Positions 1 to 64,000 of a DNA stretch of 64,000 bases are shown piece after piece. How positions within the stretch are numbered: position 1 is the stretch's first letter; every line of letters starts with the position of its first letter. Origin of the DNA: Ceratodon purpureus (taxonomy: Eukaryota > Streptophyta > Bryopsida > Pseudoditrichales > Ditrichaceae); NCBI GenBank assembly GCA_014871385.1, contig CM026426.1, positions 67,851,692 to 67,915,691 on the forward strand, written 5' to 3'. The position numbers and the translations under genes are program-made. The notes below the pieces were generated by a model. That model was not told the DNA's origin and ran no database searches. It worked only from the letters and a program-made list of their open reading frames with translations.

Positions 1-221
1 GCACCTAGTGACTCGGAGGCTGAACGAATCTCAAAGGAATATTCTCTACATCCAGTGAATGTATGTTTTTTCTTTAAACCCGAATATTTTTTTCAACAAA
101 AGTAAATGACGCAATATGGTTTTTACATTTGATTTATTATCTTCATTCTTCAAATTGGTAGTAAATTAAGACATCAAAACTACAATTGAATAATCACATA
201 ATGTTTGTGGGATATCTGTAG

Positions 222-2344
222 TGTGCTCTATGGGGATTTGCCGGAGGAGATACAGATTTTGGAAATCCGTATCTTGCTTTGAATGTTGATATGTTACATC
301 AAGCTGATCTTGGGGTGTTCAAGACATTGATTGACATCGTACGAATGATAGCCCAAAGTCATCTCAATGGAGGTAGAACTTTAGCTGAATTGGACAGAAG
401 GCTATCCGTAATCAAAGAGGAGGCAAGGTTTTACAAATTTCGGGTGCCCGGTAATCTTTCAAGTGGGTATTTTTTATCGCAAGCAAATTATGATGCTTTT
501 GAACATCGTTCAGTTATGCAGGTTAGTCCCTTCTTGTATTATCATGAAGTTGTAATTGTATATTTATCACCTTGCACTGTGTGTATATTCTAAATGGTGT
601 GTATCAATTTCAATTAAAATATTATATGTTGATTTTTAAATGTTGTGTAAAATGGAAATTATATTTATTATTTGGCGATATCATTTGCTGGTGATGAAAT
701 AGTTATAGATGATTTAATTCTTATGAATATTAACATCGCATCAATTAATGTTTTCGACAGGTTATTGTGTTCTGTTTGTTTGGTCTATATGAAGAAGATG
801 TTATAAGTGCCATTGTTAAATTTTTGAAATGGTATCAAATGGCATGCCGAAAGAAGGAGTATAATAATGAGTCACTTACAAGGCTGAATGATTTAATGAG
901 AGAGTAAGTGTCTTACTTAGTTGTTTTGGTATTCACTTGTAAATTTCATGTTTTGATTAACTATATGATGAAAGTGAACGCTACCTTTTTTCTTTGAAAT
1001 TTTTGATTAAACACAAAATTTTAATAAATCTTGACCTAAAAAGTAATTATATGTTGTTGTGATTTTCAGTGCAGTGAATACTTTTGTGAGGGTATTATCA
1101 GATTGGCAACGTTCTGAATTTCAACTTATCAAGATTCATGACATGTCTCATTACCGTACTGCTATTATTCGATCGGGTTCTCCTTTTGAATTTAGTTCGA
1201 ATTTGTATGAAAACCTACATATAGCCCTGATGAAAAGGGCATATAGGGCAAGTAACAAAAGGGACTTCCAAAAGTTTATTTTAAAGTACAACAGAAGATT
1301 ACAAGCACTTCGGACAAATGTTCAGGGAATGGATGGATTTGAAAAGCCCAAGAAAATCAATTCCCCTTTGAATGAGGTATGTAATGCCAACATCTTTAAT
1401 TAAAACATCTCAAATAAGGATGAGTTTTTTAATGATTATAATAATTATAGTTAATTTATTTTTTCATGATTTAAGAATAACTGAGTTGTTCAATGAATAT
1501 GTGTTTACTATTGTTATGCGTTTATGACTTTGATTTCAATCATAGTGTTTTTTTCTGTGTGTATATATTCATTATTCAATGTTATTATGTAATGTATGAA
1601 ATAGGCAATGGAAACAGGAGAACATGTGATGAGTGGTTACACCGTGACTATTAAAAGACAAGAACTGAATCGCCAAAATGACGTCGCAAATGGTCCCCTG
1701 GGAACTAATGATTTAACAAAATTACAACAAATTCTGCGAAATCAGCCTGAGATTGGTTCATACCTGATGGAGAGTTTGGATGCATATTCAAATTCCAATA
1801 ATATGCCAGCACATGAGGTAAGTAAATGTACATCACAATTTTTTTTATGAATTTTATTTAAAATATAAATTCTAATATTTTTTGTTCACATAAATTACCA
1901 ACTATGAATATGGTGTTTTTATAGAGCCTTCTTATTCATACAACTCTTGCTCTAGCAGCATTTTGGGACTCTGAATATGGAGAGGCACCTATGTATGCAA
2001 GAGCTACTCCAGAACATCATGGTAAGAGTTGGTTCAACAATGTTTCTTTAAAATCAGAGAACATAAGAGATGAAGATACTACATCGTTTGGGCAACTAAG
2101 AGTTTTATTCAAATGCCCTGTTTGGGACAACAACATGGTACGGACACACAAAGAGTTTGCTCTGATAAAAATGTACTCCTATGTAGGTGTGAACAATGTA
2201 TGTGATTGTCTCAAATTGAAATGGGAAGAAGCAGGAAGAACGTCTTTTAGGGTAGTTGAAACTTCTTCCATTATACAGGCTGTACAAGTGATTCCTGACT
2301 TTGTAACAAATGATGAATATTTTGTTAATAAATTCAAGTTTTAA
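222..2344 (+). CDS. Plavaka-like (CACTA-type) transposase, 3' portion, 5 exons, start outside window
   Basis: Five exons (222-521, 761-903, 1070-1376, 1605-1817, 1925-2344) join with GT-AG borders and consistent phase into 460 codons with no internal stop, ending in TAA. The first exon carries NVDMLHQADLGVFK, the leucine/histidine landmark of Plavaka-type transposases; the third carries LYENLHIALMKRAYRASNKRDF-type sequence (SN-LYENLHI then AYRASNKRDF), matching the conserved E-R-LHI-AYRATN block near the transposase C-terminus. The first acceptor (TAG at 219-221) implies more exons upstream of the window. Family knowledge: such proteins cut and paste CACTA-ended DNA elements in fungi and several non-seed plants. 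I cannot see the terminal inverted repeats. An intact, intron-split frame means a young copy or a domesticated gene. The last exon (1925-2344) has no recognised motif. Confidence 0.6.
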
Positions 2345-3052
2345 ATTCACTAGGAATGGCCATGATATATGCCCAGCTTCTCACTACAATGGATTGTTGG
2401 TTACCATGTCATACATTTACAATTTTTTCAATATTTAGATGATTCATTATGTTCATCAAGATTTGATATAAATTTTATATCATATTAATAATAAGAACAT
2501 ATAAGTTTCATATAAAATATTTTTTGTTAACTTTCTATAGAATTATTATCGAGTATTGTATCACTATAAAATTCATATGTTTTTTTTTCAACAAAGAATA
2601 AATATCCAATTTTTTAGTTATAAATTTCATAGTATGTAATGGATGTTATAAATTTTATATAAAATGTATGTCTGAGAGTTAATACAGTTTTCATATTAAA
2701 AAAAATTACGTAAATTCTATGTGACAGGAACCACCAAAAAACAGTAAATCAATGTCAAGTTCACATTGATTATTTTTTAGTCAATTTAATATGAAATTTA
2801 TATAAAATTTTACAAGGCAGCCCTAGACCCCTGCGTTCTGGAGCCCGGGAAGCTTTCTCATCCATCGCAGCCCGGTCTCACCCCGGGGTCCGCTTACATG
2901 TGCGAAGGCCTTGGGAAGGGAGAGGGAGGGACGAAGGACTTGGACTCAGCGGGGGCGCATTGGCTGCCTACGGAGGGGGTGGGAGTGGGAGTGGGAGTGG
3001 GAGTGGGAGGGGAGGGGGAGTGGGTGTGGGAGTGGGCGAGGTGAGGGCCAGG
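2345..3052. other. Intergenic: AT-rich 3' flank, then GC-rich promoter/leader of the CCCH gene
   Basis: 2345-2810 is AT-rich with repeated phrases such as ataaattttatat and no coding potential I can support. Composition switches sharply at about 2815 to GC-rich sequence, which continues into the CCCH gene and probably holds its promoter and 5' leader. No convincing TATA box is visible. Confidence 0.5.
2980..3015 (+). repeat. GTGGGA hexanucleotide microsatellite
   Basis: Roughly five consecutive GTGGGA units lie in the presumed 5' leader about 40 bases before the start codon of the CCCH gene; the G-rich strand could affect leader structure. Confidence 0.8.
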
Positions 3053-5406
3053 ATGCCGCCCAAGGCAGCGCCCAAGGCGGGTGGGAAGGAGAAGAGCAAG
3101 GCGGACCTGGCGAAGAAGCAGAAGCTGGTCGAGGACAAGACGTTCGGGCTGAAGAACAAGAACAAGTCGAAGAACGTCCAGAAGTACGTGCAGTCACTGC
3201 ACCAGTCGGTCCAGAACGCCGGCCCCAAGCGCGGGTCCGCGGAGGACGTCAAGGCCCAGGCCAAGGTACCGTGTTTCGATTGGGATCGCGTTCGGCTTGT
3301 CGGAATGGATTGGGTTGGGTTGACGGAGTCCTGGTTTGCCGTCGTAGGTCATGGTGTGATTGCGTGTGGCGACTGATTTGGATGATCAGCTGACCTGATT
3401 TGGCGCTGGTGTCGCGGTTGGTTGTGCAATTGGAGACTGCGGTGGCGGAGATGCAGTCCTTCCGCGAGTTGATCTGTCGCTGTAAGTTTGGGGAATTTAG
3501 GTCATTGGGGCAGTTGATGACGCAGTGCCGTATGCATGCAGAAGAAGAAGGAGGAGGAGGCTGCGAGGGACAAGGAGCTGAATGAGTTGTTCAAGGTGGC
3601 CATTAGCCAGCCCAAGGTTCCCCTGGGTATGCTCGCTCCCGCAGTACCTTGCGCCCATGTGGTGCTCTATCGAACAGCCGTGTGAGATTTGGGTAGAGTC
3701 CGCGGCGAAGTGGATCCAGGAAATCAATGTGAGTTGTTTTGTTGGTTGACTCGGTGGTTGTTTCGGACGTGCAACAGGTGTGGACCCCAAGTCTGTGGTG
3801 TGCGAGTTCTTCCGACATGGGCAGTGTGCGAAGGGGTTCAAGTGCAAGTATTCTCATGACCTAAGTGTGGAGAGGAAGGGAGAGAAGATCGACATCTACA
3901 GCGACCAGCGTGATGACGGTGAGTTGCGTGGTCAAGGCGGATACGATTTGTGGTCGCTGCAAGTCCGGGGTTTTCCGGGAATTGGAAAGTTGGTTGGTAT
4001 GCTGAGTTGGTGGAGTTGAATGGTGCAGAGACGATGGACGAGTGGGATCAGGAGACACTTGAGAAGGCGGTGGCAGCGAAGGCGAACGAGTATAACAACA
4101 ACAAGCCCACGGAGATTGTATGTGGTTTGGGAACGTGGATGCATTTGGAGTATGGTTGAGAGTAGGGACGAGACTGGTATATGTTGATGTTACGAGAGCG
4201 AGTCGTTTGGGGCGAGTTGTTTGTGGTGATTGGGTTGGGTTTGATTTTTAGTGTGGAGTGGATACAGTTGTAAGTTAGTGACACAATATTGTGAACGCAT
4301 TGTATCCTGGATTGTCTCGACGACGACACTGAGCTGGCAGTGTTTTGTCCAGGTGTGCAAACATTTCTTGGATGCTGTGGAGAGGAAGCAGTACGGATGG
4401 TTCTGGACGTGCCCTAATGGCGGAAAGGATTGCCACTACCGACATGCGCTGCCTCCGGGTTACGTGCTGAAGTCTCAGATGAAGGCATTGCTGGAGGAGG
4501 AGGGTGAGAAGTTGACGATCGAGGAAGAGATTGAGAACCAGGTGCGTTGCAGGCCATGCCCTCATGGGCAGCGGTTGTTTTCTCTTGGTCATTAGTGTCT
4601 TGGCTTGCCTTCAATTTTGCGCTGAGACAGGATTGAGGCAATCGGAAATGGTGAAAACGAGTGGGCAGTGGAACTGAGTGGTGGTTTCCCTTGGATTGAT
4701 GCAGAGGCACATGACGAAGACTACAACCCCGATGACGGCAGAGCTGTTTGCAGATTGGAAGAGAAAGAAAGCGGAGGCTCGGGAGGCTGATCTGACTGCG
4801 AACAGAGCGGAGAGGGCAAGGACCGACAGAATGAGGTATGGTCGGCTGGAACGGTCGGTTTAGTTGATGTTAGGCTGGAGGGTCGTGTTGTGCAGTGCTT
4901 GGGTGCCGGTGAGGTAATAGGTGCGGTTGCATGGTGTTGCGCAGTGGACGTGAGCTGTTTCTTTCTGATGCGAGTTTGTTCGTGGACGACGCGGAAGCGT
5001 ATGACATTTACATCCGGGAGGAAGAGCCGGATGCAGTGGAGGCTTCGGGGTCTGCACAGAAGGTTGGTGTCGCGTGTCCGTGACGGTTGTTGGCGTCACA
5101 CATCATGAGATTTATAGGGCTTGTCATGTGGAGCGTGATGTTGTCTTGGCGAGGCGGTCGTTTGCTTGAACAGGTTCCGAACTTGTGATGTGGTCTGGGG
5201 TGGTTGGGAAGAGCGGGTCGGGATGACACAAATGACACGAAGTTGTGAATGCGTGGCAGGTTGAGGAGAAGGCAAGCATCTCGGAAAGGGCAGGGATTAG
5301 CGAACAGGATGAGAAGTTATTTGCAGACGACGACGATGAGCTGGACTTGAGCGAGTTGGATGAGTTGGATTCGAGCATTCATAAGACGTCGCTGGATGAC
5401 ACTTGA
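3053..5406 (+). CDS. CCCH zinc finger protein of the ZC3H15/DFRP1/Tma46 family, 8 exons, complete
   Basis: Exons 3053-3265, 3542-3626, 3778-3918, 4029-4117, 4353-4541, 4705-4835, 4945-5062 and 5260-5406 join in phase with GT-AG borders to 370 codons ending in TGA. The start is the ATG beginning MPPKAAPK, followed by the family's N-terminal [19 protein letters not shown] block. Exon 3 encodes finger 1, C-X7-C-X5-C-X3-H ([13 protein letters not shown]). Exon 5 encodes finger 2 with a long first loop, C-X17-C-X6-C-X3-H, around [18 protein letters not shown]. Exons 6-7 hold the [11 protein letters not shown] and [15 protein letters not shown] blocks typical of plant members, and the C-terminus is acidic ([17 protein letters not shown]). 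Homologues bind and stabilise DRG-type GTPases and associate with translating ribosomes in the cytoplasm. Length and both ends fit the family, so the gene appears intact. The eight-exon model is mine. Confidence 0.93.
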
Positions 5407-8400
5407 GGGGACGCAACGGCGACGGTTGCGGAATGTTGTGTATGAAGTGGGAGCCTTGGAAGCGGTGCGAGGTGGTCGGAGTGGGCTTTTTCTGGGACTG
5501 TTTTTACTCCACGGTTGATACCAGTCTGATGGAGTAGACGGGTGGTTTCAGAGTGCTGTAGCGCTGGTTATTGGGGAGTTTTGAGCGACCCTGTGACGTT
5601 AGATGGGGTGACGTAGGGGCTTGTGGCTCCCATATCGCCACTTATGCGTAGTTGCTAACTGGAAGGCCGCCACAGACATGCCTAGATTATTGGTATATCC
5701 AACATCTATAACCAACCTAGTTTGCGATCTCCTTCCGGGGGCCAGTGTTGCCTTGGATCTGAGAGAGGCATTTCTGCCTCTATAAGGGGTTTGTCTTATC
5801 AATTCCTTATTTTCTTTTTCTTTTAATCAATTAGAATCCCTTCTTAATGGGCCAAAATTGCTTTTCTCGAAAGTTAGGGAGGCAATTCTAGCCCCTAGAC
5901 TAGCTGAATTATTGCATATTATGTGGAATATTTAACTAGAATATTCTTGCTTCTTCATGATTACCATTTAGGGTTCTGAAATGCCTCTCTTATATCGAAT
6001 AGAGGAAGCTGAAATGCCTCTCTTATATCGAATAGAGGAAGCTGAAATGCCTCTCTTATATCGAAGAGAGGAAGCTGAAATGCCTCCCTTATATCGAAGA
6101 GAGGAAGGGGTTAATTCTTTCACTTCTTGTTTAGTATGGAATCTTATTTGTTAATTTGTAACCTCCTTCTAGGACGAGGGATTTGGGCAATCTGAAAGGG
6201 GTTAATTCTTTCACCTCCTTATTAAATGTTTATTAAATTTGTTGATTTGTGACCTCTTCCTAGGACTTAAAATGCCTCTCTTGGATCTAAGTGAGGCATT
6301 TTGGGTCCTTGGAAGGGGTTGATTTCTTGAGCAGGTCCTTGTCTTTCAACCGGCTAGGATATTTGGTTGATTCATTTGTCTTAGGCTTGCCTCTCTTCTT
6401 TTCAAGAGAATAAGTTTTGGCCTTCAAAATGGGGGTTAGTGTATACCGACAATAGTTCTTGTGTGTTTGATTCTTTTTTATACAATCTCTTAAGTTGGTT
6501 CCTCTAGTTAGCTTGTAGATATTTTTCTGACATGTGCAAAAATAAAAGGTGATTAATCTAAATGTTGAAGTGGATGTTTTCTCTAGACTTTATGTGGTTA
6601 GAGTCTTTATCATACAAAGCCTGAGATGCTTCTTCAGAAGCTCAGTTTTTAGCAACTGCACATGTTGATGGACTATATAAGCAGAGGTGGTTGAAGTGGT
6701 GGAATATGAACGCCATCTTCCATATATACAACTTTCTTGGTAGTTCATGCTCTACAGTGGCATTAAGTCTTTGGATTAAAATCGCCGGATTTTGGATTGG
6801 GATAATATTTTGTTCCCTCGAGATGGATTTTTTGGACAATAGCTTCTATAGATTTTGCCTCCTGGATTTAAGAGGCAGAACTTCTTGCATTTTTTGTAAT
6901 AGAATTTGGTCTGCTTATTTGCAATAGTAGTTTGTAGTTGCGTTCTACTCACAGTTTAGTATTCAAAACGTAAGGCCACGTATCCATGGCTTGCATTCCT
7001 ACATGTGAAAGATGGACCAATTATTGTGCATTTATGAAAATATGTCTAATTGTAATGTTGGATTTAATTTTGTATTTTAATGCAGTGGTTTGGCAGCTTA
7101 GGATATCTAGAGTTTTCATCCTTAGATTTGAGAGACATTGTTTCATTGCGTAAAGAACATTGATATCATGGTTTATTGTATTTATTTTATTGATTGTTTT
7201 TTGAACTGGGTTTGAGAGTGGTTGCATGTTTTCATTCATGTGTGCTTTATTCTAGCCTTCACCCTCTTTCTTGGATCCGAGAGGGAAGTAAGGAATATAC
7301 TACTTTACAATTTCAAGGACTAATTTGACAAAGTACAATTGCAATTGAAGGAGGTTAGAATCCAACATTCCAACATTGTTGAAGACGACAGTTTGGTCAT
7401 CCTAAAGTAGGATACGAGCAAAATTGCCATTGACATTCAAACATTTGTGATGAATGGAGGCCTCAAGATTTGGAAGAGAGGGTATCCAAAAATCATTGGA
7501 AAGTAGGGAAAGTCTACCAAGTCAAAGCCTTTTACTAAATAGGCAAAGACTAAGAAAGTTGCGTCCCGAATGATTGTTAGATATTTTTATGCAAAGCTTG
7601 TGGAAAAATGTGTGATCACCCTTGAAGCACTTCCACCCAGTTTAGAAAATGGTTGGATACATCTAGCAACGACTACATCTTTAATAATTACCAGAGAAGG
7701 TCATATACTCGGCCTCACCTTCTTTAATACCTATGGTACTTGGAGCTTTGTCATGGTGAGCAATGCCCAGACAACAAGAGGGAATTCAACGCTCGATGTG
7801 ATCAAGAGACTAAGGAGATGGAGGAGAGAGGCCTGAACACCTCAAATCCTACTACTAAAGAAGGAATGACGGAGAAGGAGAAGACCAAAGTTGCTGCCAA
7901 GAAGCGAAGGGAGGAAACTTGGAAGAATAAGACGCTTGAGAAACAAAGGCTTAGAGAGTTGAAGTGGAAGTAGGAGAAAGAAGAGTGAATGACCAGTCTC
8001 AGGCACTTCAAGATTGTTGCAAAGAAGGGTCTCAATGATGTGTGCAAGGATAAGGAAATCTCACCTACTGCTAGCAACAAGCCATTTATAGCCAAGGGAT
8101 CTATTTAATTGCGAGCCAATCCTTGTAATCTAATAGGACTAAATCCTTGGAAGATGGAATGTTGGATATTTTTCTATTGTATGAGAGTGCTGAGAGTATT
8201 TTGTGATGAATCCCATATTTGCAATATTTCTAAGCATTGAAGTTTTCCATAATATAAATTTCCACGAGGAGAACAAGTGGATGGTGATAATTGAACTTCC
8301 ATTGACCGAGCCTCCTTTCCCAGAAAAAAAAGTGAAGTATCTGATTGCATAGTTGTACATTTGAGTAGGGAATATTGTAGAATCCATCTCCAAGTTCTAC

Positions 8401-10635
8401 TTTAAATTCTACAAACAAACCAAGTGAGAAACGTAGGGCATTTAGGTACCTAAAGATAATTTTGTGATGAATCCCATATTTGCAAAGACTTGGATTGTGA
8501 AACATGACTCTCATACACCATAGCAAGGAGGCTTAAGAGTAGTCCAACAACATGCTCCTTGCTTTCCTTGAATTTTTAACTAAAGATGATATAGTTGTAG
8601 ACCTCACTCTATCCACATGTATATATTAGTTGAATTTAGTCAATATAAACAATTAAGTTATGTTCATATTTCTTTATTTACTAATTTTCCATGGCAACAT
8701 AAGTGTCTATGAAGGCCTCTAAGAGTATGTGCAAGCACCTTGTCGCACTTGAGCAAGATCGCTCTCTATACAAGGAGGTCTTTGTCCCTCTTCTTCCAGA
8801 TAATGATGAAGAAGAATCATACCCCTCATCCCTAGTTGTGTAGAAGCGCGTTGCATCGAAGAACGACGATGAACCCAAAGCAAAGAAGGCCCTTAAGCAC
8901 ACATGTATCTAAGTTGATTTTATTTATTTGCTATAGATCATTGTATTGACCAAGCATGTTCCTAAGGTACAAAGAATCCTTTGTTGTATTTTGCAGATGC
9001 AGAGTAAACTTGAAGGAGACAACTCCAATTCTTCCTTTGCCTCCACATATGAGGAATCTGGTGAGTTCCATTTGGCCGCTTGAACTTCCTCACTGAGTTG
9101 AGATGCAAGCCCTAGTTTTTGCGCAAGCTTCTTCACCTTCCTCCTTAGAAAAGAGTAAGAGGTCAAACCCTTCAACCGTTTTCTCTAGTTTGATATCTTT
9201 ACACATGTTGAGAGGGTTATAATTTGGAGTAGCGACGATGACAAAGATAGTACTTTGGATTTATAGTGATGAAATTGACATTGTTGTAGACACTCATAAA
9301 TGTCAATTTCATTACTATAAAATATAAAATGTTCTTGACCATTTTGTAATACACTTCTTTTGTATCTAAAATTGCATGCGTGGTTTTATCAGCATATATT
9401 CTTTAAGATATATCTAACATATTCTTTAAACACTTAAAAATCTTTTTATTCATATGACTCCATTTTTTATTATGCAAGATTCAATGGCTGCATAAAATAA
9501 ATCATCTGATACATTTTAGTATCACCTAAGAAGTGCATTCATATCCAAACAAATTAGCATAGTTTGTAATATCTCTTAACTACTACTTAATGTAAACAAT
9601 GAAAATATCAATTTCATCTTTATTATCTAAACTTATTTCTAAAATTTCATACAAGGCTTCTAGTTTTCCTACTAGCTATTGGTTTCCTTTCAAAATCTTA
9701 GATTCATTGTTCAAGATTTTTACATATTGTATTTTCCATCTAATCCTTCGAATTCTATCTTAGATCTAAGAGGCTACTCCTCAAGGACAACCTACTCTTC
9801 CCCATTCTTTGCTTGGCTCTTAGATCTAAGAAACAATCCTAATCTATGAGCTCTCTCCCATGGCTTGATTTCATTACCAAGGTTACTTAAATCTGTCAAC
9901 GCCATCTCTCCCCTCCTTCCAAGGACTCTTCAAACCAAGAGAGAAAGGAGGCAGCCATCATCTTTTTACAAATCTAAACTTTAGCGTGTGCCGCAGTCGG
10001 CCTCTTTTTCGTCCTACCTTGAGTCTCCTTGCCTTATAACCTACTTAAGCATCCTCTTCTCACTCCATCTTCACTTTTCTCTTCTTCCTCCCTAATCTAG
10101 CATGTCCCTTTATTCCATCCTAACTTTGCCAAACTCATTCCTATTTTTGTTGCCTTTGATTCCTTTTACTTTCTCTTATCTTAATTATTGGCTTGCGTTA
10201 TAAGCCTACCATTATTGCAGCTTTGGTTGCCTTCAAGCTTTGACATTTTCCAAGCCTTAGGTGAGTATCGAATATGAGACACAGTCACACACTCAATGTT
10301 TTTTGTCTCATTAATTTTTTTCCTAATTAACAAAAATGTCCCACCCCTTCAAGGAGATTGGTAACACCTCTGCTGCAATGGAAGGCGTAATGGGATGGTC
10401 TTTTGCCAATTTCTAATTAGTTCCATCGTCTCAAATTTTCTAAAACTTTTCATGTGGATTGCTGACTTGATTGTCTTGCCCCATCAAGGTGATTGCTAAC
10501 ACTCCTTTTGCGGCGAGGAGCACAGTTGGATCGCAGAGTCTTTGCGGAATGCTGAGTCTCTTTGCATATTTTTTTTATGTATGTTTGACTAGTTACTAAA
10601 CTTGTTTTCTTGAGATGAAAATTTAAAAGTTTGTA
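5407..10635. other. Long gene-poor stretch with dispersed short repeats and decayed coding scraps
   Basis: I find no supported gene in this 5.2-kb stretch. Short open frames around 7570-7973 are lysine/glutamate-rich or without recognisable motifs. Recurrent words include TTAGATCTAAG/TTGGATCT-AG followed by AGAGGCA (about 5752, 6280, 6858, 7121, 7272, 9757, 9817) and GCCTCTCTT, suggesting an old, unclassified repeat. A four-copy tandem repeat sits at 5976-6107. Confidence 0.5.
5976..6107 (+). repeat. Four-copy 33-bp tandem repeat
   Basis: Copies start at 5976, 6009, 6042 and 6075. Each begins CTGAAATGCCTC and ends AGAGGAAG, with a CCTCT...AGAGG self-complementary pair around a central TATATCGAA. 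Copies differ by one or two bases (late copies have GAAGAGAGG instead of GAATAGAGG). Confidence 0.95.
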
Positions 10636-11034
10636 GTGGCGCACGTAAGAGAGAAATGTTACAAACTCTATGCGAAAGGTGAGCAACCATCCATTGTTGA
10701 ATTCATTCGGAGTGTTTCTACTGGTGAATCAGAGATGCACATGGAGGGCTGGCCGGTTGATGCATCAATTGATTCTAAACCTGATTTGGACGTTAAAGTC
10801 AGCATTGTTATGCATGGTACTATGCAACTAAGTGAGCATAGTGGTTGCGATGACATCCTTAACTTGGTCATTAGAGCAAATTTCGGCTCAACAATAGGCC
10901 TTTTAATAACCTCTCTTTGGAGTGGTTTATTGGCGTATCAAATTTTATCTCTTGAGAGTGATGTGTGTTGTATTCAGGCTGCAGGACCTCCCCCAAGACG
11001 ATCTGTCTCAAAATTCAAGCAACGGAAGGGCTGA
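10636..11034 (+). CDS. Unrecognised open frame, possibly a coding remnant
   Basis: A 132-codon frame opens at a GTG, not ATG, and carries no motif I recognise. It includes a weakly hydrophobic stretch (GSTIGLLITSLWSGLLAYQIL) that could be membrane-spanning. A polypyrimidine-poor CAG lies just before residues AAGPPPRRSVSKF, so the end may be a separate exon. Codon content looks protein-like in its first 80 residues (SIVEFIRSVSTGESEMHMEGW). It could be an exon of an unidentified gene or chance. Confidence 0.2.
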   Translation: MAHVREKCYKLYAKGEQPSIVEFIRSVSTGESEMHMEGWPVDASIDSKPDLDVKVSIVMHGTMQLSEHSGCDDILNLVIRANFGSTIGLLITSLWSGLLAYQILSLESDVCCIQAAGPPPRRSVSKFKQRKG

Positions 11035-11474
11035 TACGGAGCACGTTCCAATCATCAGCTGTTAATAAAGGTTCTGAGCTTTAAGTTTATTACTTTATGT
11101 CATGGATTAATTTGGTGATTAATTTGGAGCCTTCGGCAAAGGGTACGTATTATACTGTCTGCATGTCTGCATGCATGGATACACGTCTTGTGATTTCACA
11201 AGCCGTTTTCAAACAAATATTTTTATTTTGCTCTTAGCATGCACTACATTATTCATTAGTATTGCTTCCGCTACAACATACCAGCACAGGAAGAAGTCAA
11301 ACATGAACAATTGCAGCTAAAAATTCGAGAATGTGTCTCAATGAAGACCAGCTAACTCTACGTATACTATGTACGTCACACCATATACTTGGAGAAAATG
11401 ATTGGCAAATATTCTACCTATTTTAAGCAGGGAATGCCATGCTTAAGCATAGGGTACTAACCATGTCTTAACCG
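11035..11474. other. No gene seen
   Basis: AT-rich sequence without supported coding or RNA features. Confidence 0.4.
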
Positions 11475-12668
11475 CTAAGTTTCATAACTTTGTGCCTCTA
11501 GTGCAGCTGCGTTCGCTATATTAAGAAGTTCGGCCGTGGTGACAACTTCTAGTGCTCTGTTGGTGGTTCCACCATTGACCACACCCTCTACTTGCTTGAG
11601 TTCGGTGTATTCTCTCAGTGGTCCGGACAACTCGACAATACTTGTCTCCACGATGGCTTTGGTTCCCTGCGGCGACGTAAGGGAATCTCCCAAGATCACG
11701 TCTGCAAGGGCTACTGCGCTGGTCAAAACGGTCGTAGAAATGTCGGCATTGTTTCTAGCAGAGAGCCGCTCCGCAAGAATTTCAAGCATGTCTTCCGGAT
11801 GAGAGGTGCAAGATAGATTGCGCTTACGCACACTCCATTCCTCGCGTTTACTTGATTGCACTTCTCGCAGAATCTCCTGGATCTTCAACAGTGCCACGTC
11901 GCGACCCAAAGGAGGAGCCCAGCCTTGAGCTTCTACTACGGCCAAGCACGCGACAATGCTTGCCTGCATCAACGGCAAATGGGTAGCAAAGCCCCATTGC
12001 CCCCTCCACACCCCCCCTAGGAGCCTGATCGCAGCATGGGCACCATCGAGACTCGCTCAAGGCGACTTTGAACATGCAGTTGGGGTGAAGTAGACATCGA
12101 CAGGGTCACAGGGAAGGTTGACTGATGACATCTCAGATCAAAAGCGCCCGCATTGGATACATAGAAGGAGATCCTTGGCTGTTGTCATGGTGAAAGGCTT
12201 CGTTGGGAAGGCTCCGAACAATTGTTGGGGGCGGATGCAGCTTTCTTGGATGAGTAATCTATCGATTTGCACACTCATCTGATCACTTACTGAGTCCTGC
12301 AAAGCTACTGATTTACCTTGCAATTTGCTCACATGCAGGGACCACTTCAATAGCTCACATTTGTTTTTGGTCAAGGCGTTGCTTGTTGCGGCCGCAAAAG
12401 CCATCGCCATGCGCAATCGGCGGTCAACTGCACCCTTCTTGACTGGGTCCATTTCTTTCTCCTTCTTCGAATGTTGGATTGCAGCAAATTCCTTTGAGTG
12501 CTCCTCCTCCTCTTGGGCAATCTCCAACTGCTTCTTTTGTTGCATAGTCCACTAATCCTCGACCTGCTGAAGCTCAAGCCCAATCTTGGCGGGGCGGCCT
12601 CTGCTGCAGTCCATTTCTTCATGAGTGCACCGGCCTTGGACTTCTCTCGTTTTGCGCCCAGGCTGCTC
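11475..12668 (-). pseudogene. Unrecognised decayed reading frame with AT-hook-like motif
   Basis: One minus-strand frame stays open in register for about 398 codons from 12668 to 11475 apart from three stops: TAG at 12554, TGA at 12140 and TGA at 12059. Each could come from a Gln or Arg codon by one C-to-T change, and no frameshift is needed. The first part holds SRGRPAKIG, an AT-hook-like core, near the possible start ATG at 12614, then a charged helix-prone stretch (KKQLEIAQEEEEHSKEF). The C-terminal half is alanine/leucine-rich (TTVLTSAVALADVILGD). I recognise no family. A mobile-element protein is my guess because the decay pattern matches the retroelements further right; a host pseudogene is equally possible. 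Confidence 0.4.
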
Positions 12669-12734
12669 TTACTTCTATGACTGCGTGGCTGTCTCAATAC
12701 GGTCCGAGGAGGGGTCTGTGGGTCCTTGATGGCT

Positions 12735-12759
12735 CACTACTAGCAACTGTGTCGCCCGT
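12735..12759. repeat. 25-bp inverted repeat, left arm
   Basis: This 25-base segment is perfectly reverse-complementary to 16016-16040. The arms lie 3.26 kb apart and enclose the bS21m gene. The surrounding sequence also shares scattered words (GACGAGTCAG, GCGACAC) in inverted order, suggesting two opposed copies of one old repeat. Confidence 0.8.
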
Positions 12760-14679
12760 GACTGACATATTTAGTATAAAGTGCGCTCCGGCGACACAGA
12801 ACTGACTCGTCGAAGGGTTCCGGAGTCTCCCGGGGAACTAGCGAGTTCTTGAGTCATCCGCGTCACAAACGACAAAGGGAGGGCCCACAAAATTCCCCCA
12901 TACGAAACTGATTCTTGACGGTCGAGGCGCTCATTCTGAGTTCGATCGAGCCCTCCGTGCCAGGCTGGACTGCTCTCCGGTGACGTGGAATCCAGCATAT
13001 GCTGACTATGCCCGTCGAGTAACTCAGCTCTCAATTTTACCGTTTGTTGGAGTGGCCGTTGGATTTGGGGCACAATGGACGGTTAGATGGATCTCTCCGA
13101 GGTGTCGAGGTATTTGGGTACTTCGCCGAGGACCTGAATGCTGGCATATGGTGACGACGCGTGTATCGCTTGTATTTGCTGAGAGTATCGTCATTCTGGA
13201 TGAATATTCTCGGATGAAAAATTTCAATAGATTTTCAGTTGCTTCGATGAAATTGTAATTGATGACGTGGACAAATTTTTCACGGCCTATTTCACACTGC
13301 ATTGCGTGGTACAGAAATCTTGTATGATTAATCATTTTTGATTTGTTACAGGTCGGTTATACCCTCCTATAAGCTTTCGAATTTAACTAAAATTCCTGCA
13401 TGATATGAAACATCTGATATACAAAGGTGGAACTCATCCAGACATGACTCTGATCAGGAACGCTGCAGATTCTCCACTTGGATTCCCGAGTCGACTGATG
13501 TCAAAATTTTCAAAAGTGTAGGAACGGCTCTCTCCTCCTCATTCACCGAGTTACTGGATTTGGGTCGGAGCAGGCAATGAAAGGGTGCGAAGACATTCGG
13601 CGATTGTGCTGATGTAAAGGCTTCTCGACAAGTATGAACTTGTATGATGAAGGAGTGCCTCCCGAATTAATTCTGCTCAATACAGAGCACGCAATCATGC
13701 CAATGAGAAAGGGATAACAACATATAAATCAAGGGGGCTTCGAATGGTCACAACAACATCCTACAGAAAGTCCCCAATGATCCGCGAGATAGGTAGCGTA
13801 CAAAAATAAGCGTGTACCATTTACAGTTATATAAATTCTTAAAATGTATTGTAGTTCACAAGGAAGAGCCACGCTATACCTGGCCTGTCTGGCTGTGATC
13901 CACTTCAGCTTTGCCCTGAACGCCTTCATGGCAGGGTGAAAGCACACTACGCTGGGTACACTTTGGGCAGATTTTGGAAGTACTTTTGATGTACATTTTA
14001 GTCCATACGTATGTATAGTACTTTTTTGAGATCCACTGTTCTCAGACCTTATCAGCCACGTGTACGGCTAGGTTGTAACAAAAAATATTTGGACGGTGAA
14101 GATTTTGCTAGAAAGTACCCAAAGTACTTTTGTTTTTGGAAGTACATCCGTGAAGTATTCTTAGTGGCGGCCACATAAATTTTGAAAGTCTAATAAATCA
14201 GCCTATAATAATGATCCGGCTCTTAACCAACATGGGGCATACGTCTAGAAAGCCTTCTACGTAGGAAAATCACAAAAAAATCTTTCATTTTAGGAATTCT
14301 AGGCTGCAAAAAAAAAAAGGCAAAAGGCATCAAAAATTTCCACGGATCTTCAGCTTCTCCTAGATTTTTCAACTGAGGTCCGTAGCCTTTTATGAGTCCC
14401 ATACCCTATTACAATATCACAGCAAAATAGAACATCTACATAATAGAAAATATGTACTTTGTAGAATTTTGGACAATCTGACATACTTTGAAATTTGGGA
14501 AAAGTACTACTTTTGTTACTCCATACAACTTTTTTTGTGATCTTGGAATTTCAATAACAATGCTAGGCAATGTTCCAATTAGACTTTGTAATGGAAAATG
14601 CATTCGCACAGTTTTTTCTTGGAGAAACAAAGTACTTTCTACCGGTCACTTCCAGAAAAGTACTTTTCTGACATACTTT
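12760..14679. other. Gene-poor stretch; AAGTACTTT-rich block near its right end
   Basis: No supported gene. Between about 13970 and 14670 the palindromic word AAGTACTT and close variants recur (for example 13981, 14019, 14110-14135, 14503, 14630, 14657), immediately downstream of bS21m; this may be one or more small MITE-like insertions, but I could not define clean termini. Confidence 0.35.
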
Positions 14680-15504
14680 CTATATAGGCGTAGTGTGCTT
14701 AATCTCGGCAATTCGTTTGTCACGCTCCTTCCTTGCCAACACCTTGAGCTCCGACGGTTTCCTAAAGTATTGTCGCTCTCTTAGCAACTTGATACCGTTA
14801 TCATCCTTCAATCTCCTCTTCATTTTACGAATTGCCCTCTCTAAGTTGTCATTTGTAACCTCTACCATCACATTACGCACTTGCTGGTTGCCAGCACCCA
14901 ACATACTACCATATTGAGAAACCAGGCCTGCCCTCTGTCCCCAAAGGCCTTGGGAAACACCTAAGCTGTGTGTGGCCAGGCACAAAATACTTTTAATTCC
15001 GTATTCTGAGCTTGAGCCACTCTGATTCATGAAGCCCCGGATGACATGATGCACAGCTGAGCTCTTCTCCCCTGCTTAAAACGAAGAAATTCAACTAAAA
15101 AAGAGGTTGAAAGAAAAAACCAAGTAGACTTAAATCAACCTTAAGCCAATGAACAAACCCTCTCACAGCCTAGTATTAAACACAACGTAGACACTAGTCA
15201 CAACCACCTTCATCATCCCATCGTAAAGCAAAATTAACCAACAGCTACATATCATCACATCAATTAAAACCACCAAGTCATACCTTCAAAACCTTCCACA
15301 TTCAAAGACGCAGGGCTCCTATTGAGACGAGAGGCAGCCGTACTCACCACCCTGCGCCTCTGCGCAATGCTCCGCTGTAGTAACCACAACAAACTCACCA
15401 ATCAGGAGGAGAAAAGAACTCCCTGAAAACATGAACCCTTCAAATTCTCTCAAAACCCTAAACCACAAAACCACGAATGCACTCAGTCTCCGCACCAACC
15501 TCAT
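14680..15504 (-). CDS. Mitochondrial ribosomal protein bS21 (nuclear gene, 3 exons)
   Basis: On the minus strand, exons 15504-15475, 15374-15284 and 15071-14680 join in phase to 170 codons ending in TAG. The last exon encodes the bS21 core: MVEVTNDNLERAIRKMKRR, a GIKLLRERQYFRKPSE segment and KVLARKERDKRIAE, matching the bacterial pattern of a short beta strand, two basic helices and the Y-x-K-P-S-E motif. bS21 is a small-subunit protein near the mRNA/anti-Shine-Dalgarno site. The first two exons supply a basic, Ser/Ala-rich, acid-poor leader (RRLSAFRSIAQRRRVVSTAAS), a good mitochondrial targeting signal, though plastid import cannot be excluded. The first donor (GTGGTT) is weak, so exon 1 is the least certain part; exon 3 alone has a Met at codon 16. 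The gene appears intact. Confidence 0.85.
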
Positions 15505-16208
15505 CGCAACTCAAACCCCTGAAAATTAACCCTCTCCCCACACACCCCGCACGCAATCCTTCCCCTCGATTACACGCCACTCGATCCCAAACTTCCAAAA
15601 AACCCTAAGTCCTCCCCATTCCGATCCCAACCCACTCCAACCCAAACCCCTATTGACATGATGATGTACATCCATGAGACTCCCGCTTGCGGTTCAAGAG
15701 AGGCCACACGAACGTCACCTGGAAATGGCCATGAAGAGCGCTGACCCAAACCCCACCCTCCCACTTTCCAACCCCTAAAAACTCGTTTACCGGAACACCA
15801 CGGTGAAACTCACGGCTCTTCCGATGTGGAGTGATCTGCTGATCGGAACTCCTACGTGGATTACTTGAGATTTACTTCGGGAACCAGCAGCAACGTGATT
15901 CGCTGCGCTTGGAAAAGGGCCCACTCGAACCCAAAAGACCGGCATCTAAGTCGAGAAAACCATCGCGAGCAGGGTGGACGAGTCAGAGGCGACACCCTCC
16001 TAGGGATCCGGAGTAACGGGCGACACAGTTGCTAGTAGTGGCTTTCCGATCCTATGGAGGCTTTTTCTCGCCGGTCCTATGACACGCCCTTGCTGAAGCA
16101 TCATCTTTGGTCACACCCACGAGCCGAGCATCCGGGGAATTCGAGATCTTGGCGTCCTTTAGCTACTTCAGCGTAGTTGCATGTGTTGTGATCACAGAGG
16201 CCAACAGA
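15505..16208. other. Upstream region of bS21m
   Basis: Pyrimidine-rich on the plus strand up to about 15780 (purine-rich on the gene strand), probably the bS21m leader and promoter; no clear TATA box. The right arm of the 25-bp inverted repeat lies at 16016-16040. Confidence 0.4.
16016..16040. repeat. 25-bp inverted repeat, right arm
   Basis: Perfect reverse complement of 12735-12759; similarity decays quickly on both sides. Confidence 0.8.
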
Positions 16209-17013
16209 TCAGACGCTAAAGTCCAACATGTCTTGGATCTGCTCGCGGACGCATCGAGGGGTAAGTTTTCGAGGATTGCAAACATGATTTTTCCCCCTAG
16301 TCTTCGCTAGATCTTCTGTGCCCTGTGTCCAATCTACCTTTTTCTTCTTCGCTCCAAGCCTCAGTCCACAAACAAAGGTTGTCCCAAACTTGCCATTGTC
16401 TGGTTGATTGCCGCCGTATATGCGTTGGTACATGTGCGCAATGCATTAGCCGCTTTTGCATCTTCCATAAGCTTGATGGGGTGTCTATTCTCAGCTTTGA
16501 TCACAGGGTATGTAGGCAATAGATCTTCCAGCGGCACTCTCTGATTGTCCTTCAACTTCTTGAACGCTATGCCTTCATCGCACAGCCCCCCGACTTCCTT
16601 GAAAAACGAAAATTCGTAGTGTGTATAGTCGCTACCCAGGAGAAACGGTGCACGGCGGATCAACTCATTTTGGATAATCAGTCTCAATGTGCCAAGGTAA
16701 AATGGATCTCCCTAAACGTTGAAGTTTGAGGTGGTTCCCGGAGTGTCCATGCTGTCGCCAACGTCCGCTTCCTCTTCCGACGCCTCAGTAATTTGGTGAA
16801 AAATGACCTGACAAAAAGGCCCTCTAAGACCGCCCGGGTTAGGTAAACTTGCTGCCCAAAGGCCCCTCTGCTAGTGGCATTATATGCCAAAAATGCTGCC
16901 CGCACAATTAAGAGCACCTCTTGATGGTGTCGGAAAGGAGTTGCGTGACGTGGAGGAGTGCCTAGTGGCGCCAAGGTGGCTGAGGTGTTTGGCGAACCAC
17001 CAACTCCCAGCAT
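16209..17013 (-). pseudogene. Unrecognised minus-strand coding remnants
   Basis: Three open segments in different minus-strand frames (17013-16684, 16687-16361, 16433-16209) overlap end to end, as expected of one gene broken by frameshifts. The middle one (FLLGSDYTHYEFSFFKEVGG, then INQTMASLGQPLF) and the last (GLRLGAKKKKVDWTQG) look protein-like, but I recognise no family. The overlap near 16380 permits either frame. Confidence 0.25.
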
Positions 17014-17965
17014 TTACTGCTTTGTAAAGGGTTTGAAGGAGAGCGGTAATGGAGAGCAACCACTCCATTATCAAATTTAAGGTGATTAATGCCAATGATT
17101 TCGAAAGCTGGCGTTTTGAAGTTTGCTGGCACAACAGTAAGAACATAGGAGCTTGGCAACGCCTATGGTGGTCTCCACCTACGAAAAGCAGTCACAAATT
17201 TGGGTGCTTAAAATTTGAGTGTTGCGGAACGGAGGACACCATAGTGAGGTGGAATTCAAGGGTAATATGGCAAACACAAGGGTGTACGAGGTTTAGAGTG
17301 ACAACTATTTTTCGGCCAGTTTCTCTACAGATGTCCGCGAGCAACAATTACAAATTTGAATAGGAAGCTAATGCAAGGATGTTCTTGTAACTCCTACTAG
17401 GGTGGACTAAAAATATACTGTGAGTGACGTTTTCCCTAAGATAATTTCAGGTCGTGTTCCACAGTCCTAAGTTAGATGATGTTCTTACTTTCCTTTTGCA
17501 ATTACCATGAGTGGCTAAGGTACACGGTTTGGTTGTTGACAACTCTAGAGATTTGGTACTTGGCAATCATAAGAAGGTGAATCTTCATACTTGCAGTCCG
17601 TTCAGAGCCATTGAAAGCTTTAAGCACTACTTCGGATTTCAGGACTGTCAATGGTCGCAAGAGTCTTGCAATTGTGGAATCCCACAATCTACCTTTTATC
17701 ATAGGATCCTACAATATTGTTGTAGATAGGTGGACCCTCCGATCTACAAGGAGGTTTAGTTTAGAGAATGATGTACGGGCACTCTGTGGACTCCTTTAGA
17801 ATTGTAGGATCCTGCAATCTCAAAAGAGTACACATGCTTAAATATTGTGTGCTTCTCTTATTACCACATAGCTAATGCTTTCAAAGAGTAATCGTTGGTT
17901 ACACTCCTTACCAGCTTATTGTTTGGACTCATGTAAAGACCAATGTAGAATTTGGATTACTTGCA
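17014..17965. other. No supported gene
   Basis: Mixed-composition sequence. The words GGATCCTACAAT and GGATCCTGCAAT around 17702-17815 form partial inverted copies; no coding or RNA feature is supported. Confidence 0.35.
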
Positions 17966-18268
17966 GTGTCCCAATCAGCTATTAGTAGGATGAGGAAGGA
18001 GCATTTAAAAAATGTTTTGGTCAAACTTCTTGGGAGTTCCTTTGAAAAGTGCACGAAATGCGACACTCTTCTACAATACATTGACAGATCAATTAAGGAC
18101 TCCAAAGAGTATCTAGCATACGTAAAACAAAAACTGAACCACTACAATCTTCAATTGTCTTGTAGGCTTGTGTACCTCAGTTGGAGGAAGGAGTATGTTA
18201 GAGGGAGGATTTACCAACTAAACCCTAGCCTTCACAATTTCCATCAAAACTCAACAAAACCCAACTGA
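17966..18268 (+). pseudogene. Fragment of a putative transposase-like protein (FxKCxxC...LxxHxxxQ...RxxY pattern)
   Basis: A 100-codon frame contains SSFEKCTKCDTLLQYI, then LNHYNLQLSCRLVYL. The spacing F-x-K-C-x-x-C-x-x-L followed some 25 residues later by L-x-H-x-x-x-Q-x-x-x-R-x-x-Y resembles a paired-cysteine and helix signature I associate with uncharacterised transposon-type proteins of algae and invertebrates. No flanking exons or catalytic residues can be shown, and the C-terminal half loses the pattern. It may belong to the same family as the cysteine-containing region F at the right end of the window; this is a guess. Confidence 0.3.
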
Positions 18269-18920
18269 ACTAAGTTTTCCAAATCCTTATGGAATGCTAG
18301 AAATGTAGAATACAAGTGCAAAACGAGGTCAAAACTGAATAAAATGGGTCAAAACAGCCCCAAAACATGTTACAAAAGATCCTAACAGCTGTCAAACCTC
18401 TCTGACTCTACCTGCTTTAGTGTAAAATGATCACATGAAACCCTAACCGTGCCTCTTAAACCCCCTGAAAATTGGCGGAAATCATCCAGTTGGCTGGTGA
18501 CAGAGTTCATCTAGTCGGTTGTGACAGAGTTCATCCAACCGACTGGATGACTGTCGAGGTCAAGGATGAAAACTGAAAGGGAGCTTAGTTCAACAAAGGA
18601 AAACGGAGATTGGGGAATCTTTGGTTAAGATTATCCACTTTTTCCGGTAGTTTTGTCCTCAGAATGTGGGGGACAATGGAAAGAGTGGAGAAAAATGATA
18701 ACCAGCCTACAAAAGGTAAAAATCCAAGCTAACCAAAATATCAAAAAGAGCTAGCTCTCAAAAAAAATGAGAACTAAAAAACTAAGTTGCAGCCAAAGTC
18801 TCTCGTCGGAAGTGAGATTTGATGAAGTGGCTCAGTCGTTTGGCTGTGCAGAAGTTGGCTCATTGGTGTCTAGCCACGGCTTGAAAGTCGGGTCACGGTC
18901 CTCGAACTCGGACAACCAGG
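18269..18920. other. No supported gene; short direct repeats
   Basis: A phrase GTGACAGAGTTCATC occurs twice around 18499-18535 next to the near-complementary words TAGTCGGTTG and CAACCGACTGG. This may be the 3' terminal part of element D, but I could not find a second LTR copy. Confidence 0.3.
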
Positions 18921-19064
18921 AGCTCACATTCAGGAGCTCACCCGTCTCGCCAGTGTAGCAACCGCCTGCTGTCGACTGCGCTCACATTCAGGAGCTCACA
19001 TTCAGGAGCTCACCCGTCTTGCCAGTGTAGCAGGCGCTTGCTGTCGACTGCGCTTGAGTTGTCG
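18921..19064. repeat. Two-copy tandem duplication, 72-bp period
   Basis: 18921-18992 and 18993-19064 are near-identical; both contain TCAGGAGCTCACCCGTCT, CCAGTGTAGCA and TGTCGACTGCGCT, differing at a few positions. Confidence 0.85.
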
Positions 19065-20428
19065 AGTTGCAATTCGTGTCCTGAGAAGGACAGTCTCGAT
19101 GGCCTGGAGGTTGTGGAGGACACCTTGAAAATCAGATGGCGCTGTAGAGTCGACGGGATCTGCGGTGGGCGAGTCGAAAGTCCCTCCTGTCGAATCTACT
19201 GAATGAAGATGAGATGGTTGGCCGTGTGAAGGTAACGGCCTCAAAGGGCCACTGTGTGCTGGTGCACCGTGGGATGGAGCTGATGGGGTGCTGCCCGGAG
19301 AAGGAAGAGCCGGAGCGACTGCGTCAACCTGTAGTGGTAGTGGTGCTGGTGCTAGCGATGTAGTCCTGATGGATGAAGCCACGCCTGCCTGCGACGGCTA
19401 TGTAGGTAAGGGTCGGTTGTATTTCTGTCATGCATACACGACCAACTCCCACCCAAGACGAGGGGTGTTGACCAGAGGTGCAGACGATGCAGCTGCTGGT
19501 GAGACAAGGTTGGCCTAGGGTGGCATAGCACATGTCGGATGTGTAGGGGGATTAGACGGTGGAGCTTTAAACTCAGTTGGGGTGGGGAACCCAGATGCCA
19601 GATGAGCGGGTCGTATGGGCCACTTGACAAGCTGCACAACAAAATGACGGGTGTGGCTAGAGTTGGGGCAGCAGGCCAAAAGGCAGTGCGAGGCTCCGAA
19701 TCGGAGGATGCGTCATGGTATCGCCGGAGTAGAGGACGGGATCGGAGTGGGTACCTTCAATTAGGCGAAGCGGGGTTGCTTGGGGGAGCGGTCGTCCCTC
19801 GGGTCGGAGTCGACTGAGGTGGAGAGGGGGTCGCGAAGGCTGTTTAGCAGACTCGCTGGCTCTGCTGGTCCAAGTGTCGTTTGGGCTGCCAACGTCGGAT
19901 GAACCTTCCTGAGAATGAGAGGTCAGTTTTGCATCGGCGAGGTCAGCAAAAGCACTGATAGGTGAGTGCAGGCCTTCGCCATTGGTGCGGTCTTGAACTT
20001 GAGAACTGAGGAGGCGTACTGCTGGAGTATGGCTAATGGGAGCCCCTTCATGGCTCCCATCCATGGTATCCATGCTGGAAGTGACTTTCCTGTGGTTCAG
20101 TGACCTCCTCCCGGTCGGGAAACCAGTACGAGAGGATGGCGTCCATCATCGCAGCACTACGAAGTCGGCACTGTTCACCAGGCTGTGAGTGAAGGTAGAT
20201 TAGATGTCGTTGCAGGTTGGCCAGCACCAAATGGAACCAATTGAAGGGCTGATGATGACTCCCGTCCTTCTCTGCGACTAGGATGTGCTCCATGAGATTG
20301 TTACCAACAAATAGATATTGCTGCTTGAACCCGATGGCGTTGCTTAACGCCTGCACACGTACCTGGCTGGCATCTAGCAATGCTGTAACACGGTTGCCAC
20401 CGTGCATGTGGTCCGCCTCCGTCAAGCC
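19002..20428 (-). pseudogene. Element D ORF3, C-terminal part (separated from its N-terminus by element A)
   Basis: The minus-strand frame starting at the element A junction reads GLTEADHMHGGNRV, then FVGNNLMEHI and AILSYWFPDREE. These align with ORF3 of element C (GLTRADHTSDGTRI, ASNELLENI, ALLRNWFPDEEQ). Frames then shift (20073-19657, 19382-19002) into proline/serine-rich and helix-prone sequence, as expected of the variable middle and tail of ORF3. The N-terminal half is at 36500-37030. The two halves come into register across one copy of AAGCC, which shows that element A landed in this gene. Confidence 0.75.
20424..20428. repeat. Target-site duplication of element A, left copy (AAGCC)
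   Basis: AAGCC directly abuts the left edge of element A and recurs at 36495-36499. Confidence 0.95.
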
Positions 20429-22051
20429 TGTAATTGGTAAAATTTACAAATAGTGGTAAGTCACGGGAATAGGTCTTTTCGTTTAGCTTTTAACGTAACT
20501 AAAGGTCATTGTAGTAAGTAAAGAATAATAGAATGCAAAGTATTTCCTTAAAAGAATCTCTTTATAACTCTGATGTCTTAATTACCCCAAGTCACATATC
20601 ACCCAAGTAATCCATACTCTCAATTGGTTCAAGGGTAATGGGAGTTCAATTTGACAAGTACCATCTCTCGGTTTATTGCCATCACTCCCTTCCAAGTTCA
20701 ATTAGACAATGCATTTATTATGCATATGCAAGTTCATTCATTACTAAGTTAGAATCTAGTGTTCAACCTATTTATGCCTATGAATGATGCTTTGGGATAT
20801 GTTATGATAGATTAACTTATCTCAAGCAACTCCTTGCTTGTCTTCATCTTTTTCCTCCCATCCATCGCATTTCAAATAGACATGTAATCACTGTCTACTC
20901 ATTCACATTCAATCACACTCCAAGTCTACCATTCATTACAACTATACTTCTCAATTGTATTACTCAATTACAATGACTGTACTATTGCTCAGTTGAATAC
21001 ATTCAAGTTTTATTATAATGAGAACTAATAATCACTAAGGCTAATCACTCCTTAATAATTAATGTCACTTTTATCCATCAATGTACTCAATCTGTCTTCC
21101 ATAAACTCTAAGTCATTCTCAGTCTTCCATTTCAGACGGCCAATCTAATTTAAAAGACTATCAAGTAATACTTACTTCATTGTTCCAGTACTCACATGGA
21201 ACTCTCATTCTCCATAATTCCCATTTACAACAATGCAATGTCAATTGGACAAACTGTTGTGTTTATTTCCCATAATTTCTATTTTCTATTCACTCAGTAA
21301 CTCTTCCTTCGTTCTGAGTTCAAATAGACAATCTCACCCACTGTTCACTCTGCTCCATCAGCATCTTCAATTTCAATTAGACAGTATCCAGTGAGAGTCA
21401 CCACATTCACTGTAACTCTCACCAACTCTCCACTGTGTCAATTAGACATGGTCCATGCAAGTCAAGTTGACAATGTATGCATGCCCATGGATGCATACTG
21501 AACCACCATCTTGTCCATTTGACCAGTGACAACTAGACATTATGCAGCAAGCAATCTGAATTCAATTGTCAATTAGACAATAGCCAATGTGCTCCAGTGC
21601 TCCATTCTGATTCTACAATTCTGCAGAATAATATACTGTGCATCATATCTACAGTTCAATTTGACAAAGAGCATTGTGAATCAATTATACAGTGAGCTAC
21701 TCAGAGTCAAGTTGACAATCAATTAGACAATGGAATTCTATTTTTATATTTTTTACATAATGTGACTATCACTCACACAGTGTTGTATGGTGTGGTGAAG
21801 TTTTTTCTTTCTTCTTCCTTAATTCCTAGTTATGCCTTAATTTCTAAAAGGTGTGCCTGTACGTAGAGTCAATTTGACAAGTCGTGTCTCTAGGTAGGGT
21901 CATGTCCCCTGAATTCTACACTATGTCCATTTGACTCTCAACCAGATTTCTACAGCCACTATCTCCATGGATGTCAAATTGACATGATAACTTGATCCTA
22001 TTTACACTGATTTTACTAAAAAGGGTTTTTCTTAAAAAAAGTCAGCTCACA
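20429..22051 (-). repeat. Element A 3' LTR
   Basis: 1623 bp, equal in length to the copy at 34872-36494, with TG at one edge and CA at the other. It contains 16 matches to TCHANTDGAC, about one per 100 bp. Confidence 0.95.
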
Positions 22052-22066
22052 TAGCCCCCCTCTTTG
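22052..22066 (-). promoter_or_regulatory. Element A polypurine tract
   Basis: Read on the element strand, AAAGAGGGGGGCTA directly precedes the 3' LTR, the expected plus-strand primer position. Confidence 0.85.
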
Positions 22067-22183
22067 TCTACTTGACTCCCGGCAAGTTTCACAGTTACAG
22101 CATTGTCTAGTAGACTCTATGTCAATTAGACTCAAAAAACATATACAAAGATTGATTTGTACACACACTGTAGCTACTGTCTA

Positions 22184-25100
22184 CTAGAGATGATGACGTC
22201 GGTGGTGATTACGGTGCTGGTCACCGTAATGGCTCTCCTTCTGGATCCGCTGCGCCATGAGCTTGGACACCTCTCTTCTGACTTCATCATCTTTCCGAAG
22301 TAATTCAGTGTTATTGGAATGCTGGAAGGTTAGCCAATTGTGAATGGCTATCTTCCGAGTTCCCCTGAATTCGTTGATGAAGCATCCATTAGACCCGTAT
22401 AGAAAATGAGTCATAGCCATGACTTCCAGCATTCTCCACCAACGACTTGAGTGGTAACTGAGCTTGAGGTTGATCAAGAACTCCGGCCTCCTCTCATCAT
22501 AGCGGTTTACATTCACCACTACCTTAAAATCCTTGCAAATCCGAGCCAAAAACTTGGAGAAGATTGCTGCTCGGAAACACACAGGGTCGGTGTGTGTGTG
22601 GTGAATCTGCCAGAAGCCCTCATAGGCCGTGGCACAATTCAACGCCGTGTCAAATTGACCAGGGATTAGAGGCCAATTATACTCCACCGAGTCAATTAGA
22701 CTGTCTGGAGCCCACTTGAATCTTCTTCTACAGTCGCAGAAATGTCCATTTGTCCTCACAGCCTCAGGAGCCGCATCGGTCCAATTGACATTTACTATCT
22801 CCTTGTAGATCAAATCCCATAACCGCTCCTCCCTTCGAGACAGTCCGTAATCCTCCAGCAGCCACTCAATCGCAGTCCACGTGGGTAGCGGAAAAACCGC
22901 TTCATTGTCAAATAGACTTGCATAATTTCCCAAGTACTTGACTGTCAAGGGGGATCCTGTAACCGGTGTTCGAATAGACAGCCACCCCGGTGCCTTGTAT
23001 GTGGGTGGAAGCAAGGTCAACTCGACTTGAAGATCATGGCTAGTGATGAATAGGTGGTCCTTCTTCAACTCTCTCAAAGTATCCATGATCTGCTGCCTCA
23101 CCTTGTGCATCCCGTAGACATAGTGTGCCGTGGTCAACTCGCCCCTTTGAGCATAAGTTTCCCTCTCCAACACACATGACAACTTGACCAGGATGTTATC
23201 ACGATTATCGAACTCCTTGAGCAGCTCCTCTAAAGTTACTGTCCACTCTTTGAGTTCCTCACTTGGCACCTTCTCCGCAATATCCACCACCTGTCTACTC
23301 GAATCGCCCATCTTCACCAATCTGTAGCTCTCCACCGACATGTCAAGTTGACGTCTCTTCTGTAGCTGTTCTTCTAGAGTGGTGTAGTATAACACCACTC
23401 TTGCTCCCAAATGTCCTATTGGAAGAAACAACTTCTTCTGGTCGGTCAACTGGACATCGCCTCTTGCTATCATCTCACAAATGAGATTCTGGTGATTCGC
23501 ATGTCTACTAGACGCTGCCCATACTACATCAAAATCACCGCTGTCTAATAGACATCCCGTGTCCTTCCCCACCATAGCCAACCAGTTATCCCTTTGCAAC
23601 TCGTATGCATGGAAAAGGGAATAACTTGGTGGTGATGTCAAGTCGACCTTCCAAAGTTCTCCTCTCAACGCCTTGTTCTCCATCCGCGCTTCCTGCAACT
23701 GCTTCTTGCCAATCTCTATAGTACGGTGGTACAATTCGTTGTTGGCCTTCAACGTCGCGTAATCCGGGGGATTGACAACCTTCACCATCGGATTTTTCCT
23801 CAAGCTTTCCAACTCTGCCTTAAGCTTATTCTTCTCATTCCTCTCCTCGGTGCAGAGCTTGGAAATTGCAGTCTTGGCATCATTCACTTGGTCAAATTGA
23901 CGTTGAAGTTCGATGCGGTGTTGCGTCTCATCTTTATACAGCTCTTGAAACGACTTCCCAGTGTCAATCTCAATATCCGCAACGGTGGGCTTGGTCAATT
24001 CTTCATTTAATTCCGCCAAGTTAGCCAACTGTGTATTCAGCCTCCGTATATCTTCCACAGCTAGGTTGTTCTCAATGGTCAAGTTGAACACCGTACGCTC
24101 CAATTCCTTGATCTTCAACCGTAGCTGCGTTTCTCTCACCAATGCATCCTTGAGCTGTGCGGCCACCTCAGCTTGCGTGAGCTGCAACGCTGGTTGCCTT
24201 GCAGGTTCACGACGGTCCACTTGACTGGCTGCTCTTGCTCCTCTTCCCAACCTCGGGTTCAGTTCAAATAGACATTGAGGTAAGGAGTTATCCTCTACTC
24301 TCCTCTTCTTGACCTTGTTCCTTGAAGATGATGGTGTTGAAGCTCTCGGCTCTGGTTCTCTTGTCAAATTGAGCAGATTCGGTAGAGCTCTTGCTGGTCC
24401 AGTTGACACTCCTGCATCTCCCGGGTTTGGCGGCTTAGTCAACTCCGAGAGGTATATAGCACTGTAGAGAGTGATAGGATTCCGCGTGTGTTTCTTGCTA
24501 ATCTCCACCTTGATGTTGTCAAATAGAATATTTCCCCAACTCAATTTGACACCATTCCACCCGTAGATCGCGGCTGCTACTCCTTCCTTTGACATAATCA
24601 GAGGCCCCTTCTCTGCCAGCATAATCCTCTGATTGAAGAAAAGTAGCCACTCCTTCCACATCTCTTTTGTATTTGCCAACTTGTAGCCACTCTGTGTCTT
24701 GGCAGCTCTGTCGAAGATGTTGGTCAAATCGTCCTCTGAAATTCCGCCCACCTCTTCCATCAATAAGTTGTCTCCTTGATGCAACTTCAACATCTTGGAG
24801 ATAGGTGTCGAGTTGAAAGGTACGCTTCTTCCGTCCACCACAGCCATTCCTCTTGAGCCATACTCCGAAGAAGTCAGAAATTGATTGATCCTCCCATCAT
24901 CCTGCTCCTCGAAGACAACCATCACGAAGTCCCAGAGTCCTGCCTTCAAGAAATTCTCCCGATTGGCTTCAAATTGCGGCCATGCCTCCCGGTCAATCTT
25001 CTTCAACTCCAAGTGTTCAATTTGACGTCTTGGTCCACTTGACAGTTCCTGTTGCATTGCATCCGCAAGCACAGGCTTCTTTAACTTCTTGTTCTTCATC

Positions 25101-25219
25101 GCCTTCACCTTAGGCCGAGCAATTGGCCTTGTCAATTTAACTGATCCTGCAACTTCGGGTTGTGGTCTTTCTTGATCAGTTTCTCTGTCCTCTCTGTCAA
25201 CTTGACCTTCGTTTACCAT
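22184..25219 (-). CDS. Element A ORF3: 1011-aa accessory protein with N-terminal plant-transposon domain and coiled coil
   Basis: This intact frame lies between pol and the 3' LTR. Its basic start is followed at about residues 65-260 by a domain shared with ORF3 of B1, B2, C and D: FLKAGLWDFVMV, VDGRSVPFNSTPISKML, then KEWLLFFNQRIMLAEKGP and NPITLYSAIYLSELTKP. The small VxGxxVxFxxxxI core resembles the 'putative plant transposon protein' domain (Transposase_32-like); I assign that from memory. Residues about 340-530 are heptad-rich coiled coil (LRLKIKELERTVFNLTIENN). The C-terminal 450 residues include aromatic-rich stretches such as HYVYGMHKVRQQ and DFKVVVNVNRYD. It lacks catalytic motifs I know. 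No signal peptide or membrane segment is apparent, so an envelope protein is unlikely. Being uninterrupted while gag is broken suggests selection or youth. Confidence 0.8.
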   Translation of the reverse strand: MVNEGQVDREDRETDQERPQPEVAGSVKLTRPIARPKVKAMKNKKLKKPVLADAMQQELSSGPRRQIEHLELKKIDREAWPQFEANRENFLKAGLWDFVMVVFEEQDDGRINQFLTSSEYGSRGMAVVDGRSVPFNSTPISKMLKLHQGDNLLMEEVGGISEDDLTNIFDRAAKTQSGYKLANTKEMWKEWLLFFNQRIMLAEKGPLIMSKEGVAAAIYGWNGVKLSWGNILFDNIKVEISKKHTRNPITLYSAIYLSELTKPPNPGDAGVSTGPARALPNLLNLTREPEPRASTPSSSRNKVKKRRVEDNSLPQCLFELNPRLGRGARAASQVDRREPARQPALQLTQAEVAAQLKDALVRETQLRLKIKELERTVFNLTIENNLAVEDIRRLNTQLANLAELNEELTKPTVADIEIDTGKSFQELYKDETQHRIELQRQFDQVNDAKTAISKLCTEERNEKNKLKAELESLRKNPMVKVVNPPDYATLKANNELYHRTIEIGKKQLQEARMENKALRGELWKVDLTSPPSYSLFHAYELQRDNWLAMVGKDTGCLLDSGDFDVVWAASSRHANHQNLICEMIARGDVQLTDQKKLFLPIGHLGARVVLYYTTLEEQLQKRRQLDMSVESYRLVKMGDSSRQVVDIAEKVPSEELKEWTVTLEELLKEFDNRDNILVKLSCVLERETYAQRGELTTAHYVYGMHKVRQQIMDTLRELKKDHLFITSHDLQVELTLLPPTYKAPGWLSIRTPVTGSPLTVKYLGNYASLFDNEAVFPLPTWTAIEWLLEDYGLSRREERLWDLIYKEIVNVNWTDAAPEAVRTNGHFCDCRRRFKWAPDSLIDSVEYNWPLIPGQFDTALNCATAYEGFWQIHHTHTDPVCFRAAIFSKFLARICKDFKVVVNVNRYDERRPEFLINLKLSYHSSRWWRMLEVMAMTHFLYGSNGCFINEFRGTRKIAIHNWLTFQHSNNTELLRKDDEVRREVSKLMAQRIQKESHYGDQHRNHHRRHHL

Positions 25220-26774
25220 GGTTCCTTGTTTCTGTCTATTAGACTACACACTCAGCAGTTAGTTTGCTTCAGTCTTTACTTCGTCTAATTGAAATTTTTC
25301 TTGGCATTGACTCTCCCTGAAACTCTCGGCATTGTCTACTGGAACCTTCGGGAATTTTTTCTTTGTTATCCTTACCTAACTATTCTGTGAATCACTTCTT
25401 CCACTTGGCAATCAGTTTATGATATCACTCTCTATTTTTCTACATCACTATCATCATACATACATCACAACGCCAAGTTTCCGTTTCGTTCCTTTTGTTC
25501 TTTATCCTTACTTTCTCTCGGCAAATTGTGTTTTCTGTCTTGTAACTTCCTTGTCTACTGGACAGTCACTGTTTTCCAATACAAGAGTTCAATTGGACAT
25601 ACAAGACAAAGATGCGAAAACAACATGCAATCAACTTGACACAATCAGAATGGGTGCAATGAAACTCACCCGCAATGTGTCAACTTAACCCCGCACTGTA
25701 TGCCTCTCGGTATGCAATGCTTCGTCTTCCCCTTCTTCGACACTGTTTCCAATTGACACGCTTATAACGATAAAAAAACCCTGAGTCTAGTCGACCTAGT
25801 GTATTGTATCCAACTTTTGCTAACATCAATATAACAACATCTCTATCAACAACATTGTGTCCACTTAACCTAAGGTATCTGCAACTGTCCAAGGCTAATC
25901 AGGTTGTCCAATTGACAAAACAGTATGCAAAGTTGACAACAACTCACCTTCAATGTGTAAATGAAACGCACCTCGCTCCCCTTTCAATTGCTCGATTCTC
26001 TCACACACACCCGCTGTGATTGCAACAATACTCACTCGGTTTTGCTCCTTCCTTTCTCTCTCGGGTCTCTCGATATCTCTCACAGCTTAGTTACACAGAA
26101 TGCGACAATGTGACCCTCGACTAAACTGCTCTTCCTCTCAGTCTTCTCGGTATCTCACTCTCTCTTCATTCTGATCTCCTCATGATGCTCACTCTGTGTC
26201 CACTTGACAACTATCTCTCTCCACTCCTAAACCTGATCGCTCACAGCATAGCACTCTGTCTACTTGACAAAAAACTCACCAAGTCTCTCGCAGACTCACA
26301 GTTTTTGCTCTTCAAGAAAATGTGTTGTTTTGAGGTTTATGTTTTCCCAATTGGGGACGATGATGTGGTCTACTCGACTCGACCAGTCTCTTTTGTCTAT
26401 TTGACAGTTAGTGGGATCCTGCACTCATTCCCATGCTACGTGGTAATGATGTTCCCAGCCCCCATTTCCAGTAATCATATCAGCCGTCTTTTACTTACTA
26501 ATTGTGTTTTTCTGATAATTACTACTTACTCATCATTTTAGTTAGTGTCTACTTGTCAATTAGTAATTTCCATTTGCTTCGAAAAATTCTTAAGTTTAGG
26601 TTTTAAATTTGTTGAACTTGCTCTTTGTAATTTAATTTTTTAGATGGTTGGTTTTTTAATTTCTTCAAAATTTCACAGTTTCTAATACTTAAGTAGGACA
26701 GTTTTTATTTTATTTATTTTTTTTTTTTTAAATTTTTATACTTACTGCCCCCCTCTTAATTCTAAAACTTGTCC
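25220..26774. other. Element A spacer between ORF3 and pol
   Basis: No sustained coding frame. The strand-neutral TCHANTDGAC word continues to about 26403, then the sequence becomes T-rich (poly-T run near 26720). It may hold an ORF3 promoter or the pol 3' end signals. Confidence 0.6.
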
Positions 26775-29700
26775 TCAAGTTATGTATGGTTTCAGACGAA
26801 ACCCGTTATATCTTGTGGCATGAATTTTTCCTGCAAAATCTTGAAGTTCAACTGAACCATTGGGATACGATTTTAATACCCGATATGGTCCAAACCAACG
26901 CATTCTAAATTTTCCTGGAAATTTTTGAAATCGGCTATCATATAATAATACTAAATCGTTAGGGTTCAAAACTTTGGGTTCCAATTTGCTATCATAATAT
27001 GTCTTACGATGTTTTTGAATAGCTTCATTATTAAGATATGCTTGGGCTCTCGTTTCATCTAATTTTTCAAGCATATAAAGCCTATGTCTTAAAGATTCTT
27101 CATCTCCTAATCGTTCATCTAATGCAATTCTTAAAGACGGAAGTTCCATTTCAATTGGTAAAATAGCTTCTTGACCATAAACTAATTGAAATGGAGTAAA
27201 TTTTGTAGATACTTTAAATGCACATCGATAAGCCCATAATGCATCTGGTACTCTTGCATCCCAATCCGTATTTGAACCTTGTACAGTTTTAGTAATTATC
27301 CGACATAATATACCATTTGTTTTCTCTGTCTGACCATTAGCACGGGGGTGATACGGTGTAGATTTTCTATGTTTAATTGAATACTTTTCAGTTAGTTGTT
27401 CAATTATTTCATTAAGAAAATGAGTTCCCCGATCACTTACTAATTCTTTTGGACATCCAAATCTTGTAATAATATTTTCATATAAAAATTTGGCAACAGT
27501 TTTAGCATCATCGGTTTTTGTAGGTTGAGCTTCTGCCCATTTAGTTACATATTCAGTTGCAATTAATATGTATCTATTTCGACCATGTCTACTAGGTGGT
27601 TTTATAGGTCCTACAAAATCAATTCCCCATTTCTCAAACGGCGTTTGAGCTAAAATTGGATTTAAAGGCATTGCCTTTGAAGGTGTAGGTTTTCCAACTC
27701 TTTGGCATGGATCACATTTTTTGGTATATCTATGTGCATCCCCAAAGAGTGTTGGCCACCAATATCCGGATTGTAACGCTTTATGTGCAGTTACCATTCC
27801 GGCAAAATGACCGCCACATGCAGCGTCATGACAACCTTTAAGAATTAATGGTACCTCACTTGGATTTATACATCTCCGTAAAAGTCCGTCTTTACCCCTT
27901 TTATATAGAACTTTTGCAATTAATGTATATGGTTGAGATTTAAATATTAATTTTTGTTTTTGTTTATCTGTATAATCTTGAGGGAAGGTATTGGTACTCA
28001 AGTAATGAATAACGTCAGCATATTCTGCTGGAATGATATCCACTTGAAAAATATGCGCATCTGGAAAACTATCATCTATGGATTCTGGATTCACTTCCTT
28101 ACTAATCCGTGATAAGAAATCAGCATTGGCATGTTTTTTGCCAGGTCTTACATTAACCGTAAAATCAAATTCTTGAAGTAACAATACCCATCTAGCTATT
28201 CTCCCACTCAATTGTGGTTTATTAACCATATATTTAAGTGCATCATGATCTACATGAAAAGTGAACTTATAACCTAATAAATAATGTCTATATTTTTGGA
28301 CCGAATATATCATTCCTAACCCTTCTCTCTCCGTTACAGAGTAATTTTTTTCAGCAGCACTTAATTGTCTACTAGAAAAATATATAGGTCGATCATGACC
28401 TTTTCTGTCCTTTTGACTGAGAACACTCCCAATAGCATAATTTGATGCATATACATAAACTTCAAACGGTTTCTCCCAATCTGGTGGTATTAGAATGGGA
28501 GCATTACTAAGCCGTTTTTTAAGTTTATTAAATGCTTTTGTGCACTCTTCTGTCCAAACACCAGGAATATCGGTTTGTTTTGTTAGATGTGTTAAAGGAG
28601 CTGCCACTTCTGCATAAAAGTAGATAAATCTTCTATAATATCCAGAAGCTCCTAAAAATCCTTTAAGTTCTGTCATATGTTTAGGTATTTCTAATTTTTT
28701 GATAGCAGCTACTTTATCTGGATCAACACCTATACCTTCTTTTGAAACTATATGGCCCACTAATCGTCCACAAGGTACAGCGAATTCAGACTTGGCTGCG
28801 TTTATTGAAATACCATATTTTTCACATTGTTTGAAACATTTCTTTAAACATTTCTGGTGTTCAGCTTTAGGACTAAAGACACAAAAATCATCTAAGAAAA
28901 TTTCAATAAATTTTCTTAAATATTCCTGAAAAGCTGTTGTCATTGCTCTTTGGAAAGTAGCTGGTGCATTGCACAATCCAAAGGGCATGACATTATAAGC
29001 AAAGGTTCCCCAATCAGTTGTAAAAGTTGTTAAAGGTTTATCTTCTGGGGCGATTTGTACTTGATTATAACCAGAAAATCCATCTAAAAAAGAATAACAT
29101 TCATGTCCTGCTACACCATCAAGGATTGCATCCGTGAAGGGTAAAGGAAAATAATCTTTTTTAGTGACACTATTTAATTTTATGAAATCCTGACAAATCC
29201 TTAACTTCCCGTTCTTCTTAGGCACCACAACAATTGGAGATACCCACTCACTATAAGGTACTGGATATATAAAATTACATTCTAGTAGTTTATCTATTTC
29301 CTCTTTAACCATGAGAGAATATTTTGGGTTCATACGATATTGTCTTTGTCTTACCGGTTTTGTATTAGGTTCTAAAATAATTCTATGTTGATAGACTTCT
29401 GGAGGTATTCCTTTAAGGTCCTTATAAGTCCATGCAAATGCATCTTTACATTCTTTAAAGAATTTAAACCATTGTTCATATTTATTTGGTTTTAATCCTT
29501 CATAAATTCTTATGTTTTTAGGCTCCTCTGGAGTTCCCAAATTCATATCAATGCAAGTGCTTTTAACAGGACTTATATTACTACCTTTTATATGAGACAT
29601 GTTTTCCATTAATTCTTCAGAATCACTCAAATATTGAGGTTCTAATTCCGACTCAATTTCGGCTGTTACATTAAGTACTGGCGAATTTTCCCATGCTAGA

Positions 29701-30086
29701 ATAGCATCATCTGAATCTACTTTGTTATTCAGAAAGGAATATTCTCCAGTCCCTAAACATCTAAACTCAGGCATTTTCTCCTGTTCTACTACTTTAGTAC
29801 TTTCGCTATTTGAATCATATGAGGCTTCAGAAGTGACATCTGTGTCTTCTTCTTGAGTCTCACCATGATATTTAACTGGAAACATTGGTAATACAACCCG
29901 TTTCCCTTTTGCTTTTATAGTTAATGTTCCCTTTCCCCAATCATCTTTAGCTCTAGCAGATTTAAGCCATGGACGACCTAATAATATTGGGTATGTTGAT
30001 ATGGATTCACTCACCTTAAAGATTATATAATTAATCTTAAAGTTAAGGCCTCCTATAGTTGTAACTATTCCTCTCAAAATACCCAA
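26775..30086 (-). CDS. Element A pol: protease tail, reverse transcriptase, RNase H, integrase
   Basis: An 1103-codon frame. The first 80 residues end the protease region (PILLGRPWLKSARAKDDWG). Reverse transcriptase has SFLDGFSGYNQ, VMPFGLCNAPATFQ and the catalytic FLDDFCVF. RNase H follows: its first catalytic Asp is replaced by Tyr (VYVYASNYAIG; codon 28451-28449), while the later Glu (TEREGLG), Asp (HVDHDALKY) and ANADFLSR remain. Integrase shows the H-H-C-C zinc module ending CDPCQRVGK, then D-D-E residues in WGIDFVGP, LVSDRGTHF and ANGQTEKTNG, and a C-terminal GPY/F module ([16 protein letters not shown]). No chromodomain follows. A one-base deletion around 30112 separates this frame from the protease start in gag. 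The RNase H change predicts a defective enzyme. Confidence 0.93.
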   Translation of the reverse strand: MGILRGIVTTIGGLNFKINYIIFKVSESISTYPILLGRPWLKSARAKDDWGKGTLTIKAKGKRVVLPMFPVKYHGETQEEDTDVTSEASYDSNSESTKVVEQEKMPEFRCLGTGEYSFLNNKVDSDDAILAWENSPVLNVTAEIESELEPQYLSDSEELMENMSHIKGSNISPVKSTCIDMNLGTPEEPKNIRIYEGLKPNKYEQWFKFFKECKDAFAWTYKDLKGIPPEVYQHRIILEPNTKPVRQRQYRMNPKYSLMVKEEIDKLLECNFIYPVPYSEWVSPIVVVPKKNGKLRICQDFIKLNSVTKKDYFPLPFTDAILDGVAGHECYSFLDGFSGYNQVQIAPEDKPLTTFTTDWGTFAYNVMPFGLCNAPATFQRAMTTAFQEYLRKFIEIFLDDFCVFSPKAEHQKCLKKCFKQCEKYGISINAAKSEFAVPCGRLVGHIVSKEGIGVDPDKVAAIKKLEIPKHMTELKGFLGASGYYRRFIYFYAEVAAPLTHLTKQTDIPGVWTEECTKAFNKLKKRLSNAPILIPPDWEKPFEVYVYASNYAIGSVLSQKDRKGHDRPIYFSSRQLSAAEKNYSVTEREGLGMIYSVQKYRHYLLGYKFTFHVDHDALKYMVNKPQLSGRIARWVLLLQEFDFTVNVRPGKKHANADFLSRISKEVNPESIDDSFPDAHIFQVDIIPAEYADVIHYLSTNTFPQDYTDKQKQKLIFKSQPYTLIAKVLYKRGKDGLLRRCINPSEVPLILKGCHDAACGGHFAGMVTAHKALQSGYWWPTLFGDAHRYTKKCDPCQRVGKPTPSKAMPLNPILAQTPFEKWGIDFVGPIKPPSRHGRNRYILIATEYVTKWAEAQPTKTDDAKTVAKFLYENIITRFGCPKELVSDRGTHFLNEIIEQLTEKYSIKHRKSTPYHPRANGQTEKTNGILCRIITKTVQGSNTDWDARVPDALWAYRCAFKVSTKFTPFQLVYGQEAILPIEMELPSLRIALDERLGDEESLRHRLYMLEKLDETRAQAYLNNEAIQKHRKTYYDSKLEPKVLNPNDLVLLYDSRFQKFPGKFRMRWFGPYRVLKSYPNGSVELQDFAGKIHATRYNGFRLKPYIT

Positions 30087-30091
30087 TGGTA

Positions 30092-33000
30092 CTACTCGAC
30101 TTTGATCTCCATTCTTAAGATAATAAGAGTGGAAGTCATATGAGTTAATCCTAGTTCTTCCATAGTGTCAACATTCATTAAGTTGACACTGGAACCACTA
30201 TCTACTTGGACTCCTTCAATTAGAGAACCATCTATGATTACATCCACAGTTGGTGCTCCCGGGTCCAAGGATATATCATGGACATCTACGATTTTACTCC
30301 TTTTTCTAACCAACGAAGAACTTAGTTCACCTCTACATTTAGGTGCTATTGCTAACAATTGCCTCGAAGAAATGTCAGGTTGGATTTCATCCATATTTGT
30401 TAAGATATCATATGGGTTCATTCCCTCTGACAATTTCATTGTACGATTATATTTCCTTTTCTTAGGAATAGTTGGTGTTTCTTTTAGTTTCTTTTTAGGT
30501 GGTCTATAAAACGTAGGTAATGTATTTGAAGTACTAGGCAAGTTAGCAAAATTATTTGGTAAATCTTGAGGTAATACTGTAGTTTCTTCAACTGGTTGTT
30601 TACCCTTATCCTTCTCCTTAGGTTCTTCTATAGGTATTGTTTTCTCACTATTTATAGGAATGTTTGGAGGTATTAAGGGAAATATTGGTTTAGGTTTTAC
30701 AACATCCTTCTCCTTAACTACTTTTGAAAATGTGTTGTTTTTTCTCACTCTACTACTTCTATAGTCACTATCAGAGCTACTATGTTGATCACTTTCAACC
30801 ATAGCCTTTTTGGCCTGTGCACGTGTTATATAAACCTCCTGAGGTTTATCTCTCTCATATTGTGTGATTTGATTCACATTCCTTGAGTTTTCAATTTCAC
30901 TAAATTGAACACTCTTTACAGGTGCTGGAGCTGTACAATTATTTGCTATATGACCACTTTGTTTACACCTCCCACATAAAGGATTATATCCAATTTGTTT
31001 CTTTGGATTTGGACAATCTCTCGCCATATGTCCTAATTCCTGACAGTTATAACACACTAAGTGTTTTCCTTTCTCATGAGTTCCATATCTATGGGTATTT
31101 GGATTAGTAGGCGGTCCATTCCACACAGGTGCGGCATTATAAGTATCATTCCACCTTGGTCTCCCATCCCCAGGTCTATAAGGTGGTCCTACATTTGGTC
31201 TAGTAAACGGACGTTTTGAAGTTACACTATAAGGTGCTTTGTTATTATTTGTCCCGTTTGCCTGCAAATTAGAACTCACTGCAGCTACTACTTTCCCCAA
31301 ATTCCAACATTTAGATACGTCATGAGGTCCTCCACAAAAACTACATTTAGGTTTATTACTAAATTCCCCACCTATCGGAGTAGAACACTCATTGGAAAGA
31401 TGTCCATGTCCATTACAATTAGTGCACCACATATTGGTACGCATGTTTGTAGGTTTTGAACGTTTATCTTTCCCATGAGTTATTTGTACCGATAGTTCAT
31501 TTAATTTTTTCTCTAATTTAGTAATGTTGTTCATTAATATATAATCTGTAGGGGCTTTAATGGCTAAGGGTTGAGGATTCATGACTGTGGGATTTGAAGG
31601 ATAAGTCGAAACTGGTAGTTGTGATCTAGCTGGAGGTAAATAAGGATAGTGATCACGGCCATAAGCGTCCATGCCTTGAGCATGATCATAACCTTCTCTC
31701 CTAGGTGGATATACTTCTGCATATTGTGCAAAATCAGTATTTACTCTAGCCTCTTCCCAAGTTTTAGCTTGTGTATAAGCACTAGCAATGTCTTGGGGGT
31801 TTCGTTCCTTTAAGTAAATTCTTAACTCATCAGGCCAAACCCCTCCTACAAAGGTACATGCTAATACTTGATCAGTTAACCCATGATTTGTCCATCTCTT
31901 CAGAAGAGCATTAAATCTTGTATAATAGGAATCTATACCCTCATTTATACCCATTCTTATAGTTCGAAATCTGTCGATTAACCCTGGTATAAATGATCTA
32001 GGTCAAAACCTATCAAGAAAAGCTCTCCTTAAATCTTCCCATCTTGTGGGTACGGTTAGCAATTGGACATACCATTCATGAGCATCATCAAGTAATGTGC
32101 TTGGAAAAGTGCTTAGATATTAATGTCCAGGTAACTGATTTGCTTGTGCAACCACTCTAAATCTTTCCAAATGTCTATCGGGGTCAGACCCTGGATATCC
32201 ATGGTACATAGGATATGGTGCTATGTTTAAAATCCTTTGTTGTGCCATGATATTAGTTGGTAAAGTTTGTGGTGGAGGTGGTAGTGGTGGTGGGGGTGGT
32301 GGAGGTCTAGGATGAGGAGTTGGAGGTCTGGGAGGAGGTCGTGAAGGAGGTGAAGAAGAAGGTCTTAACAATTCTTCTTCACTTGTTTCTCTCCTTGTAT
32401 CACTACTCTCACTACTACTACTCCTAGAGGAATCTCCTGATGAAAATCTCCAACAATTTATCCCTTCCCAATCTTCATTACTTTCATCATTAGATGGTTC
32501 ATAGGGATTGGTAAAAGGTTGTATAGTTGGAAATGTTTCTGGAAGAGATACCTCATAAGCTACTTCTTCATCATTCCACTCTTTTCTATTGTCTTCTAAT
32601 GAAACTTCCCTTATGTATGTTTCAATAGGGGTTGTGGTTTCTACCTCAGTACTATCTTCAATATCATTAACCCAACTCTCTATACTTGTAACAAAGGTTT
32701 GTACAGCCTCGTCAAGGTAAGGTTTTGGTGTTTCAAAATTAGTTTGGGTTGGTGTTGAGAATTCAGGTAGGTTAGAAGGTTCTCCAACCTCTGTGGTAAA
32801 TGGATTCTTCAAAGAACCCTCAAATTCTGAGGAAGAAGGTGTGACTAATTCTTCTACCTTCTTTCACTTTTCAGAATTAATTTGAAGTGGGTTTACTTCA
32901 CTTGAAGATCCCCAGGTTAACCTCCTAAATGGTGGTGAGTGACAGCATAGATAATGCGATCTTCTCAAACCTTCCTCTGGTAATTCTAAATCCTCATTCT

Positions 33001-33256
33001 TTAGAGAACTTTGGTGTTGTTCTTTTATAGAAAGTGGATTTTGAATTGTTTCACTCTCTTCAACTTGGCTAGTTGAGGTATTAAGATTTGAGGAAATAGT
33101 TTCTTCTTTAAGTACTGGGGATGGTGTTGAATTATAAACGGGATTGGCAGATACTAATGTTAAGATCTGCTTTTCTTTCCTTTCAATCCGTTTTTTCAAA
33201 CGTTCATTCCTTGCAATATTTTGTTTTTCTCTCAATTCTTTATCCTTCTCAGACAT
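30092..33256 (-). pseudogene. Element A gag with protease start, interrupted by three stops
   Basis: One frame of about 1055 codons from 33256 to 30092 with stops TGA at 32866, TAA at 32122 and TGA at 32005, each one C-to-T step from Arg or Gln codons. An N-terminal charged region and proline-rich segment precede the capsid core (HEWYVQLLTVPTRWEDLRRAF, SYYTRFNALLKRW), matching the Retrotrans_gag family. Four CCHC zinc knuckles follow: CTNCNGHGHLSNEC, CSFCGGPHDVSKC (one residue short), CYNCQELGHMARDC and CGRCKQSGHIANNC. The frame ends with the aspartic protease site VDSGSSVNLM. The pol frame resumes after a one-base shift. Gag forms the virus-like particle that packages element RNA; four knuckles is more than the usual one or two. 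Confidence 0.9.
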
Positions 33257-33552
33257 TGATAAATGCCATTTAGGCTTTAAGCATTGAAGCTTAGACCTAA
33301 ATGATTTTCTATCCCCAATTTTACTTAAAGAAAAAGGATCACTTATTTTTATTGTTCACTCTACCTATTTCTTTTAACTATTACTTCCCTACTTCTCTTA
33401 AGAAAGTTTTTTATGATTCTCCCAACCTTGTTTTGTTTTACAGGTGCTCTGAATTGTCTATAGTAGTTTTGTCGCCCAAGTTTGGCTAATTCCCTTAATC
33501 GTTCCTCCTCTAGTTTTACCATTTTCTTTATTCCATTCAATTAGAATAAAGA
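33257..33552. other. Element A leader between ORF0 and gag
   Basis: AT-rich, no supported coding sequence. Confidence 0.5.
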
Positions 33553-34356
33553 CTAACTCTTATTGGTATCAAACCAAGAGATTATCCAAGTATTCAAGGT
33601 GAAAGGTTCTACTTCAAATATCTCATCAACCTCTTCCTCTTGAAAATTCTTAGGATAATTATATTCACTAATCAACCTTTCTATTAAGAAGTTCTTTTCA
33701 GAATTTGATTCACCTTCCTTGCTAATTTGATCTATCTCTTTAGCTAAAAGGTGAATCAATGCTTCTTTGTTTCTTTGTATACCCTCATAAATTATCAACA
33801 ATCGTCTTAATCTGACTAATTGTTCGATAATCGTTTCACTATCGATTGTCATGTCTTAAAGATATAATAATCCAAACGCAATTGAAATTGGTTTGTCAGA
33901 TTCTCTAGATAGAAAATCTGGAATTAAGACTTGACTAACTAGTTTCTGAGGTCCGTATTTAAAGATATAAGTTTTTGTATCTAATTTGTATCCATTCCAT
34001 GCTCCACAACCTTTAGAGATTATAGGTGAAGTTGAATTTTTCAATCTCCCATATTGGGCAAATAGAAAATGTAAATTGCTTTGTAAAAATAATTCTCCCT
34101 TGAAAACTATCAAAGCATTAAACCTTGTTCCATTATCCCAAATTTTTGCTAATATTATTCTTTTGATATCAATGGGTAGTTGGTCAAATTTATTTTGAAG
34201 GTTTGAATCAAATTTAGAGTGTGTACCACAAATTTGAAAACCTTGCCCAAAATATGCTCCCCTATAAACTCGGTAAAGTGCAGCAAATAGGAAAGGTCCT
34301 TCAAAGACTTGATTAATATCCTTTTGTTGGACTTCCCATGGAAATGGATAAATTAT
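33553..34356 (-). pseudogene. Element A leader frame (ORF0), unrecognised, one in-frame TAA
   Basis: Upstream of gag, one minus-strand frame stays open for 268 codons (34356-33553), broken only by a TAA at 33858, which a C-to-T change from CAA would explain. Its composition is protein-like (FPWEVQQKDINQVFEGPFLF, IWDNGTRFNALIVFKGEL, LVSQVLIPDFLSRESDKP), with a helical, charged C-terminal 99 residues. There is no good ATG at the beginning, so the start may be lost or non-AUG. I recognise no family. Tat/Athila elements do not normally have a gene here, so it could be captured sequence or an N-terminal gag module. Confidence 0.45.
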
Positions 34357-34850
34357 TTACTATTGATTGTCATCAATCAAAACTCATATATTCTAAACCT
34401 ATATCGCAATCTTCTAATTACGATCTTCTACCTCTTACTCACAATCTTAGAAAGGTTAATTACTATCACTCAATCAACCTTTAAGAGAATTCACAAACTC
34501 ACATCTTAAGACATTTCAAAAGTCTAAAGTTTCTTTTGTTAACCCATGGTATAGTACAATATTTTGTTACCATACACTTCTCTGAGTTAATTCAATACTT
34601 AATCTATATTTTACTTTTACTATGACCCTTTCTTCACTTAAAGGATTCCTTTAAAGGTTAAAGCTGATTATAAAGATTTCCTCTTTGTCCTTTAAAGAAT
34701 ACACAACCACTTGCTTAAGAAGTTTTTCTTAAGAAGAAGTTGAAATTTTAAATTCTTAAAGAAACACGAGGTATCTTCTAGCTTAAAGCACAAAGATCTT
34801 CTATTCTTTACTTTATCTACACTTCTAGCTACCGCTTAACCGGAACCTAT
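34357..34850. other. Element A 5' untranslated leader
   Basis: AT-rich leader between the primer-binding site and ORF0 with no sustained frame. Confidence 0.6.
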
Positions 34851-34868
34851 TCCCCGGCAGCGGCGCCA
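34851..34868 (-). promoter_or_regulatory. Element A primer-binding site, tRNA-Asp
   Basis: On the element strand TGGCGCCGCTGCCGGGGA begins three bases after the 5' LTR. It complements the 3' end of plant tRNA-Asp(GUC) at 17 of 18 positions (from memory of that tRNA). Confidence 0.85.
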
Positions 34869-34871
34869 AAA

Positions 34872-36494
34872 TGTAATTGGTAAAATTTACAAATAGTAGT
34901 AAGTCACGCGAATAGGTCTTTTCGTTTAGCTTTTAACGTAACTAAAGGTCACTGTAGTAAGTAAAGAATAATAGAATGCAAAGTATTTCCTTAAAAGAAT
35001 CTCTTTATAACTCTGATGTCTTAATTACCCCAAGTCACATATCACCCAAGTAATCCATACTCTCAATTGGTTCAAGGGTAATGGGAGTTCAATTTGACAA
35101 GTACCATCTCTCGGTTTATTGCCATCACTCCCTTCCAAGTTCAATTAGACAATGCATTTATTATGCATATGCAAGTTCATTCATTACTAAGTTAGAATCT
35201 AGTGTTCAACCTATTTATGCCTATGAATGATGCTTTGGGATATGTTATGATAGATTAACTTATCTCAAGCAACTCCTTGCTTGTCTTCATCTTTTTCCTC
35301 CCATCCATCGCATTTCAAATAGACATGTAATCACTGTCTACTCATTCACATTCAATCACACTCCAAGTCTACCATTCATTACAACTATACTTCTCAATTG
35401 TATTACTCAATTACAATGACTGTACTATTGCTCAGTTGAATACATTCAAGTTTTATTATAATGAGAACTAATAATCACTAAGGCTAATCACTCCTTAATA
35501 ATTAATGTCACTTTTATCCATCAATGTACTCAATCTGTCTTCCATAAACTCTAAGTCATTCTCAGTCTTCCATTTCAGACGGCCAATCTAATTTAAAAGA
35601 CTATCAAGTAATACTTACTTCATTGTTCCAGTACTCACATGGAACTCTCATTCTCCATAATTCCCATTTACAACAATGCAATGTCAATTGGACAAACTGT
35701 TGTGTTTATTTCCCATAATTTCTATTTTCTATTCACTCAGTAACTCTTCCTTCGTTCTGAGTTCAAATAGACAATCTCACCCACTGTTCACTCTGCTCCA
35801 TCAGCATCTTCAATTTCAATTAGACAGTATCCAGTGAGAGTCACCACATTCACTGTAACTCTCACCAACTCTCCACTGTGTCAATTAGACATGGTCCATG
35901 CAAGTCAAGTTGACAATGTATGCATGCCCATGGATGCATACTGAACCACCATCTTGTCCATTTGACCAGTGACAACTAGACATTATGCAGCAAGCAATCT
36001 GAATTCAATTGTCAATTAGACAATAGCCAATGTGCTCCAGTGCTCCATTCTGATTCTACAATTCTGCAGAATAATATACTGTGCATCATATCTACAGTTC
36101 AATTTGACAAAGAGCATTGTGAATCAATTATACAGTGAGCTACTCAGAGTCAAGTTGACAATCAATTAGACAATGGAATTCTATTTTTATATTTTTTACA
36201 TAATGTGACTATCACTCACACAGTGTTGTATGGTGTGGTGAAGTTTTTTCTTTCTTCTTCCTTAATTCCTAGTTATGCCTTAATTTCTAAAAGGTGTGCC
36301 TGTACGTAGAGTCAATTTGACAAGTCGTGTCTCTAGGTAGGGTCATGTCCCCTGAATTCTACACTATGTCCATTTGACTCTCAACCAGATTTCTACAGCC
36401 ACTATCTCCATGGATGTCAAATTGACATGATAACTTGATCCTATTTACACTGATTTTACTAAAAAGGGTTTTTCTCAAAAAAAGTCAGCTCACA
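34872..36494 (-). repeat. Element A 5' LTR
   Basis: 1623-bp partner of 20429-22051, carrying the same set of palindromic words; it would hold the promoter for leftward transcription. Confidence 0.95.
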
Positions 36495-36499
36495 AAGCC
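36495..36499. repeat. Target-site duplication of element A, right copy (AAGCC)
   Basis: Matches 20424-20428. Confidence 0.95.
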
Positions 36500-37030
36500 A
36501 TACTTAGAGTAGTGCTCGTGAAACCCAAAGCTGACCTTCTGTCCTACTTAGTCGACTCCGTCCTCAAAACCTAACGCAATCCGGATGACATACGCACTGA
36601 TCTCCACCGGCTTGCCTCGGATCATTGACCTGATGTTGCCACTCTGCTCACTAGGAGCACGGCGGGTACCCCTCGTGGGTTGAACATACTCAGATCCTTC
36701 AACAAAATCAAGAATCAACTCAGAACGGGGCTGCGGCCAATTGAAATGATAAAATACCTCAAGGCTGATGGCTGTTGCCCATTCGTCATCGACCATGACT
36801 ATCCAGGCGTCCAAGTGGGTGTACGGCTCAAAGCTTATATCAAATCGACGATGAAGGTTGCGTGGGATACGGATTGTCTTGGGCACCCAAACGTCCACTA
36901 CTTTTAACTTGCGCTTGAACCCTCTCCACAGGTCAATGGAAGTCAACTGTGTAGGTGCAATCGGCTGTACAGGCTCCAACGTCGTAGTTGTGTGGAAAGT
37001 GATTTCCACGGTTGGCACTCTTGAGTACAA
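36500..37030 (-). pseudogene. Element D ORF3, N-terminal part
   Basis: The frame reads FYHFNWPQPRSELILDFVEG, then IRGKPVEISAYVIRIALGF, aligning with element C ORF3 (FYEYTWPTPRTELVADFIEG and VRGIPVEITAWTIQQALGL). A TAA at 36550-36548 interrupts the frame, which continues KVSFGFHEHYSKYG to the element A junction and then into 20428. The frame opens at 37030 with no ATG (a TTG), close to an abrupt change to AT-rich sequence at about 37045, where D seems to be cut by the B block. Confidence 0.8.
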
Positions 37031-37370
37031 ATTCGGGTGGAAAAAAATGATAAAATTTAAAATTTTTGTGTTAGAAACACGGAACTATTAAGTAGATATA
37101 GGTAACAACTAGTTAAGACATTTGGTTGAAGGAATAAGAGAACCGGGAGGGCAACCGGTTTGGATCTAGTCGTACGGAGATGGATAAGAGGGAGCACTGT
37201 CTATGCGACGGAACCCTGACCAAGCAGACTTAGGGCGACAGCCGGAGGGTGTGATTCACGCGGGAAAGATGGCTGCGACAATTAAAGCGCCGCAGGCCGC
37301 GTCCGTCCAATGATGAAGGGCTACAACCGTCCGCCATGATGAGCTACGAACGGGTTGAGGTGATTGAGGG

Positions 37371-37378
37371 TATAAAAG
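37371..37378 (+). promoter_or_regulatory. TATA box of unit B1
   Basis: TATAAAAG lies 208 bases before the start codon of the B1 reading frame in GC-rich sequence. Confidence 0.6.
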
Positions 37379-37578
37379 GAGGAAGGGCAACCGTGCTCCT
37401 TGTTTCTTTTGTCGTTTTGTGAAGCGGCGGACCTTTGTGCTCCTCGGCGTAGTTTGCAGTACGAGGTAGGACGGTAGGAGAGAGACGGTGAGACGGAAGT
37501 GTTTCCGTTAGTCGAACGACTGTGGTGAGATTCGTACGTGCAGGTGTTACCGAAGTGACCGCAAGGACGTTTAGCAAT

Positions 37579-39462
37579 ATGGTTAGGAAGGGGAAGGAGC
37601 CGGTCGAAGAGGGACAGTTGCTGAAGGTACAACGGGTCATGCCGTTGATGCCGGTAGATGATGGCGAGTGGGAGCTCCTCCGGAATTCCTTAGAGGTCAT
37701 GGGATGTGCGTTAGTACTGGACAAGGCATGGGGATGGAGGCAGGCCCTACCGGTGCAGGAAATCCTCGTCAATAACCCCGACAATCGAAATACCATCCGT
37801 GGAAAGCCGGAACAGTGGACGGCGCAGGATTGGAGGGATACGTATGGCTTCCGAGAGATTGGGTAAGTTTCGGCTCCGGAGTCCCAGGATTTCCTCTACA
37901 ACTACATCAAGATGTCCGGAGACAAGAAGGAGGGGTGGGACCTGGAAGACATCAAGGACCCGAGAGCCAAGAGGGTGATAGGGTTTATCAACCCAATTTT
38001 CCATCCGGAAAAGCCCAAACGGATCACCATCAAATGGGCGTCCATCTTCATTGGAGCCATGGACGGTAAGATTTCCGTGGACAAGGGTCTTATGATTAAG
38101 ACAATAGTTGACTGGCAGGTAGCCAACCCAAGGAAGACCAAGAAACAGGCCACCTGCATTCCGTCTTTCCTTATTCACCTTTACCGTCACAAGGGTCTGT
38201 TGACCCCTAAGGAGGTCTTGGAGTATGACGAATTGAAAACCCTCCAACGGTACGCGGAACGGGCGGAGGTGTCCGAGAACAAGGACAAGGACGAGGTGAT
38301 GGAGGTCTCGCCCACTCCGGCTAAAAAACCCCGGCCCAGTCCGGAGAAGGGGCAGCCATCCGGTTCTCCCCGGACTCCCACACTGGCTGGGCGTAACCTG
38401 AACACGGAAGTCCTCAAACCCACTGGGCCATCGGTCCACACCGTGGATCCGTGTCAAGACTTGTTCAACCTGTCGGAACAGATGACGGCGTATGTCCGGT
38501 ACCTGCAGGAGAATAAGCAGCTCGAAAGCCAATTGGTGAAGGAGGTAATTCAACTTACGGGCACTGCCCGGTCGGGAGAATGCATTGCTGTTCTTTACAA
38601 ACACTGGGACTTGGCTAGCCTGCAGGCTCTACACGTCGATCAGATGGATGAGTTCCGGGAGAGGATCATCAAACTCCAACAGGAGGTGCATGATGCCCAT
38701 AGGGACTTCCAGGACGCTTGTGACCGGGCAGCCCATGCCATCCAGCCTGTTGTGGAGGTCAAGGCTACCTTAGCCCTTCCGGTGGATGTGGCAAATCAGT
38801 GCGCCGTCTACCAAGCATTCTTGACCCGTCAACCGGATCCGGCTCGGACATTGATTGTGAAATTCATGCACGACCGGACGCAGGTGATGAAGGAGACGTG
38901 GTTGAAGATGACGAACCTAGTGGACATCCTCTACGATGGTAGGGACGGTCCGTCAAGACCACCAGGGCCGCCGGCATATCGAGAGCCGCCCAGACCATTG
39001 GCACCGACCATAGAACCGGCGCAGGTGCCACCCTTAGCTTCTCCAGTACAGTCGACCATCCGGCCACTTCAAACGGAGCATGGACAACCATTGGCAAATC
39101 CTCTTCTGGACACCTTGGACAGTCTACACAACCTGACCATATTGGAGGGGGTTGAGGTCGTTGACCCGGAGAACATCCATTTGAAGGAGGACTAGGGACC
39201 ACCACCAACAGCTGGCTTTGTTCCGGTACAAGGATCTCCATCCCCAGAACGTATGCGGGTGGACCTCGGTGTAACACCGGTGGCTGCACGGTCTCCCTCA
39301 CCGGCGACACAGGCAGGACGAGTCCGGAAGGCGACCGACCATCCGGTACCGCATACCTCGGGGGCCGGCACCTCACTGAAGAAGCTGAAGAAGGGGGTAC
39401 AGAAGAAGGTACGACCGGATGGAACCCGGCACAGCCCAAGGTTCAAGATGGGCAAGGAGTAG
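37579..39462 (+). pseudogene. Unit B1: ORF3-family gene without gag-pol, two in-frame stops
   Basis: From ATG 37579 (MVRKGKEPVEEG) one frame runs 627 codons to TAG 39460, broken by TAA at 37864 and TAG at 39193; no frameshift is needed. Residues 1-180 hold the ORF3 domain: TIRGKPEQWTAQDWRDTYGF, then KRVIGFINPIFHPEKPKRIT and ATCIPSFLIHLYRHKG, which track element A ORF3 (VDGRSVPFNSTPISKML; MWKEWLLFFNQRIMLAEKGP; ITLYSAIYLSELTK). A proline-rich linker (PTPAKKPRPSPEKGQ) leads to a helical region (QLESQLVKEVIQLTG, DEFRERIIKLQQEVHDAHRD) and a basic tail (SLKKLKKGVQKKVR). No gag or pol is found nearby, so B1 is either a non-autonomous element or a captured gene. The sequence is saturated with CCGG. 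Confidence 0.65.
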
Positions 39463-42290
39463 GGGTTAGGATAAGGACCATATAAAATGGGAGCGACTAA
39501 CGATGGGGCTCGCTTGCACTTGGCTGTCAATCAGGATAGATAGCGGCAGTATCTAGGAATAGAAGGCGGCCACCGGTCCGGGATACCCGGGATCCAAGAT
39601 CCAGAAATTCTGGATCTCGGTTGGCCACTTGTTAGCTATAGGCCCGTTAGGTTTAGTACTTAAGCTTGACGTTTTTCCAAGGCCGGGGCCTTGTTTTGGT
39701 ACGCCATTTTGTTGTTGCAATTGAGAATATACTTTTGGATTTGTTGTATCGACCGGCTGACTGACGGGTCCGTTCCTGTAACGGTTTGTTGGAACTATTG
39801 TCTCCAGTAGTATTCCGGAGGAGTGTTGAACAGTATGGTAGTTTGGAGAGCACCCGGAGAGATTGGGAAGGTGTCAAACGCCAAGTGTTGACGGTTTGCA
39901 GTACCGGAAGGAGCCTAGAGGGGAGGAAAGACGTACTGCAGCGGGGCTAGTAGTCTTAAGGACACGGAGAGCCGTGTGTACACCGGAATCCGGGAACGGA
40001 CCGGTCGCTTCCTGTAGATGGGATAAAAGCCGGATTACTTACTGCAAACCATTCCGGAAGGCAGATGATATAGTTAGGAAACTCTGCAAGCGTTTGGTAA
40101 TGTCGTTGTAGTATGATTTCCGTCTACGTAACCGGTACTGAGTAGCTATCCGGACCGGTCTTTAGTCATATGGAAGGATTATTACTCCACTCTCCGGGTG
40201 GTAGATAGGGATAGTGGGGTGTCCAGCCACTTTAAGTCTCGGGACGGTGGAGAATCCAGCCACTTGAAAGTAAAGACGGATCAGTGGGAACCGGCCACTA
40301 GTCTAAAAAGCCGGAAAATAGGAACGAGGCAAACACTACCGGTTCAGGACAACCGGCTGTAGGACGGAAGACGGTTGGAACCAGGTGGTGATTCCCGTTA
40401 TGGTCTAAAATGAGGAAAACTATAGGTCTTCGTGGGAAGGAACACGGAGTGGTTTACTTTGGAGGGTATTTAGTGTCAATTAAGTGCCTTCCGGAGGAAT
40501 ACGGGTACCACATTGTGCTACAAGTTGGTGGAGGGACGTCAACGCTGTCCATGGCGGAATTGACAACTAGCTGTATAGGGAGGCCGCCTAGCTCCATTGA
40601 TCTAGCACTACAAGCGCAAGGTAAACCACCTCAGGAGAAGTACCTCTCTAAGGTACCACGAGTAGCCCGGCGTCTACATCGAAGAAGGTATTGTGGATAA
40701 CGCCGCTGCTGGTCACTGGGACAAGGGCCGGACGCTGGACGGTGGACGCTCTGCGAGCAATGGAAAGGAAACTCCAAATTGTTGGAGGAGGTATCAGCTG
40801 AATGCGCGGCTGAGCAATGGCTCCAATCGGATTGGAGGTTTGTAAGGCAAGGGCGCGCTCCTTCAAAAATCGCCGAGGCTATGCATGGTCGGGGTTGCTG
40901 GTATGGACCGCATAGCGAAGGGTTTGGTGCAAGCAGTGAATGTGCCCCATGGTGTTGTTTGAAAGAACCACCGGCGGTGTGTGGAGGATCACCTACTGTA
41001 GACAGCGACACTGCTTTGACCTTCACTGACACCAAAGAAGGGATAGAAACCTTAGGAGCTTGTGGTGTTGCAGCTTTGGCGGTGTGCTCACAGCACTGCG
41101 CAAGCACTCCAAGACCCGGAAAAGCTGAAAACAAGAGGTTACGAAGTAGGGTTTGACCTAAGGCAGTTGAAACCTCCTAATGGCGTCTAGCGGTATGTGG
41201 CGACTGCAAGGTAGGCGGCCAAGGCATTGACGGCGCAAGCCCCGCAAGAATCTGGCCTGTGGGTTTGTAGGAGTCTAGCAAAAGGCACTCGCCGACGGCA
41301 TGTGGAGAGGCAGTAGGAGCCAAACAACGATTTTGGAAGGGGGCGTCGTCACAAAAACTGTTGGCGCTCAAGGTAGTGAATCGAGGATGGAGGGCGGAGA
41401 CTCCGGCGGGCGCACACGCTGTCGGTGAAGGAGTACCTATGGGTCGTCGTTGTGGTGAAGAAAAGAGAGGGCTGAAGGTGATCCAAGGGGAGTTATGCCC
41501 TAACTGCTCTGACTGTCGACCATACCCTAGCCCAACAAAGTCTGTATTTGTGGTGATGGCGAGTTGGTGTCCTAGGCTATGAAAATCATGCCGTTGCTGA
41601 AGCTTAGAGCGTGAAACCGGCGATAGCAACGATGAGCGCCGTGGAGGTAGGCTGGATAGCCCAGTACTCACTGGGATAGTGTCAACCACTAGACAGCCTA
41701 CCGAGAGAATTTCGGCCTGAACTGAAGAGCTAGCCATGTCGTGAATGCCTTCGGTGGTTGTTGGTGCGGATGAGCAATGTGAAGATGATACTGGCTGTTG
41801 GTCTTCTGTCAACTCCAGTGTATGCTGAAGTACAATGGCTGGTAATGATGATAGAAATACTGCAGCTGAAAGAGGGTCCAAGTGTGGAGCAATGTGGGCA
41901 TCGATGGCATCAGTATTGTGGGATCCGAGAAAGTAAGAATAAACCGGATAATCCCCAACCGGAGTTAGGATTCAGTTTATTTTTCATTTTTTTGGTTAAT
42001 TTGGTAAAAATAGGCCAGACACTATCTGGATTAGGAGTTAATCAGAACCGGATACTTAAGAATCATTAAAACGGTTAATTTAGGCGGGGTGTTAGGGTTA
42101 GATTCAGATCCGAGAACTCAGAAGAAGAATCAAGATAGAGACGTCGGATCGAGAGTTCTTTCCACGAATTTACCGTTACAGTAACCGCATGCGGGATCCT
42201 ATCCAACATGGGAGTCATCATGACCGGATGACGCTTGGCTTGGTACGGTGGCGGCTGCAATTACACGCCGCCTTGGCCTTAATGATTCCC
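39463..42290. other. Region between B1 and B2: CCGG-rich tail of B1, then unrecognised sequence
   Basis: 39463-40400 is noncoding and very rich in CCGG (29 in about 1200 bases counted from 39201). 40400-41880 is GC-richer with several open frames on both strands that overlap one another, have no motifs and look like chance. 41940-42290 precedes the B2 TATA box and resumes the CCGG pattern. Confidence 0.45.
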
Positions 42291-42294
42291 TCAG

Positions 42295-42302
42295 TATATA
42301 AG
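42295..42302 (+). promoter_or_regulatory. TATA box of unit B2
   Basis: TATATAAG at about 277 bases before the B2 start codon; the surrounding layout (GCCGC-rich stretch, then TATA) parallels B1. Confidence 0.55.
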
Positions 42303-42578
42303 CCGGGGTGTTGGGGTTTGAAGTTCTTTTTGCGACTGTGAGTAGGGATGAACGAGTGGTGAGGTGTTTTGTCTTTTCTGATTCACTGGCAGTTGGATTG
42401 CTGGGTTTCTTGCTGTCGGGTTGTAAAGGGAGAGAAGTGAGACTTAGCGATTGCGCCAATTCAGCTCCGGGTCCTCAGTCCCGCAGTTCCGAAGACAGAT
42501 AGGGAGATGATCGAGGACCTCACTCGGATGAGTTGCTAAGGGTTGCTTTCCCGACCCTAGTTGCTGAGGGATGAGGAG

Positions 42579-44639
42579 ATGGTGAGAGAAATTGTAGATG
42601 GGCCGGATAACAGATGGGATAATTCAATCCGAGGTCATCCAACTCCGTGGACCACGGATATGTAGGCGGACACTTACGATTTCATTCAGGAGGGATACGG
42701 TTGGGCGACCAGAACAGACAAGTACGTCCAGGATAGGTTTGTCGAAAAGATCCACAAGAACAATGGGTTTGTGATAGACGTGTGTAAGGATAGGAGAGAG
42801 AGACAGGTCTTAGCCTTCCTCATTCCGGTTATGTATCCGGCAAAACCGGAACAAGTCACCATCACGGACCGGAATACGATCTTCGGAGCCTTCACTGGTG
42901 AGCAGCCTGTGAACTGGGCCCATATCGTATCGGATGTCGTGCAGAATTTACTGTCCAGAGTTGGAAAAAAGCCAACTCCGATTACCCCGTTCCTCTTTCA
43001 CCTCTAACAGGCGGAGGACCTGCTAAAGGACAAAGAGGAGTGTAACTACAAGATCGTGGCGGATCTCCTCGAGTTCAAGGAGGCACAAGAAGGAGAGGAG
43101 GAGCAACACGAGGAGGGCACTAATAAGACGTCCATCGAAGATCACGAATCGGATGTGGAGGCGCTCCCGGAAACTGCCCCAGCGAGGTCTCACTCCAAGT
43201 CACGGTCAGAATGAGCTACGTCCCACCACGCGGAACTCTCCACGGCTCGAGACGACACAACGAGAAAGGCAGCCAATTCCGAGAGGGGTTTTTCGGATGA
43301 TCCATTCCGGGCACTTTGAGAGGGAACCCGGGACGCTCATGCGACTTACGAACAGATTGAGTCCATATTCCGAAGGGTGTGTGCGTTGTTGGGAGGCCGC
43401 GAGTCGAAGGAAGTCCTACGGGAGATTGAGTTCTTGAAGGATGCACCCAAGTTGCGGGCTAAGAAGCAGCAGCTGGAGCTCTAGATCAAGGAATTCACCG
43501 CCGACGCGGCAACAAAGAGCGAGGAGATCCATAAGTTCCACGTTGAGCAAGAGTAGACCCTGAATGAGATCCGGAAGTTGGTGGGAGTTCCGGGAGACGT
43601 GGTTAACAAAGCCCGGATGTTTGATGAGAACGTGATGACCACGGCCAACGAACGTGATAGAGAGATGATCATTACCATCCTGGCCAAGTACGAGTTCTCG
43701 ATGGACAAGACCCTGAAGTTGATGAAGAAGTTGCTCTGCCCGGAAACCGGAAGTCAGGGGGTCAATCCAAGTTTTCGTGGATCTCCTTCGTGGACAATGG
43801 TAGGGAAATCTCGTGGAGCAGTGTTAAGGGCTCCGCGAGAGCAGATTCAGACGCTCTAGACAGAGAATGAACAGGGGATGGGCTCAGATCCGAGTATTTT
43901 TGGACCGCCTTGGACAAATGCGGACCTGATAGCATTAGTGGAAGCTAGACTAGCATTTCCCAGAACTAGTGTCGCTCAACAGAGTTGCACGATTCCCCTT
44001 GCCCAGACGGAGATCACGGGGATGACAGTCACAAGGAGGCGATTTGAGGAGCACACGGTCATGGAAGAGGTCACTTCGACCGTGCAGCCGGTCGCTACCC
44101 CGACAGTCGGAGACGTAGTGATTCCGATTCATCATGGAGAGCTGGCCGGAAGTCAGTGGAAAAGATCGATATCACCACCCGGGCGTACCCGAGTAGTTCA
44201 GGAAGGAGCTCTCACTCCTTATCCCACGGCCCACACTGTCACTGTTACCCCTACGCGTGCCGGTACGCCTGTGGAGAACTCTCCGGCAGACTCCTCCGGA
44301 ACTTGGCGATAGTTGCGGAAGGGGAAGGATCCGATCAAGCCCGGCGCGATTGAACTTTCTGAGTCCGAGTCGGATTCTTTCGCGAGTTCCCCACTCGGGA
44401 CGACCGGAAATCATACCCGTACCCGGACGTCGGGCACTTCTACCCCAAGGGGTACTCCGACCAAGTCCCCCAAGTCACCCACGACCCGGATAGTCACCCG
44501 GTCATTGGATGTCAAGTCCAAGGAGATGAGGGCCGAGGCGATGGCGAAGCGACAAGCGGCACGAGCTGCGAAGGCGGGAGGGTCAGAGTCGAGGATGACG
44601 CGGTCGAAGGAGAATAGCAAGAGGATGAAGACACAATAG
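42579..44639 (+). pseudogene. Unit B2: ORF3-family gene, eight in-frame stops and no frameshift
   Basis: A single frame of 687 codons from ATG 42579 to TAG 44637 is interrupted at 42663 (TAG), 43005 (TAA), 43212 and 43317 (TGA), 43482, 43554, 43857 and 44310 (TAG). The start region DNRWDNSIRGHPTPW and the following DTYDFIQEGYGW match B1 (DNRNTIRGKPEQW; DTYGFREIG), and FLIPVMYPAKPEQVTI plus PITPFLFHL match B1 FINPIFHPEKPKRIT and CIPSFLIHLY. At 42663 the B1 counterpart is Trp, so that stop is a G-to-A change; the others fit Gln or Arg codons. Later parts hold coiled coil (LRAKKQQLEL) and a Ser/Thr/Arg-rich basic tail. This is a diverged sister of B1. Confidence 0.65.
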
Positions 44640-45759
<1,120 letters not shown>

Positions 45760-47395
45760 TGGCAGCTGCTTGGGACCAACGGTAACGAGCTTGACTTCAA
45801 AATAAAACCTGTAGGGCTTGAGCTTGTTAATATTAACAATAATCGGATTGGGCTCAAAATGAGCTTCAGTGAGTAGTAAGGCTGTGTGGTTGAGCTGCTT
45901 GTACTGAACACAATATGATCCAAATCAGCGGCACTTCAACTTCTCTGTATGCTCCTTCTCACCCTTAGGATACCAGAGAACATGGTCTCCCATCTGAAAG
46001 CCCTTCTATCGAGAATGCTGCTGACTCCACAAGGATTGGCTCCATTGCCAACTTCCAGACTGCTCCTGTGCCATTCGTCGATGACTATCGAGCTGCTCGA
46101 AGTTGGCTGAGCGGGCTTGTAAGACCATGGTGGTGGTAAAGTTGATGTCGCCGTCTGTCGTACGGGTAGGAACAGTGTACTTTGTGGGCATAAGAGGATG
46201 TAACCCATAAACCAAGTGAAAAGGGATATAACTAGTGGTAACCTAAAATGCCGTCCCGTAGGACAATAGAGATGTGGGCAGATGCTCATCCTAGTCGGCT
46301 CTTTTGTTGCTTACTAGTTTTGTTGACAGCCGACCTAAAACCGTGTTGGTCGACTCAGCGTGTCCGTTCCCTTGTGAGTAGTAATTGGTTGATGTCCAAT
46401 GTTGCAAGAGAAAGTGCTGCACTAGGTAGTTGATCGCATCATTGATAAAATGAGTCCCTTGATCACTGACGAGGGTCAGAGGACATCCATAACGTTTCAA
46501 AATTTGCTTGTACAGGAACTAGGCGGATACAGCCGCCGTGTTAGTGCTCAGAGCCTTGGCCTCCACCCACTTGGTCGCATAGCCGGTTGCAACTAAAATT
46601 TACCTATTACCACTTCTGGCCGCTGTCAACTTGATAGGGCCAACAAAGTGCAGGCCCCACTTCATGAACGGCTCTGCAGGTAAGCTGGTAACTAACTGGG
46701 CTAACCCTGTGTTGGCTAACCCGCCAACCCGCAGGCACTTGTCGCATGCTCTGCAATACTCAGAAACATCCTTGTGCAAAGTCGGCCTCAAGTAGCTAGT
46801 ATCAAGAATCTTCCTGGAGGTGATGTCTTTAGAAAAATGACCCCCTGCATAGCCGTCATGCATCTCCGTCATCACTGTTTTGGCTTGTACTGGTGTCTAA
46901 AACTTTGCGCAGGACCTGGTCCTAGCCCTTCTTGTACAACACGCCGTCAATCATCGTATATGGAAGTGCTCGCAGAGGTAACTTTTGCTTCTCATCCTTG
47001 GTCATCGTCGTAGTCGGCTCTCAAGTGCGTAGGTAGTCGACGACGTCTTCTAGCCACTCCGGTATGACATAAAACAGTCCTGCGTCGGGGAGCTGATCTG
47101 GAACGCCTATAGGCAACTCTCCACTCGGAAGTTGGCTATGTCAAACGGCTGCTCCATGCGTCCTGCCTGGCTTGTAAACCACTGTGAAGTCGTACTCCTG
47201 AAAGAGTAACAGCCAATGTGCAATACGCCCTGACACTTGGGGCTTGGTAACTAGATAAACCAAGGCCATGTGATCCACACAAAAAACTTGCTTGTTTCCC
47301 AACAGATAATGACGGTATTTAGTCAAAGCATACACCATTGCCAATGCTTCATTTTCTGTGGTTGCATTAGAGAAAATTTGGGGTGTATTCAGTCT
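45760..47395 (-). pseudogene. Element D pol remnant: RNase H end and integrase
   Basis: Minus-strand fragments in three frames follow element C pol closely: [33 protein letters not shown] (RNase H), the integrase zinc region [14 protein letters not shown] ending CRACDKCLRVGG, then WGLHFVGPI where the catalytic Asp is His, LVSDQGTHF, GNGHAESTN, and the GPY/F zone in which a TGA replaces the Trp before FGSY. It ends near [12 protein letters not shown] at about 45790. Everything upstream of RNase H is missing, with a sharp break near 47395. Orientation, relatedness and position make it the pol of element D, whose ORF3 lies at 37030. It cannot be functional. Confidence 0.85.
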
Positions 47396-48015
47396 AGTAC
47401 TTTTGGCTTGGAATGATTTAATCTTTTCCGAAATTGACAAATATTGGCCATGTTCAGTAGTTGCAGCAAGTTGCCATCAAATCCTAGAGCCAATCAGAAT
47501 GTGGACCATTGGCAAAGTTGGCACTGTAATGGGTCGGTGTGGTAAAATAGTGGGCCTTGTTGGCAGCATTTGGGCTGAAGTGGCAGCCACCATGCTTGTC
47601 ATGCATGTACTTGTGTTGGTAACTGCAATGAGCACATGGGATAGAATAAAATACCAAGCCAAATATATTATGTATTTAACATTGATACTAGGTTTTAGGA
47701 AAAATGTTCATCAAATTAAACTGGGATATATTTATGGATATCAATGGAGTATGCACCATGTGGCCATGCGAAGCCATGAGTGTTTAATATCCGGTACACA
47801 TGGTGCATATTACAGTGGTGGGCCGAGAGGTATGGACATGCCGACATACTGTTGTAAATATATCAAAAATTCCCACCATTGGGGACAAAACCAATGAAAA
47901 TGTTTCCCGGAAAATTTTAGCCACAACCAGGCTTTGTTCTATAAACAAAATACTTTCTAGCCCTACACAAGATTTTGGCTCATTCCGAGGTGGCCACTAG
48001 ATTGTCACAATTTTA
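47396..48015. other. Unassigned sequence between D pol and region F
   Basis: No gene supported. The stretch is not coding in a consistent frame and may be a small insertion that truncated D; I could not define termini. Confidence 0.35.
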
Positions 48016-48335
48016 TTGTTAGAGGTGGCACTTCAGGATGTTGCTAACAAGGGAAAGGGTAGTGGATATACAGCATCTGTAGCTCTTGATAGCAAGTTTG
48101 CACCTATTGTCAAGAAAGGGATTCGACTTGATCAACAAGTCTCTAGATTAGAATTTCCAGTCTTGAGAGCATCTCGTGCCACCAACATGGATATGTGGTA
48201 GGATGGAAATTTGTACCCAACGGATCCACTTACTAGGAAGCCACTACAGTTTGGGACGTTGAAGAGTTGTTTAGAATTCCTTTGTCATGGGGAATTTGGC
48301 TTGTTAGGATATACAAAACGCCTCGTCTGCACCAA
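48016..48335 (+). pseudogene. Region F, left part: unrecognised coding remnant cut by element C
   Basis: One frame reads LEVALQDVANKGKGSGY, then QVSRLEFPVLRASRATNMDM, a TAG at 48199, and GNLYPTDPLTRKPLQFGTLK up to the element C junction. The TAG fits decay of a Gln codon. With the TSD collapsed to one copy, the frame to the right of C is shifted by one base relative to this one, so either a frameshift or an intron lies between, or the two parts are unrelated. Confidence 0.4.
48331..48335. repeat. Target-site duplication of element C, left copy (ACCAA)
   Basis: Abuts the 5' LTR; matches 61923-61927. Confidence 0.95.
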
Positions 48336-48955
48336 TGTTAAAGGGATTTTTTGCCTTTTTACCTAGGAGCAGTAACAGTAAACAGTTAGGAGCAGTAAAA
48401 CAGTTAGGAGCAGTAAAACAGTTAGTTACTGCGGATTTCCTAGTTACTGCGTTTTGGATGAAGTTTTGACAGTCGGATGAAAAATCGACTTGGATGAAAA
48501 ACGGACAGCGGATGACGACGGCTAGGGTTTGGGGGGGGTTAGTGGGAAGGGGGTGGCGGCTCTCACTCTCTCTCACTCTCTTGCAGATTTTCAGAGCTAT
48601 GGAGGTTAGGAGGGGGACTTAGAGGTTAGGATGAGGAGGATGGTGTGGTAGAGCAGATCAGAATCTGCTAGGTACAGGACTGATTGTATGGAACAGACTT
48701 TAATGCTGAAAGTAGACTCTTTTGAGTACATTGAAGTATGTGTAATGATTACTAGGGATTTGTGGGAAATGGGGTGTTGGGTAGTTGCATTGAGAGCAGT
48801 TTGAATGGAGCAGGAACTGGGTTTGTTGAGTACAGCCTAGGAGCAGGATCTAGAGGTAGAAATAACTAGGTGGGTACTGAAATTTCTTGGGTTCTCCTTT
48901 AGATTTGGACAGTAGACTTAGCTTTTGAAGGGTGAAGCTAAATCACCCTTTAACA
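48336..48955 (+). repeat. Element C 5' LTR
   Basis: 620 bp, TG...CA, one difference from the 3' copy. It contains repeated GCAGTAA/ACAGTTA words near the start. Confidence 0.97.
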
Positions 48956-48956
48956 T

Positions 48957-48974
48957 TGGCGACCATGCATTAAG
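48957..48974 (+). promoter_or_regulatory. Element C candidate primer-binding site
   Basis: TGGCGACCATGCATTAAG begins one base after the 5' LTR, the normal place for a site complementary to a tRNA ending in CCA. It is not the tRNA-Asp or initiator-Met site and I could not assign the tRNA. Confidence 0.5.
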
Positions 48975-50232
48975 AACGGATCTGGTGGCTCTTGCTGCGA
49001 ATCTGTACAGTCCAGGACAGTTCTGGAACAGGTAGACAGGCACAGTGGCCAAGGGAGAGATTACAGTCACAGATTCGCAGTTACAGGATTACAGTCACTG
49101 CTTTACAGTCACAGATTCACAGTCACAGGATTACAGTCACTGCTTTACAGTCACAGGAGTACAGTCACAGGTTCAGAGTCACAGATTTACAGTTACAAGA
49201 TTACAGTTACAGAGTTACAGTAGTAGCAGTACCACTGATGCTGCAGCAAAAGGACAGTTCGAAGCTGAGAGGATCAGGCTCCAGAATCGAATGAGGAGGA
49301 GCCAATGTCCAAGCAGTCAACGTTAGAAGAGGACCACAGATCCAGCAGTTGGAGCGCATTTCGAAACTGACGGTACCAAGTTCCAGAATCTCGTGGAAGA
49401 CGAGCCAATGCAAATCAGTCAACGGCACAAGAGCTGAGGACAGCTCCAAAGCAGAGGGAGGATAGTCATGGGTATCAGGTATGTTCCAAACCACTGTTGA
49501 ATTCAGACAGTCAGGAAAGGAACAGTAGTTGCGTAAAAATGACCAGAAAAAAGTAGCAGTAAAAATCAAAAAAGTTACCGGCCAGTAAAAAACATTCAAG
49601 CAGTAAAAAAATATTGGTAAAAAGTTAAAAAGTTACTAGCCAGTAAAAAAGTAGCGGTAAAAAGTTGAAAATTTACCAGTCAGTCAAAACATACTCGAGT
49701 AGTAAAAAGTAACGATAAAAAGTTAAAAGTTATCAGTCAGTAAAAAACAGTGAAAACTAAGGGAAAAAAGTGCGAACAGTAAGGATAAAATAAGAGAACA
49801 GTAACTGGCTTAAGTAGAAAATGGAAAAATGGGGAAAATTGAAAAGTTAAAAACAAAACTGAATGGACAGTAGGGAACCAGGAAAAATCTGTGGTGAGAA
49901 GCTTGCAAAACTGTAATGTATGGAAGCTTGAAAAACTGAGACTATGCTAGAACTTGCGAAACTAGGGGCAGAAAACTGTCTACAGTAGGACAGTAAAGAC
50001 TGACAGGTCCCAAAGGAACCAAAGTGGAAGGGTGGAAAAAGGGATGGACTGGACAGGAACCAGGAAACAGGAGGACTAGCATCCAATGGACCAGAGGAGG
50101 GCTGAGGACAAGGAACCGACAGCACCTACCCAGGAGTTTTGAAGGAGCAGACTCAGTTACTGGAAGTACCAGCCAAACTAGAAGAGCACCTGACCAGAGA
50201 GTACCAAGGGAGGAGCAGCAAACTGTACTGCA
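48975..50232 (+). other. Element C leader with repeated TTACAGTCAC and CAGTAAAAA words
   Basis: 49065-49225 is built of roughly 10-bp units related to TTACAGTCAC, with a 42-bp near-exact duplication (GGATTACAGTCACTGCTTTA at 49086 and 49128). 49550-49800 repeats CAGTAAAAA and AAAGTTA. Open frames here reflect the repeats. It probably serves as untranslated leader with packaging signal. Confidence 0.6.
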
Positions 50233-53034
50233 ATGGACAGAGAATACCCAGGGTGGGACAAGGAGGAGATAGCCAGGAGACAAGCAGCAGAACGGTTGGC
50301 AAGATACGAACTCAGAGAGCAAAGAGCAGCAGCAGAAGTAGGAAAACCAATGGGAGGACAATTGAGTTCAGAAGAAAGTATAGCTAAAGGGAGAACCAGG
50401 GACCTGATTGATATGGACCTGGTAGGAGAGAATTCGAGCCAGGAAACAATACTTGGAATAAGCAGGAGGACAGGGTCAGCAAGAGGAGAACCTGGCCCAA
50501 GCTTCAAGAATTGGCAGGAGGATGAGGAAGAAATTCGGAAGTATGAGGGACATCCACTATCATCCAGGACCAGCAGGAGGGAATTCCCAAGGCCAGGTGA
50601 AGGAGACACACAGCATTGCTGGAACCCCCAGACCAGAATGGCATCAGCATACGACCATTTCCAGGAGGAGGAGAAGAAAGGAGGCAGCAGACCAGACACA
50701 CCGAAACCAGGGGAGAAAACACCAGGTGATTTGGTGGAGACATTGGAAACGCTGAAGAAGAAATTGGAGGAAGTTAACACTGGGGACAGAGTTCCGACAG
50801 GAGCAGCAGCACTGTCAGAGATGTACAAAACGGGTAAGCCCACACAGGTGAATCCCAGGAGACCAGTGGTACATTTTGCACAAGAACAGTTCCAAGGAAT
50901 GGAGCTGGACGAAGATGAGGAGGACAGAAGACAACTGGAGCAGTTCAAGGCCCAACAGCAGGCTAGAAGGCAAGCAGAGAGAGAACGAAGAAACCAGCAG
51001 GCACCAGAGGACCTGTACAGGAGGCAGATGGAGGAGCTAGGCCAAGCAGCCCGGTTCAGAGAGACAATGGAGGCGTGGGAAGAAAAGAACCGGGAGGAGA
51101 TCAAACTGAAGGAAGCCATGAAACTATGGCAGGAAACAAAGAGGCTTGAAGAGCAGGACTAGGAGAAGCAGAGACAGGAGGCTCTCAGAACCTGGCAGGA
51201 GACTCAAAGGAGAGAGGAGATGAAGCAGGCAGCAGAGAGAAAAGAAGCAATGCAGCAGGACTTGCTAAGACAGGAGGCTCTACGATTATTACAAGAGGCA
51301 CAGAGATTGGAGGACCAGAAGAAGAAGGAGGAAGAGATGAAAGAAGCTACCCGGCAGGCGACCCTTTACAAATGGCAGGAGATACTGAGGGAAGAGAGCC
51401 AGAAACTCCAGGCCAAACCAAGGGCGGATCCGTGGGCAGCATATGACCATTCAGTGGTTCAGGGGGACAGACCAGGTCAACTGAGGGAAGCAGAATTGAT
51501 GGGAGCACCCTACACTACATGTGCTTTACTAGGAAGGCCAGGGACAGACCATTTTTCAACCTCGAGGACTCGGGTGAGCCCAACAGGAGGAGGAGGAGCA
51601 CATTCTACCTATGTGGATCACCTCACAGGTGATGAGTACAGACCAGAAGTCAACAGAACTGCCTACTGGCCAAGCGGAGGAGCAGAAGCCGGAGCAGGAG
51701 TTCCTGACATAGGAACAGGATACAGAAGACCAGCGGAGATAATGAGAGGGATGCCATATGACACTAGGCCACCTGCAGGAATAGGAGTACCAGGAGATAC
51801 AGCGGATAGCAGTTATCCAGTGAGGCATGGTCCACCATCCTACCCACCAGCTGCTAGACCGAGAGTACCCCCAGTGACAGGACCAGTCCTTGTGGGACAG
51901 AGGAAGCCGCTGACCTACTCCAAGTACAAGGAGGGGACAAATCCAGATGCTCACATACGGCAGTTTGAAAGGACCCTATGGCACAACGGAGAAACTGATG
52001 AGCAGGTGATAATCAACCTGATGGGTACCACTTTGCTGGACAAGGTTGGTGCATGGTATGAGAATTTCCTGGAGAACCATGTCTACTGCTCATGGGAGGA
52101 TGTTAAAGCTGCTTTCAGGAGGAGGTACAGAGACCAGACTACTGATGAGGCAGTATACAGGGAATTGAAGTCCTTCAAACAGGGGGACAGAGAGAAGGTA
52201 CAGGACTACTATGATCGGTTTATGACATTAATTAAATGTCTACAATCTGATCCAGGAGAAGGGTTCCGAATCACTAACTTTCGAGCAGGACTGCTGGAGT
52301 ATATCAAGATCACTACCAGTGTGGCACCCGTCAGGAGTTTGACAGAGTTGGTGGATGCAGCTTTGAGATGCGAGGAGAACTGCACTGATTCTAGTGGTAA
52401 ACCCACTAAGATCGAAGTGAGAAAGGTGGAGACCAGCAGTAAGGCAGCCACAGTGACCAGGAAGGAACCAGACCAGGAGGCTCCAAGGAAAGCCTGTGGT
52501 ATTTGTAAGAAGCTGGGCCATGATGATAAGAACTGTTGGTACAACCCAGCTAACCAGAGGGGGTCAGGTGCAAAGAAGGAAGGAGAAGAACATGTTGGTG
52601 TCAATGAAGTCTCTGCTTCTAAACCAGTAGGAACTTACAGTTACAACCAAGGATACCAGCGACCACCTAATCCCAGGGCAGGCAGCAGCCAACAAAGGAG
52701 TTATGGTGATCAACCACCAAGTTGTTTCTTGTGTGGAGGAGTAGATCACAGAAGCTGGAACTGCCCCAAGAAGGCACAATGGGACCAGTTTTTGGCAGAC
52801 CAAGAGAAGACCAACAAGAAGCAGGATCACCATGTCAGTAATGTAGAGATTGAGCTAATAGAAGAACCTGAAGAGTCAGTGGGGGTAGCTACCATGACCA
52901 GAGCCCAGAGGCTAAAGGCAGGACTGTTACCTATCCAGGATGAATCAAGGGAACCTGAACCAAGAAAGGCCAGAACGAAGGAGGACTGGCAGGAGGAAGA
53001 GAAAATCAGGAAATCGATGCTAGAAACCTTGTAG
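50233..53034 (+). CDS. Element C gag (in-frame TAG at 51160)
   Basis: Starting at ATG 50233, the frame first encodes a highly charged Gln/Glu/Arg coiled-coil region (residues 1-420, for example QQQARRQAERERRNQQ), with a TAG at 51160-51162 inside it. The capsid-type domain lies at about residues 575-720 (PDAHIRQFERTLW, SWEDVKAAFRRRYRD, VQDYYDRFMTLIKCL), matching Retrotrans_gag. Two CCHC knuckles follow, CGICKKLGHDDKNC and CFLCGGVDHRSWNC. The frame ends with TAG at 53032 just before the protease region, which continues in the same register. ATG 50233 is chosen because TGA closes the frame a little upstream. The protein packages element RNA; the TAG codons are decay or readthrough sites. Confidence 0.85.
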
Positions 53035-53124
53035 GAAATCGAGCTTCAAGAAGAGCAGGAGAAGGCAGAAGCAGAGAAACTCAGGGCGACTTTAAAAACA
53101 GCAGAGAAGGAAGGAGATGGTGAA

Positions 53125-54018
53125 GTGCTGGATAATGAGTGGGCAGGATTCCCAGACTCAGATACACTAGCCTACAGCACCAAGACCGTCAAGCAGGAAT
53201 TGGGCGCAGAAGGGGAGACCAGTACAGAGAACAACCAGGAGCAGCACTATGCAACTGTAGTTGGAAGAAAAATACTGGACAGTCCCATTACAGTCTCACT
53301 AGGACAGCTGCTGAAGATGGCTCCTAATTTGACAGATTTTGTGAAGGCCCACGTATTCCCAGAAATGATAGCAGACCAGCCAAGTCAGCGAGAGCCAGCA
53401 CCAAGCAAGAAGCCAACAACCAGTCAACCAGGTAAGACCGATTTAATAGGCAGTCTGGCTATTGATGTTGACAGAGAACTGCCGGTGTTAACTGTGCAGA
53501 CAGGCAATGGGACTCTGGAGAATGTCCTACTGGATGGAGGATCAGGTGTGAATCTGATAACTGAGGAGGAGCGAAAAAGACTGGGCCTCAAGGACTCACA
53601 GCCTGCTCCTTTCAGATTAAGAATGGCGGACCAGACAGTCGTTGACCCGGTGGGGATGATTCGCAATGTGAAAATTCACATCCACGGTATTCCTTACCTT
53701 ATTACCTTGACTGTTATTAAAAATAAGGAAGTTAACAAAGCCTATAGTATGCTGCTAGGCAGACCATGGTTGATTGATGCTAAGGTAAATCACGATTGGG
53801 GTAACAATCTGGTTACCATCAGAGGTAATGGTACTGTAAAAACCATCTCAGTCAGTCAGAGGAAGGGGCCTAGGCCTAAGTTACCTGAAGTCCTAGTCTG
53901 CTATAATTTTACTGAAGGACTGACAGATGAGGAGGAAGCCTTGTGGTTAGCTAGTGAGCAGGACTTGCTGGCCGTTGGGACAGTCACCCTGCCTCGAATG
54001 GAGCAGAACAAGGACTAG
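53125..54018 (+). CDS. Element C aspartic protease region
   Basis: In the same frame as gag, open from 53035 with the first ATG at 53125. The retropepsin active site is VLLDGGSGVNLITEEE, with Asp-Gly-Gly in place of the common Asp-Ser/Thr-Gly; FRLRMADQTVV and SMLLGRPWLIDAKVNHDWG follow, the flap and C-terminal landmarks of gypsy proteases. It would cleave the Gag-Pol polyprotein. The frame ends at TAG 54016, after which the RT frame continues in register. Confidence 0.85.
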   Translation: MLDNEWAGFPDSDTLAYSTKTVKQELGAEGETSTENNQEQHYATVVGRKILDSPITVSLGQLLKMAPNLTDFVKAHVFPEMIADQPSQREPAPSKKPTTSQPGKTDLIGSLAIDVDRELPVLTVQTGNGTLENVLLDGGSGVNLITEEERKRLGLKDSQPAPFRLRMADQTVVDPVGMIRNVKIHIHGIPYLITLTVIKNKEVNKAYSMLLGRPWLIDAKVNHDWGNNLVTIRGNGTVKTISVSQRKGPRPKLPEVLVCYNFTEGLTDEEEALWLASEQDLLAVGTVTLPRMEQNKD

Positions 54019-54147
54019 GACAACAGAAAGGACCAGGACGACATCAAGAGCCCGACAAAGAACCAGGACCAGGACCAGGGACAAGAGGGGGGATCACAGC
54101 GAGCCTACCCAGACCATTTCTACAACTTTGAGGAGGGCAACATTGAA

Positions 54148-55887
54148 GTGGATGAGACACCAGCCCGGGAGAAAGTGAAGAAATTGAAGATAGCATCCTG
54201 GACCTTACCAGAGTCGAAGCAGTTGAGAAAAATTAACCTTGGAACAGAGGAGGAGCCCCAGTATCTGAAGATTAATGCAGCCATTAGTCCAGAACAGGCT
54301 ATTGAAGCAGAGGCTCTGTTCAGGGAATTCAAGGATGTATTTGCCTGGACTTATAAGGACCTGAAGGGTATCCCACCCTCAATTGCACAGCACAGGATTG
54401 AGTTGGAGAAGGATATCCCACCATCCCATCAGGCTAGATATTGCATGAATCCAAATTATGCCAGTATTGTGAAGCAGGACTTGGATAAACTGCTTCAGGC
54501 TGGATTCATTACACCAGTAGAGGATGCTACCTGGTTATCCCCTGTTGTTATTGTTCCTAAGAAAAATGGGAAGTTGAGAATTTGTATTGATTTTCGCAAA
54601 TTGAATGCTGCCACTAAAAAGGACCCGTATCCATTGCCATTTACTGAGGAAGTGTTGGATTCTGTGGCAGGACATGAGATGTATTCGTTTCTGGATGGGT
54701 ACTCCGGGTACCACGAGATTCAGATAGCACGAGAGGACCGGCACGAGACTGCTTTTGTAACAGATTGGGGAGCATTTGTGTGGATAGTCATGCCCTTTGG
54801 GCTGAAAAACGCACCTCCCACATACCAGAGGGCAGTAAACAAAGCCTTTCGAGATTTTATTGGTGATTTTATGAAATTGTTTTTAGATGATTTCAGTGTG
54901 TACAGTGACATTATTAGCCATCTGGTCAAGCTGAGAAAGTGTTTTGAGAAATGCCGTGAGTATGGAATAAGTTTAAATCCTGAGAAATGTTTACTACTGG
55001 TCTTCTCTGGTATTATACTGGGCCACATTGTGTCTAAGGAAGGGAAATTTCCTGATCCTAAGAAAATTGAAGCAGTAGAGAATATGCCTAGACCAGAAAA
55101 GCCAGGAGATGTTCAGGTTTTTAACGGTTTTGCCCAGTTTAACAGGTGCTACATTAAGTCGTATGCACATATCATGGAGCCAATCACCAGGCTCATGAGG
55201 AAGGCCGAGGAGTTCATCTGGTCAGACCAGTGTGAGCAGGCATGGAAGAAAATCAAGGAGCAGTACCAGAATGCGCCAATTCTCGTTGCACCAAGATGGG
55301 ACCTGGAGTTCCATGTGCATACAGATGCTTCGAATATAGCAGTAGGAGTGATGCTGGCCCAGAATCCAACAGGGAAGTGTGACCAGCCCATTTCTTATGC
55401 TAGTAGACTGTTGAATTCTGCTGAGAGGAACTACAGTACTACTGAAAGGGAAGCTTTGGCAATGGTTTATGCTCTAAACAAGTATAGGCATTATCTGCTG
55501 GGAAATAAATTTGTTTTCTATGTTGACCATATGGCACTGGTGTATCTGGTCAATAAGCCGCAGGTGTCAGGACGGATAGCAAGGTGGCTACTGCTGTTTC
55601 AAGAATACGATTTCACAGTGGTGTATAAGCCAGGAAAGAATCATGGTGTGGCAGATGCGATGTCAAGACTGCCCAACGGAGAACCAGCAACTGGTGTCGA
55701 GGACCAGACCAAGGATGCAAGTTTGTTTTATATTAAACCAGAATGGTTAGAGGATGTACGTTCTTACCTGAAATCTGGTGTTGTACAACAGGACTTGTCT
55801 AAGGAGGAGCAGAGGAAGCTGATTCTGAAGTCACTGCCCTATACACTGGTCCAGGGAGTTCTGCACAAGCGAGACATGATCTGGTAG
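54148..55887 (+). CDS. Element C reverse transcriptase and RNase H
   Basis: Open from 54019 in the gag frame; first ATG at 54148. RT motifs in order: [46 protein letters not shown], catalytic FLDDFSVYS, and [16 protein letters not shown]. RNase H carries all acidic residues: [30 protein letters not shown] and GVADAMSRL. The frame stops at TAG 55885 because of an apparent one-base loss about ten bases earlier; reading in the next frame from there gives [13 protein letters not shown] and leads directly into integrase. Confidence 0.93.
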
Positions 55888-55907
55888 TCAGGAGGGTACT
55901 AGACCCA

Positions 55908-58322
55908 ATGCAGGCAGAGGTGGTGATGAAGGAGATGCACAATGGAGTAGCAGGTGGTCATTTTTCACAAGATATTACCAGCAGGAAGATACTGGACGCC
56001 GGATACTGGTGGCCAGCGATACATCGGGATGTTGCAGAATACTGCAAGGCGTGTGACAGATGCCAGAGAGTGGGAGGCATGGCAAATACTGGTTTAGCTA
56101 CCTTAGTGGCCAGTATGCCAGCAGAACCATTTATGAAATGGGGATTGGACTTTATCGGGCCCATTAAACCAACAGCATCCAGAACAGGGAACATGTACAT
56201 ACTCGTGGCTACAGATTATGCTACCAAGTGGGTGGAGGCAAGGGCGCTCAAAACCAACTCAGCAGCAGTTACTGCTAAGTTTTTATATGAGCAGATCCTT
56301 TCAAGATACGGGTGTCCCTTGACACTTGTAAGTGACCAGTGTTCTCATTTTATAAATGAGGCTATAGAACACCTGGTGGAGCATTTTCTGCTCCAGCATC
56401 GTACATCAACAACCTATTACCCCCAGGGTAATGGCCAGGCTGAATCAACAAACAAGGTGATTGGTCACCTACTGAGCAAGCTGGTCAATGATAGGCGAAC
56501 AGATTGGGATGAGCATCTTCATACTGTACTACTCTCCTACAGGACTGCTTACAAGGTGACTACAGGTTACACACCATTTCAACTGGTCTATGGCTTACAT
56601 CCGTTAATGCCAACAGGGTACATAATACCAACCAGGAAGACCAGCTCAGAAATTGATTATACACCAACCAGGGTGTTGGCAGCCAGGATTGCGGATTTGG
56701 AGCAGATGGACACTTCAAGACTAGAGGCCCAGGAAGCAGTAGGGGCCAAGCAGTGGAACAGGGCACTTTGGAGCCAGCAACACTACAAACGAAAGGATTT
56801 TCAAATAGGCGATTATGTGCTCTGGTATCCCAAGGGCCATAAGGAGCATGTGGGGAAATTCAAAAGTCGGTGGTTTGGACCTTATAGGGTCCAGTACAGG
56901 CTCCCCAACAACACTGCTCTGCTGGTCCAGGTAAAAAATTTTGAACCTGATCCAGTATTGGTAAACATCAATAAGTTAAAACCATACAGATTTTATGAAA
57001 AGGAAAACAGGGTAGTGGAAACCAGGACACCAGGACATTTGACCAGAGGATTGGTCAACGAGCAAAAGGGGGATAGTGTCCAGTCAGGGTTAGAAAATAC
57101 AGGGATAAAAAGTGAAAAAAACTGTAAAGAAGGAGGCAGTGAAGCAGTAAAACAGCAGAAGGATAAAGAAAACAGTGAGAGAAAAATGAAAAATCAAAAG
57201 AAAAATAAAAATGAGCAAGAGGAAGGACAGAAAGCAGGGGAAGGAGACATGGAGGAGATGATTGAAAAAAATAAAGGGAATGAAAAAAATAAAGAAGTAG
57301 TAAAAAAAGAAAAAACAAAAGAAAAAGAAGAGTTAGTGATAGTGGGATGTGGAATGATAGAAGTCATAAGGGGGAGAGAAAAAGGAATGGGACAGTTTAG
57401 AGGGCGGCCCATTAAGAAGGAGGACGGACAGAGTTCATCCGAACAGGATACTTCATCCATCCGACGGGAGGGAAGACTGGATGAAGTCCGAACGGGACTG
57501 GAGGAGGACCTTGGACCGGGTCAGGGTATTAGGGGTTTAGAGCCGCAGCCAAGGAGAAGCGCCGACATTGCATTCTGGAGTTGCCAACAAAATAGGGCGA
57601 GCAGCGTGATTTGGAGAGAGGAAGAGGCGAGAGAAGGCCAAGGTGAGGAAGTTGAGAGAGAACTTAGAGCAGATCATAGCACAGGGATAGAGAACAGTGA
57701 GGCAGATACTTTCGGAGAAGCTAGGGAGAGAGAGTGGCGCAGTTTGGGGCAGGTAGGTGACTTCACTCACACGAGAGGACCAGCGCAGTTCAACCCGGAA
57801 GAGAGGGCGGCGCAGTTTCGGGAAGAAGAACAGCAGCAGCAGCGGCTCCAAGAGGAGCAGCGGCGCCGACACACCAAGGAGGAGCATCAGCAGCAGCGGC
57901 TCCAAGAGGAGCAGCGGCGCCGACACACCAAGGAGGAGCATCAACATCAGCGGCTTCAAGAGGAGCAGCGGCGCCAACCCACCAACAAGGAGCACCAGCA
58001 GCAGCGGCTCCAAGAGAAGCAGCGACAGCTCCGAGAGGAGCAGCAGCGCCAGTTCCAACTCAAGCAGCAACAGCTCAGGGAGGAGCAACAAAGCCAGCTT
58101 CAAGAGAAGCAGCGGCGACTCTGGGAGGAACAACAGTGCGAGTTTCAAGAGAAACAGCGGCTTCTACAGAAGGAGCACCAGCACCGAATCGAGGAGAAGT
58201 ACCGGCAGCCTGATCGGGGAACTCTTCACTGCAGCGGGTTGGAAACCCTAAGGGGCGGCGACAGACAGGAAGAAGAAGGACACCGAGGCAGGGAAGACGA
58301 GGATCAACAGGAGGCTGTATAG
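55908..58322 (+). CDS. Element C integrase with long Gln/Glu/Arg-rich C-terminal tail
   Basis: The zinc module H-x6-H...C-x2-C is seen in [12 protein letters not shown] to [12 protein letters not shown]. The D-D-E residues are in [20 protein letters not shown] (Cys where Gly is usual) and [10 protein letters not shown]. The GPY/F module is [20 protein letters not shown]. Residues from about 365 onwards are not integrase-like: a Lys/Glu-rich tract, then four 18-residue repeats of the type [18 protein letters not shown] and further Gln/Glu/Arg helix. No chromodomain is visible. The frame ends at TAG 58320 but the same register stays readable beyond. Integrase inserts the cDNA; the tail could be a coiled-coil tether or a run-on into a separate gene. 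Confidence 0.9.
57831..58020 (+). repeat. 54-bp coding tandem repeats in the integrase tail
   Basis: Four imperfect 54-bp copies encoding [18 protein letters not shown]-type units, followed by more degenerate Gln/Glu repeats to about 58200. Confidence 0.85.
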
Positions 58323-58976
58323 TTCAGAAGCAGTGGAAGGGAGATTCGGTTCATAGAGGAAGAACAAGGGCAGCAACATCAGGGCCAGCAAAGACATTCC
58401 ACTCAGGTATTTTCCACGACAATTGAGTTTTGGCGCACATTGTAGATTGAGCACAGGAAGAGCAGGGAAGGTCATACTCCGAATGAGGGAACTATAGAGC
58501 CAAGGGGACTGGTCGGATCGGTGGAAAGGGAAAATCAGGTCAGAGAAGGAAGGGGAAACAGAGTGAAAGCAGAAGGAGTAGAGGATCACTTCGGGACTCA
58601 AGAACCGCGACTGACTTTCCAAGATTGGGCCAGGGAGGAGAATAGGGAAGGAGAAAAAACAGTAGGAGGGACAACCAGAATACAGGGAGGAACGATGGCG
58701 ACGGAAGGAACCACAGGGCAGAGGGAAGGAAAGGAGCCAGCCCAGAAGCAGGGACAGTCTAAGAAAGGGAACCTGCACCAGTACATGAAGGGACCAGAGA
58801 CAGCAGGGCAGGTCGAAGAGATGGAGATACAGGAGGGAGAGGAGGCTCCGCCACAGCCAACTCAAGCTACCTCCGAAGGGGACCGAAGGCCAGCACCAGT
58901 CTTGGAGCCAGAGCTGAAGAAAGCAGGAGCAGGAACCCGAAGAAAACAGACGGAGGCCATGGCCAGAGCTCCTTAG
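58323..58976 (+). pseudogene. Element C in-register continuation between integrase and ORF3
   Basis: The integrase frame continues with TAG at 58443 and ends at TAG 58974. The product is Glu/Arg/Gly-rich and without motifs (first ATG 58521). TAG 58974 is six bases before the ORF3 ATG, in the same register. It is a linker or the end of the integrase tail. Confidence 0.5.
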
Positions 58977-58982
58977 CAAATC

Positions 58983-60173
58983 ATGGTAACCAGGAAGAAG
59001 AAGAGGGGAATGAAGCTTACCTTTCTTCCCCTAGAACACTGGAAAACTTGGAGAGATCTGAAGGACGATGTCTGGGCTGAAAAGGTAAGCCTCGGGAATT
59101 TCTATGAGTATACATGGCCAACCCCTAGGACAGAGTTAGTTGCAGATTTTATAGAGGGTTTCCAGTACATAAAAGGGGAGAAACCGGACAATACCACCCC
59201 GATCAGAGCCTCGGTGAGAGGAATTCCAGTGGAGATCACCGCATGGACTATACAGCAGGCATTAGGGCTAGAAGGGAGCAAGATCGCACCAAGTCCCAAG
59301 GCTAACGGAGAATTGGACACCCGACACATGAAGCAGTTTGGTCTCACCCGAGCAGATCACACTTCTGATGGGACCAGGATCAAGGGGTTCGATGAACCAT
59401 ATCAAGACAGAGTCAAGGCACTGGTGGAGATCATGTGCGTAAAGAAGAAGTCATTCTATGCTAGCAACGAACTGCTGGAAAACATATACCAGGCCGTGAG
59501 GAAGGGGGACCATAACTGGGCCCCATTGATTTTGTCCAGCCTACGCCGAATGCTGATTCGGGTCCACACCAGCGAGACCAGGGAGATCAAAGGGGGCGAA
59601 CTTATAGATGCTCTGCTGAGAAACTGGTTCCCAGATGAGGAGCAGTATGTCGACCCGGAGCCACGCCAGGAGGATGAGGAGGACGAGGACCAGGATAGCG
59701 AGGGTCAGCCTGATATAACACCTATCAGGCCGGAGGCAGACCTTCCACCAGATGGAATTAGCGAGGAGGGGACCACACTACGACGACTGACCAGGGGCAG
59801 AAAGGACCAGGAGAAGAAAGCCGAGGAGCAGCATTCTCTACCCCCACAGCAGGAACGAGGCACCAGGAAGCGCAAGAGGAAGGTTCAGTCCTCCCCCTCT
59901 ACACAAAAAGATCAGGGGGCCACCTTCAAAAGATTGAGGAGGCAGAACAAGCAGCCAAGGTATAGGGACAGCACTACAGGATCTCTGGATTCAGTGGAGG
60001 CAGCAGAAGTTGAAAGAGGCGCTATCACCTCCAAGACTAGGCGAACCCCAAAAGCCAAGGCTAAGGAGCACCAGAAGGGAGGGACAGAGCAGCCACCAGC
60101 TGAGACACCTAGGGAGGCGTCCAGGACCTTACATGGAGAACCTCTCAGCATACCGGAGAGACCAGTAACCTAG
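58983..60173 (+). CDS. Element C ORF3, N-terminal part
   Basis: Begins MVTRKKKRGMKLTF. The shared ORF3 domain spans residues about 10-220: FYEYTWPTPRTELVADFIEG, SVRGIPVEITAWTIQQALGL, KQFGLTRADHTSDGTRI, FYASNELLENIYQAV and LIDALLRNWFPDEEQ. The VRG-x-PVEIT-x-x-x-I core resembles the Transposase_32-like domain described from plant transposons (assignment from memory). An acidic stretch (QEDEEDEDQDSEGQ) and a Lys/Arg-rich region (GTRKRKRKVQSS) suggest nuclear targeting. The frame closes at TAG 60171; the following ORF4, one frame over, holds the coiled coil that in element A belongs to the same protein, so a frameshift near 60170 has probably split it. No enzymatic motif is visible. Confidence 0.75.
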   Translation: MVTRKKKRGMKLTFLPLEHWKTWRDLKDDVWAEKVSLGNFYEYTWPTPRTELVADFIEGFQYIKGEKPDNTTPIRASVRGIPVEITAWTIQQALGLEGSKIAPSPKANGELDTRHMKQFGLTRADHTSDGTRIKGFDEPYQDRVKALVEIMCVKKKSFYASNELLENIYQAVRKGDHNWAPLILSSLRRMLIRVHTSETREIKGGELIDALLRNWFPDEEQYVDPEPRQEDEEDEDQDSEGQPDITPIRPEADLPPDGISEEGTTLRRLTRGRKDQEKKAEEQHSLPPQQERGTRKRKRKVQSSPSTQKDQGATFKRLRRQNKQPRYRDSTTGSLDSVEAAEVERGAITSKTRRTPKAKAKEHQKGGTEQPPAETPREASRTLHGEPLSIPERPVT

Positions 60174-60211
60174 AACCACCAGTATTGGAACAACAAGGGA
60201 GTTTAGCACCG

Positions 60212-61165
60212 ATGGCCGATCTTCAGGACCAGCAGCGGCCAGAGGAGGTAGTACACGAGACCGATGCTTTGCCACCAAGAAATCTGAGGGGGGCGTTTTA
60301 GTCGACAACCACTAGGAAGACAGAGGTGGCAGGTGGACTGGAGCAATTGTTGGACCAGATGCGTGTCTGGGTTGGGGAGATAGGGCGAATTAAGGAACTA
60401 CAGGACTAGCAGGAGCAGCAGAATCCTACTTACGATGAGTTGGTTGCTAGGAACCAGGAGTTAGAAGGGAGGACGAACCAGCTAGCTACCCAACTCTATG
60501 CTGCGGGCCAGGAGTTGACGGAGCTTAAGAAGACATGGGCAGAGACGAGGAGGAAGCTCACAGTTTTCACGGAAGAACAGCAACAGGAGCGAGCTAGGTG
60601 GGCAGCACAAGGTGTGGAGCTCGAAGGAAGGAGGCAGCAGCGACTGGACCTGGAATTGAAGACGAATGCAAGGCTTCAAGACTACGATCGACTGGCCCTT
60701 GAGAATCAACAGCTTCGGCTACAGTTAGAGGTGGCAGAAAGATCTGCCACTCCGGCTAGTCGTGGTCTAGCCCGTCACTTGCTAACCACTTCGAAGAAGC
60801 AGGTCTGAGAGAAATTGAAGACTTATACGGAGGACCAGGAGAGGCTTAATCGGTACTTAGTTCGTTTTGCAGATGCTTACCCTTCATTTGTGTATTGGTC
60901 CGATGATGAGCAGGTGGCCACAGAGGAGGTAGCGACACCGGAACAGGCCGTAGGGGCAGAAGAGGCGAGTCTTTTGGCTCGGACAGCTGGGGTGGTTGAA
61001 CGGATACCCAGGGAATGCACACCAGTCTCGGCGGTTGGATCGGCCTCGGTAGCAGGACCACCCGCAACAACAGGGCCAGTAGCAAACAGGACACTGCCCG
61101 GACCAGCACCGACACCAGGAGTACCAGAAGGAGCAGCTACCGAGACTGCACCAGCTAGTGGCTAG
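60212..61165 (+). pseudogene. Element C ORF4, coiled-coil C-terminal part of ORF3, three in-frame stops
   Basis: A single frame from 60212 (MADLQDQQRPEE) to TAG 61163, interrupted by TAG at 60299 and 60407 and TGA at 60806. The middle is classical coiled coil (ELVARNQELEGRTNQLATQL; YDRLALENQQLRLQLEVAE), comparable to the heptad region after the ORF3 domain in element A; the end is Pro/Ala/Thr-rich. The frame is open without an ATG back to about 60150, overlapping the end of ORF3, as expected if a one-base change split one gene. Confidence 0.6.
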
Positions 61166-61288
61166 AGTAGAACTAGGGGTTATACTGGTAGGACCAGTAG
61201 TAGACTCTATTTAAATTTTTATTTCCTTTTTTATTTTTGGCTAACTACATAAAACTAGAAGCCAGAGCATCTGAGGGCAGATGCAGAC

Positions 61289-61300
61289 TAAAAGGGGGAT
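61289..61300 (+). promoter_or_regulatory. Element C polypurine tract
   Basis: TAAAAGGGGGAT lies two bases before the 3' LTR. Confidence 0.85.
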
Positions 61301-61302
61301 AA

Positions 61303-61922
61303 TGTTAAAGGGATTTTTTGCCTTTTTACCTAGGAGCAGTAACAGTAAACAGTTAGGAGCAGTAAAACAGTTAGGAGCAGTAAAACAATTAGTTACTGCG
61401 GATTTCCTAGTTACTGCGTTTTGGATGAAGTTTTGACAGTCGGATGAAAAATCGACTTGGATGAAAAACGGACAGCGGATGACGACGGCTAGGGTTTGGG
61501 GGGGGTTAGTGGGAAGGGGGTGGCGGCTCTCACTCTCTCTCACTCTCTTGCAGATTTTCAGAGCTATGGAGGTTAGGAGGGGGACTTAGAGGTTAGGATG
61601 AGGAGGATGGTGTGGTAGAGCAGATCAGAATCTGCTAGGTACAGGACTGATTGTATGGAACAGACTTTAATGCTGAAAGTAGACTCTTTTGAGTACATTG
61701 AAGTATGTGTAATGATTACTAGGGATTTGTGGGAAATGGGGTGTTGGGTAGTTGCATTGAGAGCAGTTTGAATGGAGCAGGAACTGGGTTTGTTGAGTAC
61801 AGCCTAGGAGCAGGATCTAGAGGTAGAAATAACTAGGTGGGTACTGAAATTTCTTGGGTTCTCCTTTAGATTTGGACAGTAGACTTAGCTTTTGAAGGGT
61901 GAAGCTAAATCACCCTTTAACA
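61303..61922 (+). repeat. Element C 3' LTR
   Basis: 620 bp; one mismatch from the 5' copy by eye. Confidence 0.97.
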
Positions 61923-61927
61923 ACCAA
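61923..61927. repeat. Target-site duplication of element C, right copy (ACCAA)
   Basis: Matches 48331-48335. Confidence 0.95.
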
Positions 61928-63971
61928 CGATGCAATAGTGGGTTGGAACAAGAACTAGAAAAGGCAAGGAATGATTGTATCCGTGAAAAGGTTGGCTTGC
62001 AAAATTCCGTTGCCAATCTAAAGTCCAAAATTGAAGCTGCAAATAGTTGATGGGCAATGCGTTCAGCTAACCTTCTTGCCGGTAGTACAGAGGAGATTAA
62101 TATGTTGAAGAGCAAATCTAAATCTTTGAGGTCTCGATGTGTAGCACTAGAAGATCAATTGGAGTAGAATGAGTACAATTACAACAACAACTTACTACAA
62201 CTCTGACAGTAGGGACAAGAAGCGGCTGATCAACATGCAGAAGAAATATCGTTGGCAATGTTGTAAGCAGCCCATGGTTTGCGACAAGTACGCGAAGCGC
62301 ACCAACAGCAACTTGCGGCCGGGCAACATGAACTGACACAAGCGAGGAGGGCTTTGTCGAAGTTGAGGAAGAAAATTGAACGAATGATTAGTACTCCACT
62401 AGGAGCACAATTGAGAGCATCCAAGGGTTTATCTAAATTTGCCAAGACTAGTGGAGCTGCAAGAGCTCGTATAGCCAAAATTAGAAGCTTGTTGCAACCC
62501 CGTGTAGTTCAATTAATACATGATGGAAACAAGACATCAAAAGGTAGGAAGCGATTGTATGGCGACATGGACATACAAGTGGGGACAGGCCATGCTCTTG
62601 CTCAAATAATGGCACAAGGAGAGACAGTGGCTTTGGTGTCAAATCTGCGAGATAGTTTTTCTGCAACCAGGATGACCAACTACTACCTTGACAGAATTGG
62701 GAAGGAGCTGGGAACAGAAGCGGTTCTGGCACCATGTGATATAACAAGAGTCTCTCAAAAAGGATACAGTGAGATCTATAAGACAATTAAAGGAAGAGTG
62801 CAACTTGTTGACAAACGCCTAAAGGCAACATTTTTACCAAATCCGCACAAGGTATGTGGTAACACTTGTTGGGAACAATGATTTTGAAGCAGACTACTAG
62901 TTAACCTTAATACTAGGCTTAATGTTGAGAACACTGTTGGGAACTAGAATTTGTGAGAAAAAATCATCAGGTTTGCAATTTTTTGGTTCTAATCAAATGA
63001 CATGCATGCATGTGATTGTTGTGTAACTTTTAAAGTTGACATCTTGGCAATGCATTGAACAGGTTAGTTGCGAACAAAATTAAATTCAAAGTTGAAAGAT
63101 CTTGTTGGTGACTATTACTTCATTGATAATATAGTGGAGCTTGTAAGAGAAGTTCCAACAACGGAAGGAAAGAAGAAGAAATCACAGATTGAAAGAGTTG
63201 TCTTAACATCAAAAAATTCTTTGTTTGTTGACATCAAAGCTGTGCAAAGGAGTATGGTGAAGCTGTACGGTTTTACCACCGAAGGTAACTACTTTGCTCA
63301 ACAGCAACCGTAGACAAGTATGGACAGTTAGCTATGTGTCCCCAACGGGTTTCTTATTGATTAGCAATTCTACACTTTGTCATGATTGCATCGTGCTCAA
63401 ATGTGGTAGCTTTTGGGATGTGTAGAAGTTGGAAACATGCCTTTGGTCTTTGTGTTGAAGATGGACAAAGCTGAGATTATGCATGGAACGAAGTGTGAAA
63501 GGGCTAGTTTGACAATTATGAATTGTGCCATAGACACTAGCATTGAAAAAAGCGACGATAGGTATTTTTCGGTTCAGTCAAAAAATGAAATATGGCATGT
63601 TGCTTGCTTTGAGGTTGCCAAAGAATTACATGAAGTCCTCAAATGGGTATTCGAAACTAACAGCGTTCCCTGCTTTGATCAATGGTCAAGAAAGGGGCCA
63701 GCTGCTTTCTATTGAGGGTGTTGGACGCTTCAAAGTCGAGTGGCATTTATGTGCAGATATAAAGACAATCAAATGTTTGTATGGATTGATGCATGGTGCC
63801 AACGCCAAACATTCTTGCATCTACTGTAACCCAGAGAGGACAAAACTTGTGGTGGGAATAGCGGCAGGTGCCACCTTTGAGGCTAGTAGAAGAAGACATT
63901 TGTGGCATGGAGGTCTATTTGTAAGTAATGTCACATCTAACCCGTGTCCTATTGTAGAAGAATTGCGATAG
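61928..63971 (+). pseudogene. Region F, right part: unrecognised transposon-like gene with ten in-frame stops
   Basis: One frame runs from the element C junction through a coiled-coil segment (LEQELEKARNDCIREKVGLQ; ARRALSKLRKKIERM), a basic region (GAARARIAKIRSLL) and GHALAQIMAQGETVALVSNL to a donor at 62851 (AAG|GTATGT), then from an acceptor at 63067 through KDLVGDYYFIDNIVELVREV, FVDIKAVQRSMVKLYGF and FVLKMDKAEIMHG. Stops in this frame: 62048, 62165, 62204, 62210, 62264, 63311, 63329, 63362, 63383, 63407, each explainable by C-to-T from Gln or Arg codons. After about 63650 a one-base shift continues with GVGRFKVEWHLCADIKTIKC and a paired-cysteine site, HGANAKHSCIYCN. I associate the last motif with uncharacterised transposon-type proteins in algae and invertebrates but cannot name the family or its catalytic residues. 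The gene continues past the window. Confidence 0.5.
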
Positions 63972-64000
63972 AAATCTAGACTGCCTAATCCCCTTGAAAG

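Follow-up and report, generated by a model that had tools for sequence, protein, structure and literature searches.

A conserved dyad word array and an intact third ORF in a Ty3/gypsy-type retrotransposon of Ceratodon purpureus form a candidate self-recognition module

The window analyzed here is a stretch of 64,000 nt of Ceratodon purpureus DNA (contig CM026426.1), and a sequence-only reading of it had grouped the third ORFs (ORF3) of five elements (A, B1, B2, C, and D) into one family whose proteins would recognize a short word in their own DNA and protect it from silencing. The locus raises the question of whether these proteins are related to each other and whether any of them is accompanied by a word that it could read.

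Element A, an LTR retrotransposon of Ty3/gypsy type, is young and has kept its third ORF intact. Its pol showed the domain order RT-RNase H-integrase in a profile search, its two LTR copies differ at 6 of 1,629 aligned bases, a target duplication (AAGCC) flanks it at 20424-20428 and 36495-36499, and a PBS (TTTTGGCGCCGCTGCCGGGGA) and a purine tract adjoin the LTRs. The PBS resembles tRNA-Asp, which we take to be a trait of the Athila/Tat group. The A family comprises dozens of genomic copies, most of them intact. ORF3 of A had been placed between pol and the 3′ LTR and was found there, intact, in an element built as follows:

20429..36494, (−) strand, element A, an LTR retrotransposon sitting inside element D
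20429-22051, 3′ LTR of A, and 34872-36494, 5′ LTR of A, with TG...CA ends
22184..25219, (−) strand, ORF3 of A, 1,011 aa, intact
26775..34871, (−) strand, gag-pol and leader of A, with RVT_1, RNase H, rve, integrase zinc-binding, and CCHC knuckles and with no exact words

The dyad GTCNANTNGAC was present in 35 exact copies across 20428-26774 of A (i.e., in the 3′ LTR, in ORF3, and in the stretch separating pol from ORF3), with 9 further exact copies in the other LTR (34872-36499) and none in either the 8.1 kb of gag-pol or the remainder of the 64-kb window. The array starts at the end of pol, spans the ORF3 gene, and reaches the upstream half of the LTR (~35 words in 6.3 kb), with an irregular spacing that varies from 16 to 636 bases. 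The exact words are distributed as follows:

21240..21983, 9 words in the 3′ LTR, within its upstream half, A being a (−) strand element
22066..22131, 3 words between ORF3 and the 3′ LTR
22649..25206, 15 words within the ORF3 coding sequence
25234..26405, 8 words in the pol-ORF3 spacer
35683..36426, 9 words in the 5′ LTR, at the 3′ LTR positions shifted by 14443

Of the words within ORF3, 4, 8, and 3 fall in the three reading frames, respectively, so no peptide accounts for them. The half-site reads GTCHA and the dimer site GTC-N-A-N-T-N-GAC. An unbiased symmetric-mask search returned 34 occurrences in A versus 6 in each of three shuffles, and close word pairs across the genome numbered 590 versus 2 for a reversed-pattern control. 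Elsewhere in the genome, locus L067 carries the exact word 35 times in tandem, and no ORF of more than 90 codons was found in the 3 kb read there.

We found that the word of A is maintained by purifying selection on nucleic acid, synonymous sites included. Fourteen A copies were fetched and 12 aligned (L015 and L019, incomplete or interrupted, were omitted), each of which keeps 35 to 38 exact words despite a spacer identity of only ~80%. In comparison with 11 diverged copies, which are related and therefore amount to essentially one split, 2 of 280 word-core columns differed, whereas 28.3 are predicted (SD 4.9; minimum 14 of 2,000) from control columns of like region, codon position, base, and cytosine context. 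This deficit, together with a third codon position identity of 99.8% inside words versus 82.8% outside, is the basis for invoking selection on the nucleic acid. Specifically, none of the 88 core columns in the spacer and 3′ non-coding DNA differed (15.6 expected), nor did any of the 41 at third codon positions (7.2 expected), while conservation within the LTR alone was not evident (2 columns differed, 2.8 expected). Word turnover does occur: of the 38 exact words of copy L010, 33 are also exact in the window copy. The inner word positions showed no covariation (12 of 35 complementary versus 12.5 by shuffling), and the half-sites vary independently, so an RNA stem is not indicated. CG transitions exceeded CHH transitions in gag-pol of A (odds ratio 2.58, p 0.0016) whereas the region bearing the words had no such excess (1.36, p 0.18); as an indirect mutation signal bearing on methylation, the difference between the two regions, taken from one pair of copies, was not significant (z 1.81).

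ORF3 of A is also under selection as a protein, as follows from its dN/dS of 0.077 to 0.092 across 10 diverged copies (L011 and L022, in which the ORF is broken, were left out); the close copies L009 and L019, with few changes, gave 0.81 and 0.27, respectively. When 45 of 170 candidates were scored, 30 of 39 full-length genomic matches lacked an in-frame stop. Basic clusters are present in the protein, and profile searches matched no DNA-binding family. Its N-terminal piece gave a sub-threshold match to PF20167 (E 0.047, 14 bits, cut-off 45); this profile did not match the whole A ORF3 or the B and C proteins, and 2 of 9 A copies matched it at a best E of 0.094. Sequence searches of solved structures yielded one match at E 0.34 and otherwise none. 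Two structure predictions reached pLDDT values of 29.9 and 35.9, below usable confidence, and a coiled-coil-like stretch is suggested by helices at residues 349-521 of such an untrustworthy model together with composition.

The remaining elements were delimited as follows:

36991..40522, (+) strand, B1, a solo LTR of 3,532 bases with TG...CA ends and a 5-bp duplication, AGTTG
37492-39192, (+) strand, ORF within the B1 LTR, with an in-frame TAA at 37864
42666..43004, (+) strand, B2, another B-type ORF, preserved as a remnant and homologous to B1
48336..61922, (+) strand, element C, an LTR retrotransposon with LTRs at 48336-48955 and 61303-61922 and the duplication ACCAA
58983..60173, (+) strand, C ORF3, a separate ORF in the window copy
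36551..36990, (−) strand, first part of D ORF3, bounded by the B1 LTR and A insertions
20105..20428, (−) strand, second part of D ORF3, on the far side of the A insertion
45751..47401, (−) strand, C-type RNase H-integrase remnant, probably of D, with 64-66% protein identity to C

By sequence comparison, the five ORF3s appear to form three families (A; B1 and B2; C and D) with no demonstrable homology between them, and the single shared domain proposed earlier therefore held within the C-D and B1-B2 pairs and not, beyond controls, for A-B, A-C, or B-C. C ORF3 was confirmed at its proposed place, as was the split of D ORF3 by the A insertion (tblastn matches at 36868-36563 and 20428-20105). D ORF3 matched C at 9.8e-23 and 2.3e-21 by blastp (hhalign probabilities, 99.4 and 98.8), and B1 matched B2 at 2.7e-9 (hhalign, 97.1). 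With window copies, hhalign comparisons of A with B and with C were no better than reversed-sequence controls; with larger alignments (A, 13 sequences; B, 14, of which L061 and L064 begin in another frame; C, 17), E was 0.22 for A-C and 0.47 for A-B, as compared to 0.12 to 0.56 for local reversed controls. A weak hint between B and C/D was limited to the RG-x-P stretch (E 0.053 for B-C, 0.022 for B-D, and 0.037 for B1-C/D), for which reversed controls, run for B-C only, gave 0.41 and 0.56 locally and 0.08 and 0.059 globally. Pfam searches of the B and C ORFs returned sub-threshold matches only, mostly coiled-coil-like.

An ORF3 accompanied by its own dispersed, family-specific palindrome had also been proposed. 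The association proved far stronger than claimed in A, where the word is confined and conserved and ORF3 is selected; B carries only a weaker word, CCGG, and palindrome searches found no dispersed dyad that stands out in C, in which the repeated TAGGAGCAGTAAAACA, an initial candidate, is a local LTR repeat. Equating CCGG of B with the A word was rejected, as CCGG is not above trinucleotide expectation and its retention advantage is mixed: the fraction of CG kept in CCGG versus the other two classes was 0.851 versus 0.735 and 0.649 with the window as reference, 0.684 versus 0.683 and 0.536 with L052, and 0.804 versus 0.683 and 0.586 with L053. ORF3-only units had been explained as trans-acting or parasitic copies; for B1 this was rejected, as B1 is a solo LTR with the ORF inside it, and such copies are not needed to account for it. 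In intact C relatives, ORF3 lies within one open frame of ~3,600-3,700 aa that also includes integrase. We counted the lack of the same arrangement in the B and C families against self-recognition.

The preserved palindrome suggests a DNA-binding protein that recognizes element A, and we estimate at roughly 40% the probability that A carries a self-recognition module, consisting of the dyad word array and ORF3 and working like VANC. Very probably, a dimeric sequence-specific protein would bind the word on DNA, as judged from the dyad symmetry and the independent variation of the half-sites. That this protein is ORF3 itself, dimerizing through its central coiled coil, seems to us an even bet. 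Binding at many sites would then mark the element's own DNA and either counter silencing or activate the LTR in a VANC-like manner; anti-silencing rather than plain activation, argued by analogy, appears rather doubtful. Two families with two words (A and B) would be compatible with co-divergence. The most extended version, in which A ORF3 reads a self-specific palindrome and keeps the element unmethylated, B (CCGG) is a parallel system, and ORF3-less arrays such as L067 exploit the factor in trans, we consider unlikely.

The words might instead be host transcription factor sites gathered into an enhancer array that drives the LTR, with ORF3 having another job, an explanation that deserves serious weight even if we tend to doubt it. 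The upstream LTR half holds nine of the words, the L067 array stands without a long ORF in the 3 kb read, and palindromic motifs in the LTRs and before the envelope gene of Sireviruses were read as regulatory (PMC2829016), but an enhancer has no need to cross 3 kb of coding sequence and end where pol ends. Action in RNA (packaging, export, or stability) would suit words found only toward the 3′ end of the genomic RNA: provided that transcription begins downstream of the upstream LTR half, an array running from the pol end to that half coincides with the 3′ terminus of the full-length RNA. The strict dyad, unconstrained center, and independent half-sites nevertheless fit a DNA-binding dimer, inner positions lack compensatory pairing, and we regard an RNA role as highly improbable.

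It is also conceivable, if distinctly unlikely, that ORF3 belongs among envelope-like or particle proteins such as aORF-3S of Athila and has nothing to do with the word. Its position between pol and the 3′ LTR is as expected for such a protein, the PF20167 profile that it matches below threshold is also matched by a sunflower Athila 3′ ORF (PMC11728184), and the C-family ORF3 shares its open frame with integrase, as would befit a particle protein. However, the PF20167 match is weak, neither the full-length A ORF3 nor the B and C proteins show it, and the conserved word is left unexplained. An envelope-like ORF3 had been named in advance as the case that would overturn the proposal, and it found no support, as a search for transmembrane-like segments by hydropathy only (19-residue windows, hydropathy of at least 1.6) came up empty for the A, B (L052), and C proteins.

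Self-recognition by A can be set beside known systems, for which the sources were available in part. VANC anti-silencing proteins of Arabidopsis VANDAL transposons are associated with words that are non-coding, in the same orientation, and tandemly repeated (PMC5735166). Element A resembles them in having a short family-specific word dense in its own DNA, in encoding a non-enzymatic extra protein as a candidate reader, and in the tandem occurrence of its word, the latter at the separate locus L067 only. In contrast, A is a retrotransposon and VANDAL a Mu-like DNA transposon, and the A word is an irregularly spaced dyad with 15 of 35 copies in the ORF3 coding sequence. Sireviruses are likewise plant LTR retrotransposons whose LTRs, and the neighborhood of whose third ORF, contain palindromic words, and CCGG of B is reminiscent of their CGG-CCG core (PMC2829016); they are, however, Ty1/copia elements, whereas A is of Ty3/gypsy type, and its word differs and also fills the ORF3 coding region. 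With Athila-type 3′ additional ORFs and PF20167 (Transposase_32), A shares an ORF in sense orientation that follows pol and precedes the 3′ LTR (PMC11728184, PMC7264820) and a weak profile match, but this match is far under the curated cut-off, A has no transmembrane-like segment, and a dispersed word array was not found described for Athila ORFs in the accessible parts of these two papers.

Modulation of methylation by ORFs of Athila and Tork retrotransposons is called open in the available text of PMC12844716. In the literature searched, accessible in part, accounts of sequence-specific self-recognition that counters silencing concern VANDAL DNA transposons, and no retrotransposon protein reading its own word was found. 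In element A, a word kept by selection and a conserved protein that may read it stand together within one 6-kb module, through which the long-open role of plant retrotransposon third ORFs becomes directly testable by a binding assay.

Element A, an LTR retrotransposon, carries gag, pol and ORF3 on the minus strand, and is flanked by 5-bp duplications (AAGCC); its primer-binding site is TTTTGGCGCCGCTGCCGGGGA, and it also has a purine tract. The domain order in pol (RT, RNase H, integrase) makes it Ty3/gypsy-type; alignment of its two LTRs over 1629 positions shows 6 differences, and it is inserted inside ORF3 of element D. Word counting showed that GTCTAATTGA and GTCAAATTGA occur 13 times each in A (~0.1 expected), and we found that dyad and symmetric-mask searches had a common outcome, GTCNANTNGAC, with 34 non-overlapping copies in 20428-26774 versus 6 in each of three shuffles. 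Exact copies of this short dyad (the word) are distributed as follows.

Exact words by part of element A
20429-22051, LTR with TG...CA ends: 9
gap between LTR and ORF3: 3
22184-25219 (-), ORF3 coding sequence: 15
pol-ORF3 spacer: 8
34872-36494, other LTR with TG...CA ends: 9

No exact word was found in gag-pol of A (8.1 kb) or in the window outside A; allowing one mismatch, word-rich parts hold at least 10 words/kb versus at most 0.5/kb in the remaining window. These counts bear out the sequence-only reading that A has its own dispersed palindrome together with ORF3. Distances between words are irregular (16 to 636 bases), and those in ORF3 occupy all three frames (4, 8 and 3) and therefore do not represent a peptide motif. 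The two inner positions show no pairing (12 of 35 complementary versus 12.5 by shuffling).

The genome comprises 362,488,568 bases in 151 contigs, and the window is part of contig C6 (110,524,308 bases). Fourteen further copies of A were fetched, of which 12 could be aligned from LTR to spacer, with 35 to 38 exact words each; 11 of these 12 form a diverged subfamily with a spacer ~80% identical to that of the window. Within these 11, word core positions are 99.4% identical versus 80.5% for other positions in the spacer, and 99.9% versus 92.0% in ORF3; at third codon positions, identity is 99.8% in words and 82.8% outside. Taking the majority base per column, only 2 of 280 core columns differ from the window versus 28.3 predicted (sd 4.9, minimum 14 in 2000 draws) from control columns that share region, codon position, base and cytosine context with them. 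The signal comes from the spacer and ORF3 (0 of 88 columns versus 15.6, and 0 of 41 versus 7.2 for third codon positions), and the LTR adds none (2 of 72 versus 2.8). Of the 33 window sites one mismatch away from the word, 5 carry the word base in the diverged subfamily. The converse comparison gives weaker evidence than the retention of window words in the subfamily: where copy L010 has its 38 exact words, the window has a perfect match at 33, a single mismatch at 4 and more than one at 1.

ORF3 of A is likewise under selection, with dN/dS of 0.077-0.092 at dS of 0.28-0.33 (10 diverged copies computed). A genome search listed 46 matches (45 of 170 candidates scored), and by hand count 30 of the 39 full-length ones among them lack an in-frame stop. 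Since pol dS is 0.08 in two of the same diverged copies, synonymous divergence in ORF3 (22184-26774) is ~4 times that in pol (26775-30086), which points to exchange of the ORF3 module between lineages that share gag-pol, or else to its greater age. The protein has basic clusters at residues 44 and 304, and hydropathy windows indicated no membrane segment. Its sole family hint, PF20167 (E 0.047; 14 bits versus a cut-off of 45), is absent when the whole ORF3 is the query.

Across the genome, word pairs 16-46 bases apart occur at 590 places (identical on both strands), a total over A copies and other loci alike, versus 2 for the reversed pattern. One such locus, L067 (C1:21062600-21065600), contains at 1399-2570 a ~1.2-kb tandem array with 35 exact A words among 38 slots. 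The 3 kb read there contains neither an ORF longer than 90 codons nor any region matching ORF3, pol or gag of A in tblastn; it resembles the A LTR over short stretches (22 identical bases; 69 bases at 75%) and may be the LTR of a distant relative.

The proposal that all five ORF3s belong to one family was not confirmed: those of C and D are homologous, as are those of B1 and B2, but A, B and C show no similarity beyond reversed controls except for a weak RG-x-P stretch in B versus C/D. All have an N-terminal domain followed by a basic linker and a coiled coil, a layout that could stem from shared descent or from convergence. B1 is not an ORF3-only unit but a solo LTR with its own ORF. Its matches to other copies span precisely 36990-40523, and it has TG...CA ends and an AGTTG duplication (TCCTT in B-type copy L049). 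Contig C3 holds three B copies at 9.37-kb intervals, and an 8.2-kb stretch retrieved from between two copies contains gag, pol and integrase frames with a B1-type unit on either side, so that the window copy (36991-40522) is a solo LTR of ~3.5 kb; the ORF within measures 629 aa in intact copies. By hand count, 81 of the 98 genome matches scored (1,608 candidates) are on C6. In B the candidate word is CCGG, which makes up 28-35% of CG sites in B (36991-45800 and L054 gag-pol) versus 5-7% elsewhere in the window; this bias is family-wide and element-wide, and its conservation is less clear than that of the A word.

CCGG share of CG sites
B1: 58/205
gag-pol of B-type locus L054: 121/349
A: 13/266
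C: 21/288
window 1-20428: 38/652

A long run of AG dinucleotides occupies 45386-45533, and short tandem duplications lie at 5976-6107 (66 bases), 18917-19054 (66 bases) and 49059-49232 (~104 bases).

A search with ORF3 of C yielded matches of 60-100% identity (105 of 710 candidates scored), 14 of the 105 having open frames of at least 3,600 aa (hand count). In these relatives, a single frame of ~3,600-3,700 aa continues from pol through a stretch rich in Q and E to the ORF3 domain, and has a coiled-coil-like tail; in L047 (1-5205), integrase, a glutamine-rich stretch, the ORF3 domain and such a tail share one frame. The ORF3 domain of C is strongly conserved. We found no dispersed dyad in C and no A word in 23 C-family loci.

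As a methylation proxy, we compared CG with CHH transitions between two full A copies. Transitions at CG sites are in excess in gag-pol (17/214 versus 84/2593; odds ratio 2.58, p 0.0016) but not in the word region (27/348 versus 118/2023; odds ratio 1.36, p 0.18; difference z 1.81), which leans towards lower CG methylation in the word region, although such a proxy proves nothing.

The core of what we measured is a selected DNA word spatially coupled to a selected third ORF. The closest retrotransposon parallel to the word is the repeated palindromes of Sireviruses (PMC2829016), and VANC of Arabidopsis VANDAL transposons (PMC5735166) is a precedent for an element protein reading its own word. 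A dimeric DNA-binding protein would be the natural candidate reader, and ORF3 of A the leading one because the word array spans its gene and stops at pol; together, word and reader may serve in anti-silencing.
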